From Ascidia mentula (lineage: Eukaryota; Chordata; Ascidiacea; Phlebobranchia; Ascidiidae): a stretch of 64,000 bases of DNA. The translations under genes and the position numbers were made by a program. The notes under the pieces are model-generated. The model searched no databases. It was not told the DNA's origin and worked only from the letters and a program-made list of their open reading frames with translations. Positions 1-64,000 of this stretch are shown here, one piece after another; positions within the stretch are counted from its first letter, which is position 1, and the number at the start of each line of letters is the position of its first letter. The stretch is from contig OX387197.1 of NCBI GenBank assembly GCA_947561715.1, forward strand, positions 26,190,266 through 26,254,265, written 5' to 3'.

Positions 1-75
1 CACGAAGATATAACGAAACAAAAAAGCGCTTTTTTTATTTCTAAGACGCTGAAGACAATACTCATATGTAAACCT

Positions 76-1847
76 CTACGAACCAACCGACCAGCAGTTA
101 ATGTAAATAACGCACCCGTTTTCGCTCTTCTCAAATCCAGGTTTACAATCACATTTAAATGAGCCCAGAGTATTTGTGCAATCTGAGTTCTTGGGGCAGG
201 GAGAACGTTGGTTGCTACATTCGTCTGAATCTGCGAACACATGTGAAAGTGCAAAAAGTCATTGTTGTGTGTCCTCCGCACACTACACGGATATATATGT
301 CCACATACATTGAACACTTAAGAGTTTAACATATTCATATTTAAATGCAATAAAAAAAGCAGCGAGATTAGGAACATTTTGAAGGTAATCATTTTCACAA
401 CATTGTGAAGAAATGCTTCACGTAGGTTAGTTCGATGTATTTTCTTTCAATAATTCATCATCCAGTTATTAACAGGCCTACTTTAACTTTCCTACTTTCC
501 TACCTATAGCACTGACTGTCAGAAAATTTAACAATGAATTCGAATTAAGTAATCGGCTTTGCAGCAAACTTAAAATGTTCAATATGTCGTTGGAGGAAGT
601 CGCTGTCCCGTCGAAAGCGAAAATAATCTCAGCAATTACAGAACCCGCCGAAAACCCGATTACTTCCACGTTGTTAAAAGTTGTATTATTCAATAAAATG
701 TTCACCTGTAACAAAAAATTTTCTCTTGAAAATCTCTTTAAAAAAAGATCTATAAAAGTACTGACCGCATTTGTGACGTCATCAATAAGCTGCATTGAAG
801 CGAAAGACGTCATGTTGTTTAGTTCTGTTGTAAAATTTCGATTGCCGATGGTCAGTTGGCCTTGTAAGGTGATAGCATTTACACATGCAGCCTGTGAATT
901 AACAACTTGGCCAAGCGGACATGATGCGGTCGGGGTTGTCGGAACTTTAGCCGTGGTCGTATCCCCGGAATCTGACTGACCCAAGTCTACGGATAACTCC
1001 GCGGACGAATGTTCCAGGGTTCCAATGTAAAAATCGCATTTCGCATCTGCGTAACCCGGCCTGCATACGCATCTGTTTTTAATCCACATTCCTCCTTTTT
1101 CATTACATTCTGAAATGACAGGTCGCAAACCGCAGGTAAACTGATGTATAATATTTTGTTATTATCAAGCGCCATGTCTTTTTATATAGATTTAATTTTC
1201 ATTAAAACAATACGTCACCTGTGTTCCGAAATCCGAGTTTAACTGCTAATCCGCATGCTGCAAACAAAACGTGAAACTGTAAGTTTGTGTAATTCAGTGG
1301 TTTTCCAAAACCTACGTACGCGAAGTCCCTCCTGATGGCACGCGAACTTATGACAAAACAAAGAACTTTTGTATTGCGCCTTTGTTTATAAAGATTACAT
1401 TTTAATGCATTTTATTAAAACAACTTGTGATCAAATTTTTTACCTAATGTTGAGTTTTAGTATTTTGAATATGAGGTGGTTATGCCATGCAGTTGCCAAC
1501 ACACTACGAAATCATTGCATATATTCTAAAGTCGCAATAATGTTGAAACGACATGTAATAACCATAAAGTAAGTAATTTACAGAAGAAGTTAGTGTTGAA
1601 CATGTTTGCAACATACTTCCTGTCAAATCGCTTTAGTAGAGCTCATGTGATCGCTTATGTAAACACAACAGAAAAACAAGACACCCGTGCTGTAAGTCAC
1701 CAGTTAATTCTTGTCGTTATTGTCAATATTGCTTACAGCACTGTAAAACAAACCGCCGGAGGACTAAATTAAACAGACAGCAAACGCTTACCTGGCAACG
1801 CCACGTTGAGCAATCCAAAAATAATGGCCATAGCCACAATGTCAGAT
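76..1847 (-). CDS. EGF-like / SEA / calcium-binding EGF protein, possibly incomplete at the left edge
   Basis: Three exons are visible, joined in phase 1. Exon 1797-1831 region (donor after 1792, ATG at 1831) encodes a hydrophobic leader, MAIIFGLLNVALP. An acceptor-like AG just upstream (exon could start at 1847) suggests a further 5' exon. Exon 504-1109 starts with a short EGF-like Cys cluster (CNEKGG, then CVCRPGYADAKC), a Thr-rich linker, and a region with many N-glycosylation sites ending in GFSAGSVIAEIIFAF, the typical core of a SEA domain. Exon 112-230 encodes a calcium-binding EGF module (DSDEC, CTNTLGSFKCDC, NGC). Reading on, a stop is met at 76-78; the alternative is a weak donor after position 112 and further exons outside the window. 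EGF-SEA combinations occur in adhesion receptors and mucin-like proteins; which one cannot be decided here. Confidence 0.7.
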
Positions 1848-2595
1848 CTGGAACAATGAAATTTAACCTTGTGTTCTGCCATAAATGCTAATTATTTCTC
1901 ACTAAGTATGATATTTATGATTACAATTCTGCAAAATGAAACACGGTATTGCTTGTAGTGTAGCTCCAACTTAACGACGTAAACCCATAAACTGCCTTCC
2001 AATCTCTTTCAGTAATTGTTTATGCTTCGTGCATAATTAACACGTACTACAATGAGTACACTCATTCCTAGAAGAACGTTTATCCACTCAACGGTGTCGG
2101 CCAACTACTTACGTCTACCTAAATCAACTATTTAGGACGACCGTATCTTCACATGTAATTTCCAAAAGCGCAGCATCGTTTGAGAAGCACAAAATGCTTT
2201 GCAAAAATGAATGCGAGTCGTTTGAGAATGTCGACAAAAACCGCAACATTAGTCGAGCGAAAATCTAAACGCCCCCGGCTTTAGGACGAAACCACAAGTA
2301 AACTAATTGAACTTTACTGCGTAAAATGATACTCTGTGGCGAAAAATATGTGAAGCGATAAAACGTAATTTAACAGCCTTTTGTTGCGGAATCGCAAACA
2401 AACATCATCGGGGACTCTGGTGCGGTCTGACTACTGTTTGTTCCACAACGACATCAGCACCTCTCTGCAAATATCACTTACTCTGATAACAACGGTCATC
2501 AATATCACTAACTTGTTCAATAAATCCAACACAGTTTTAAGTGAGCTAAAGACAGATGGCCACTGTTTTGATCTGTTATAGGTCTCATCAATACA

Positions 2596-2725
2596 GCTTG
2601 GTGACTATAGTAGCGATGGCCCGCAAAACCCGATCTCGCTCCGACTTGTCGGGAAACAGTTTCAGCTTGGCTGTTATGCTTGCGAACGATTTACATACAG
2701 TAGCTGTAGTCACCAAGACCTGCGC
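2596..2725. repeat. Short inverted-repeat element with CAGCTTGGTGACTATAG ends
   Basis: The left end CAGCTTGGTGACTATAG and the right end CTGTAGTCACCAAGacCTG are imperfect inverted copies about 100 bp apart, as in a small MITE. Sequence just left of it (about 2545-2600) resembles a dispersed motif seen again near 17.85, 57.13 and 58.24 kb. Confidence 0.45.
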
Positions 2726-2848
2726 TGGTTGATCTGCCCTAATTATCATACTAAAGCATGAAGCTCTTCTATAACAAATAAATATTTTAATTCAGAAGCT
2801 TTTGTAAAAGTAATGTCACAGTAAGATTTTGTAAGAGCTATGTAAAAT

Positions 2849-4588
2849 TTAATTTAAATCCATGTACAAGTCTCCGTCCTTCCCTTGGAGGTTTACATAG
2901 AGGGAATCTTGCATGTTTTCGTAATTGTTGATGTCAGGGTATGGTTGATGTTGATTGGAAGGATGATTCTGCCGTGTTGGTTGGGTTTTGGTTGCTGGGA
3001 ATGTTTGTGGAACAATGTACGTGTCATCTACTTGACCTGTGTCTGCAAAGAAAAGTATCCATTGGTCTGTTAGATCTCTATCCTTTTATTTTTGTACTAA
3101 ACGTCCAGTTTTCGTTTCCTTAAATTTTTTTGCGACGTGAACACGTGAAAGAAAGTTTACTCACCTACTATTGCTGCAATCATGACTTCCGTGGGATTTG
3201 CCGCACGATTAAAACTGAAACCAAACGAATAACATCCGTAGGAATAACAAAAATAACTGTGATTTATATTCTGTTATAAATATGACATACTTTTCTTCGA
3301 TACGCCTTCGTGTTACCACACGATAAGTTACAATTCCAACCACCACAAATGCGGAAAACACCGCAACGGTCGAACCAATGATAGCTGGTAGGTTGTGGCT
3401 ACTGGGTGGCTGGTAGGTTGTGGCTATTCCTGTGACATAAAATACGTTGCGTGTTCTCACCATTTCTGACTTTTGATGAGAAAAATGTTCATGGTAATTT
3501 ATTTGCCCTGCTCACCATTAACCGTGGCTTTGCGAGTTTCCATGGTGGTTTGAGCTCCTGTGGTGGTTTCCCCAGTCATGGTATTCGGAATGGTGGTATC
3601 CATTCTGTTGGTTAAGTTTGTCAAATCTTCATCCAAGGTTGTGGTAATTAGTAAGGTTTGGTTGAATGGTTTCACTGTAGTTGTGTTTGTCATTATAACC
3701 GTTGTGGAACTTGTTACTGCAATACGTTTATAAAAAAGTAAATAATGTTTTTCAATCTAGAAAATACATTATTGATATTCAATGACTTTCGGTTTCGTAT
3801 CACCAACATAACAGATACATCACTTTATTACCATAAATCTGTTTTTGTTTGTTCGGGTTTTGTATAACAAAACTCTAAACAGATTATGTATGAAGTTTAA
3901 ACTATGTTAAAATACTTACATGCGGGATTTCTTTCACAAATATATCTCGAAGCAAATGAGCAAAGAACATCTCTCCATCTGTATGTTGTATCAAGTTCAT
4001 AAATCCATCCCATTATCACACAATCCTCATTTCCATCCTTGTTGTTTGGTTCGTTTGTAAACCACTGTCCACTATTAGCATTTGTACCATCCGTCCACTT
4101 AAAGTTGTTTGTTCCCTGAACTCGTGTTGCTCCGATGTAGAACGAGAATGGGGAAGCTTTATATCGTGTTTTTCCAAGAATATTTAAAAAGAAAAACACA
4201 TGGTAAATTAAAATCGAATTTAATTCATATGTATTTATATTCAATTGGAATAGGGTATTTATTTATGAATGATTTTTAGATTGGTCAATATTGATACGAC
4301 AAACCTTTTTACTATCGAGTAATCATATTTCCACCACAAACATAATAAATCTCTCTTAATTATCGGATTACCTGTCACTGTTCCAATCTTTCCAACCAAG
4401 AAGTTCAAAATAGCAGTTGTTTTAACGTTGGCGAGATGCGCATTCAGTGCACTGCATGCTGCTACAGCTTCTTTGTATGAATTAACCTTTGGGCCCATTA
4501 AATATTCGCGGTAGACGTCCAACTTATGCCAAGTTTGTCCAAAAACAACCGGTAGGAAATACACAAATAATGAAACAAGCATCCTCAT
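2849..4588 (-). CDS. Receptor A: C-type lectin type I membrane receptor with ITIM-like tail
   Basis: Six exons: 4372-4588, 3920-4156, 3516-3716, 3291-3429, 3165-3214, 2849-3042, with intron phases 1,1,1,2,1. Exon 1 has a signal peptide (to VVFG) and the first half of a CTLD (QTWHKL, CSALNAHLANVKT). Exon 2 holds the second half: FYIGATRV, EPN followed by NEDC, then WRDVLC and RYICER. EPN is the mannose-type calcium/sugar motif; the usual WND is WRD, so calcium binding is uncertain. Exon 3 is a Thr-rich stalk, exon 4 a membrane segment (AIIGSTVAVFSAFVVVGIV) followed by basic RRR. The tail has TYIVP, YENM (PI3K type), SLYVNL (matches the ITIM consensus) and LYMDL. About 344 residues. Vertebrate NK-type lectin receptors are type II, so the topology here is different. 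Confidence 0.82.
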
Positions 4589-4786
4589 CCGAGAAATGAT
4601 GTAAACTATGCCAAAAACTAGGATACAAATGCATTGCTCGCTATCACACTCGCTTGTTGCTATCTTATAGTACTTGTAATCACCAACAACAACCTTCTCT
4701 TAACATTTGACGAATGTGTACTGTTTCTTACATTTAGTGTTTGTTCTAACTCTAACTAAAAATTAGATTCTTTGTTTGTGTACCAA

Positions 4787-4800
4787 GTTACTATGGCAAC
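4787..4800. promoter_or_regulatory. X-box-like (RFX) 14-mer upstream of receptor A
   Basis: GTTACTATGGCAAC differs at one base from the RFX X-box form GTTRCCATGGYAAC. It lies about 200 bp upstream of the receptor A start codon. The same 14-mer occurs at 10377-10390. Function is not shown by sequence alone. Confidence 0.3.
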
Positions 4801-5273
4801 GTCCGAGAACTACTGCACGTATTTAGTAATTAGTTTTATCAGTCAAGGCCCTACTTTTTGCGAAGTATACGAAATTAAATTTTAAAACCTATTCAGCATA
4901 AAGCTTACTTGGCTGACTTCAAACTACGCTGCCTTTAATGCTGTGATAAGTGACATTACAGTGCTGTGAAACCTGGTGTTGGCGGAAGTAGTGGGTTTAA
5001 CAATAAATACACAAGGTACGTAATACTGTGTTGGATGGGAATGTTGTAGTTACGATAGTCAGGTGTTGCCAGTGATAACGAGTTAAATTTATGATTGTCA
5101 CCTCCACTGTTTCTGGCTTTATTATATGAGTAAAGTGGTCAATTGATGTTCGCCGACCGTTCTTTCGATAATATTTCTTATTTGTTGTGTTCGCTCGAAC
5201 GCATCATGCACAAACATACAACTCACATTAGATATTGACATACACAGCACACATTGGTATATGGGTACAAAAT

Positions 5274-7604
5274 CTATTTTATTTCCACATATAGACTGCC
5301 ATGATAAGCGCTACTGACTTCACGGCTAGTCAAATTAACATATTCTGGTTCTTGTGTGACGTCCTGGACAAGGTTTCGGTTCGTTTGCTGAGTGGTTGAA
5401 CAATATGGGTTGGTAGATGGGAATGTTTGCGGTACGATATAGGTTTCGTCCTGAAAAACCTTTTCCTCTGTTTTGGAAATAAACAAAATGTAAGCTGGTA
5501 TTCAACCTTTTAGTCGGGCGAGAGATGTTTAATTTTTAACCATGGCGATTAAAACTGTTTGTAAAAATAATTGATTTCAAATTGCTCGTGATCAACTGCT
5601 TACAAACCGACTAAACCAACATTTACGTACCATGGTTTTGATCCACAGGATGAATTGATTCTCGTGCTCTGTATGATAAGTATCAAGTATTGAAACGGTA
5701 TATTTCTTTTATTTTTTACTTTCAATGTTCAATCCAAAGGTTTTCATGAAGCAAAGCGGATAAGTTTTACGAATAAGGTTTGTCGAACCAACTTTGAAAC
5801 ATGGTTTACAGAAGTCCTCTTAATGCGTTCCATATACATGTAGAGTTTTCCACACAACGTACGTTACCTTCTTCTTTTACGTTGGCGTATTATGACAGAG
5901 AGAGCAACGGATACGATGACGACCAGCACTCCACCACCGATAGCCGACCCAATGATAATATACTGGCTGATGTTTTGATCTGTCACATTTACACAAAATA
6001 TAACTGAAACTTTCGCGTCGGCTGATGATGATTTATTTGTATTTTAGCTCCGTTTGTTTAACTTATATGTGCTGATGCATGTGTTTATATCATGAGGACT
6101 TTCCGGTTAAAATTATCATCAAGGGTCAGGCCCCCATTACTTTGCTATCACATGCTACACTGAAACGAAATCTTTTTGTTGGAGATAAGCTTTAAATTAC
6201 GCTTACGTGGAGATGTTGGCATATATCGAGTTGCTGATGCCGTAGAGTTTGTAGTTTCAAATACTAAGACGGAACTTTCATCCACTATCGAATCGTCATC
6301 TGTAGTTGTATCGGAGTGTAGTTTGTTGTCAGTGATGACAGTGCTTGACGCGGCAGCGATACTAGTGGTGGGTATGTTACTGCTTGCCGTGGTATGGACT
6401 GCAGTGGTTGCCGATGTACTTGTTGTCGTGGTTGTGGAGGATGAGGTAGATGTAGAAATTATATATGTTTGGGAACGTTAAAGCTCACGGAATAGAGAAA
6501 ATATCACAAACAAGACAGGAATCAGTATGCTTCCCCTGTTATTACCGACAGATTTTTCTTTACTGGCCAGGTATCCAAAATTACTGACAATGGAGTGGCG
6601 GACAAAAAGCGTCAGAGTGACATTTTATTATAAAATATATAGAAATATTATTTTTCCCTAAACGGCATCGTCACCATCATAAAATATAGCACCGAAGCTG
6701 CCTGCCACTCCTTGTAAGTAATTTTGGACGCTTATGAAATATTAATATAGATGATTCGGTAAAGTTTTAAGAAGCTCACCTGTGTTTCGTTGACAGATGA
6801 ACCTCGAACTTCCGCTGCATGTTACAACCCTCCATTTAAATTGTGGATCTAACTTCAGAGCTGAACCCATGATGACACAATTGCCAGAGCTAGGAAACTC
6901 AACGGAGGTCGACCATTCTTTTGTTACCACACTTGTCCCATCTGTCCATTTGAAAGATTCCGCTCCCTTAATGCGAGTGGCACCAATGTAGAAAGAGTAG
7001 GGCGAACCTGAGCGTAATTTTTTGTAGAAAAACTACTATTCATCGCAAATGTTCACTATAAGTTAAATACTAAAAACCGCAAACATAAAATTGAATGAAG
7101 AAAAATCTTTGACGTATTTTATTCTGGATTTAGAAGGTTGAATGTTGTATATATACGCCGGAAAGAACATAGCTTTTTATTTGTTTATGCTGATTTTGAA
7201 TTGTAATTACGAGGTTATATGTTTGAGATCTTTCCTTTTAGGTATATTTCTCGCTACTAGTTAGATACACTAAAGTTAATGTTCAGTTACATTTCTAAAC
7301 CGGCCATGTGTTACTTGTGTAAATATTTCAAATACTTTTGGCCAGTATGTTTATGTTACAACCTACCTTTTATAGTTCCGATAATTTCGACTAAAAAATT
7401 GAAAATTGATGAAGTTTTGACATTGGCTACAACTGCATTCTGATCACTGCATGACTCTTGTGCTTCTGCGTATGATTCGACTTTCTCCCCAACAAAATAC
7501 TCGTTGTCTTCAAACTTCTGCCAAGTTTGAGCAATCACATTGGGACATAAGAGACAAAGAAGAGCTAAGCATTTCATTGTTAGGAAAGCTAGCTTTAGTT
7601 GCAT
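5274..7604 (-). CDS. Receptor B: C-type lectin type I membrane receptor with ITIM-like tail
   Basis: Six exons: 7367-7577 (or start ATG at 7604), 6780-7007, 6207-6398, 5868-5979, 5631-5668, 5274-5467; phases agree with receptor A. MKCLALLCLLCPNVIAQ from 7577 is a good signal peptide; the ATG at 7604 would add nine residues. The CTLD continues with WQKFEDNEYFVGEKV, then FYIGATRIKG, CVIMGSAL, WRVVTC and RFICQR. The EPN/QPD position reads EFPSSGNC, so the canonical calcium/sugar site is lost. The stalk is Thr/Ser-rich; its start is taken at an internal AG because an in-frame stop precedes it. The tail exon is 194 nt, exactly as in A, with TYIVPQTFP, EYVNL and SLYVEI (ITIM). A and B form one subfamily by tail sequence. 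Confidence 0.8.
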
Positions 7605-8305
7605 CCGCAGTTTGAAACCTCCAGATAGATACTTTAAACACAAGTTTTTGAAAATGAAAGCAACCACAAATTGTAAAGAGAAACTCTACAATCCGATTTT
7701 TTGGAGTAGACTCCGCCAGTCGTATATAAACTCCTATATTTACCAAAGCTGCTTGCCAGTCGGGGTTATCTAAATTACTCAACATTTAGTTACAATAATA
7801 AACACACTGACCATAGAATGACCAAACGGGAAAGAGTGGGCAAAACCGGGAACCGCTCACTTACTGACTCAAAACTACGTCACGCTGCATAAATTCCGCG
7901 GCGACGTATCTTGTTTATTAGTTTGCTCTTACTCTCGAAACGACACACATACGTCACTAACCAAAGTAATCATTAGTTCGAGGTTTTACTCGCAAACGAT
8001 ATATCGCCCATGGTGTGTAAAATCAGAAACAATAGCATATTGGATGATTTTTCCGGGTCGTTATTCTTTGATAGCAAATGCATATGACAAACACATAGTC
8101 ATGATTCCTTCTGAGAACAAATTAAGGCATATGTAATAGGATATGTGATAATAATTTAAAATACAATCAAACATAAAAGAGTTTTGTTGCATGCGCATTG
8201 AAACATATTTGTTATTACCAGAAATTAGTCTTGTTTTACTCGTTCATCACCACTGAAATAAGCAATAAAGACTTTTTCGCACGCTTTAAAATGCTTTCTA
8301 GTCCG

Positions 8306-9629
8306 TTAGAAAAAGCTTAAATCCACGTAGCCGTTATCTTCTTCCGGACGTGTGCCGTCTGTCGCGTCAAATGCTTGATTTACATATTCAGGTACTTCAC
8401 GGTTCTGACTCGACTGATTGTTGCTGGTAGATTGCGAACTTGGAAAACTCCGCGGTATAATATAGGTCGGTTCTTCCGGCAGGTTATCTGTGTTAAAAGC
8501 AGGAACAGACTGATTTATGTTGTGTGAGTGACATTCTGTGTGTGTGAAAACACTGTAATATTCAAAACTCTGCATTATCTAACATACAATCTGCACCTGC
8601 CATACAGCTGTGTGATTTATAGAGTAATAAAAACACTGTGAGCTTCACCAATGGCAAGGTTATTGCCAACATATTTTTTAGGTTTATTTGCTTCACTTAC
8701 CGGTGCGGTTTAACTCTTGCGAGCGTTGGGGTAATGTCACTGATCTAAAATCATAAAGGAGATGTTGGTCTTGAGCATTGACTTGTAGATATTTGACACA
8801 GAGTAAAATGTAAGTGAGACACACCACCATTTTTACGTTTTTGGTGTGTCCTGCTAAGGACCCCTATAGCATTCGATCCACTAAACAACACAATGTTGCC
8901 ACTATCTGTACAGTAACTTAACCAATACTAAGTTAGCTTGCGTGGAAAGTTACAAAGTAAACAAGAGATACGCTAAAGGTGGGTACGTTTTTAGCTCTGG
9001 CGGCGTTGGAAAACGAAATTAATCGGAACATTGGTTTTACCTTTTACGATTTCGTGACAAGATGAGGAAGGTGATGAAGATGATGAGAGCAATTAGAATG
9101 GCTCCGCATACCACAACTACTGTAGCAACATATAACCAGTATCCCGCCATCGGGTTTGCAGCTGGATAAACACAAAATGACATTTAGGCAAGAGCGCCGA
9201 ATTTTCAGAACAACAATAACGGTACATTTATTACCTGACACGGTTGACATATTGGCTAAACTTGTAGTAGAAACCGTAGTTGTTACAGTATTGGTGATAG
9301 TTTGAGATGTATTCATATAATCTCTTGTAGACGGTGCAGTGGTGGCAAGCCCAGTAGAGGCATTTGAAACACCGGTCGTGACGATCGACTGCTGAATGTC
9401 ATTTGTCGAATCTGGCGAAAAGATGACAAAATGACAAATTGGACTCAATTTTTTTTATCGATTTAAATTTTTTTTATCGACAGAAACAAAGAAACTGTAT
9501 CCACATAACTTAAAAAAATAGCTCCACAAACAAGGAAAGCAATATAGCGTCTAGTATTAAAATTGCCCAGGTTTTGTTTCCATTTAGCATCACGCTTAAC
9601 TAAATTCCAGATTATTATTGAAACTTACA
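8306..9629 (-). CDS. Receptor C: CTLD-less paralogue (stalk, membrane segment, tyrosine tail), N-terminus unresolved
   Basis: Four well-phased exons: 9235-9411 (Thr/Ser stalk), 9041-9161 (membrane segment, YWLYVATVVVVCGAILIALI), 8701-8744 (linker) and 8306-8487 (tail). The tail has TYIIP, EYVNQAF and GYVDLSFF, close in layout to E and F. An upstream exon ending at 9629 with a strong donor (GTAAGT, phase 1) would encode a hydrophobic stretch KLLVTLSIFLHGARLSLS, but I find no in-frame ATG before an upstream stop, so the true start is unknown. No CTLD exon is recognisable between 9.4 and 10.4 kb. It may be a decoy/adaptor-like paralogue or a decaying gene. Confidence 0.55.
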
Positions 9630-9999
9630 GAATGTCAAGTTATTCAACACAGTTGTTTGTTGGTTGGTCGACATCGCTTGATTGCATCCAAAATAGATTG
9701 TTGTCGTTAGGGAAAGACTTAAACGAGCACCGTGCAAAAAGATGCTGAGAGTAACTAACAGTTTTGATTTGTTGAACAAATCCAATTTTCTTGTCACGTA
9801 TTCCTATACTAAAAACAACCCCCAAAATAGGCAAAAGTATATGTCATATCTAGCACAAAAGCCAAAATAATCGCTAAGCTTCTGGTAGTAGTGAAAATGT
9901 TTCGACATATAAATGTTTCGAAGTGTAATAGCAGTAGCTGGTGACAGTACCACTTGTATATTATTGGGGTGGCACTCGAGCCTATACCAGCAGTGAACA

Positions 10000-10560
10000 C
10001 CAAGCAGTGTTTAGCACCAAGTTTAGGTAACTAACAAATCGAAGTATCACAAAATGAACAATTCCGGTTCCGGCTTTAAAAGTCCCCAGTTGCATTGACG
10101 AAACCCTAATTTCATGCAAATTTTGTGCCAAAGGCATCTAATCAGATCTTCCAGAATTGAATGCAGTCGGCGCCCCGGGGCCCACCAGGGTCCTAGGAGG
10201 ACATAAATAGCAAAACGGGGCCCACGAGCACCATTGTTTTTCTTTAAATATTAAGGCTTTATAGCATCACGAACATTAAAGGCCTTAGATCACAAGGGTT
10301 TCATCAACAAAAAGTCCACTAGAACAGTTCACTTATTCTCCTGAAAAGTTTTATCCATTTTACACATGGTGTTGCAGTTACTATGGCAACACTTCAACCA
10401 CGAAACAAAATAGAGTTGTTGAGGATATTGAGAATCTACGCTGAACTCAGGTTTGATCGTTAAATTTGTTAACCTACTCCTGCGTCGATGTTGATGCCCG
10501 ATTTGAGAAATACCATGTGGTAAATAAATTGTTACTGATGCTCCCAGGCATATTTATTTC
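10000..10560. other. Intergenic region between receptors C and D, left part
   Basis: No convincing exon is seen. It holds a GGGGCCCAC pair near 10170-10225 and an X-box-like 14-mer at 10377. Confidence 0.5.
10377..10390. promoter_or_regulatory. Second copy of the X-box-like 14-mer
   Basis: GTTACTATGGCAAC, identical to 4787-4800. It is roughly 0.6-0.7 kb upstream of the first visible exon of receptor C. Confidence 0.25.
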
Positions 10561-10732
10561 TGAATACTTCACTTCTGGCAAACTTTATTTTATTGAGGTT
10601 TCTTTGTTTTTGTGCCTCAACTGTATCCACTGTGTTAACTTACGTTTCTTACCTCCTGATGAAGGCTGTTGCATAACAGCCGAAACGTTGAGAAACGTAA
10701 ATAAAATAAAGTTTGCCAGAAGGGCAGTATTC
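10561..10732. mobile_element. MITE-like element with 23-bp perfect terminal inverted repeat
   Basis: Positions 10572-10594 and 10700-10722 are perfect reverse complements (core CTGGCAAACTTTATTTTATT). Similarity extends outwards to 10561 and 10732 with two mismatches. Inside lies a second hairpin, GGCTGTTGCATAACAGCC, next to CCTGATGAAGG and CGAAACGTTG, a motif pair common in invertebrate dispersed repeats. No coding capacity. Confidence 0.7.
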
Positions 10733-10859
10733 AGCAACCATGTGGTAATAGAACAAACACTAACTAGCGACTTTCGAACTATGCTAACCTGATCGAAAGC
10801 AGCTGACCAACACCAAAAGCACCTGGCTAACATTACCAGCACCTGGCTAATGTAAGTGG

Positions 10860-12400
10860 CTGAGGTCAGGCAGAGTTAGACGAGATTCAGTGAAGGAAGC
10901 AAAGTTTTTCACCGGCATCAACACGGATGAAGTCGGGTTGGAGCTGCAATTTAAATGAATGATACATTGCGTCTGACAGGTGATTTATTACATTAAATCT
11001 AAAGCGTGGAGCAACTGCCGTACCGGAAGAACGTGTAGGAGCATTTACAAGGAAGCTTTATGTAACGTTAGACCAGGTGTTCCTGCGGAAAGCTTTGCAT
11101 GTTTTGTTCTGAGTTTGTGAGTATGTTCAAAGCTTCCTCGGGTGGGGATATCAATGTGCCACGTTGCCTGGCAACTCTTTAACTTTTCCCAACAAAAAAT
11201 TCCTTTCCAAAATAACGCCATTACATTTTCGACATTCAGACTATGTACAAATGATTAAAATTTGTATTTTACTTTCGAATTTAAAGACCAATATCTACTG
11301 CTGCAATATATATATACCAGACGGGCGGTAGATCTGTAACGCAGGTGTTCGCAGCGTCGAAATGCACGCTTACACATAGCGCACTTTATGATCCCGTTCA
11401 ACGTGATTAGTCATAAATATACCTTCATTCTGTTTTTGGATTGCACCTGATTGGTTGTCGGCTTATGTTGTGTTTAGCGTTGCGTTTATCCAAGTTGTAA
11501 GTCCTGCATTGGTTGTAAAGGTTGAATCTATAAACACGAACAGCAGGAATTAAACCATTTACCGGTTTAAAAATGACAATCGTGTCGGTAATCTTGAACT
11601 ATTTTCAGACAAATTCGTGCCCCCCTCCCCCCAAAAAAAGAAACGAATTAACCTCTTTACGTGTTATGGTTAACATGCTTTTTTATTATTAGGTACTGTA
11701 ATGGAATTTTTCGTCATTAATATTTGCTGTAAACGTGTGTCCAATTGTTCTTTATTGTGTCACTAGCTGTCACGAGTTTCCGCTTGAGGTGATTGGCAAA
11801 GGCGGGAAATTGTTACGTCACAATGGCCCCCTATTAATTGTCGTTTGGGATTGTTATGTTTGTTTGCTCACATTTTCTCCTTAATAAAAGTCGGAAGCAA
11901 CCCTGATGTTGTCGAGCATGCTAATGATAAAGAGAACATATTTGTGGTCATATGGTTTATTCTCCAGAGCACTGCATTCAAATACCACAGCATCTCTGTT
12001 AAAATGGTTTTATGACGTAATATAATTGGTGTATTTCCCTGAAACTTTTAGGAATGCAACAGTAATTCACATCGCGTCCGAAGTACATTAGGTTACGTTT
12101 AATGCTGCCGCAACGATGAATAGCAATACACAAAGATTTCGCCCGGTTATTCATGACAAAAAAATAAACCGGCGTAGACATCACAAAGCATTGAAGTGGT
12201 GCAAACATTCACTGCTATGGAGTTCGGACGCAAAACAGTGCTGGAAGAACACAGTTTATTGAAGCCATCATACATTTAAACAGTGCAAATAATGGCAAAG
12301 TAACAAGAGTATTAGGCATGGTACAATCGACATAAACCTATCATAAGATCAAGTAAATGAACAGTTTCATTGCAACAATGCGATTTCATACATAGAATTT
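10860..12400. other. Intergenic region downstream of receptor D, with one dispersed repeat copy
   Basis: No exon supported. The stretch at about 11762-11860 (CTAGCTGTCACGAGTTTCCG, then GGCAAAGGCGGGAAATTGTT and CCCCCTATTA) has a diverged second copy at about 20985-21055, so it is a dispersed repeat. A short poly-C/poly-A run is at 11622-11640. Confidence 0.45.
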
Positions 12401-12459
12401 ATATCTAAAGTATGGATAGGTATTTTATAACACACTGAAAATCAATAGATTCATTGATT

Positions 12460-14648
12460 CTATTTCGGTTTTGTAACCTGGCTGTAAATTTGATCGACAG
12501 GAGTTGGGTCAGCAGCAAGGGTGATTGAAACGTTGCTTGCAAAGGCGTACGTATCTGAATCGTCAATTTCCTGCAATACATTTTCCCTCTGTTACTTCGC
12601 TAAAATGAGTTGGAGTTTATTCAAATTAGCGTCCCAATAGAAATTGTTCATCAGGTCATATCTCCTCAAAGATTTGTCACATGTTCTTTATGGCATCATA
12701 AACAACACCACATGCGCAACAGACGCTAGAATGAAGTCAATGTTGGTTTCAACAATGTAAAGATTAAATAGAATAACTTTGCATAGAATGGCTTGCACGC
12801 AACGTCGTATTTACGTGAAAATCCTTCACAAATGCAAATTCTTTTTTCACAAACCTTTCCACCCTTTTCTACACCGATTCCATCGGTCTGAACTTGGTTG
12901 TTTTGAAAGTCATAAACACTGTGGCAAGGTGGCTCTATGTCCTCATAATCACCGTCGCCCTGGTTGGAGTTGACGTAAGTTACTGCAGAATCGTGACGTG
13001 TTTTCGTTGGTTTGTCCACTGGGTCTTCGACTGTGAGAAGAATGCATAATATTGAAATGATGATATTTAGTTGTTGGGATGAAGTACAAATGCATTTAAC
13101 AGGCTTATAAATAAAAATATAGCGATATTAAAATCACTAACAAACAAATTTTTGCTGCTGATAAAAATTGTTATTACTGATATCGATCGTCGTGATGAAG
13201 CATACAAGCATTACCAGAAGACCTTAACTGCCGTGGCATGTTAAATGTTTAGCTGTAATACTTCCTGAATGTGATTGTATATAGTCACTCACCCGTTGTA
13301 GGGTTGTCCACTCCTGTCAATTGCATCGACATTTCAGCCCTAATATAAATAGTTTAGTTGAGAAAAGCACGCAGTCGGACATTTTGTTTAAATCAATGAT
13401 CCCCAACCTTTTAAGGTAAAACAATTTCGACGCATACCAACTAGCATAGCGTTACAAAGTAACATAGGAGATAAAGAATCGAACATTTTGGGACAATTAC
13501 GATTTTTTAAATTCGAACTATATCCGCAAATTACGGAAACTTGCTCGTGTACCACCTAGAATGCCGTCGCGTACCACTAGTGTTACGCGTACCACCGGTT
13601 GGGAAACACTGGGTTAAATATATCGCGTTCGGTACTAACATTAGATAAATAACTGACAATCGTTGATACAAAAAGCCTACCTATGATATTTGCCACACAA
13701 GCAAAACACAGTTACAGGAAAACCAGACAAAATTACCTTTTTCTTTTGCATTTTTGTGACATCATGCAGAAAACGACAATGCAGACAATTATGGCTATTA
13801 TGACGATGACACCAATAACGGTACCACCAATAATTGAAGGATTTACGGCTGAAGTAGAAAACAGTTATTTAAAGTGCTGTAAAATTTAAAATTTTTCTTT
13901 TAAATTAAAAAAATTAATTTCTTATTCTGTCACACATTGTGAATGTTTAAAACATTAGCGAACACCTGCTGGTTTATTGTTGGTGTGTGGTGTGGTTTGC
14001 GTGGACATGGTCAAAGTTGTTTGAATGGAGTTACTGCTTGTAGCATATGTTGCCTGAGAATGTGTTGTAACTGAACATGAACACTTGTTTAAAGGAGATA
14101 TACAGTACTGCACTAACACTCCTAATCGTATGCCTACCTGGTATCGTTCTTTCGCAAATGTATCTAAATGTCCGTGAGCAGGCAACATCCCACCATCCTT
14201 CTATTAAATCAGAATACCAAGTGACATAATCCTGATTTCCATAAATATTGTTTGGTTGATCAGGATCCCATTTAGCGTATGTTACAATAGTCCCATCCGT
14301 CCACCGAAATTTATCTGTTCCTGGAACTCTTGTTGCACCAATGTAGAAGTCCAAATCGTCCAGGGTCTCTGTAAACACAAAACAAAATGGCTGTAAAGAA
14401 TATTAGTACAGTTTGGCGCAATACTAATTACCCAGAAAACTTGATATAATTCCATCCAGGAATTGAGAAATTTCCTTTGTTTTCATATTTGCCAGATGTG
14501 CGTTTTGTTGATTGCAATCTGATACAGCTTCCTCGTGTGATTTAGCGTTCAACCGAAACATATATTCGCTTCCATTGAAGGAATGCCAGGTTTGCGAGAC
14601 AACGAAAGGCAAGAATGCAATGCGCAAAAGAATCGAAGAAATCTTCAT
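12460..14648 (-). CDS. Receptor D: C-type lectin type I membrane receptor with seven-exon layout
   Basis: Exons 14432-14648, 14138-14368, 13966-14070, 13737-13848, 13293-13339, 12855-13030 and 12460-12570; phases 1,1,1,2,1,0. Exon 1 gives a signal peptide (MKISSILLRIAFLPFVVSQ) and TWHSFNGSEY, CNQQNAHLANMKT. Exon 2 gives FYIGATRVPGT, DQPNN (QPN type), WWDVAC and RYICER; the Cys expected after NQD is Tyr, so one conserved disulfide is probably missing. A short Thr-rich stalk and the membrane segment IIGGTVIGVIVIIAIIVCIV follow. The tail is spread over two exons, unlike the other paralogues, with TYVNS, DYEDI, SVYDF, DTYAF and IYSQV. A hAT-like insertion lies in the intron before the linker exon. 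Confidence 0.78.
13394..13611. mobile_element. hAT-like non-autonomous element inside receptor D intron
   Basis: Left end CAATGATCCCCAACC and right end GGTTGGGAAACACTG are hAT-style inverted termini. The flanking 8 bp, GTTTAAAT (13386-13393) and GGTTAAAT (13612-13619), match at 7 of 8 positions, as expected for a hAT target-site duplication. No transposase frame. Confidence 0.7.
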
Positions 14649-14884
14649 ATTTCAGTAAAGCACATCTGATGGTTACAGTGCTAACAATGTCTGTGATGAT
14701 GAAGTTCATATGCTCACTACTAGTTCACTACTATAGCTGTCGATAAATTTAATTATACTATGCAATTTTTACCAAGGAACAGACATAGTTTGCCCTGACC
14801 CAAACTTGTTACTAGCACTGAACGAACCGCAAGATTCATGAACACGGAAGTTGGGCCTGAGATCTGAAAGGAAGTTTCAAAAAT

Positions 14885-14892
14885 TGACGTCA
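14885..14892. promoter_or_regulatory. CRE/ATF palindrome upstream of receptor D
   Basis: TGACGTCA about 240 bp upstream of the receptor D ATG. It is embedded in a longer stretch (about 14860-14940) that recurs in diverged form at about 18930-19010 and 23578-23650. Confidence 0.35.
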
Positions 14893-15472
14893 CGAATGTC
14901 TTTTGTTACATCCAATATTTTAACAGACGCCTGCACAGACACAGAATAATGAGTGTGTTTATTCGTGTAAAGGGAGAGTAACCGCACAAGGTAAGAATTC
15001 ATTTCTGCCAGACATTACGATATAACAACAACGACTTGAATGCAATCCTGAAGTGCGCACAATTATACTGAATTTCTCTATGGACAACGTCTTTATACTT
15101 TAAGCGCATATTTTATTGTCGGTAACTTAAAGTGCTGCCTACAATCCATTAATGACGATGAAGCTAACAAGTCAAACGATCACTGGAACGAGCGTTGATA
15201 TTGAATGGAGATTTACAGCTAAAAGCAAAACGAATGTTTACTCTATTGCAACTTGGCGTTTTTTTTTGTATCATACAGTGCTATAACATCAATCTCATAG
15301 TACCGTTGTAGTAATCTATTACTACTAATACATAGTCCCCTCAAGACAATGCACCCAAAAAATCAGCCGCCAAGTCTTGGCATAACTGTTAGACCCCCCC
15401 CCAAAAAAGAAAAACGACTCACTTTTCAATCTTTTCAACATCAGGGTCTATTCCCACCAGGCAATACCCTGT

Positions 15473-15811
15473 TTCCCAACCGGTGGTACGTTTACCACTA
15501 GTGATATGCGACCGCATTTCAGGTGGTACGCGAGCACCTTTCCGTAATTATCTTAGCTCTCACTTGGTGGAACGTGCGTTCAGCGCATTCACCACTCTTT
15601 TAAATGGAAAAAGAAATCGTCTTGATATCGACAATTGAGGAGACTTGCGATTGTTTTTGTCCGACATGAAACCTGATATTGAGAAATTGGTGTCATTGCA
15701 CTAATTTACAAGCAACAATTAAACTCGTTGTGTTTTTGTCTGTTCTGTTGGGCGTTGTTAAATGACTAAGGTGTTTGGGGTGCGGTACTGAAAAAAAGTT
15801 TGATAAACACT
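15473..15811. mobile_element. hAT-like element remnant
   Basis: The left end CTGTTTCCCAACCGGTGGTACG matches the termini of the element at 13394-13611 in inverse orientation, and the right end AAGTTTGATAAACACTG is a diverged inverted copy. Flanks show no clear target-site duplication, so the ends have decayed. Confidence 0.5.
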
Positions 15812-15836
15812 GTCTAACGCACCGATGCAAGGGTAA

Positions 15837-16531
15837 AGGCCCGTTTACACTACAGACGATTCCGTGTTTGTTTTATTGTGCGCGTGTGCTGAGTTGTGCT
15901 GGGATTGGATGTGCCGGTCTGTGCTAGGATGTGCTCGCTTTTGCTCGACGAGCATAAATTCGGGCACAGTTGGGCACATTTCGGCACACATTGATGCTAA
16001 AGTGCAGCGCGACTGCCTAAACATGTAGGACATATATTATTTTAGTGGTGGTTGTGTGATTTGACCGCGTTTGACATGTGAGCGATTGTTTTGAGCGTAT
16101 GAAATGGTGCCGTAGCTGCATTACAAAGCGGTATGTGGAATGGCGTCTCAGCGGGATGCTGCTGTGGAAAACCATTGTCCTGGTTCAATTATACCATCTT
16201 TGTTTTCATAATGTGTAATGTTTGGTTCAATAAACTGTAGTGTTACCTTGCGTCGTAAAAAATTATGTAAAACAGTACATGTCTTAACTATGTAAAACAG
16301 TACATGCCCCTTTGTTCATAAATATCTACAGCCAGTAGAAACAACTTCAATTTGTACTTATAATATCGCTGGCGAGGCAGAGAAACGCAAGGCAAGAGTG
16401 ACATCCCTAAAAAATTATCAACGTAACTTGTCACTTGCACTTGTCGTGCTCGATTATTCCAGTAGTGTAAACACCGTGTGTGCCAGACTGTGCTGTGCCG
16501 TGCCAAACTGTGTTCGTGTGTAAACGGGCCT
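15837..16531. mobile_element. PIF/Harbinger-like MITE with TAA target-site duplication
   Basis: The element starts AGGCCCGTTTACAC and ends with its reverse complement GTGTAAACGGGCCT. Both sides are flanked by TAA (15834-15836 and 16532-16534), the 3-bp TWA duplication typical of PIF/Harbinger. It is 695 bp, rich in GTGC/GCAC words in its subterminal parts, and has no transposase. Confidence 0.75.
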
Positions 16532-16954
16532 TAACTCTACATAATGATTTACAAAAAAAACGCAACCGCCCCGACACATCTGTTATGTTCTGTTACCGTT
16601 ACAGACAGGACAGAGGGCAGCAAAGTCAGCATTTGCTTTCAAATGTCCGCAACACCTATTTTCTAAGCCATGCGTGACCTCGTGGTGACGACACAATCTC
16701 TGGATGAGTGCAAAGTCAGCGACCGAATCGAGACAGAAAAAGGGAATTTCGAGTGTTTGAGCGCGCATCACTTAGTAACAAGAATGTGTACCCAGAAAAA
16801 CGACCGATGCGAAAAGTACTAACGATTGCAAAACTACAGGTGCAGTTTGCTGGAAACGTATGAGTAGCAGGTTTAGGCCCAAAGCAGAACTGATATGGTT
16901 TGATTTAAACTATGCTTTCGAAGGTTAAGAAATTGATATACTAATGATAGCATT

Positions 16955-18736
16955 ATGCATGAATCCATTCGAGTGTTGACGACAAGGGATGAGGCAGATA
17001 TACGGAAATTACTGTTGGTGTATTTGGATGAAGAACCAACTTCGAAATGCGTCGGTTTGTCATCCCAAGAAAAAGAAATATTCGTTAAATTAAACTTAAA
17101 GGTAAAATGTTCTCTTATGCTTCATATGATATACTTCGAGGTATAAGGAATATTGGTGGTTTCATTACACTAGTGCTTGTCGTGGTTTTGTGTTTGTAAC
17201 GGTATTGGAGTTACAGTCGGGACAAACGACAAATCGTTGTTCTAATAGTGTATGCTTGCAAGCAGTATAACAGCTTAGAGCATGGGTGGATAGTAAGGAA
17301 CTGGTTTAAAATAGCTTGCGGTGTGATTATGACCTACAATATATTTCCTAGTGTGGTTGTAAATCGTACGTTGGTTTACTGTTGATCAACAAAGTCATTT
17401 TTTAAAAACGTATCAGACCTCAAAAAACGTTTATACAAACGTTTAGCGATGGATAGTGAACAACCAATATAGCACGTATGACTGTTCAAGCTGTGCACCA
17501 GAGATTAGGGCCACGGTAACTTGTGTTGAGACGAAGCGTTACCATCCCAACTACCGCGAAAATGTTTGATAATTAGACAACTTTATCTTCACCACGTGCG
17601 CATTTTTGTTGCAGAAAGTTGTTCCGCAAGGATTTTCACTGGGTGTGTTCAGTGCCCACTCAGATGAGCTGTGTGCATGTTCTTTGGTTTCAGACAGGAT
17701 CTACGACACGGATGCTGACAATAAATTTAATGAAAACACTCCAGGACTGAATAAATTAGTCAAGGTGAACCAGATCTCATCGAAAATAAAGATTTCTGAA
17801 AGCAATCCATCATTTTATATGCGCAAAAGAGCTATAATAGTCAATGAGAGCTGCAGACAGATGTACACACTGTTTCGACCTGTAAGGTCTCATCAGTGCA
17901 GCTGGTGACCGTGCACATGCTAGCTGTTAGACTAGCAACCACACAGATTTCCACTTTGTATAGTACCATCAATGTTTGATAAACATGACACTTACGTTCT
18001 TTTCAGTTTGATGATTTTATGTTGGGGGAAGCGCCACAATTAGTTCAGAATCAACGATATTTTCATCTGGAAGCGATTGTAGTTCTTCCCAAATATCAGA
18101 GATTAGGATTTGCCACCGTACTTACGCAAAGGTATCTTTCAACACAATGTGTTGCTCGGTAATTGTTTTTGGTTGTGGTCTAATTTTGGAAGATACTTAC
18201 ATTTCTTTGGACTTTGAGTGACTTTATTAATATAATATGCTGTTTTGTTTCTTATCACATTTATCGTGCTTTACCTTTCTGCCACATAAGCAACATGATA
18301 ACACAAAGTATGCTTGTAAAAATCGGTCATTTTGTGTTTTTGTATTTGGTCAAAAAATATCCATTGTTATCAAAGGTAAATACATGATTCAGTTATGCTT
18401 CACGTTACACTTGCTGGCAACGTAACAACGCTTTAATTTTTAGTAGCAACATCTTGTTGTTGATAGTTACAGTAAAGTAACATTTACCAGTAACTATCTT
18501 TTCATAGGAGCGAAGACATGGCCCTCAAAAACAATCACACGATACTGGTGTTAGTTGCAAACAGCGAGAAGTCACAACGATCGGTCAAAAAGTGCGGTTT
18601 TAAATTTTATAAGAAGGTCCTGTATAAGGATTATAAAGATCCAATGAGCGGTGAACAAACTTTCAGAAATATTCCACCACCACACACGGGCGCTGTTCTC
18701 TGCTATAAACAATTATCGGTGAAACAGAAAATGTGA
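16955..18736 (+). CDS. GNAT-family N-acetyltransferase (arylalkylamine N-acetyltransferase-like)
   Basis: Four exons: 16955-17101, 17615-17764, 18007-18131, 18508-18736, phases 0,0,2, giving 216 residues, a usual size for this family. The N-terminal VLTTRDEADIRKLLLVYL resembles the first helix of AANAT-like enzymes. Exon 3 contains the acetyl-CoA binding motif A: HLEAIVVLPKYQRLGFATVL, with the Q-x-x-G-x-A loop. Exon 4 has the C-terminal KKCGFKFYKKVLYKDY. Predicted role: transfer of acetyl from acetyl-CoA to an amine, in the cytosol; the substrate is unknown. Exon 2 could use a later donor at 17883, but that extension overlaps a dispersed repeat, so I prefer 17764. It is the only plus-strand gene among the minus-strand receptor array. 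Confidence 0.82.
17845..17908 (+). repeat. Dispersed ~55-bp GAGCTGCAGACAGATG motif, copy in GNAT intron 2
   Basis: GAGCTGCAGACAGATG ... TTTCGACCTGTAAGG ... GTGCAGCTGG. Related copies are at about 2545-2600, 57130-57180 and 58240-58300. The ends GAGCTGCA and TGCAGCT are inverted, so the unit can fold back. Confidence 0.55.
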
Positions 18737-18960
18737 TTAATCGCAGAAGACCAATGAGAGTCGATCTACACCAATAATTTTAAATCTAAACGAAACTATC
18801 ATCTCTTCAAATAAAATTGAATTTGAGGAGATGTGGTGATGGATGACATTCCATTTTGGCTACGGACTCCGAACTGTTCGAGCAAGTAAAATCTAATAAT
18901 AGAGGAATATTCATTAACGAGAAAGTTTGATCCTTGGATCTGAACGGAGGTTTTAAAAAT

Positions 18961-18968
18961 TGACGTCA
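18961..18968. promoter_or_regulatory. CRE/ATF palindrome in repeated context
   Basis: TGACGTCA within a copy of the same roughly 80-bp stretch found upstream of receptors D and F (GATCTGAACGGAGGTTTTAA on its left side). Here it lies downstream of receptor E. Confidence 0.25.
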
Positions 18969-19383
18969 CTAATCACTTTCGTCACATTCAGTATTTTTAT
19001 CATCTGTGTATAAAGTGTTGCTCATCTTTATGACATTAAATATTTAGTGTGTTTATGGTACGTATGAGTCAACGCAACAAAGGAAAGACGGACGTTCGTA
19101 TTGTAAAATTCTTTAGGGCCTCAGAAAGTTCGCTAGCAATACAGAAGGACATCATCTCTATTGTTCACTCCATGGCACGCAAAAAATTTACATATTCATA
19201 ATTCTTTGAAATTACAGTGAAGGTAAATCCAGTGTTGGCGTGTGTGGGAGTAACAAACGGTTAGAATGTATAACCCGTTTATTATCAACCATGCAAAAAT
19301 GCCGTACAAAACAGAGTCAAATAAGTAATTTATACAACTTTTCTAGTTCAACATTCAATATGACAAAACCAAGAAGAAAAAGT

Positions 19384-20228
19384 TCACAAATCTGGAGAAA
19401 TGGGTTTTGAGTAACTTCTTTCGTTAAAATTCATTTCTACGTATTCGCAATCTCCACTCGACTGTGAAGTTTCTGACGTATGGAATGCGTTGTTTACATA
19501 TTCATGAAACTGTTGGTTTTCGTAGTGAGGTTCCTGATCCTGACTTGTTTTAACTCCAGCACCAGAGTCTTGCGTTCCTGTTAAATGAAGCGAATCACCA
19601 GCCCTAAAAAAACATTTTAATTGTTAGTATTGAAGAATTAATTGATATAATTCAAACAAAGCAATGCCTTCACCTTTTACGCTTTTGTGACATCACACAG
19701 TAAAAGATGAGACCGGTAAAAGCTATTATGACGATGACACCAAAAACGGAACCGATCACAATCAGCAGAGTGGCGTTGCTTTTGGGAGGTGGATTTGTGG
19801 CTAAAAAGATGTTCTTTGTTTGGAAAAATTAACTTCAATTATTAGTTATTTAATTAGATGCTTTACAATTAAGTGCAATATGTCGATTCTGAAAGATGGC
19901 TAGCAATAATGATTGACAATACCCAACAAACTATTTCACAAAAGGAAAGGCTGTATTTATATTGATTCAATTGTTTAACGGGTTCATAAAGTAATGAAAC
20001 TGTCTCTGTATGCTTACAGTATGTAACCTTGTAATATATCCATAAGGAAGGTTAGCAACCACTTTCAACCAACTATGATTGCGTGTTAGCTTAGCGTCAC
20101 TCATATTAACACTTTATTTTTCACTTACACAGCGTAAAGTTTGCCGAAGCACTCGTTTCCATTGACGCAAGGCTGGAGTGAGCACAGTACAGAAATAGGC
20201 AGCGAATAATTAATAAATTGTGCTCCAT
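19384..20228 (-). CDS. Receptor E: short CTLD-less paralogue with tyrosine tail
   Basis: Three exons: 20129-20228, 19674-19800 and 19384-19603. Exon 1 (ATG at 20228) encodes a signal peptide, MEHNLLIIRCLFLYCAHSS, and a few extracellular residues. The next exon is the membrane exon of the family (NATLLIVIGSVFGVIVIIAFTGLIFYC, then QKRKR). Linker and tail exons are fused into one frame. The tail reads HYENQQ, EYVNNAF, EYVEMNF and extends further than F. No CTLD or stalk exon can be found in the 328-bp intron. The result would be a single-pass protein with an ectodomain of about 20-30 residues and a full signalling tail, plausibly a partner or adaptor chain. Phase-1 symmetry explains the loss without frame damage. 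Confidence 0.7.
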
Positions 20229-20402
20229 GTTAAACTAATAAAAAGCTGAAAACGACAGAAAAATCTCAACATTTGTGACAAACAAAACAGTAACCTTCAC
20301 AAAAACAGTGAAAATGTTTACGCACCATCAATTTCGTTTACTGGCAGCTTCTCAATCAGGTTTATCTGATCTAGTAGAGCACTTGGCGACTAATACAAGT
20401 AA

Positions 20403-20618
20403 ATGAAGTCATACAGTGCAATGGTTATAGAGGCACTGAAGGAAGCGAATTTAACACGAGCATATACGCGACAAGCAGTGGACGGAACCGGAATATGTGA
20501 TATGTCACATCGGACAGATCATTCATTGCATTACATTAAGATGGTGGAACGACGTAGACGTTTGCCGCAAGTTGTGATGAAACTTTGCATGATTTCTTTC
20601 AAGTTAGACCGCAAATGA
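20403..20618 (+). pseudogene. Possible degraded linker-histone (H1/H15) domain fragment
   Basis: The 71-codon frame contains SYSAMVIEALKEAN, YTRQAV, then DHSLHYIKMVERR, PQVV and a final SFKLDRK. The order and spacing resemble the winged-helix of linker histones (YxxMI-x-AI-x-AL, S-x-x-AI, SFKL near the end). Several core positions do not fit, there is no basic tail, and the frame is closed by TAA just before the ATG. If the likeness is real, it is a retropseudogene fragment upstream of receptor E; otherwise it is a chance frame. Confidence 0.3.
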
Positions 20619-20984
20619 GGACAGATTCCGTCCTCAAAAAGCAAAATTTATCCGGCAAATCTTCGAATGTTGCATCCCCTACTCCTCAAGGGGCTGATAA
20701 CTTTGAACGTCAGGTTTGCAACCAATGCGTTGCAGCCAACTTCAACAGATTCTGACTTGTCATGCAATAACATGGAAGACAAGGTAAACATTAAGCTACG
20801 CAAACCGTGTCTACCAGACACCACATTACACTACTTTCATACAATTTAATGATCCCCAAATTACGTAAACTTGTATTCAACTATATTCGTGTTATGTGTT
20901 ACATAATATAAACGTTACCATCCCGTTTCCACCACTACTGCTCGTTTAGGCGGGTGAAAACGGTTTGGATATCTTCCTTCTTAC

Positions 20985-21115
20985 ACTAGCTGTCAAAAAT
21001 TTCCGCTTTAGGGTGTCGGCAAAGGTTTGGAACAGTAGACGTCGCAAATGGACTCCCCATTAGTTCACTGTTTCCCAGCCGGTGGTAGGCAACCACAAAA
21101 GGTTGGGAATCACTG
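20985..21115. repeat. Dispersed repeat copy followed by a very short hAT-like element
   Basis: 20985-21055 is a diverged copy of the repeat at 11762-11860. At 21066-21115 two hAT-type ends, CACTGTTTCCCAGCC and GGTTGGGAATCACTG, face each other only about 20 bp apart, like an internally deleted element. Confidence 0.5.
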
Positions 21116-21341
21116 GGTTAGTTACATGTAGCGGTTTGTGGCGTACATTTGCTATGACAAATATCACAAAAAACGTAACTCGTGTTGAAATTAATATTCT
21201 TGTTTATTGACATCCATAAACACGTTTAGCCCAACAATAGAATGACGGGGCATAAATTGTAGGGTTTTATAAACCAACACGTAAATTTTTAGCAAAAGAG
21301 CAGTAAATTTTTCAAATATTAACTTAATTGACACCAGTTGT

Positions 21342-22990
21342 TTATCGGAAATTCATTTCCACATAGTCGTAATCTCCATTCGACTGTGAAGTTTCTGACG
21401 TATGAAATGCGTTGTTTACATATTCATGAAACTGCTGGTTTTCATAGTGAGGTGCTTCATCGTGACGAGATGATTCGTGATCACGTGGATATTGATTTGG
21501 CACCTCAACCGGCTCATCAGGTAGGTGGTTGAGTCGTATGATAGAAAACAAAATCAAGCAAAAACCTCCTGTACTGTGTATATAAGAGAAGGGGTATTTC
21601 AACGTATATATTAAGATAAATACCAACCGTCAACATTTCTTTCATCCGAAAGTCCCATCAAACCTTCAGTTCTAAAAGATTCAACATACGATATAAGTTA
21701 TGTCAGTGGTTCTTAATTTTTTTGAGTTACAATTATTTTAGTATATGTCCATAAAACCACGCCAGTTTGCCTGGTGTAACCAATAGATATTCAGGTGAAG
21801 GGTGCTAATTAATATTTGTACACACGTCTCGTTTTTCGTCAAGTAAACCGCTCCATATTTAACAAACGCCTGCGGAGCTATCGTGTGACGTCACGAACAA
21901 ATGTGACGCAAGCCCACGTCTGCAATCTAGCTAAATGTTTTGGCATATTCAAACTAATCTTTCCAAAAACTAATGTGCGGTAAATATTTCCTCAACAACA
22001 ATACGTGACGGGAATTGACCAGTTTGTTCTTACAGTTTTTGTCCTTGTGACGCAATAAACATACAGACAATGGCTAATGTTGCGATTAGAACGATTCCGA
22101 CAACCGGCATTCCGACGATCAGAGCAAGGTTACTTCGATGTTTGTTTGCAACTGAAACACAAGGTGGCTTGAAATCATAGACACAGAACTACGGGTCTCA
22201 CCTGTTGAAGTAAATGCTCGTTTGTTTTGAGACGTTTTTGTGGCTGAAGTTAATGCAGTTGTGAATACATCAGTGTTTATTTCGTTGATTGACAAAGCGG
22301 CCGTCATACCAGCGGTTGGTTGAGCACCCTTTATTTAAAAAACAACCAATACTGTATTTTGTACATTTTGATTGTTTTCGGTTTTTTTCTTTCCAAAAAT
22401 TACTTCTAGCCTTTGGTTTTTGTTAGAAAAATGGTGTTAGATTGAGCTTACAAACAAAAATCTCCTCAAATTTCGCTTCTAACGAATAAAACTTCTCCAC
22501 TGTTGCCGACCTGTAGCGTTCCTTTCACAAATATATCGCCCTCTTGTACTGCAAGTCACGTCCACCCAATTGTTAGTTGGAAGAACATTGGAACTGAAAA
22601 ACATTTGTACACACTTCTCGTTTCCCTCCAAGTTATCAGGTTGTCCTGCAAACCACAAAGGATCCTTAACAGTTGTTTTTTATCTGTCCAATTAAAGTTG
22701 TTAGTCCCCTCTTGCGTGTCGCCCCGATATAATATCCAACTGCATCTATAAGTGTAATAGTTTTAATTTATCTCACAGTGCAAAGCGAATTTGTCCTCCA
22801 AAAACGAATAGATTTCCAGGCTTTTGACGTTTGCCAGATGTGCGTTTTGTTGTTTGCACTCATGTGCAGCGTCTCCGTGCAAATATACGTTCGGTCCAAC
22901 GGAGTATTCACTTCCATTGAAGGAATGCCATGTTTGTGATACGGCAACAGGCAAGAATGTAATGCCCACAATAACAACTAGAGGTATCAT
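21342..22990 (-). pseudogene. Receptor F: C-type lectin receptor paralogue with frameshifted CTLD exon
   Basis: Recognisable exons: 22777-22990 (signal peptide MIPLVVIVGITFLPVAVSQ and TWHSFNGSEY, CKQQNAHLANVKS), 22511-22745 (CTLD second half), 22202-22243 (shortened stalk; a longer version to 22328 is out of phase), 22034-22151 (membrane), 21628-21671 (linker), 21342-21568 (tail). In exon 2 the family sequence runs through all three frames: YYIGATR, then TNNFNWTD, then GQPDNLEGNEKC, VDVTC and RYICER, implying two indels. Its donor (GTCGGC) and the linker donor (GTTGGT) are weak. The tail HYENQQFHEYVNNAF and DYVEMNF is almost the same as in E. Exon 2 is phase 1 on both sides, so skipping it would still give a product. 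Pseudogene, or a CTLD-disrupted but expressed locus. Confidence 0.65.
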
Positions 22991-23599
22991 ATTTGTTGTA
23001 TTCTTGTATTCGATAGAAGCATCAAGCAATAGCACGTACAAATTAAGACTGTCCATTGGGTAATACAACCGTGGTTTTATAGGGAATGCGGCTAATCACA
23101 TTCCTATGCAATCAACGTTGGAATGTTTACAGGGTGCGAAATCATACGATACAGGGTACGAGAAATGTTACACTTCAACGATCACAACAATATGTTTGTT
23201 CATCCCACGGTAAGTTTATCTCTCGTAACTTTTTTCTTAAGCCCACGTTTGTTATACAATGTTATTGGATGTTTCATCTAACTACAGCATCTTTGGTGTT
23301 GCTGAAAACATAGAATAGCGCAGTTCAACACCAACATAAATGAACAAGAGCAAACAAACTGACAATATATAGACCATTCCCCATCACAGTTTGCAAAGCT
23401 GTGGAAAATATTTGTCTTCGTTGGTCGTATAAAGCAGACAACCTGACAACTTAAACTCATTTGCTAAAAGGTTCGTATTTCCACTGCAATGCACACCTTT
23501 TTGTCATAAACAAACATCTGGTTTATTGTGAACTAGTTACCAGCACAAATGCAATCTCTACAACCGCGGCATATAGGATCTGAACGGAAGTCACAAGCA

Positions 23600-23607
23600 T
23601 GACGTCA
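23600..23607. promoter_or_regulatory. CRE/ATF palindrome upstream of receptor F
   Basis: TGACGTCA about 610 bp upstream of the receptor F ATG, preceded by GGATCTGAACGGAAG, as in the copy at 18.93 kb. Confidence 0.3.
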
Positions 23608-23938
23608 CAAAAGTCATTTGACACTTTAATAATGTGTTTGACTGATGCCGGTTTCCACTTGAAGGTTGTTATGAACATTGCATGCCATTGGTTGGAACAT
23701 TTAATCTGGTTCACACAGTGGTAAATCGTCGTATACGACTGCATGTGACACCTGCATGTCCACGCCAACTTACACTTGGCATTTTCAATATTTTACATGG
23801 TACCGAAACATGTGTGAGAATTCAACCGACAAACCATATAACGAAACGTTTGAATAAATAATTTGCTTACACCTTTAAGCATGGGTTTTAGTCAAATTCC
23901 TCATCGTTGTGTACAACGGATGAGGGTAACGTTCGTTG

Positions 23939-26109
23939 TCACTTCCAAGATTTTGTTGGTAATTTGGCTCCACTACAGGTTGCGGTGGGTTGCTGGTGGT
24001 TTGAGGCCACCGAATCGCGCTGCAGTACATTGTAGATTTCTGCTTCTCGATCGTCAGCGCGCTTCAAATTGTCATAAACTTCCGCTCGGGAGGAATCGGT
24101 TGTGACGTCATCGGTATTGTTGTCTGGATTTTGTGTGACTTCATAATGGGCTTCGCGCTGATTCGAGGTGGCGTGGGGTGCTGAAAGAGTTTCGACGCAG
24201 ATATCTGCTGGCTCGTAATCGTTGACACGACCTAAACATGTAGATGGCATCGAAATATTTTAGTTCGTTCATACACTTGTGTTAATGCAGAGACCGCCAA
24301 CCGAAATAAAGATCCTTGTGAGCTACAGATGCTGGCCATTGTTTTGTCCTAACAGGCCCATGTGTGCAACTGATGTGACTTTTCAAGACGACTTGGCCGG
24401 CCATACGGTTAGATCAAAATAGTGGCCATCTGTTTGCAGCTCAGAGAAATCATATTATTGGCTCCACTTTGCTTATTTTTACTGAGATCCATTCACCAGT
24501 TTATTGCACTACCAAAGTGGAACCAACTAAAAGCTGCAAAATTTAGATTTAGACACAATAATATGCGTTAACTGCATACAATTTAATCACTGCAATGAAA
24601 TTCTCTGACCAGTGAATCTGATAGCCGCATGCGGATCCGAGAATCAGGTTTATACCAAATGTCTGATAAACAGGTAAATGCCGACTTTTAGTTTTAAAAT
24701 TCTTCGCAACTTTACTGGACGACTTGCATTTGTTCAATACTCTTCGGCTTGTCAAAGGCATAATTTGTTGAGAATAAATTGTGGTTTGTGAAATGATATT
24801 TACCTCTGCTGACACCGTTTACCGCACCTGGAAAATTCATCGAACCATCAGCCCTGGAACAAAATAGTCGAAAGTTCAGCAATTCACATTTACCAACACT
24901 GACGTACATTTATTAATGCACGAAAATTGTTTGCAATATAAAACATGGCTGTGAATATCCTGTAATACACGTTAGAGCGATGGAAGAATCCAAAACTTTT
25001 TTTAAAAACAAAACTTCGATAGGCTTCCCAGCCAAGCTGAACAGAAGGCGAAACATAATTAATCAAAGTATAACACTTAATTGTGGCAGAAAAACATATT
25101 ATTTAATATACAATATGTCTGGCAGTAACATAATACCTTGTTCTTTTTCGTTTTTGTCGCTTAGCACAGGAAACAATAATGATGCAGACAATAGCAATTA
25201 TGACGATCACACCAACAACCGAACCGACCACAATCGGTGGATTTGTGACTGAAATAAAGTGAGACAGTTTCAAATGTACTTGAATTAAGAACTCTTTTTT
25301 GTTTAAATGTCAATGTTTTTTGTGGTAATATAGTTAGTAACCAGCAAAATTACAAAGATTCAACAGTTTTGAAAGCTCTTTTTTTCAAGGTATAAATGTG
25401 CAGACAAAAGAAAATATGTTTTTTGTATAGTTATTATTGACCACGTTTGTAAATGCTCAGCACACGTGATATTGTCAATTTTGCTTTACGGAGGAACAAT
25501 TGGAATACTTTACAGAACATAGAAACATTTTACCCTTTACGCTTCTTTCACAAAGGTATCTGCAAACATGATTGCAAACGGTGTCCCGCCATTCGTATGT
25601 GGAGGCAGAATTATTTTGCCCCATTCTCACACATTCCTCATTTGACTGGAGCGAGGGTTGGTTACGCTTCCACTTTGCATACGTAACATTACTACCATCT
25701 GTCCACTGGAAAGTATTTGTTCCTGGAACTCGAGTTGCTCCGATGTAGAAACAGTGCGGCGCCTCTTTACACAAATTACAAAAAGTCAACAAAACATTGG
25801 ATGAATTTTTCAATATAGCATGGTTCGAACTTATTGTTAACAACTGAAAGTGTTTTCTCGAACAAATGTCAATGTGAAGAAAAAAAATCTACCTTGGGTT
25901 CTTTCGATATCCTGCTTCAAAAATTGAAAGATTTCTTCTGTTTTAACATTGGCTGCGTGCGCACCAAGTTCGCCGCAGGTTTGTACAACTTCGTTATACG
26001 AATTCACTTTGGGTCCGACCAAATACTCAGCCCCATTAAAAGAACGCCAAGATTGCGACACGACGACGAATGGGGATATTATGATCAAAATCGAAGTAAA
26101 TAGTATCAT
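23939..26109 (-). CDS. Receptor G: C-type lectin type I receptor with ITAM-like tail
   Basis: Exons 25893-26109, 25534-25764, 25137-25248, 24804-24853, 23939-24231; phases 1,1,2,1. Exon 1: signal peptide MILFTSILIIISPFVVVSQ, then SWRSFNGAEY and GAHAANVKT. Exon 2: FYIGATRVPGT, NQPSLQSNEEC (QPS at the sugar-site position), WRDTVC, RYLCER. It joins straight to the membrane exon (VVGSVVGVIVIIAIVCIIIV); no stalk exon is found in the 285-bp intron. The tail is the longest of the family, about 97 codons, and unlike the others: YEPADI, HYEVTQ, then VYDNL and IYNVL separated by ten residues. YxxL-x10-YxxL approaches the ITAM pattern (usual spacer 6-8, up to about 12). An activating counterpart to A and B is plausible but unproven. 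Confidence 0.78.
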
Positions 26110-26449
26110 ATTTCAGCCCAAGGTAATACTAAACATAAATAATAATAATCCAACCGTGACGACTGCGTATCAAATACAGCCTTTCTTACGCTTAACATAT
26201 TTTTTCCAACAACAAATTGCTCTTTCACTGACCAGCAACCGCACACTTCAAACCGCTCATGTTATGTGCTACCAATATACTAAAGCATACAGCGAAGTAC
26301 GGAAAGCCATTGTTGATTTATACACGGACGAAGTTGAACGAAGAAGTGTTCTAATAATAACGCACGTTTTCAGGAAGCACGTCATTTCTATTGTCTGTCC
26401 TGTCAGGAGGAATAAAAAAATATGCATTCGACCGTCTCCGAGTATATAT

Positions 26450-26457
26450 TGACGTCA
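26450..26457. promoter_or_regulatory. CRE/ATF palindrome upstream of receptor G
   Basis: TGACGTCA about 340 bp upstream of the receptor G ATG, next to a TATATAT stretch. Confidence 0.3.
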
Positions 26458-28030
26458 TAATAGCATATTGGTCAAAAAAAACGCTCGTGGTTTTTACTTT
26501 CGCTGTAGTGACTGATTTAGTGCGGTTGTTTAAATTTGATTCAAATCACTTCGCATGACTTTCAACGCTTTCGTATGTTTGAAATTAGTAAATTGCTTAC
26601 CTAACACTATGGATTTGTCAATATATTTTAATACAATACCTGAGTTCGATCTTAAACACTTCGTTTCAACTTTCACAAACATTTGCGTTAAAACTTATTG
26701 CGTGGCTGTCCTTCAGTTTAAGCACACCTAATGTGAAGTTGAGTGAAGTTGTTTCAATTTGCAACTCATTACTTTTTGTCTTATAGTAAATTGTCGCCAC
26801 CTTATATTCTAATTAGAAATGACTTCAACGACCATTGGACATTGAGTATGCCTCACGAAAATATCAATGAAAAAAGTTTAAAGCGACACACAAAAAGTTG
26901 TTTTGCCTAATAAGTAACTTGTGATTGCATAAAATAAGGTATAGGTGGAAATTTTGCATTGTTTCTGTAAAAGATCAAATGCTGATGAGTTGTAATTATG
27001 TCGGCGAACCATTCTTTTGAACAAATGTATATACTTTATTCACATTATAACGAAGTTGATAAATTAATCCTGCCCACCAATTCCAAACAGTCTTTCTTAT
27101 TGGTATATTTGCGTCGGGCGCCTTCATCGTTGCAAATTTTTTTGATCAGTTTGTTGGCCACGATGGGATTCGAACCCTTGATATACTGCCCACGAATCCC
27201 GATCAGGTTTTCTTCTTGGTATATGGGTAGGGCGCTTGACTGATGTTGCCAGTCATAAAATCTCACCAACGTACAGTGATGTTGCCAGTTTAAATCTTAC
27301 CAACGTACACAAAACAAGCGTGCACTAAGCGGAAGTTGTTTAAGAAGAAGTTTTCCGCTAAGTGACGCTAAACACAAACAAATTGTTGCATTGTCTAACA
27401 TCGGTTAAGCGCGAACCGACCTTTACAAAATTTGTTAATTTTTTGAACTATGTACGTAACTGTGAATTTTACTAGAAGAAATACTGTATACTTGCATAAA
27501 ACTAAATGGTCGTGTACTGTCTGAAATGTCCAACGTAATTTGTCATGTTTGTTTTACCTTTTCGCTTTGCCCCCCTTCCCTATGTAACGGTTCGGAACGG
27601 GATTTTTTTGTTGTAACATGATTTTCGTTAGCATAGGTAACGGTTCCTAACGACCATTTGGTGTTACAATTTTTGTTCGGAACATAATTTTTTAAGTCGA
27701 GTCTCAACATTGCAAAAACCGTTAGAGGGAGGTAGAGGTCCATATATTTTGGCGCTGAAAATCCCACACTTGAATTGATTTGATATGTTAATTAGTTTGG
27801 AATTCTCAAGTCTGTATTTAAGCAATAAATTTACATATAATGAAGAGATTTATTGAATATGAAGTTACATAGAAAAGAAATAAACTACAGTGATGAACAA
27901 CGTTGTTGCAACAAGGCACAGCTGTTAGAGCATACAGTGATGAAAATAAATGAATATTATTTACAAAAATAATGGAAGTGAACACTGATCAATGAAAACA
28001 TTGCGTCTAGCTTCTATGAGTCTCTTATAA
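26458..28030. other. Intergenic region upstream of receptor G
   Basis: No exon supported. It contains one tRNA-derived SINE copy (27160-27250) and, at 27575-27700, GGAACGG / TAACGG words that resemble the right border of the 32-bp minisatellite near 42540-42625. Confidence 0.45.
27160..27250 (-). mobile_element. tRNA-derived SINE copy 1
   Basis: On the minus strand it contains AAAACCTGATCGGGATTCGTG and GGGTTCGAATCCC, a Pol III B box. The same ordered blocks occur at 47400-47515 and 62945-63035. It does not fold as an intact tRNA. Confidence 0.6.
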
Positions 28031-28035
28031 ACCTC

Positions 28036-28358
28036 TTAAGTATCAAGGTTGCGTAAGTTCTTCCGGGGTCTAGTGTAAGTCCGACCATCAGTAACAACAA
28101 ATTGTTTATTAAACTTATAGCTTTTTGTTTTGACGTCTCTATGTTTGAACACTGAATGCATAGCTGGTGGTACTGCAGGTCGTGTGATGTAAACCGCCTT
28201 TGAAGTTTTGGTAACTGTTTTGAGGGAGTGACAATGTGCCCGCAATTGCTTTACAAAGCCGCATGTGTAAAGACGTTTTGATAAGACTTTTTCCCGTGTT
28301 CCATCATAGGGGGGAGTTTTTGTTTGACAGCGACACTCTATCTTAAATAATGCCCTCC
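28036..28358 (-). CDS. Probable 3'-terminal coding exon of an unrecognised gene
   Basis: A 107-codon frame opens at an acceptor-like TCTCTAG/GG (28358) and closes with TAA at 28036. Its product is basic and Tyr/Thr/Lys-rich: KIECRCQTKTPPYDGT, KAVYITRPAVPPAMHS, TDGRTYTRPRKNLRNLDT. A poly(A) signal AATAAA on the minus strand is at about 27849-27854. I cannot find the upstream exons or a family, so this may also be a fortuitous frame. Confidence 0.35.
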
Positions 28359-29230
28359 CTAGAGACTTATACACTTATCAAATATCCACATGGTATTTAC
28401 GAAAACACTGCCTTTTTCTCACTACAACGCACGTTACGTGGCTTCCAGTTTGTACGATAACGCTTTCGTCTTTCTGTGACCATTCTATTCTATTTGATTC
28501 AATTCTATTCCATGCTATGCTATTTTGAACAAGACTCGATTCGATCAATAAACCATATTTGGAATTATTCTGCCTGTCTGCATCTCGGCCGAGAGCACAG
28601 GTGAATCGACAATTTAGTGGCAACTAGCCAACAGGTCAACCGACCTTCATATTGCGGTAGCATCACCGACTCAAATTGTCAGGGAAGCCGAGTACTTTGC
28701 GGTAGTAAATTTTTCAATATCAGATTGTTTGTCAACTTGCTTCTTCATACAATAAAGATAAACAGGTCAAAAGGCCACAAAGTAATACACGCGACGAAAG
28801 AAAGTGTGAATTTAATCAATCAACTCCGCGGCAAATGGGAGATTACAAAAACTGTATAACTTCCAATGTTTGTGGTGAAATGAGCTTATACTTTACAACT
28901 ATGCTTCATATAATACGTAACTTTTCGCTACAAATGTGAACTACAGCTACATTAATTTTGAACATCACAGCTTAGTCGGTTCGAAAAATGCATACTATCA
29001 ACCTTACAACAACAAGAATATTACAAAAATCTATCGCACATAAAGAAATTGTCGCGTAAAATTGTATAACTTCCAATATGAGATGTAGGCTTACTATACA
29101 CGTGACTATAAAGTAACTACCCGTATGTCAAGAAACAACATGCAACTACAAGGAATAATAGAGCACAAAGAAATCGTCACAAAAAAACGCATCAAGCTGA
29201 AATTTAAAAGTAAAATTGCACGACCAAATA

Positions 29231-29313
29231 TGACAAAATTTTGTTCCAACTAACACTTTCCGTAACAAAATTTTGTTCCAACTAACACTTTTCGTGACAA
29301 AATTTTGTTCCTA
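29231..29313. repeat. Left outlier block of the 32-bp minisatellite
   Basis: Three copies of ACAAAATTTTGTTCC with CAACTAACACTTT(T/C)CGT between them, the same unit as in the large array beginning at 38.82 kb. It lies about 0.4 kb left of the 190-bp satellite. Confidence 0.8.
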
Positions 29314-30725
29314 TGTAATAGTGGGAAACAAAGTTGAAATTTCTGACCAAATTTCTCAGCCAAATATTCGACACCAGGTAGGGGTTAAGAGTTATACGTA
29401 AAGTTACACACCACGATACTCCGCTGCGCTACGAAAGTATCATTACAAGTCATTGAGATTTTAAAAACATCAACATGGAATGACTTTCTCAAAAAAGTAA
29501 CAATGTGGATCGAAGCAAAGTGTTAAGGGTGAAAGGTTCGTTACAGCGACTGCACCATACGGAATCCAGTTTTTAAATTTATACTAATCAATCACCAACC
29601 ATTAATCTATTTGTTTCCTTACTATCAATGCAGTAATATTTCATGCAATGGCATGATTGGCAGGATCACCTCACTATCACTGCATTAGTAGCCTATGTTT
29701 AAATATACAGATATGAGTGACGATTGGTTGATGCTATGGCGGCCGTGTAAGATGCGGCGGTATAACCAAAGAGTTGCCTACCTTCAATATCAACAGTTTT
29801 GAATTAATCGACTTATCATTTTGCAAACAAATATAAGATGCCAGTACAAAACGAGCAATGAAAACCAAATTGGCATATGTCCTATAGAATTTGATTGTTT
29901 GCCGAAAACGCATGTTTGAAACCATGGTGGCTATAAAGATTTGGCGAAATGGACTAAATTTGACAGTTGTCCGCCTGTGATTTCGACAATTTTATATCAA
30001 GCGACTTGAAATTTTGCACACAAATATTAGATGCCAGGACAAAACAGGCAATGAAAACCAAATTGGCGTATGTCTTATAGAATTTGATTGTTTGCCGAAA
30101 ACGCATGTTTGAAACCATGGTGGCTAAGGTACGGCGAAATGAACTAAATTTGAGAGTTGTTCGCCTGTGATTCCGACATTTTTATATCAAGCGACTTGAA
30201 ATTTTGCACACAAATATTAGATGCCAGTACAAAACAGGCAATGAAAACCAAATTGGCGTATGTCTCATAGAATTTGATTGTTTGCCGAAAACGCATGTTT
30301 GAAACCATGGTGGCTAAGGTACGGCGAAATGAACTAAATTTGACAGTTGTCCGCCTGTGATTTCAACATTTGTATATCAAGCGACTTGAAATTTTGCACA
30401 CAAATATTAGATGCCAGTACAAAACAAGCATTGAAAACCGAATTGGCGTATGTCCTACAGAATTTGATTGTTTGCCGAAAACGCATGTTTAAAACTATGG
30501 TGGCTAAGGTTCGGCGAAATGAACTAAATTTGACAGTTGTCCGCCTGTGATTTTAACATTTTTACATCAAGTGACTCGAAATTTTGCACACAAATATAAG
30601 ATGCCAGTAAAAAACGAGCAATGAAAACCATGTTGGCGTATGTCTTATAGAATTTGATTGTTTGCCGAAAACGCATGTTTGAAACCATGGTCGCTGAGGT
30701 ACGGCGAAATGAACTAAATTTGAGA

Positions 30726-33700
30726 GTTGTCCGCCTGTGATTTCGACATTTTTATATCAAGCGACTCGAAATTTTGCACACAAATATAAGATGCCAGTAC
30801 AAAACGAGCAATGAAATCCCAATTGGCGTATGTCCTACAGAATTTGATTGTTTGCCGAAAACGCATCTTTAAAAAACCATGGTGGCTAAAGTTCGGCGAA
30901 ATGAACTAAATTTGACAGTTGTCCGCCTGTGATTTCAACATTTTTGTATCAAGCAACTCGAAATTTTGCACACAAATATAAGATGTCAGTACAAAACGAG
31001 CAATGAAAACCAAATTGGCGTATGTCCTATAGAATTTGATTGTTTGCCGAAAACGCATGTTTGAAACCATGGTGGCTGAGGTAAGGCGAAATGAACTAAA
31101 TTTGAGAGTTGTCCGCCTGTGATTTCGACATTTTTATATCAAGCAACTTGAAATTTTGCACACAAATATTAGATGACAGTACAAAACGAGCAATGAAAAC
31201 CAAATTGGCGTATGTCCTTTAGTTTTTTTTTCGTAAACGAAAACGTATGTTTGAAACTATGGTGGCTAAGGTTCGGCGAAATGAACTAAATTTGACAGTT
31301 GTCCGACGTGATTTCAACATTTTTATATCAAGCGACTTGAAATTTTGCACACAAATATTAGATGCCAGTACAAAACGAGCAATGAAATCCAAATTGGCGT
31401 ATGTCTTATAGAATTTGATTGTTTGCCGAAAACGCATGTTTAAAACCATTGTGGCTAAGGTTCGGCGAAATGAACTAAATTTGACAGTTGTCCGCCCGTG
31501 ATTTCAACATTTTTATGTCAAGCGACTCGAAATTTTGCACACAAATATAAGATGTCAGTACAAAACGAGCAATGAAAACCAAATTGGCGTATGTCCTATA
31601 GAATTTGATTGTTTGCCGAAAACGCATTTTTGAAACCATGGTGGCTAATGTTCGGTGAAATGAACTAAATTTGACAGTTGTCCGCTTGTGATTTCGACAT
31701 TTTTATATCAAGCGACTTGAAATTTTGCACACAAATATAAGATGCCAGTACAAAACGAGCAATGAAAACCATGTTGGCGTATGTCTTATAGAATTTGATT
31801 GTTTGCCGAAAACGCATGTTTGAAACCATGGTGGCTGAGGTACGGCGAAATGATCTAAATTTGACAGTTGTCCGCCTGTGATTTCGACATTTTTATATCA
31901 AGCGACTTGAAATTTTGCACACAAATATTAGATGCCAGTACAAAACGAGCAATGAAAACCAAATTGGCGTATGTCCTTTAGTTTTTTTTTCGTAAACGAA
32001 AACGTATGTTTGAAACTATGGTGGCTAAGGTTCGGCGAAATGAACTAAATTTGACAGTTGTCCGCCCGTGATTTCAACATTTTTATATCAAGCGACTAGA
32101 CATTTTGCACACAAATATTAGATGCCAGTAAAAAACGAGCAATGAAATCCAAATTGGCGCATGTCCTACAGAATTTGATTGTTTGCCGAAAACGCATGTT
32201 TAAAACAATGGTGGCTAAAGTTCGGCGATATGAACTAAATTTGACAGTTGTCCGCCTGTGATTTCAACATTTTTATATCAAGCAACTCGAAATTTTGCAC
32301 ACAAATATAAGATGTCAGTACAAAACGAGCAATGAAAACCAAATTGGCGTATGTCTTATAGAATTTGATAGTTTGCCGAAAACGCATGTTTGAAACCATG
32401 GTGGCTAAGGTACGGCGAAATGAACTAAATTTGACAGTTGTCCGCCTGTGATTTCGACATTTTTTATCAAGCGACTTGAAATTTTGCACACAAATATTAG
32501 ATGCCAGTACAAAACGAGCAATGAAAACCATGTTGGCGTATGTCTTATAGAATTTGATTGTTTGCCGAAAACGCATGTTTGAAACCATGGTGGCTGAGGT
32601 ACGGCGAAATGAACTAAATTTGAGAGTTGTCGGCCTGTGATTTCGACATTTTTATATCAAGCGACTCGAAATTTTGCACACAAATATAAGATGTCAGTAC
32701 AAAACGAGCAATGAAAACCAAATTGGCGTATGTCTTATAGAATTTGATAGTTTGCCGAAAACGCATGTTTGAAACCATGGTGGCTAAGGTACGGCGAAAT
32801 GAACTAAATTTGACAGTTGTCCGCCTGTGATTTCGACATTTTTTATCAAGCGACTTGAAATTTTGCACACAAATATTAGATGCCAGTACAAAACGAGCAA
32901 TGAAAACCATGTTGGCGTATGTCTTATAGAATTTGATTGTTTGCCGAAAACGCATGTTTGAAACCATGGTGGCTGAGGTACGGCGAAATGAACTAAATTT
33001 GAGAGTTGTCGGCCTGTGATTTCGACATTTTTATATCAAGCGACTCGAAATTTTGCACACAAATATTAGATGCCAGTACAAAACGAGCAATGAAAACCAA
33101 ATTGGCGTATGTCCTTTAGTTTTTTTTTCGTAAACGAAAACGTATGTTTGAAACTATGGTGGCTAAGGTTCGGCGAAATGAACTAAATTTGACAGTTGTC
33201 AGCCTGTGATTTCAACATTTTTATATCAAGCGACTCGAAATTTTGCACACAAATATAAGATGTCAGTACAAAACGAGCAATGAAAACCAAATTGGCGTAT
33301 GTCCTACAGAATTTGATTGTTTGCCGAAAACGCATGTTTAAAACAATGGTGGCTAAAGTTCGGCGATATGAACTAAATTTGACAGTTGTCCGCCTGTGAT
33401 TTCAACATTTTTATATCAAGCGACTCGAAATTTTGCACACAAATATAAGATGTCAGTACAAAACGAGCAATGAAAACCAAATTGGCGTATGTCTTATAGA
33501 ATTTGATAGTTTGCCGAAAACGCATGTTTGAAACCATGGTGGCTAAGGTACGGCGAAATGAACTAAATTAGACAGTTGTCCGCCTGTGATTTCGACATTT
33601 TTTATCAAGCGACTTGAAATTTTGCACACAAATATTAGATGCCAGTACAAAACGAGCAATGAAAACCATGTTGGCGTATGTCTTATAGAATTTGATTGTT

Positions 33701-34333
33701 TGCCGAAAACGCATGTTTGAAACCATGGTGGCTGATGTACGGCGAAATGAACTAAATTTGAGAGTTGTCGGCCTGTGATTTCGACATTTTTATATCAAGC
33801 GACTTGAAATTTTGCACACAAATATTAGATGCCAGTACAAAACGAGCAATGAAAACCAAATTGGCGTATGTCCTTTAGTTTTTTTTTCGTAAACGAAAAC
33901 GTATGTTTGAAACTATGGTGGCTAAGGTTCGGCGAAATGAACTAAATTTGACAGTTGTCCGCCTGTGATTTCAACATTTTTATATCAAGCGACTCGAAAT
34001 TTTGCACACAAATATAAGATGTCAGTACAAAACGAGCAATGAAAACCAAATTGGCGTATGTCCTACAGAATTTGATTGTTTGCCGAAAACGCATGTTTAA
34101 AACAATGGTGGCTAAAGTTCGGCGATATGAACTAAATTTGACAGTTGTCCGCCTGTGATTTCAACATTTTGATATCAAGCGACTCGAAATTTTGCACACA
34201 AATATAAGATGTCAGTACAAAACGAGCAATGAAAACCAAATTGGCGTATGTCCTACAGAATTTGATTGTTTGCCGAAAACGCATGTTTAAAACAATGGTG
34301 GCTAAAGTTCGGCGATATGAACTAAATTTGACA
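30726..34333. repeat. Higher-order satellite duplication, copy 1 (3,608 bp)
   Basis: Nineteen units. Rare variants reappear exactly 3,608 bp to the right: ATGAAATCCC at 30811 and 34419, GTCCGACGTG at 31301 and 34909, TTTTGATATCAAG at about 34167 and 37775. Boundaries are where the copies stop matching and are good to about one unit. Confidence 0.85.
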
Positions 34334-37300
34334 GTTGTCCGCCTGTGATTTCGACATTTTTATATCAAGCGACTCGAAATTTTGCACACAAATATAAGAT
34401 GCCAGTACAAAACGAGCAATGAAATCCCAATTGGCGTATGTCCTACAGAATTTGATTGTTTGCCGAAAACGCATCTTTAAAAAACCATGGTGGCTAAAGT
34501 TCGGCGAAATGAACTAAATTTGACAGTTGTCCGCCTGTGATTTCAACATTTTTGTATCAAGCAACTCGAAATTTTGCACACAAATATAAGATGTCAGTAC
34601 AAAACGAGCAATGAAAACCAAATTGGCGTATGTCCTATAGAATTTGATTGTTTGCCGAAAACGCATGTTTGAAACCATGGTGGCTGAGGTAAGGCGAAAT
34701 GAACTAAATTTGAGAGTTGTCCGCCTGTGATTTCGACATTTTTATATCAAGCAACTTGAAATTTTGCACACAAATATTAGATGACAGTACAAAACGAGCA
34801 ATGAAAACCAAATTGGCGTATGTCCTTTAGTTTTTTTTTCGTAAACGAAAACGTATGTTTGAAACTATGGTGGCTAAGGTTCGGCGAAATGAACTAAATT
34901 TGACAGTTGTCCGACGTGATTTCAACATTTTTATATCAAGCGACTTGAAATTTTGCACACAAATATTAGATGCCAGTACAAAACGAGCAATGAAATCCAA
35001 ATTGGCGTATGTCTTATAGAATTTGATTGTTTGCCGAAAACGCATGTTTAAAACCATTGTGGCTAAGGTTCGGCGAAATGAACTAAATTTGACAGTTGTC
35101 CGCCCGTGATTTCAACATTTTTATGTCAAGCGACTCGAAATTTTGCACACAAATATAAGATGTCAGTACAAAACGAGCAATGAAAACCAAATTGGCGTAT
35201 GTCCTATAGAATTTGATTGTTTGCCGAAAACGCATTTTTGAAACCATGGTGGCTAATGTTCGGTGAAATGAACTAAATTTGACAGTTGTCCGCTTGTGAT
35301 TTCGACATTTTTATATCAAGCGACTTGAAATTTTGCACACAAATATAAGATGCCAGTACAAAACGAGCAATGAAAACCATGTTGGCGTATGTCTTATAGA
35401 ATTTGATTGTTTGCCGAAAACGCATGTTTGAAACCATGGTGGCTGAGGTACGGCGAAATGATCTAAATTTGACAGTTGTCCGCCTGTGATTTCGACATTT
35501 TTATATCAAGCGACTTGAAATTTTGCACACAAATATTAGATGCCAGTACAAAACGAGCAATGAAAACCAAATTGGCGTATGTCCTTTAGTTTTTTTTTCG
35601 TAAACGAAAACGTATGTTTGAAACTATGGTGGCTAAGGTTCGGCGAAATGAACTAAATTTGACAGTTGTCCGCCCGTGATTTCAACATTTTTATATCAAG
35701 CGACTAGACATTTTGCACACAAATATTAGATGCCAGTAAAAAACGAGCAATGAAATCCAAATTGGCGCATGTCCTACAGAATTTGATTGTTTGCCGAAAA
35801 CGCATGTTTAAAACAATGGTGGCTAAAGTTCGGCGATATGAACTAAATTTGACAGTTGTCCGCCTGTGATTTCAACATTTTTATATCAAGCAACTCGAAA
35901 TTTTGCACACAAATATAAGATGTCAGTACAAAACGAGCAATGAAAACCAAATTGGCGTATGTCTTATAGAATTTGATAGTTTGCCGAAAACGCATGTTTG
36001 AAACCATGGTGGCTAAGGTACGGCGAAATGAACTAAATTTGACAGTTGTCCGCCTGTGATTTCGACATTTTTTATCAAGCGACTTGAAATTTTGCACACA
36101 AATATTAGATGCCAGTACAAAACGAGCAATGAAAACCATGTTGGCGTATGTCTTATAGAATTTGATTGTTTGCCGAAAACGCATGTTTGAAACCATGGTG
36201 GCTGAGGTACGGCGAAATGAACTAAATTTGAGAGTTGTCGGCCTGTGATTTCGACATTTTTATATCAAGCGACTCGAAATTTTGCACACAAATATAAGAT
36301 GTCAGTACAAAACGAGCAATGAAAACCAAATTGGCGTATGTCTTATAGAATTTGATAGTTTGCCGAAAACGCATGTTTGAAACCATGGTGGCTAAGGTAC
36401 GGCGAAATGAACTAAATTTGACAGTTGTCCGCCTGTGATTTCGACATTTTTTATCAAGCGACTTGAAATTTTGCACACAAATATTAGATGCCAGTACAAA
36501 ACGAGCAATGAAAACCATGTTGGCGTATGTCTTATAGAATTTGATTGTTTGCCGAAAACGCATGTTTGAAACCATGGTGGCTGAGGTACGGCGAAATGAA
36601 CTAAATTTGAGAGTTGTCGGCCTGTGATTTCGACATTTTTATATCAAGCGACTCGAAATTTTGCACACAAATATTAGATGCCAGTACAAAACGAGCAATG
36701 AAAACCAAATTGGCGTATGTCCTTTAGTTTTTTTTTCGTAAACGAAAACGTATGTTTGAAACTATGGTGGCTAAGGTTCGGCGAAATGAACTAAATTTGA
36801 CAGTTGTCAGCCTGTGATTTCAACATTTTTATATCAAGCGACTCGAAATTTTGCACACAAATATAAGATGTCAGTACAAAACGAGCAATGAAAACCAAAT
36901 TGGCGTATGTCCTACAGAATTTGATTGTTTGCCGAAAACGCATGTTTAAAACAATGGTGGCTAAAGTTCGGCGATATGAACTAAATTTGACAGTTGTCCG
37001 CCTGTGATTTCAACATTTTTATATCAAGCGACTCGAAATTTTGCACACAAATATAAGATGTCAGTACAAAACGAGCAATGAAAACCAAATTGGCGTATGT
37101 CTTATAGAATTTGATAGTTTGCCGAAAACGCATGTTTGAAACCATGGTGGCTAAGGTACGGCGAAATGAACTAAATTAGACAGTTGTCCGCCTGTGATTT
37201 CGACATTTTTTATCAAGCGACTTGAAATTTTGCACACAAATATTAGATGCCAGTACAAAACGAGCAATGAAAACCATGTTGGCGTATGTCTTATAGAATT

Positions 37301-37858
37301 TGATTGTTTGCCGAAAACGCATGTTTGAAACCATGGTGGCTGATGTACGGCGAAATGAACTAAATTTGAGAGTTGTCGGCCTGTGATTTCGACATTTTTA
37401 TATCAAGCGACTTGAAATTTTGCACACAAATATTAGATGCCAGTACAAAACGAGCAATGAAAACCAAATTGGCGTATGTCCTTTAGTTTTTTTTTCGTAA
37501 ACGAAAACGTATGTTTGAAACTATGGTGGCTAAGGTTCGGCGAAATGAACTAAATTTGACAGTTGTCCGCCTGTGATTTCAACATTTTTATATCAAGCGA
37601 CTCGAAATTTTGCACACAAATATAAGATGTCAGTACAAAACGAGCAATGAAAACCAAATTGGCGTATGTCCTACAGAATTTGATTGTTTGCCGAAAACGC
37701 ATGTTTAAAACAATGGTGGCTAAAGTTCGGCGATATGAACTAAATTTGACAGTTGTCCGCCTGTGATTTCAACATTTTGATATCAAGCGACTCGAAATTT
37801 TGCACACAAATATAAGATGTCAGTACAAAACGAGCAATGAAAACCAAATTGGCGTATG
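34334..37858. repeat. Higher-order satellite duplication, copy 2
   Basis: Matches 30726-34250 with no differences noticed at the landmark positions checked. Past about 37859 it diverges from copy 1 (TCTTATAG instead of TCCTACAG). Confidence 0.85.
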
Positions 37859-38819
37859 TCTTATAGAATTTGATAGTTTGCCGAAAACGCATGTTTGAAA
37901 CCATGGTGGCCAAAGTTCGGCGAAATGAACTAAATTTGACAGTTGTCAGCCTGTGATTTCAACATTTTTGTATCAAGCGACTCAAAATTTTGCACACAAA
38001 TATAAGATGCCAGTACAAAACGAGCAATGAAAACCAAATTGGCGTATGTCCTACAGAATTTGATTGTTTGCCGAAAATGCATGTTCAAAACCATGATGGC
38101 TAAAGTTCGGCGAAATGAACTAAATTTGACAGTTGTCCGCCCGTGATTTCAACATTTCTATATCAAGCGACTTGAAATTTTGCACACAAATATTAGATGC
38201 CAGTACAAAACGAGCAATGAAAACCAAATTGGCGTATGTCCTATAGAATTTGATTGTTTGCCGAAAACGCATGTTTGAAACCATGGTGGCTGAGGTACGG
38301 CGAAATGAACTAAATTTGAGAGTTGTCCGCCTGTGATTTCAACATTTTTATATCAAGCGACTCCAAATTTTGCACACAAATATAAGATGCCAGTACAAAA
38401 CGAGCAATGAAAACCAAATTGGCGTATGTCCTATAGAATTTGATTGTTTGCCGAAAACGCATGTTTGAAACCATGGTGGCTGAGGTAAGGCGAAATGAAC
38501 TAAATTTGACAGTTGTCCGCCTGTGATTTCGACATTTTTATATCAAGCGACTTGAAATTTTGCACACAAATATTAGATGCCAGTACAAAACGAGCAATAA
38601 AAACCAAATTGGCGTATGTCCTTTAGAATTTTATTCGTAAACGAAAACGTATGTTTGAAACTATGCTGGCTATTGTTCGGCGAAATGAACTAAATATGAC
38701 AGTTGTCCGCCTGTGATTTCAACATTTTTACATCAAGCGACTTGAAATTTGCACACAAATATAAGATGCCAGAACAAAACGAGCAGTGAAAACCAAATTG
38801 GTGTAGGCTATGTTGCAGG

Positions 38820-41800
38820 TCCGTAACAAAATTTTGTTCCTGATAACACTTTGCGTAACAAGATTTTGCTCCAACAAATACTTTTTCTAACAAAATTTTA
38901 TTCCAACCAACACTTTTTCGTGACAAATTTGTATTACAATTTATTTAAATCCGATGACTTTTGCAACTTAAAATATGTTCCTAGCAAACATATCGTGTCA
39001 CAAAATTTTGTTCCAACTAACACTTTTCCGTAACAAAATTTTGTTCCAGCTAACACTTTTCCGTAACAAAATTTTACTACAGCTATCGCTTTATGTGAGC
39101 TAAATTTATTTAAATCCGATTATTTTGGCAACTTAAAGTATCTTTCTAGTTAACACTTCTTGTAACAAAATTTTGTTCCTGCCAACATTTTTCGTAACAA
39201 AATTTTGTTCCAACTAACGCTTTTCGTAACGAAATTTTGTTCCAGCTAACACTTTTTGTAACAAAATTTTGTTCCAGCTAACACTTTTCCGTAGCCAAAT
39301 TTTTTTACAGCTATCGCTTTATGTGAGCTAAATTTATTTGAAACCGATCATTTTGGCAACTTAAAGTATGCTCTTAGCCAACATTTCGCTTAACAAACTT
39401 TTTTTCCAACTAACGCTTTTCGTAACGAAATTTTGTTCCAGCTAACGCTTTTCGTAACGAAATTTTGTTCCAGCTAACGCTTTTCGTAACGAAATTTTGT
39501 TCCAACTAACGCTTTCCGTAACAAAATTTTGTTACAGCTATCGCTTTATGTGAGGTAAATTTAATAAAAAACCGATCATTTTGGCAACTTAAAGTATGCT
39601 CTTAGCCAACATTTCGCTTAATAGAATTTTGTACCAACTAACGCTTTTCGTAACGAAATTTTGTTCCAACTAACGCTTTTCGTTACGTAATTTTGTTCTA
39701 GCTAACACTTTTCGTAACAAAATTTTGTTCCAGCTAACGGTTTTCGTAACGAAATTTTGTTCCAGCTAACACTTTTCGTAACGAAATTTTGTTCCAACTA
39801 ACGCTTTTCGTAACGTAATTTTGTTCCAACTAACGCTTTTCGTAACAAAATTTTGTACCAACTAACGCTTTTCGTAACGAAATTTTGTTCCAACTAACGC
39901 TTTTCGTAACGTAATTTTGTTCCAACTAACGCTTTTCGTAACAAAATTTTGTACCAACTAACGCTTTTCGTAACGAAATTTTGTTCCAGCTAACGCTTAT
40001 CGTAACGAAATTTTGTTCCAGCTAACAATTTTCCGTAACAAAATTTTCTGACTGCTGTCGCTTTTTGTGAGCTAAATTTATTTAAAACCAATCATTTTGG
40101 CAACTTAAAGTATGCTCTTAGCCAACATTTCGCGTAACAAAATTTTGTACCAACTAACGCTTTTCGTAACGTAATTTTGTTCCAGCTAACGCTTTTCGTA
40201 ACGTAATTTTGTTCCAGCTAACGCTTTTCGTAACGAAATTTTGTTGCAACTAACACTTTTCGTAACGAAATTTTACGGCAATTAACACTTTTCGTAACGA
40301 AATTTTGTTGCAACTAACGCTTTTCGTACGAAATTTTGTTCCAGCTAACGGTTTTCGTAACGAAATTTTGTTCCAGCTAACGCTTTTCGTAACGAAATTT
40401 TGTTCCAGCTATCACTTTTCGTAACGAAATTTTGTTGCAACTAACGCTTTTCTTAACAAAATTTTGTTCCAACTAACGCTTTTCGTAACGTAATTTTGTT
40501 CCAGCTAACGCTTTTCGTAACGTAATTTTGTTCCAGCTAACGCTTTTCGCAACAAAATTTTGTTTCAACTAACGCTTTTCGTAACGTAATTTTGTTCCAG
40601 CTAACGCTTTTCGTAACGAAATTTTGTTCCAGCTAACGGTTTTCGTACGAAATTTTGTTCCAGCTAACACTTTTCGTAACGCAATTTTGTTCCAACTAAC
40701 ACTTTTTGTAACGAAATTTTGTTCCAGCTAACAGTTTTCCGTAACAAAATTTTCTTACAGCTGTCGCTTTTTCTGAGCTAAATTTATTTAAAACCGATCA
40801 TTTTGGCAACTTAAAGTATGCTCTTAGCCAACATTTCGAGTAACAAAATTTTGTTCCTACTAACAGTTTTCCGTAACCAAACTTTGTTCCAACTAACGCT
40901 TTTCGTAACGAAATTTTGTTCCAACTAACACTTTTTGTAACGAAATTTTGTTCCAGCTAACAGTTTTCCGTAACAAAATTTTCTTACAGCTGTCGCTTTT
41001 TCTGAGCTAAATTTATTTAAAACCGATCATTTTGGCAACTTAAAGTATGCTCTTAGCCAACATTTCGAGTAACAAAATTTTGTTCCTACTAACAGTTTTC
41101 CGTAACCAAACTTTGTTCCAACTAACGCTTTTCGTAACGAAATTTTGTTCCAGCTAACGCTTTTCGTAACGAAATTTTGTTCCAGCTAACAGTTTTCCGT
41201 AACAAAATTTGCTTACTGCTGTCGCTTTTTGTGAGCTAAATTTATTAAAAACCGATCATTTTGGCAACTTAAAGTATGCTCTTAGTCAACATTTCGCGTA
41301 ACAAAATTTTGTTCCAACTAACGCTTTTCGTAACGAAATTTTGTTCCAATTAACACTTTTTGTAACAAAATTTTGTTCCAGCTAACAGTTTTCCGTAACG
41401 AAATTTTCTTACAGCTGTCGTTTTTTGTGAGCTAAATTTATTAAAAAACCGATCATTTTGGCAACTTAAAGTATGCTCTTAGCCAACATTTCGAGTAACA
41501 AAATATTGTTCCTACTAACAGTTTTCCGTAACCAAACTTTGTTCCAACTAACGCTTTTCGTAACGAAATTTTGTTCCAACTAACGCTTTTCGTAACGAAA
41601 TTTTGTTCCAGCCAACACTTTTCGTAACGAAATTTTGTTCCAACTAACGCATTTCGTAACGAAATTTTGTTCCAGCTAACACTTTTTGTAACGAAATTTT
41701 GTTCCAATTAACACTTGTAACAAAATTTTGTTCCAGCTAACAGTTTTCCGTAACCAAATTTTCTTACAACCGACGGTTTTTGTGAGCTAAATTTATTAAA

Positions 41801-42622
41801 AACCGATCATTTTGGCAACTTAAAGTATGCTCCTGGCCAACATTTCGAGTAACAAAATTTTGTACCAACTGACGTTTTTCGTAACGAAAGTTTGTACCAA
41901 TTAACGCTTTTCGTAACGAAATTTTGTTCCAGCTAACACTTATTGTAACAAAATCTTGTTCCAGCTATTCCGTAACAAAATTTTCTTACAGCTGTCCCTT
42001 TCTGTGAGCTAAATTTATTCAAAAACCGATGATTTTGGCAACTTAAAGTATGCTCCTAGCTAACACTTCGTGTAACAAAATTTTGTTCCAGCTAACACTT
42101 TTCGTAACAAAGTTTTCTGACAACTATCGCTTTTTGTGAGCTAATATTGAAAACCGATGATTGTTGCAACTTAAAGTAGCTTATGCTCCTAGCCAACATT
42201 TCGATTATCAAAATTTTGTTCCAGCTAACACTTTTCGTAACAAAATCTTGTTCCCAATAACATTTTTGTGACGTATTTTCTTCCAATTAACAGTTTTGCA
42301 TCAAAATTGTGTTACAGCTAACACTTTTGGTAACGAGATCTAATTCGTATGTTTTCAGCATCTATGTACGAATTTAACATTCAAAATCTTGAAAATATAT
42401 CATAAAAATTCTCTCTGTCGCCATCTAATGAAAAAAAAATATGGTAACAAAATTTTTTGTTCCAGCCAATTTAACGATATTTTTCTGTTCAAAAAATTTT
42501 GTTACGACATACCAGAAATTTTTGTAACTTGTAACAAAATTCGGAACAAAATTTTTGTTCCGAAACGAAATTGTCCAATTTGGAACGAAATTTTGTTACT
42601 CGGAACGGTTTTGCTAACGGTA
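38820..42622. repeat. 32-bp minisatellite array with interspersed second-order block
   Basis: The basic unit is CGTAACGAAATTTTGTTCCA followed by GCTAACGCTTTT (32 bp, for example starts at 39421 and 39453). The ACAAAATTTTGT form contains the perfect palindrome AACAAAATTTTGTT. Roughly every 200-500 bp a non-unit block appears: GAGCTAAATTTATT, ACCGATCATTTTGGCAACTT, AAAGTATGCTCTTAGCCAAC (near 39090, 39320, 39550, 40065, 40775, 41005, 41230, 41430, 41785, 42005, 42140). Three units make 96 nt, so 32-residue periodic frames appear; they have no sign of being genes. Confidence 0.93.
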
Positions 42623-43059
42623 TTTCAGAGTTAATGGAAAATTGCATTATGAACCATTACCTTATGTGAGAATCGTGTCCTGTGCCCAAACGTGACGAGA
42701 TATCAGTAATTATTTTTGCAAGGCAGAAAACTGTACATAAAATAAAATTGCTTTTATAAACTTTCGATTGCTCTCCAGAAATTGGTAAAATCCCTGAGGT
42801 ATTACAGCAGACTTGATCAAAACAAGTTTCACGCTGAGGGAGATGACGTAATATGATGTTTATTGATTCTCCATACAGAGTTGATGGGATCACTTCCAAA
42901 AAAACATCCCTGCAACCAACAAACCAAATAAACAGTGGATTGGAAAGAATAATTGAATGACCAGTAAATAATTTATCGCACACAAAAGCAATAGCAACCT
43001 TTTGTTGTTTATGACGTCACAAATTAACTTGGGCCGATTCTTCAAAGCAGCCAACTCCA

Positions 43060-43240
43060 TTCACCGTCACACAGGCCATTGTTTGCTCATCTGCAGCTCC
43101 CCGCGCGGTTCTGTTTGTCATCTCGTAAGCCTGTTTGCGCCCGCCCAGTCGACCGCGCAATTACACGCGTTGTCATGGCGACGCTTAGTCACGCCGCCAG
43201 CGCCTCTACAGAGATTTTATTAACCGGGAATCCCAACCAG
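43060..43240. promoter_or_regulatory. GC- and CpG-rich upstream region of the 43.7-kb gene
   Basis: This stretch (CCCCGCGCGG, GCGCCCGCCC, CGACCGCGC, CGCCGCCAGCGCC) is far more GC-rich than its AT-rich surroundings and lies 0.5-0.6 kb before the plus-strand gene at 43706. A promoter is a reasonable guess. Confidence 0.4.
43169..43182. promoter_or_regulatory. X-box-like (RFX) site
   Basis: GTTGTCATGGCGAC: two half-sites GTTGTC and GTCGCC (reverse complement) around AT, close to the RFX consensus. It lies within the GC-rich upstream region of the gene at 43706. Confidence 0.35.
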
Positions 43241-43705
43241 CGCCGCGTGTAGCTTGCTTCGATATACTCGATCTGTTTGCGTGTTTGGAGTTTTCAAGAC
43301 ACGACCGCAAAGCAGCTACAGTTCTGTTGAGAGAAATGGGAAGATGTTATTCAATGTGGGTTGACTTGTCTAGTGTCGGGATTGTGTTTATTCTCGAAAC
43401 AACATTAAACCTGGCCTCGATATAAAACCCGCGCACAGTGAGTTGCGGAAGGTGGTTCAAGTATTTGGGTTTTGCAAGTGAGACGTGCAGAGGAAGACAT
43501 TGCGATTCTAAATTAGAAATCAATAGAATGTGTTATAAATCTAGAGTGCCCAGATGCTTTGTGTCGCGGTACAGGCGATTGCATTGAATGTCTGTGATTA
43601 TTGCATTCATTTTATTGCTTTTTTACCTTTTTGTAGCTCAGGGAAACATTTGCGAAAAACATCCCTTCAGTTAGGTACGTTTATAAAATTGCTTTCAGCT
43701 TCACC

Positions 43706-46062
43706 ATGACAACTGCAAGCGGATGGGCTTATTACTACCGTAAGTACATCAAATAATTGAAAACACCGTGCATATTCGCCACTAACGATTTACAATTACC
43801 ATTAATTCTACAACGCATGACGGTCGAAGTGCGTGCTTTGGTTAAACCTATTACCGTTACCCGGTGAATTGCTTCAATGAAAAAGTGCTCCGGAAACTGT
43901 GAGGTTCTTGTCCTTGTTTATGAATATCTACATTGTGTTGGGCTTCTGGAAAGCATTTTCAACGTTTACGGTGTTTATCCGCTACTGTTGTTTGGCAAGA
44001 AATTGCTTTCAAGTTAATAAAACACAATCCCAGTGATTGAAATACAGTTACATGTTCCGATACAAAAGTCTTACTGTAAGTCCATTGTGTTGTGCAAGGG
44101 ATTCGTCCGACCACCGACCACATGGACACACTTCGTCTCTATAAGGATTACAAGTTCTACTGGGACAAGCATCGGATTCCCGGAGAAACCAAAATCAATG
44201 AAGTTCTCTGGGAGGACACATGGGTGAGTCGACCCTCGTTATTTGTCAGAAACCAGCGTACCTAAATCATGAGCAGGTTCCGAAAGTTTCGGAAGACAAA
44301 CTAAATATAACGGTTGCTTGGTTGCTTGGTTGCTTTTGCCACCAGGCGTAATATTACTGATGATTTGAAGCGTGGCAGTTAATCTTGTCAAAGCCTATTT
44401 TGTGTTCAACAGTTTTCAACGGTTGAGCAAAATACTTTGTGGTTTGTAACTTTGGCAAAAACACAACAGCCTAGAAAAAAAGGTTTCCGGTCAAACTAAA
44501 TACATTATGTTGGACTGAGTATTTGTCCATTATAATGAGGTCATTAACAATTGAAAACGTAATGTATTTTCTGTGTACGTTTTTAAATGCACTTTCAGGT
44601 TATCAACGGTAGCACAATGAACATTACCTTAAACGAGGTACCTGCATAATAAACCCGACGAAATTTTAGAGAAAAGATTAAACAACTTTCGCTTTGGCAC
44701 ACAGGAGTTAAGCTTGTCTCGAACTCCCGGGCAAACCATAACCTTTTAAACCGATAAAAAAGATTGTAGGCACTTACCGCAACTTGCCACGCGTGTGTCT
44801 TAATGGTTCCAAAACCTTGTAAAGTTTGTTGATATTGCGTTGCGACGAGCGAATATAAATAGACCGGGGGTTTGGTCGCCCGTAAACACGCGGCTATGCT
44901 CTCATACCTATGCCAAAGACAAGCTATGTGGCAAACTTACCAAAAAACATTATTGTGACAATTTTGTTCATCGCTAAAGTATGGTTTTAAGTAAATGCGG
45001 CACTTTGCAGTGCGGTCCACACCAGTGGTTTGATAAAAGCTTTAATTTGATATTGAGCTCCGCCGAAATTGGTGCACGATAATGTTAATACGAGGTTTTT
45101 TGGTATCATATTTGGGAAGACATCGGTATGATAAAGTCTGTCGATTGGGATCAAAGGAAACGTTCTTTGAAACTAGTGGGTGTTTGCGTTTTGATGGGTT
45201 TAGCTTTGGCCAGCTCGGCCATAAAACGGCATATCGTCCTATGCGACTCAGCAACTAGCTGTGATCCTGTGGCAGACGGTACTTCTCCTTAAGGAAATCA
45301 CCTTTACATGGGCGCCTGACTCGATAATCCTTATGGTTAAATCAGTGTCCATGCCGTTTTATTTTGCATATTTATTGGTCATATGCGTTTAAGTTTTCTG
45401 TTTGTGCCTAAAATAAAATTGAATTGATGAAATCACTTCTGATCACATTGCCTCTCTCCAGTGGAAAGCAAATTCCCCCTTCAGAAGCCAGAGACGACTT
45501 CCACCCATCAGCAAGAAAAACCACAAGACACGCGAAAAGTCATCATCTCCGAATCGGGAGGCTCCGTCTTCCCCAGACCAGGATAAATCCAATGATAAAC
45601 AGGTGAAAAATGGGTTTTACGCTGCAAGATAAAATTACGTTTTGTTGGTTTGATTAGTCAAGAAATTGTCAAAAATAACGCGAAAGCCGCCTAGCAAACG
45701 CTCTGTAAAAAAGTTGTTTGTTTGCGAAATTTGGCTGAAAAAAGCACACAGTGCTGAACGCAAAAACGCAAAAACAGTTTGACCAGATTTTTGTTTCAAA
45801 GTCGTGTTTCATGTTTGTTAGAACAAGTAGTATTTATTTATGAAAAGGTTTTGTTTATCAGAAAACCTCCACACTTCCGAGCATCACGCCTTCGAGTATT
45901 GTTTCCGTCTCTACAAATGACGCCATAGAGGAGAAGTCCGAAAAAACTGGCATCATCGTTCCCAGTATCGAAAAGACACGTGACGACGGCGAAACGTCAT
46001 CGAGTGCTTCAAGCAGGAGTTCGAGTCGATCCAGCACTGAGGCGGAAATCACAGTTTCCTGA
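43706..46062 (+). CDS. Small four-exon Ser/Lys-rich protein of unknown function
   Basis: Exons 43706-43739, 44099-44223, 45462-45602 and 45862-46062 with phases 1,0,0 give 166 residues. The N-terminal third is aromatic-rich and probably structured: GWAYYYRIRPTTDHMDTLR, LYKDYKFYWDKHRIPGE, NEVLWEDTWW. The rest is polar and disordered, with a SSSASSRSSSRSSTEAE stretch near the C-terminus. No signal peptide or membrane segment. I do not recognise the family; aromatic N-termini of this kind occur in small ciliary microtubule-associated proteins and an RFX-like site lies upstream, but that is only a hint. An AG at 43697-43698, seven bases before the ATG, is an acceptor for either a 5' UTR intron or a spliced leader. 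AATAAA is at 46193. Confidence 0.72.
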
Positions 46063-46192
46063 CATTTTGCTTTCAACCAGAGTTGGCGTTTCCGTTTCAA
46101 AACTCCTGTATAAACCCTAACCGTCTTTTAACCGTTTTAATTTCATATAAGCCGACGACTTTTACTTAAATTTTGTGGTAGTTTCGTTTTTC

Positions 46193-46198
46193 AATAAA
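46193..46198 (+). terminator. Poly(A) signal of the 43.7-kb gene
   Basis: AATAAA, 131 bp after the stop codon, followed by a second overlapping AATAAA-like run. Confidence 0.5.
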
Positions 46199-49100
46199 TA
46201 AAATTGAATTTTGACTTTCTGTTACTTCATTACGTTGTTGTGAACGCTAAGAAGATTTACCACTTTAAAAGAGCACTTGACTCCTCTGCAGCGTATGACT
46301 AAAACATTAGTTTTATTTACGCAAATTGTTTGGATGTTTTTTTTACATTTTCACATTAGATGTCACACATGAAGACTATGTTTACATTATTTTATAGCAC
46401 TTGGTAATCGAACTTGGAAACAATTTGTGGGCAAGAATTGCCAGAAGAGCAGTATGACGCAATAATCGATCCCAGAAGAGCAGTATGACGCAATATATGA
46501 TTTTCATGTTTTTAGATTTGAGCAATGACAACAAATCAACTTCACTCAACAGTAAATTCATTCAAGTCCTCTTCCCTTTGCTGGTAGCATATATGAAATG
46601 TATGCTTTAACCTATGATGGAGCTGCAGTGATTATTGTGTTGACAACAATTGTTCCTGCATGACTACCGATATATACAGAATAAAGAATTACAGAACGAG
46701 TTCCCAACTGTTTTGTCGTTTGGTAGCAGAATAACATAAAAACAGAAAATATGTCTTCAAAAACCTGGAAACCTGGAATATTTCTATATATTTGTTAGAA
46801 AGGCTTGCGTAATAGCTGTAGAGGGATCTGACCCTCGGATGGACATTGTTTATTTATCTGCGACAGCAAATTGTTTTAGTTCGTGTATATAGTGAAGCAA
46901 TAAACCTCTGATTTACATCAGCAGGTTTTATTTTGAAACATCGATTTCGCTTATGTAGGTTACCAAACTTCAAACAAACTTCAAACAGAGGCCTTTTCAA
47001 TATGTTTGCTACTGGCGGGTCGTCACATTCGAGCAAGCGCCAAACCACCTTCTGGGACCAATAATTTGTTTTGAATATTTGTATCTGTCATAAATTTGGT
47101 GCTGTTTAGCGTGAAAGTAATTAAAATCAAACGTCACAGGGTCTGTGGTGGCGACCTTTCAAATATTTATGTACAAGGTCACCTTGGGTCATCATAGGAA
47201 GGATTTGCTGTTGCCTCCCTAGCTTGCTGTTCCCTAGTGAGTCATACTCTGGTTTACACAATTTACGCAACAAAAACTCTACTTTACCGAAACTACGCTT
47301 CCACTGCGCCTCCGGTGGTCACAGTTCAGATGGTAAACATTCGAATAGATGGAGGTAAAGAGCAGTTGAATAAAGAAAGAGATGTTCAAAAAGATGGGTG
47401 AGCGATTAGCAACAGCGCGCGACCGATGTACAATGCGAAAAAAAATTAATCGGGATTCGTGCCCAGAATATTCTGGGTTCAAATCTCGGTGTGGGAAAGG
47501 TACTTTTGTATGACCTTGCCGGCATGTATTTCTACAACGTAAAACTTCTACCTGCATAAAGCAGAAAAGTTGCTTTTATTTATTCAGTCATAAATGGATC
47601 CAAGGTTATCAAATGTAAATAAAATTAAACCGAAGGAAAGCTGCTCGTCAGCAGTAAAATGTTCCCTGAGGGCAACTCGACAGATGTTTAAACATAATTC
47701 TGCCAGTAGAGGAAAAGGTTGGTAGCGTTCTGCTTATCAGGGTTCTTTTGCCGTAAAATTATTGTAAACCGTTTCATGGTAACCCTGAGTTTGATATATG
47801 ACAGTGGGGCTGTTGCATTTCAAATTAAAGAAAAAAATTCGCGTTCAAGATTACTGCCAATCTATTCGACAGATTGGCCAAGCTAACAAAGTTTATTGTA
47901 AAAACATAATTTTGTATTTTTATTAACATGTTTTTTTTGACGATAAATTGCCTTACAATTAATTCGCAATACTTTATCAATGTAATAACTATTATTCAGC
48001 CATTTTTAATAAACATGAATTTGCACTAAAATTTGCATATTAATAATTTGAAATTATCACAATACAAATAACAAAGGAAAATGTACGTAATTGTGTAACC
48101 TCTTCACGAAGGTCGAAGATTGCAGAGATACGAATCGATTATCCCTGCAGTATGCTGTAGGGCCCGGTTGCGAATATTTTATCGCGAAAATTCGGTATGC
48201 TGGTAAAAGTCACGACTTCCGATCCGTAGAACGGCAAGGCGAGGAAGGTCATTTGAAGGTCACAGAAGTTGCAACGACGCATCGAGTGAAAGTTAGTCAT
48301 TATCGCTTGTACTGCTTCGGTAGCCATCAATCTAATTGAACGAATATCACCACGCAGCATGGTCTGCGTAAATGCTAAAATCTTTTCATCGTGACTTTAA
48401 TCCCGAAAATGTTCGTAATACGGTTAGTTTAAAGGAAAACACAATGTTTTTGACTGATCAAACTAAACTGAAAACCCATTATGAAGTTTTACGTATGCTT
48501 GCCAAATGAAGCAAGGCACCTTTAAGCAGAAAGCAGAACGTTTGGTTTCCTTCTTTGTGTCACTTAGCCTTAAGGCACGAGTAGAATTATCGCAGCATCC
48601 GCACAGATTCTAATCAACTCATCACGAATAAAGTGTGAAGGTCTGTATACGATCTTTGTGCGACGTATAAGTTGGATCTAGGTTTCGTTTAAACCAGCAT
48701 TGAAAGGTAAAACAATTTTGTTTTTGTGTTGTTCTGTCTAGTGTTAAACTTTTATCAGTGCAAGAACGCCGGTTCAACACCAATCCCAGGCTGCTAAGAC
48801 CCCACATTGCGTCATAAAACACGATTATTAAATGCAGGTCTGACATTGATGTTTTTTGTAAGTAGCGAGAAAAAAAAGGTTTCATGACTTGAAAGTTTCA
48901 TGATAATTATGTTACACGATAGAGTTATCACATATGTATTAGATTTCTCGAGTCATAAAATCAAAATTAATTTTTTCGGAAAAAGCAAAATATGTCGTCA
49001 ATATACTGAGCCAAGTTTTTCATCAAGTTTTATTTGGGAAATTTCCGAAGTTTGTTAAAAAACTTCTGCAGAAAATTCCTATCAGATATTTCCAAGTGAG

Positions 49101-50180
49101 TGTGGCCAAATCCAGTTCCTTAACCGTGTAAGTCGCTTAAGATTAAAGGTGTGTTTGCATGTGTCAGAACCCGATTTAACACTTAGTGTGTTTATTGAAC
49201 AGAAGACCGGCGTGTTTCATACGTCACGTATAGCTCCGGGAAAAATGCGGTCTAAAGAAATTCTTTGCACATGGCACGAAGCTGAGATCGCTTTGAAAAT
49301 CAGGCGCGTGTTAAGCGTGTTCAGGGCAGACGTAAGAGACAAAAGTGTTGCAACAATACAAAGAATTAAAAGCAGGAAAGCGTAACGTTGCTAGCGAATA
49401 AGATGAGAAAATCCGCAACAAATTAATTTCGCAATATTAAAAACTTTGCGTCTGAACACGATTTATTCCATGAATATCGTGTTTCATTCAACAAAACGCA
49501 TCATCAATTCTAAAAATAATCAAACAGTAAAAGAAAAACGTAAAAGAAATTTCGTTTGCACACAAAGTTTTTAAGATTGTGAATTTAAAGTTTTCAGCTG
49601 TCTTACGCAAGTGTCATTGGAATAAGGTTGGTTTCGTGAAAGGAACCTTTTCAATGCTACTAAAATAAATGAACTTTAGGTGAAAAAATATATGAACACA
49701 ATGTACGCAAAACGTTCAAATTGAATAGGACGTTTTATAAATTATTTTTTTCTTGTATTTTACTATGAAGGAACTGATGATTCCCACAGGGCGAAACATA
49801 TATTCCTAACAACGGCCAGGCTAATCCTGTTGTTAAACGCTAGTGCTTTGTGTGCATCTTGCCATTATGGGAACGTGGTATTCCAGATAATTTAGCCTAA
49901 AGCAATATTAGGAATGAGTTTATTGCAGCGAAAGCCTCTACTGTCAGAAGATGGTCTTTTGGCTGTCGGTGAATTTCAAACCGTTGTTGCGTAAACTTGA
50001 GACATAGTAGGAATCGAATATGCTGATCATGCCGAAGTAAACGTTTCAAACACCACTGTGTTGATAATCAGTGCTTAGAGAAGACTGAGTTACAGCAAGG
50101 CATGCACATGATTTCCATATTAGTATTGGCTTTTCTATTCCCACTAGTTAACTCCAGGTTATTAGCATCTATTTAAGACA
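46199..50180. other. Intergenic region with a SINE copy and a short direct repeat
   Basis: No exon supported. CCAGAAGAGCAGTATGACGC is repeated at 46441 and 46472. A SINE copy is at 47400-47515. The remainder is AT-rich without recognisable features. Confidence 0.45.
47400..47515 (+). mobile_element. tRNA-derived SINE copy 2
   Basis: TGAGCGATTAGCAACAGCGC (A-box-like region), AATCGGGATTCGTGCCCAG and GGGTTCAAATCTCGG (B box) align in order with the copies at 27160-27250 and 62945-63035. Confidence 0.6.
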
Positions 50181-50231
50181 ATGTATTGCGGGCTTTTCAC
50201 ACACAACGCTTTTTTACGTACAGCGATAACA

Positions 50232-53072
50232 ATGACATTGTCGATATTTCGAACCTCTGCTTCGATCGCATTGTGCCTAACGCTCATCTATCAATCAGCG
50301 GAGACCAGTCCAGTTGTGAAGTTTGATATGCTTACGAGATACGATCCTTGCCAACCAATGGGAAACCCGCATTTGATTCCCGACCAATATCCCGAAATGG
50401 TGAAGAGGAAATTACCTTTTCGTGTCCACGTTGATCCCTCCGAAGACAACAGGTCACAGATGGGTGAGGACTTGGATACAGAAAATAAGTATCATTATTT
50501 AAATTGCATATCCTTCAAATTAGAAAGCTGATTAGCTCCGTTGCCGTTTAGTAAAGTATTCGAAATTGTTTTCACGCAATCTGTTTTTCCTTAGTAAACA
50601 TCGTCGGCAATTTGTTCAAGAAAGTCTTTGTTGAGGCCCGTACATCACCTAGCGCTTGGGCGCCTCTGGTGGGCAAATGGTCGAGTCAAGGCGCTTCCAG
50701 TGGACAGAAAGTGATGGAATGCGAAGACAAACCCCAGTCAGCAGTGGCGAGCGGATCGAATGACAGCCCGAAGTGGTACACCTCGTTTACATGGAGAGGG
50801 ACTTGCACCCAAGGCGTCACCTTCTTGTAAGTATTGGTTTCCACCTTACTTTGTACATGTAAAAAAGCACGTGCCTTAATTGAATAATCCTCCTTAGTCT
50901 TGCAATCCATGATAATCTAAATCTAACGATGTCAAAACACGTTCTGTTCGTAGGCGTACTTACTCACGTATTTACATAACCTAGTTGGAATGACGTTGTA
51001 AGCAAATTTCTATTTGAATAATCTACTGATGACACCTGCAAATACAGGTGAAAATGTATCCAGTAAAAACGTTAAACAAACGACTTAGGAAGATTTACAG
51101 GAGTTGTTAAATTTGCAGTAGAAACAAAATAAATCTATATTCACTCACGTGTTCCTGATGTCGTCGAGTTTGGCGTGCTGTCACTCATTAAGATGTCATA
51201 CAACGTCATTTAAAATATTCTGTCAACTTCTTTAGCATCTACGTTTCTTTCGATGAGGTGAAATGGCTTCACGTGAGTGTTCCCTGCCAGAATTACACAC
51301 AAGCAAGACAGGCAGATGCTCAAAGCGTAGAAGCGAGTAAGAAGTTTGTTTAAAGCAATGGTTGGGGTACGCGGACTTCCAGAGAGTCCGTGGAGTTGTT
51401 TTTGGGACTCCATGAATGCAAATACTAATTTTCCTCATTTTTTCCTTTTTGTTATGTGATATTTATCTTTTAACTACTTTCGTGACAAGACGTCCACGTA
51501 ACTTATCGCAGGGGTCGTAATTTATAAATGGGAATCGTGTCTACAAGGTTGGGAACCATTGGTTTAAAGTAAGAGGAAGATTCGCAGTCTTTCCATTTCA
51601 AAGCATTTGTGAAAACGATCTCCAGCTTAATCCATCTTTGATCGCCCTAAGTTTAACGATTTCACCCCAGGAATAAAATCAAAACCTCTACTGTTTAAAC
51701 CGCACCCTTTTACACGTGCAATTAACAACTGATATCTTTCATCAGTCGTTTTTTCGCCTTGGAGCAAATTTGGACGTTGTTCGAAAACTTGCGGCGAGGC
51801 GACTCAGACAAGAATCCGCAAATGTTTGCTTGAAATCGGATGCGTGGGAAGCACGAAGGAAACAAGGAACTGCACTTTGCCATCGTGCTCAACATATGGT
51901 CAGCTGTGTGTTCAAAGATTATGCAAGTTGATTAATTAATATATTTAAAAGACCTGTTCTGATACAACTGTTCTTATTTTCGTCATGCAATGCCCGACAG
52001 CAAGAATAGCACTTCCATATATGAGTAATATGGAGTCAATAACATGTATTATGTGAGTAGCAGACGGATGGCCTCCGGTTGGCTGGCTAGATCATATACA
52101 ATATTCACACCAAACTGCACTGATAAGAACTATAGAAGGTCGTAACAGTGCTGGTCATCTGCTCACCTATTTTAAATCAACTGATGTTTAAAAGGTGCGG
52201 ATGGGGAACTGAAAAAAATATAAATATACAAAACCCGATTTTTCAAATTTCTTCAAACATCTGAATAAAGCAAATGTAGGTCGTTCATTGGCCTGACTGG
52301 GACTTGAACCGCCAACTTCCTGCTCATAATTTAAATTGCAATCATATAAGTGCTGTATTTACTACCCGCAATAAAATCAACAAAATGAAAAGACTGACAG
52401 ATAATTGTAGCCACATGAAGTGGCATTTATATGAAATTGTTCTTCTGGCACAATTAAAACGTATACTTTTTTCATCGATGTTAAAAACATAAAACAATGT
52501 TTCTCAATTCTTAACAAACGTTTTTTCCAGAGTGCAAAGATTTGAATTTTCGCTGTCCAGTGTGGGAATCTGTTGGATTATGTTCAGGAAACTTCGCCAG
52601 TTGGGTCAGGACCAACTGCCCGTTGTCCTGTGGTGTTTGTTCCCAACCTTCCAGTAAGTGTCCGGTGGAAAACAGACTTTTCCTTCAGCTCCAAAAAATT
52701 TTAATGAAATTTAATTAATAAAGAAAATAAAACTATGGTTTGTAAAAGTACGATTTTTTTTTCGATCAAATTCAAAGATGCATTTTTCGCTTTAATATTT
52801 GTGTGCGAGAATGTGGTTAATTTGTTAGTTTGTTTTGACCTATCACTTATCAGCAAGAAATAAACACATTTCCTTTTCTAATATAAATGTTCCACTTCGT
52901 CGTTCAGCATTATTTACGCTGGGATATTTTTACGTTCACAGAACCATGTAGAGATTCCATCAAGTACAGATGGAGTTGCAGCCAGTGGGCAGCGAAAAAT
53001 CGGTGCACAGCCCAAGGTTTTTATCGAAGTTTCATCAGAGAAAATTGCCCGGAAAGTTGTGGTATATGCTAA
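50232..53072 (+). CDS. Secreted Reeler-domain protein with two C-terminal ShKT domains
   Basis: Five exons: 50232-50463, 50595-50826, 51236-51336, 52531-52653, 52942-53072; phases 1,2,1,1; 272 residues. ATG 50232 starts a clear signal peptide (MTLSIFRTSASIALCLTLIY); an in-frame ATG at 50181 would put 17 residues before it. Residues about 45-165 fit a Reeler domain: LPFRVHVDPSED, VFVEARTSPSAWAPLVGKW, MECEDKPQSAVASGSND, YTSFTWRGTC and VTFFIYVS. Two Cys-rich modules follow, each ending in the ShKT pattern: CPLSCGVC and CPESCGIC, each in its own exon. ShKT modules are named after a channel-blocking peptide but are common in secreted enzymes and matrix proteins. Role likely extracellular, perhaps defence or matrix; not shown. 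Confidence 0.8.
51509..51561. mobile_element. Very short hAT-like remnant in intron 3 of the Reeler gene
   Basis: CAGGGGTCGTAA at the left and GGTTGGGAACCATTG at the right resemble hAT termini facing each other. Confidence 0.35.
52283..52325 (-). repeat. tRNA-like 3' half in intron 3 of the Reeler gene
   Basis: On the minus strand GGCGGTTCAAGTCCCAGTCAG followed by GCCA resembles a T-arm and acceptor end with a B box. No matching 5' half is found, so it is a tRNA fragment or SINE tail, not a gene. Confidence 0.4.
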
Positions 53073-53780
53073 GAGGAGGGGACTTTCCCCAAGATAATCA
53101 CGTGACGTACGGTAGACAATCTCCGCGAAAATGTTCTTATTTTAAACAGTTTGTGGCAAAATTACTGTGGTGTGATGTTGGCTTTGTGGCGCTGAACAAA
53201 CCTTTGCTAATGTAAGAAAAATATCATTTAAACATTGTGTTTCTGTTGGTGTCTGGAATATTGTAATTTCAAAAAATCTCACCTTCTGGAACAAATAAAC
53301 GTTGATTTTTATTTACCGTTGCGCCTGCTATCCAACGAAGCTTCGGCAGTTTTTCAGAAACTGTGATGCGCTTTACCTTAAAGTGGTTTGCTGACCGTAT
53401 AGCAAAATACACATATATTGCGTTCACCAAGAATAAGGGGAAAACACGAGAACACACCGACAAAATCATCATTTTTGGAAAGTCACGTTTATTGAGTAAT
53501 CAACTTTTCATGCGAAGGGAACTTCTTTAATCCTGAACTTAACGCCTCAAAGTTACTTAGGTGGCCTGGATTTTAGGGCGAGGCACATATGTGCCTTATT
53601 TGCCTGGTGGTTAATCCGGCACTGGAGGTATGCGAGCCGCTTAGTTGTTGACATGGGAGTCACGACCAAATAATACAATTGGCAAGAACTTCATTTTGTG
53701 CAATGTGCATTATTGCTTTGGCGGATTACATGCGCTTATGACGCAAACATTCGTTCAAGAGAAGCAAAAACCAATAAAAA

Positions 53781-53898
53781 GCCTACGACACCCGGTATTC
53801 CCAGGCGGTCACCCATCCAAGTACTAACCGGGCCCGACGTTGCTTAACTTCCCAGATCGGACGAGATGGGGTGTTCTCAACGTGGTATGGTCGTAGGC
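53781..53898 (-). rRNA. 5S ribosomal RNA, complete
   Basis: The minus strand reads GCCTACGACCATACCACGTT at its 5' end and ATACCGGGTGTCGTAGGC at its 3' end, which pair as helix I. Internal promoter parts are present: AGTTAAGCAACGTCGGGCC (A-box region) and GGATGGGTGACCGCCTGGGA (C-box region). Length 118 nt. A TTTTT Pol III terminator follows immediately (AAAAA at 53776-53780 on the plus strand). Only one copy is in the window. Confidence 0.95.
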
Positions 53899-53899
53899 G

Positions 53900-55780
53900 T
53901 TAACTCACGCTGAAACTGCGGTTTTGTTGTTACGTAACAATGAACAAAGAGAAGCTATCTGACAAAACAAAACGCCAGTTAACAAACTTTGGATGTGGGT
54001 AACTCGAAGATACAAGAGGATTGCTTTTTGCTTTTAGACGTGTTTTGTCTGGCCTACAACTATAGAAACTTGAAATACAAGTAACAGTTTTTGAAATACA
54101 AGTGAAAAGTTGTGACAAAAGTAAAACTATAAAACTTTTTCTGTAACAAGAACTTTTAAGCTTCATCTGTATCCCGTATACAAATCTGTTGAAGACGATT
54201 TTGACGCTGAACATTAGGATTTTTGCGATGTTTGGTTGATGGAGTAAATTAACTGATTCCATTTTTTTAATTAGTTGATATGCGCTCCGAAAATAATCGC
54301 TTCTATAAAACTTAATTGTCCCAGGAAGCACGAATTCGTGACGTAAAACATTGACGCAACTTCCTGTTAATCAGGTTCAAATTACAGTTCTTTTACTGCT
54401 GGTACTGAGAAATTTCGGTTTCCAACGTTCGTTGTAACACGAAAAATAATTGGGAAAATCAGCTAAATTCCTAGCGTTTAGCCACAAAGCAGGGCACGTA
54501 AACATCTTGACGACTGAAGATAAATCGATCAACAACGTTTTGGTTGTTCCTGGCATCGAAAGTTATTTTATTCACAAACCTGGCTTCAAAAATTGATTGA
54601 AGGGCTTGACGCGTACTTTGGTGTATTCTAACCTTATTCTTGGGGAGTGCAATATATCTACTTTCAGACATACATTTTGTGGTATTTTCAGGTCACAATT
54701 GGCCTTTATACAGCACTGGTAACATGCTGTGGTACTTGTACGCGAACAAACTACTGCGGTTATTTATTATATTTATTCTAGGTTATGCCAATTAAGGTGT
54801 AACGACGACGCGTTAAGCACAAAATCAAATGGCGAACAGGAAAATTAAAACGAAACTTTGAGGCCGCCAGGTGGTGCAAGTGGGCAACAAAACAACACGA
54901 AATTGGCGCAGGATTTCTCAGCCTGTGATATTGGACCCGCCCAGGCAATTATAGTAAATTCTGTTGATTCTTGGGAATAAACAACTAAACTTCAGCCATT
55001 CAACAGAAACAACAAGCGGCTTATTGGATATTAGTAGACGTTATTTGGGTGATGTCTCTTGAAGCTTTTGGACAAAGCATGCAGCAAATGCTACTGGTTT
55101 TACTCCGTTAAGACAACGTGACCAGGGCCGTCATGTCCATTAGGCGAACCTAGGGGGCACAGCCTAAAGAGAAGGCAAAAACCCTCCGCTTTGTAACAAG
55201 CGCCCGACCCACATACCAAAAATACACATCGGAATAACCTCTCCAAATGGCGCGGCAAAAACCTGCCATTTATCACAGTAATTTGATATAGATTTGGGAG
55301 GCAGAGGGTGGTTCGATGGGATGTAAACTGAGACTTGCATTAGTTGCAAAATGAGATTGGGTCGGCCCTGATCATAACATTTAACAAAAAAATAAAAAAT
55401 TCACGACATTTCACTGTGTGCCATTGGACCCCATTTGAGAATCCCTGCCCCAAAATAAAGAAAAAATATATCGAAAAATATATGGTGAAAGATCTGAAAC
55501 CAATTATTCTAAAATAAAATCCCTATACAGCTTGAGGCTAAACTTTGATCAAGTTGTGAGGAAGAGTTGCTTGCATTTGAAAACTGCTTCAGTTACTTCT
55601 AATTAGGAAACATATTCACCTAAGTTACAAAGAAAACAAGCATTACAAAAAACAAACAACGCTAAAACGAGGCGTGGGTTTTGAGTTCAACGCATATCCA
55701 GAACTCGTACAAATCTTAGAAGAACGAAAAAAAACAATTTTTAATCAGAAATGTTGACTTTGGTAGCATTTAAATGGGAT
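53900..55780. other. Intergenic region between the 5S gene and the dermatopontin-like gene
   Basis: Nothing recognised. Open frames here are short and without splice-site support. Confidence 0.45.
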
Positions 55781-55787
55781 CCCCCGC

Positions 55788-58031
55788 TTAAAGCTCGTCA
55801 CGCTCGGGAGAGTCCACGCATCCACAAATCTGCAGTGACCATTCTCCGTCTCTGTTGGATGTAAAGCATTGTTGTGAGACAATGAGAAGGAAGTTGCTGA
55901 TGCTCAGGAAAGAATTATTTGCGTTTTAAACTGGTTCGGACAAAGGGTTTCCTGTTATCTTTATTACGTGACAGAGAGGAGAGTTGGTCAGGTGATTATA
56001 AGGTTTATGGAAATGTCAACAACGAAGATAGAATGTTTTGGTCGACATTAGATTTGTGAATGTCAAACAGTTTACTCCCAACCGGAACTTTTTGTTTTAC
56101 AAAAACAATTGGTAACGGTTGAACTGCAATGATTATTATGGCTGTTTTGCCACAACCGGTAACAAAGTCAGCAATTTTAAACATATAACAATAAAAATAC
56201 CCCTGTTACAACAGTACTGTTTGGAAGCCTTTTTAAATCAACCAGGCAGCAGCTTTAGAATAAGTAAACTTGACCTACTTTTTCTCGTGCACGTAAGTCC
56301 CTCTGACTCCCTGGACGTAATGATCCTTCAATGGGAGTTCAAACGGTTGCTGGGCAACGGTGTTTGGAGTCCACACGCAGTTCCACTTCTTACACTCGAC
56401 GTTGCAGCAGCGATACCTGGAGCAGAAGAGTCGGATCAAACGGTTTTAATCCATTTTATACAACTGGAATTTGTTAAGGATCATTGCACCATAAGCGCAA
56501 CCTTTTGATGAAATTTTGGAGCTTACAAAACAGCTCCATCATCACATGCAAAAACGTTTGATTATTCTGGAAGAAGTTGATAGGTGAAGTCCAGCTGAAT
56601 AAAGGTCACGTATGCATGATATGACAAGATACGAAAAACACAATTGCTTCCGGGGAAATTTGGGTGAGAACATCGAGTTGTTGCGATCGAAACTCACCAA
56701 AGTCGGATGTGGTGATCGTGCGGCGTGGAACAGAACGCACCCCACGTCTGAAGGAAGCCGTTGTTCGGGCAGTAGAACTCCCAGTCCTTGTCGCCCTAAA
56801 AAAAATAAACACTGTTTTACCAAAACACAATATATTGTCCAGGATGGGAAAGATTACTTTTGTAACGCGAAAGATTATCAAAAATGAAGAACGGAAAGGG
56901 AAACGTCATAAACACAACAAAAATCAGTCCGTTCTGCATGTGGTATTGACGAATCTGTATTTCCTTTCAAAATTGACGCTGATCGTTGTAAGTAATTTTG
57001 AATGAAAGACTAAATTTAACATAGATGCCGTTTTCAACTGAAGGTTTGTTGAACCTCACAACCTTACAAAATATTCAATAATTGGAGTCTATCTGTGTGC
57101 AGTCAAGAGGACTGTAATATATTTTATATGAGCTGCAGACAGATGACCAGTGTTTAAACCAATTTGGTCTCAGAACCACCGCAGCTTTGTGTGCCAGAAG
57201 AGCAAAAGACGTGGATATAATGACTGCCATCGTCAAATCACGGCAAGATATTGTTGCAAATACCTTTGGATTGCCGAGGTACACGCCGCAAGAATCTTCG
57301 TGATAAGGAAGTCTGATCTTCTCACATTTGTGGCTGAACCTTCGTTGTTCGACCGACGGAAGCCACATGCTTTTCGACTGCAGAAATAAACTTCGCATAA
57401 ATGTCGTCACAATTTTACGTTTAAAATGTTTACAGGAAACGTCATTCAACGGAAAAAACTAACACTGTATGGTTTTGTGTCCGATGGTAAAAGTGGTTTC
57501 AAAACATCCATGTAGCACCGTGGTTCCAATTTTAATAAACCAATTTCACAACAATCTCTTGTAACATGTTGTAACGAGGAACACACAAAATTTTGTTTCA
57601 GACGAATACGCCCAAATTTATTTATTTGTCTCTCGCTGCTTCATTTATTTCGCAAGTGAAGCTGAAAGAAGGATGGCTTCGCTGTGTATAATGCCAAACG
57701 CATTTAAGAGCTACGGAAGACCCCAGAAACGTTAGGACGATACACAAATTGGTCACGACGCCCCCACATCGGAATCTTTGTTGTAATACAAGGCAGGACA
57801 AATGATGAAACGCAAGCGACTTACATAAGCCGGCTTTTCATGGTTGAGGCAGGAACAGGTGAACGATCCGTCTTCGGTTGCTGGGCAACGACCCTCGTTA
57901 TTGTGACGTTTTTGTGTATCGTCATCATCTTCAAGGAAGCTTCCCAATCCACTTAAGTCATCCCACTCCTCATCCAGTGTGGCGAGGGTTTGGACGAACA
58001 TGAGGGCGCAGAGCACGACGACGATTTTCAT
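55788..58031 (-). CDS. Dermatopontin-like secretory protein with C-terminal RDEL
   Basis: Five exons: 57825-58031, 57264-57377, 56698-56795, 56279-56416, 55788-55851; phases 0,0,2,2; 206 residues. A signal peptide (MKIVVVLCALMFVQTLA) is followed by an acidic stretch (SFLEDDDD). The rest carries the dermatopontin-type repeat of D-x-x-W plus Cys: GDKDWEFYCP, HIRLWYRCC, KDGEWSLQICGC. Dermatopontins are small disulfide-rich extracellular matrix proteins, about 180-200 residues, which fits. The last residues are SPERDEL, so the protein ends in an RDEL variant of the KDEL ER-retrieval signal, unusual for a matrix protein. The final exon could use a second AG two bases later, but only the chosen one keeps the W/Cys motif. 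Confidence 0.75.
57130..57180 (+). repeat. Dispersed GAGCTGCAGACAGATG motif, copy in dermatopontin-like gene intron
   Basis: GAGCTGCAGACAGATGACCA ... TTTGGTCTCA matches the copies at 17845 and 58240. Confidence 0.5.
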
Positions 58032-58239
58032 TATGATTACTTTCTACAAGTCAAACCTGTTGACGTTGAATTGAAAATAGAAATGATAGTGGATACGACA
58101 AATAGTAGCAAAGAAACCTCCACTAGGAATCGAACGCACAGCGGTTTAGATTCTTACGACATATGATGGGCATTGCAGGCGAAACCACGAATATTTCCCG
58201 CCATGCATTTCGTTCGGTCTAATCAAACTGTTTGGAGTT

Positions 58240-58300
58240 ACGTGAGCTGCATACAGATGGCTACTGTTTCGACCTATAAGCTCTCATCTGTGCAGCTTGG
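58240..58300 (+). repeat. Dispersed GAGCTGCA(T/G)ACAGATGGC motif copy
   Basis: GAGCTGCATACAGATGGCTA, TTTCGACCTATAAGCTCTCA and GTGCAGCTTGGTG in the same order as at 17845-17908. Confidence 0.55.
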
Positions 58301-58319
58301 TGTGACTTATTACGATATT

Positions 58320-61300
58320 GCCGAGCAAAAGGCCAGGCAAAGACTTCCACTTTGTGGTTACTATACAATCGCCGTCGTCCGTTGGGCACCAAACTAGGTG
58401 CAACCTACGGAGGAACAAGGTGGAAACACTATGACTTAACCACGCAATGTTCAACCAAAATAGTGCAGTCAGACCCCGTGTTACAAGAAGCGATTTTAGA
58501 GTTACTTTTTCAGTCGCTTTCTGGACCAACTGCCTATAGCTGCGGTGCTGAACTTAAGGGTGTGAGCCAATATTTAAACAGCCTGTCAAACCTCGATTAA
58601 ACATACAACACCACCTGTAAACGACAAAGCCTGAATATAACACAACTTTCCCGTCGTAAAGCGATAAACCGTGTCGTTCGTGCCGATGTTTGCATACCAG
58701 TATATTTACATATAGGGTTAGGGGTGCAGTGAATGTCAGTCTCATATAAAACGCTAGGTTGCTCAGCGCACTTCTGTTCAGCAATTTCGGAAATCGTTTC
58801 CCATTCTAGATTATTCAACAAATTCTCCCCTATGTTTTTAGCTACATTTATGGAAAGATTCGTCAATCGTAGTTCGAAGATCATCCAACAATATTGTTCA
58901 CTGTAGCAACGACGTCACAGCAAAGTCATATATTTTGGCGGTACTGCTATTTGTCGTGGGCGAGCGAATCCACTGCGAGGCAGCGGAGGAAAACTCTCAG
59001 AGGTAAATTACTGACCTCCATAGTTCTGAATCCTAATCAGTCTGACTTTCAACGCACACGTCGCGCATTTGCGAAGTTGTTCCTAATCAGAATTTCTCCG
59101 TTAAGTAATTTGACGTAAGTTTTGCACTTATTAAACCTAACCGCGCATCTCGTCAACGCAGCACAATCTCTCCGGTCAAGCGAAGGGTTTAAGCTATCTT
59201 CCTTAACATAGGTTGACATGATTCATAAGCAATACGTCGAAACTGGGCGCTCAACGGATGCCGGATAATTGTTTAACTCACTTGATGTGCAACCCATCAT
59301 CCCTGCATCGTGCCCGTGGTAAGCTTCCGGAATCCTCTTAACGACGTAACCGGAAGCAATGGCCAATACCGTGTTATACACGATATACTATACTCGTTAT
59401 ATTAATCTACAGCTACTGTCTCAACAGCGTAAATGACAACACGGTTGTGATGCGTGTGGTAAAATTTTCCACATTGCGATGATTGGACTTCACAAATCTT
59501 AGTCACCCATTCGTCTGCTGGGTATCCAAGGATATATGAGATGATGCAGTGTTGTCATCGCAGCAGTAATACAATGCATGCATGAGAAACTGTGCGCGTT
59601 TTCCAGAGAACAAACAAAGTGCAAGAGTTATTTTTCCATTTACTGCTGAAAAAAAATAACTTCGCTAAAGCAATTTGACTTCAGTTAGCGCGAGTTCTCA
59701 ACCTACAAAACGTATTTACTTTACCTTGAGAGTATTTACTTTACGCAAAATTAAAACAAACTTTCACATCTAACTTTTTCGCTGTCTGGGCTGACATGCG
59801 CCACAGTGAAACCGTTGGAATCGTTTGTAAACCATAAGAATACGTCATTCCCCGGCGCACCTCACCTACTCTACCACTAAACCTCAAAAACAAAGCTGGG
59901 GACTTTAAGCTGACGTTATACGCTCGGTTGACTGAGAGCTGCCTACGCGAAAGATTTGGTCTCGGCTAATTAGTTTTGTTCGGTTTCCGAAGACGGAAGG
60001 GGGTTCTTTTACCCATTCCCCCATTCAGATCTTAAACGGCGTGAAAATAACAAAGAGTCCGACCAGATCGTTGCTATGGCGACTTCATTATCTATATTGA
60101 AAGTCTTACAGCGGTCGAAGACTATTTGTGGCGTTTCCAACAGAATCCTTCAATGCCCCGTTTGCCGCATGTTTCACAATACACCTGATGCGCACAGAAT
60201 AACAATGGGAGAAAAGTTTACTCCAGCTATGTAGCGTAACGGCCGACAAGTTCTAATAATCGGGCAACTCGTGCCGTCTGCAACGTTCAACGTCGCTCTA
60301 TTCAACCTTGTGCGTCCGCTTTTTTGCAACCCTGTTTGTTATCAATCACTATTGGCGTTTACATGTTGAAAGTGTTTCAAGTTACCGAGCGTTTAATTAA
60401 GCATGGAATTTAGACAGCTCCTGACTGAAACATTCGGTCACTTTTTCGAGGTTGAATTCCTCCCGTAAGAATACCCAGCAGAATTCAACTTGTTTATTTT
60501 GATCAAATACAATCGCCAACGAAGCAAATGCATTTCCATGGATGTACATAGTAGGTTAACAATGGGGCCTTGCTGATGCAAAGTCTTGCATACTATGCTT
60601 AACGTGCAGGGTTGATTTGTCATCATCAAGCTCCACATACCATGCGTCACATGTTACAGTGTGGTTATTTTGGCCTCGCTCTCCTTTGTACAATCATTAT
60701 CACATTATGTTAGGTCCGGACAGACTTTAATTAGACTTGTGCATGTATGCCACCAATCTTCTTGCAATACAGCGGTATAAAGGATATGGCAAATCGGAAT
60801 CAACCCAGTACTATAGGCATATTTGACTTATTTGGCAAAACCGGGTACCGCGTCTGAAAGGGGTTCCTACAATTTACCAATAAAGGAACGTGGCTTAAAC
60901 CGAAATGACACAGAAGTGTTACATGATATCGCATGACAAGGCAGAATCACCTCACAGCTTGCCTCCAATGCCAGTGAACCTTAGAAAAGAGATGGTACTT
61001 TTAAAGAGGAAACACAGACGACACTCTCTTCTTATTGGTATTGCTTGTCCAAGCCCTGCCTGGAATTTACCGCAATGCAATCGACAACATTGGAAGTAAT
61101 TTCGAAATTTTGTCAAAAATCGAACCAGTTAGGAAAGCTTGATTTCATTTTCGGCACAAAATATACAAATATGACGTCACAAAGCCCTCACTTAGTGCAT
61201 TTCCGATATGACGAACGTAAAAGTTGAGGAATCGAATCCCGCAATAGAACTGCCTCGAACATGAACAAACTGTCACTGCAAGACTTTCCTACAGTGGTGT

Positions 61301-62940
61301 TTAAGGACATTTGACGGACAAGATTGTCGTATCGTCACTAGTTACCACTAATAAGAAAAGGTATAAATAAACTCATTACATATCTATGTGATTTTTAATG
61401 ACCTTTCGCAGCCTTTAGTTTTTACTTTTGTTCTGCTATACTTTTTGTTCAATCAAGATGCGAATATTTCTGCCAGTCTGGGCTTTGCTCCTCACACAAA
61501 CGACCAAAGATCAAGCATGAAAGCAAACACTAAACACAAAGCCGGAAGCACCTGACACCGCTAATTGTGGTAACACCGTTTAACCTGGGTGTCTGACTCA
61601 ACAGCATACGGATAACCCAACAAACTGTATGACAGAATACGTTTGAAACTCTCTTTACCCGTCATCTATACAATGGGACGTTTTAAGAGTTGACATCAAG
61701 TTATCCTCGCGTATTGTCATGCGCCAGAACTTTGACAGTCCAAATACTGAACAAAGGCGCAATCCTTAAAGTAGGTTAGGGGGCGTCTGTACTTGCCGGA
61801 GAAAAGCTCGTGTACTAACGAAAATGAGGTGATGGTCAGAAAAGCTTGGAAAATGGAAAAATTTACCTTTGGCAGCAATCCAGTAAATATATACGGTAAC
61901 TTGCTTTACTGTTCACGGAATCTTTTATTCTCGCCGGAATTAATCGATTACGTTCATCCTCTGCGCGTAAAAACTACCACCGTCTACTGCCACAAAACCG
62001 AAACATGCCTCACTTGTGTGTGCCCGAAAATACTGCTCCTAACCTTCACCAAACACCCCCGCTACAGATGGGTAACGGCTACAGCACGCTTCGCAAAACC
62101 ACAAGTCGCCACTCAGTATATATATGTTTAAATAAACCCGAGCCAGGTGTATGGGCGCGTGCGCACGACTGTGTACCCCCACTCACCCTTGGTAAATATA
62201 CAGGGGTTAAATCACGCTTAAGTTGATCTTTGTATTCGGAATAGATTTCTGTCATCATTCGGGACGGCCCAGTTTTTTTTAACAAAACCTTGCGAGGATC
62301 GGCAAATATGACATTTTATGTAGAAATTAGGTTAGTCGGCGATTACGCGACTTCCGACAGACGCACACAAAGAAGGGTTGTTTCGTTGAAATACTTGCAA
62401 TCAGCTTCAACCAACTGAGTAAAGCAAGGGATATTTTCAAACTTTGATGAATTGCGCTTTTGAAAATGCCACCGACTCCTATCAGTCCTAACAATACGCA
62501 GATGTCGAATTTTGCGACAACGCGTGTTTTTTGAAAAAAACTGAACTAACGAAAGTTGTACTTCACTCGAAATCCTTTAAATTTTGCATCGTCTGTGTTA
62601 AAAGCCCGCCACTGGCTGCAAACAACATCACCGACCCCTCATCGAAGGGAAATGTGAAACGTGAAGCGACACACGAAAAGTTTCACGGTCGGATGAACAC
62701 AACCTATGTGACGTAAGTAACACAAAACCCGACCTTGGCGAATAGTTGTGTCAGGTGTTTCAAAACATACCAGGACAATTGTTGCATATTGTGTTACATG
62801 TGCAATGTATGAGGGGATGCCAACCTCCGCAGCTGTGCGCGGTTTAAGAATCATTTTTTTTTGTTTTATTTTCCCCTGCACATGACCGAGAAAATGGTCT
62901 TACTTAAATCTCAAGCACTCACAAATGATGGCGGGTAATT
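58320..62940. other. Gene-poor stretch upstream of the dermatopontin-like gene
   Basis: No gene model could be supported. A leader-like frame (YILAVLLFVVGERIHCEAAE) ends at a good donor (GTAAAT, near 59004) but has no in-frame ATG. Most of the rest is AT-rich and featureless to me. Confidence 0.4.
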
Positions 62941-62944
62941 GGCA

Positions 62945-63035
62945 GCATCAGTACCCGACCTATATACCCAGGAGAAAACCTTATCGCGATTCGTGACCAG
63001 GATATCCCGGGTTCGAATCCCGGTATGGTTCAAAA
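62945..63035 (+). mobile_element. tRNA-derived SINE copy 3
   Basis: AAAACCTTATCGCGATTCGTG, CCAGGATATCCCGGGTTCGA and ATCCCGGTATGG: B box GGTTCGAATCC preceded by the same body as the other two copies. It is the best preserved of the three. Confidence 0.65.
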
Positions 63036-64000
63036 AACATTGGCATATGTGTGGAGTTGACGACTACGTCGGAAATGATTGCGCAAGTAAACCCGTCATA
63101 CCAAGCAACCACAACTCGCGTCCCCGCTTCACAACGATCCATGAAGTCTGACAGTGCAGGAAAAACGTTCCGGATGACTGATTTTGTGCGAATGCAGCCA
63201 ATCGCTGCAAATTTTAACGGATCGTGGGAGAAAGTGTTTGGTTTTCTACGTGGATCTTGTTGAACTTTAGAAGTTCGTTTCACAAACGACCGAAGGCCTA
63301 AACAGTAAAAATTGCCGCGCGTTTAAAAAGAATTTTAGAACAGCTCCACAACATTCTATTCTGTTTTATCTCAAATGACAAGCGCAGGCGATAGAATTCA
63401 TCATCGACTTTATTTTGGAGTCTCGACATCTTGTACCTTCGATATTTTCTCAATAAAACAACGTCGTAAAATTCGCTTCGCGTGGCGGAAAATACCGCGG
63501 AGGCCAGAGCAAACCTCGAAATAACGCACATGGAACTTGGCGCAAAAGTTAAAGAATTTACTTCTGAGAGAAAAAAAAAACAATAATGTGATGCAGTTCG
63601 TCTACAAGAATTCAGGTTTCCAGAAGCTTGTTTTGATTTTAATGCACAGTCAGACAAAAGGCATGCGCTAAACTTGTTACACGATCATTAATAGAGATTA
63701 TTAATATTATTAACATGGAAATGTGAAAGCTGAAGCTGAAGTGGGTTACGAAGGTAAAATCACAACAACGTACAATCAGGCAAGATTGAATGTCAATCAT
63801 CGGGATTCCAAAGCAATTCAGACTGAATGTAAACTGACTCCAAAATTTCAACAAAGTTACACTGTGTACCTCTGGTAACTATAAACTAATAACAATAGCG
63901 AACTTAACGAAGCTACTTTGGATGTTAAAGCTGCAATGAACCGATATTACTTCTGTAAATGTGAGTCAACCTACACAGTTCCACCTGATTTTCAATATAC
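63036..64000. other. Right end of window, nothing supported
   Basis: Several open frames of 60-120 codons lie here, but none has both a start and a recognised family. One on the minus strand around 63298-63560 follows a pyrimidine-rich acceptor-like site, without further support. Confidence 0.35.

Follow-up and report, generated by a model that had tools for sequence, protein, structure and literature searches.

A tandem array of seven receptor genes in the ascidian Ascidia mentula forms the edge of a much larger family of type I lectin receptors whose genes are clustered. The genes, here called A to G, occupy 2849-26109 on the minus strand of the window (the whole 64,000-nucleotide stretch that was analysed, positions 26,190,266 to 26,254,265 of contig OX387197.1). 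An earlier note on this DNA had described an array of seven; the tandem array is real, while the number is an effect of the window, and a self-contained cluster of seven was rejected because the family continues on both sides. Judging from their sequences, we consider it likely that A-G and their relatives are germline-encoded type I receptors that signal through tyrosine cassettes, probably in blood cells and against microbes or non-self. A typical intact member is predicted to carry a signal peptide, one CTLD encoded by two exons, in most cases a stalk rich in Thr/Ser, a single membrane helix with basic stop-transfer residues, and a tail with tyrosine motifs.

Structure of the seven genes

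Spliced frames running from ATG to stop were obtained for five of the seven genes (A, B, D, E and G). Introns are GT-AG in the joined models, the ectodomain exons are phase 1-1 and the membrane exon ends in phase 2. After the membrane exon, A, B, C, D and G have a short exon that restores phase 1; E has none, its membrane exon passing directly into the tail exon. The common exon order and phases that the earlier note had proposed for all seven genes were therefore confirmed in the five complete frames, but no ATG was found for C, and F was not joined. Type I orientation was read from the sequence: a hydrophobic leader (signal peptides were judged by eye) lies directly upstream of the CTLD, the membrane exon lies downstream, and basic residues follow the membrane segment on its C-terminal side. 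This order of leader, CTLD, membrane and tyrosine tail bears out the single-pass plan suggested earlier, which resembles that of natural killer (NK) lectins with the topology reversed.

Gene A (4588-2849, 345 amino acids; all coordinates in this section are on the minus strand) consists of two CTLD exons (4588-4372 and 4156-3920), a Thr-rich stalk exon (3716-3516), a membrane exon (3429-3291), a short exon (3214-3165) and a tail exon (3042-2849) with YIVP, YENM and the ITAM YVNLQGKDGDLYMDL. Gene B (7604-5274) is built in the same way from 7604-7367 and 7007-6780 (CTLD), 6398-6207 (stalk), 5979-5868 (membrane), 5668-5631 and 5467-5274 (tail, with YIVP, YVNL and an ITIM-like SLYVEI); its stalk exon is in frame and skippable, giving 333 amino acids with it and 269 without. 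Gene D (14648-12460) was joined as a complete frame without a stalk from 14648-14432 and 14368-14138 (CTLD, lacking one nearly invariant Cys), 13848-13737 (membrane), 13339-13293, 13030-12855 and 12570-12460, its tail (within 13030-12460) carrying YVNS, YEDI and YSQV. Gene G (26109-23939, 300 amino acids) comprises 26109-25893 and 25764-25534 (CTLD), 25248-25137 (membrane), 24853-24804 and 24231-23939 (tail, with the ITAM YDNLKRADDREAEIYNVL). In-frame, phase 1-1 stalk exons exist for A, B and D, that of D being a possible exon at 14070-13966 with a weak donor, and no Thr-rich stalk exon was found for G. The idea that B and D can be joined solely without a stalk was dropped, since a scan of all in-frame acceptor/donor pairs gave usable stalk exons in both.

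The remaining three genes lack an intact CTLD, as the earlier note had it. Gene C (9779-8306) has a hydrophobic leader (9779-9629), a stalk (9411-9235), a membrane exon (9161-9041), a short exon (8744-8701) and a tail (8487-8306) with YIIP, YVNQ and YVDL; its exons join, and the HMM scan found no CTLD exon. Gene E (20228-19384, 148 amino acids) encodes a leader and very short ectodomain (20228-20129), a membrane segment (19800-19674) and a tail (19603-19384) with YENQ, YVNN and YVEM, and has no CTLD in the Lectin_C scan. In gene F (22990-21342) a first CTLD half (22990-22777) is accompanied by a frameshifted second half (~22512-22747) spread over three frames, with a membrane segment at ~22033-22152 and a tail at ~21533-21342 (YENQ, YVNN and YVEM). 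F is probably a pseudogene or a CTLD-less transcript.

The four CTLDs that had been called readable all matched Lectin_C (PF00059), with E-values of 3.4e-17 (A), 3.3e-13 (B), 4e-14 (D) and 9.8e-14 (G). Among the seven proteins scanned, A, B, D, G, P2 (a gene described below) and one class II gene passed the cut-off and E did not; no other Pfam domain, Ig and sushi included, exceeded it. The calcium-site residues are EPN and WRD in A, neither in B, QPN in D and QPS in G. Gene A matched PDB lectins at 4.6e-15, and the best sequence matches there were to several CTLDs of the mannose receptor family. This family is type I; its members carry many CTLDs per chain, the present proteins one. A search of gene A against a protein collection returned 962 candidates, none at E<=1e-3. 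Since gene A does match PDB lectins, animal proteins are probably scarce in this collection, and the lack of a hit carries little weight.

A wider complex with three tail cassettes

At least 160 CTLD loci, broken ones included, fall in five arrays at 22.40-27.64 Mb of contig OX387197.1 (C1), out of at least 211 CTLD loci obtained by merging matches less than 700 bases apart; most of the 160 are CTLD matches alone, and membrane exons were read for 32 genes and for five elsewhere. The 32 genes, each with a second CTLD half (CTLD2) and a membrane exon, come from the 314 kb examined, and five of them lie in the window. The same plan recurs at C1:22.45 Mb (two genes), C1:25.68 Mb (one) and C71:18.57 Mb (two genes, of which one has a CTLD interrupted by a stop). 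The genome also holds two CesA-GH6-like loci, as in tunicates.

Three tail cassettes recur: YILP/YVNI (class I), NYDVI/YVN (class II) and ladders of at most 16 tyrosines and eight overlapping ITAM pairs. Class II goes with Asp/Glu in the membrane segment and with a mostly lost calcium site. Acidic membrane segments occur in 12 of the 32 genes, 11 of them with an NYDVI tail and one unassigned, against 0 of 20 neutral-membrane genes with such a tail; D was scored with the tail of C, and E shares F's group, but the counts stand because none of the C, D, E and F tails has NYDVI. EPN is kept in 16 of the 32 genes, namely 2 of 12 acidic-membrane versus 14 of 20 neutral ones (Fisher p 0.009, for paralogues that are not independent). 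The ITAM ladders and the acidic-membrane class are located outside the window.

Selection on tails and CTLDs

The tails evolve under constraint; in two of the three classes the second CTLD half is under less of it. For classes I, II and ladder (n = 8, 9 and 6 genes), median dN/dS was 0.21, 0.46 and 0.39 in tails, taken from genes outside the window, and 0.49, 0.53 and 1.00 in CTLD2. The exception is class II, whose tail is barely tighter than its CTLD2. On a CTLD2 tree of 31 sequences, six changes of cassette class are needed where the least possible is two, and starred branches force at least two changes for the acidic class; of its 28 inner branches, 5 carry a star and 14 are open. Both the dN/dS analysis and the tree omit five of the 32 genes, whose CTLD2 is split or short. 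The tree indicates that cassettes have moved between CTLD lineages. With ectodomain exons of phase 1-1, swapping CTLD and tail cassettes, or skipping the stalk, would leave the frame intact.

The ladder-class CTLD2, with dN/dS above 1 in 7 of 15 pairs around its median of 1.00, also fits a family that labels the individual during fertilisation or when tissues meet, and is not antimicrobial. Colony allorecognition in Botryllus points the same way, as it uses diversified type I receptors with ITIM or hemITAM tails according to the account in PMC12065747. We regard such gamete or allorecognition receptors as unlikely here; their mechanism would overlap with that of the immune receptors we favour, the ligand being what differs.

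Tyrosine motifs in the tails

ITAMs (Yxx[LI]x6-12Yxx[LI]) and ITIMs ([ILVS]xYxx[ILV]) were counted and compared with shuffled tails. The ITAM count of gene A was equalled in 0 of 2000 shuffles and that of gene G in 0.2%. Pairs above chance were found in A, G, P2, the L008 tail and three ladder tails, one of which (26345) sits behind an in-frame stop at the tail start, and not in B, C, D, E, F or the class I and II tails tested. P2 is a ladder gene with a complete frame of 580 amino acids, 16 tail tyrosines and eight overlapping ITAM pairs (0 of 2000 shuffles as high); six successive motifs are spaced exactly 13 residues apart. Strict ITIMs occurred in 3 of 13 tails: A, B and a class II tail contained a single copy apiece, at shuffle p 0.12-0.21, and the other ten had none. 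P2, counted outside that set, had none either. Motif counts in tails B-F were mostly not above shuffles (lowest p ~0.02). ITIMs were consequently rejected as the dominant tail motif, and an inhibitory arm of the family is weakly supported, as strict ITIMs are rare and not above shuffles. Of the ITIM/ITAM/YxN tails described earlier for A-G, the tyrosine motifs as such held up; ITAM-spaced pairs shrank to A and G, and strict ITIMs to single copies in A and B.

Such tails might also serve uptake. YxxPhi motifs, including YxxL, are AP-2 endocytosis signals, and a single one is enough; neither YVN nor YxxP sites are of this kind. As endocytic or scavenger lectin receptors, the proteins would use YxxL/I/V for AP-2 sorting and take up glycoproteins or microbes without ITAM-type signalling, which agrees with the mannose-receptor-family matches and with the retention of EPN in half of the CTLDs. 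We consider this somewhat less probable still, given the 16 tail tyrosines of P2, with six motifs at the 13-residue spacing, where one YxxPhi would suffice, the YVN and YxxP sites outside the AP-2 type, and two genomic loci of Syk layout, each an open frame (646 and 605 amino acids) that matches two SH2 domains and a kinase.

That most copies are pseudogenes whose frames are remnants of recent duplication is very improbable: the broken F, the copy at C1:26122585-26123454, the truncated copies, the stop-bearing C71 copy and the stop in the 26345 tail would suit a decaying array, but tail dN/dS medians of 0.21-0.46, splice phases conserved across copies and complete frames in A, B, D, E, G and P2 argue against it.

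Discussion

The family looks like an immune receptor system built unlike that of natural killer cells, and the best reading is that its receptors are mainly activating, analogous to NK lectins and outside that family. The NK-complex lectins of vertebrates (KLR, Ly49) are likewise clustered single-CTLD receptors with activating and inhibitory tails, some without a calcium site; unlike A-G, they are type II, with an N-terminal tail and the ITAM usually on a separate adaptor, whereas A-G carry the tail on their own chain. Layilin is type I, and we know of no ITAM ladder in group VIII or XV CTLD proteins.

Among tunicate systems, the Botryllus FcoRs described in PMC12065747 come close, being a large type I family of many genes that lie in haplotype clusters and encode tails with ITIM, hemITAM or core Yxx[ILV] motifs, but the ectodomain given there combines IgV, sushi and a pair of C2 Ig domains, against one CTLD here. 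CD94-like lectins (Botryllus CD94, CiCD94-1) are tunicate blood-cell CTLD receptors; in PMC5465252 they appear as single genes, and Botryllus CD94 as type II. A Halocynthia haemocyte glycoprotein cited in the same source is an ascidian blood-cell membrane protein with two ITAMs, active in phagocytosis and aggregation, but is one protein, with no CTLD named there. Bimlec (group XV), set beside layilin/MT-75 (group VIII) in PMC514892, is type I with one CTLD; these are few genes, not arrays. Because Bimlec-type proteins and the FcoRs are already type I in these sources, type I topology is not new in itself and novelty by topology alone was rejected. On the earlier suggestion of an undescribed build, our literature search, which left most subscription papers outside, turned up no array of type I CTLD genes with ITAM or ITIM tails.

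For the immune receptors proposed here, the CTLD would bind a microbial or cell-surface ligand, a glycan where EPN and the W-x-D calcium residues are kept and probably a protein where they are lost. Ligand-bound receptors would cluster, Src-family kinases would then phosphorylate the tail, and the cassette would determine the output: ITAM pairs (A, G and the ladder class) may recruit Syk-type SH2-SH2 kinases, YVN sites Grb2-type adaptors and YxxP sites Crk-type adaptors. The Asp/Glu-membrane class may pair with a partner that has a basic membrane segment. The receptors probably act in blood cells, as germline-encoded sensors of microbes or non-self. According to the review PMC12065747, Botryllus ampullae express homologues of Syk, shp-1, Grb2 and Crk.

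We see an about even chance that the whole constitutes an independent tunicate lectin complex of perhaps more than 100 working genes. It would match the logic of the NK complex and not its build. Its type I chains would bear three interchangeable cassettes of their own (Grb2/Crk-type, acidic-membrane partner type, and an ITAM ladder in which as many as eight pairs overlap). These cassettes would have recombined with diversifying CTLDs via phase 1-1 exons, and two Syk-type kinases would read the chains. Among living animals, tunicates are the nearest relatives of vertebrates and, to our knowledge, lack antibodies and T-cell receptors. CD3-zeta carries three ITAMs; if the proposal is true, a ladder of 16 tyrosines on one chain would make an unusual natural amplifier of signals. 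An array of germline lectins with ITAM-type tails would then illustrate how large activating families, clustered in the genome, come about outside the vertebrates, and a separate origin of lectin-ITAM-Syk recognition from that of the NK complex would become directly testable.

Gene models and tyrosine motifs of the receptor array

The window (G000:C1:26190266-26254265) lies within a 195.8-Mb genome of 79 contigs. Rebuilding the seven minus-strand receptor genes A-G one exon after another bore out the shared exon phases described in an earlier note. Genes A, B, D, E and G gave ATG-to-stop frames with GT-AG introns; in gene C the stalk, membrane and tail exons were open in one run, and this rebuilding found no ATG start. 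A scan placed in-frame phase 1-1 stalk exons in gene B (6398-6207; 333 aa with the exon, 269 aa without it) and gene D (14070-13966), and found no Thr-rich stalk exon in gene G. The C-type lectin-like domains (CTLDs) that had been read in A, B, D and G all exceeded the Pfam cut-off as Lectin_C, the only family to do so there, and the CTLD of gene F is indeed broken, its second half (CTLD2) lying across three frames. For B, E, G and a class II protein, Pfam also gave sub-threshold hits to other membrane regions.

The ITIM/ITAM/YxN tails ascribed to A-G held in part. ITAM-spaced pairs occur in A (YVNLQGKDGDLYMDL) and G (YDNLKRADDREAEIYNVL), the motif scan found none in the tails of B-F, and strict ITIMs, one in A and one in B, were not above shuffles. 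The tails of E and F each carry two YxN and one YxxM motif. Among SH2 domains, YxN is preferred by Grb2, YxxM by PI3K and YxxP by Crk.

Adjoining gene A on the minus strand (window 100-1900), exons resembling a SEA-type and EGF-like mucin-type protein were seen by eye. Upstream of the array are satellites of 190 bp (47 copies, 29818-38805) and 32 bp (87 copies, 39144-41967). A full-length 5S rRNA gene (117.3 bits) occupies 53780-53898 on the minus strand. Elsewhere in the genome, two CesA-GH6-like loci combine a GT family 2 match with a partial GH6 match on the same strand, at C71:8043861-8047068 (2.4 kb apart; GH6 E 9.2e-6) and C52:18244911-18249069 (3.5 kb apart; GH6 E 1.1e-4, internal TGA). 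To our knowledge, a CesA-GH6 fusion is known from tunicates only, and these loci support a tunicate origin of the genome.

Family size

Genome-wide, the Lectin_C profile, gene A and a local scan gave at least 211 merged CTLD loci, a count that takes in broken copies, most loci being known from CTLD matches alone. At least 160 of them fall in five arrays on the window's own contig, at C1 22.40-22.96 Mb (at least 66 loci), 24.30-24.53 Mb (at least 6), 25.34-25.70 Mb (at least 38), 26.04-26.40 Mb (at least 36) and 27.30-27.64 Mb (at least 14). We read 264 kb containing the window and 50 kb beyond, where 32 genes, 5 of them inside the window, have both CTLD2 and a membrane exon. The same plan recurred in two genes at C1 22.45 Mb, where an HMM gave the CTLDs and some of the membrane segments were recognised by eye, in a pair at C71:18.57 Mb, of which one has a stop within a CTLD half, and in one gene at C1 25.68 Mb (L008).

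At C1:26.050-26.090 Mb (L009-L012) and C1:26042176, three plus-strand CTLD receptors are spaced by ~16.8 kb and alternate with CTLD-less genes with tails YVNSPRTVHYQNDTDYVNF (two units read). Near-identical copies of a 125-aa open frame recur every ~5.35 kb at C1:26294957, 26300304 and 26305651 (L027-L028).

Tail cassettes and membrane classes

The tails form three cassettes. Class I combines a neutral membrane segment with YILP or YIVP, HYETTQ, YVNI and EYMDF, and gene A is a diverged relative; class II has Asp or Glu at one membrane position and NYDVI-PDYVN-AYM tails. The membrane segment was acidic in 12 of the 32 genes, and the NYDVI tail was present in 11 of these 12 (the twelfth is without an assigned tail) versus none of the 20 neutral genes. 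EPN occurred in 2 of the 12 acidic genes versus 14 of the 20 neutral ones (p 0.009 by Fisher's test, although paralogues do not count as independent). WRS or WRT stood in 9 of 12 acidic genes, the same place reading WRD, WND or WMD in 16 of 20 neutral ones.

The third, ladder class lies at C1 26.345-26.389 Mb. Its gene P2 has a joined frame of 580 aa (one GC-AG intron, the rest GT-AG) that includes a Thr-rich stalk and a tail containing 16 tyrosines and 8 overlapping ITAM pairs (at least 8 in 0 of 2000 shuffles), with exact 13-residue spacing between six successive motifs; the motif scan found no ITIM in this tail. Three other ladder tails carry 7, 8 and 5 pairs and the L008 tail 4, in each case as many in 0 of 2000 shuffles; in the tail with 7 (gene 26345) an in-frame stop precedes the pairs, at the tail exon start. 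With the L008 tail as query, 23 of 27 matches, including L008 itself, fell at C1 25.37-25.69 Mb, 15 of the 23 spanning the first half of the query or less. The ladder was seen there in L008 only, and is suggested for others.

Selection and cassette exchange

Among gene pairs with dS 0.05-1.2 (8, 9 and 6 genes of class I, class II and ladder, respectively), the median dN/dS was 0.21, 0.46 and 0.39 for tails, 0.49, 0.53 and 1.00 for CTLD2, 0.78, 0.60 and 0.69 for the first CTLD half (8, 7 and 5 genes), and 0.57, 0.32 and 0.62 for membrane exons. Class I and the ladder class show a clear contrast, class II a slight one. The CTLD2 median of the window genes was 0.41 from two usable pairs, and the class tail medians include no window-gene value. 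Within tails, tyrosine columns had a mean identity of 96-97% versus 67-90% for other columns.

On a CTLD2 tree of 31 sequences, 27 of them local and 4 from other sites, there were 6 changes of cassette class, where 2 is the minimum and shuffling gave a mean of 14.3. At least 2 changes involving the acidic class are required by starred branches, which are only 5 of the 28 inner ones. Gene 26153441 has a class I tail, yet lies within the starred class II CTLD clade, and genes 26166791 and 26108084 have class II tails, yet lie outside it. Exon-level exchange or unequal crossing-over is the most economical explanation.

Putative Syk-type kinases

Two loci, C67:7964865-7966748 (646 aa) and C67:7976934-7978697 (605 aa), each match SH2, SH2 and tyrosine kinase in a single open frame. 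Both are apparently intronless, and ~12 kb separates them. Shark-type kinases have ankyrin repeats, for which the 168 bases between the SH2 matches of the first locus are too short. The predicted layout is that of Syk/ZAP-70, and the product is likely an ITAM reader. In Botryllus, ampullae express Syk, shp-1, Grb2 and Crk homologues, according to a review (PMC12065747).

Comparison with known systems

Vertebrate NK-complex lectins have their logic in common with the Ascidia family; they are type II, whereas the Ascidia genes, tested for that topology, did not show it. We know of no ITAM-bearing arrays among vertebrate type I single-CTLD proteins, and a search of part of the literature turned up no account of type I CTLD arrays that bear ITAM-type tails. 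The NK-lectin-like plan with reversed topology, as first proposed, stands in its logic and orientation, but type I single-CTLD proteins as such already exist in vertebrates, Bimlec and layilin/MT-75 being examples (PMC514892). The nearest tunicate system is that of the Botryllus FcoRs, which are type I receptors bearing ITIM, hemITAM or core motifs and, unlike the Ascidia CTLD family, carry Ig and sushi domains (PMC12065747). In the genome sequence of this one species, the architecture, family size, selection pattern and likely ITAM reader together suggest a probable immune role for the family.
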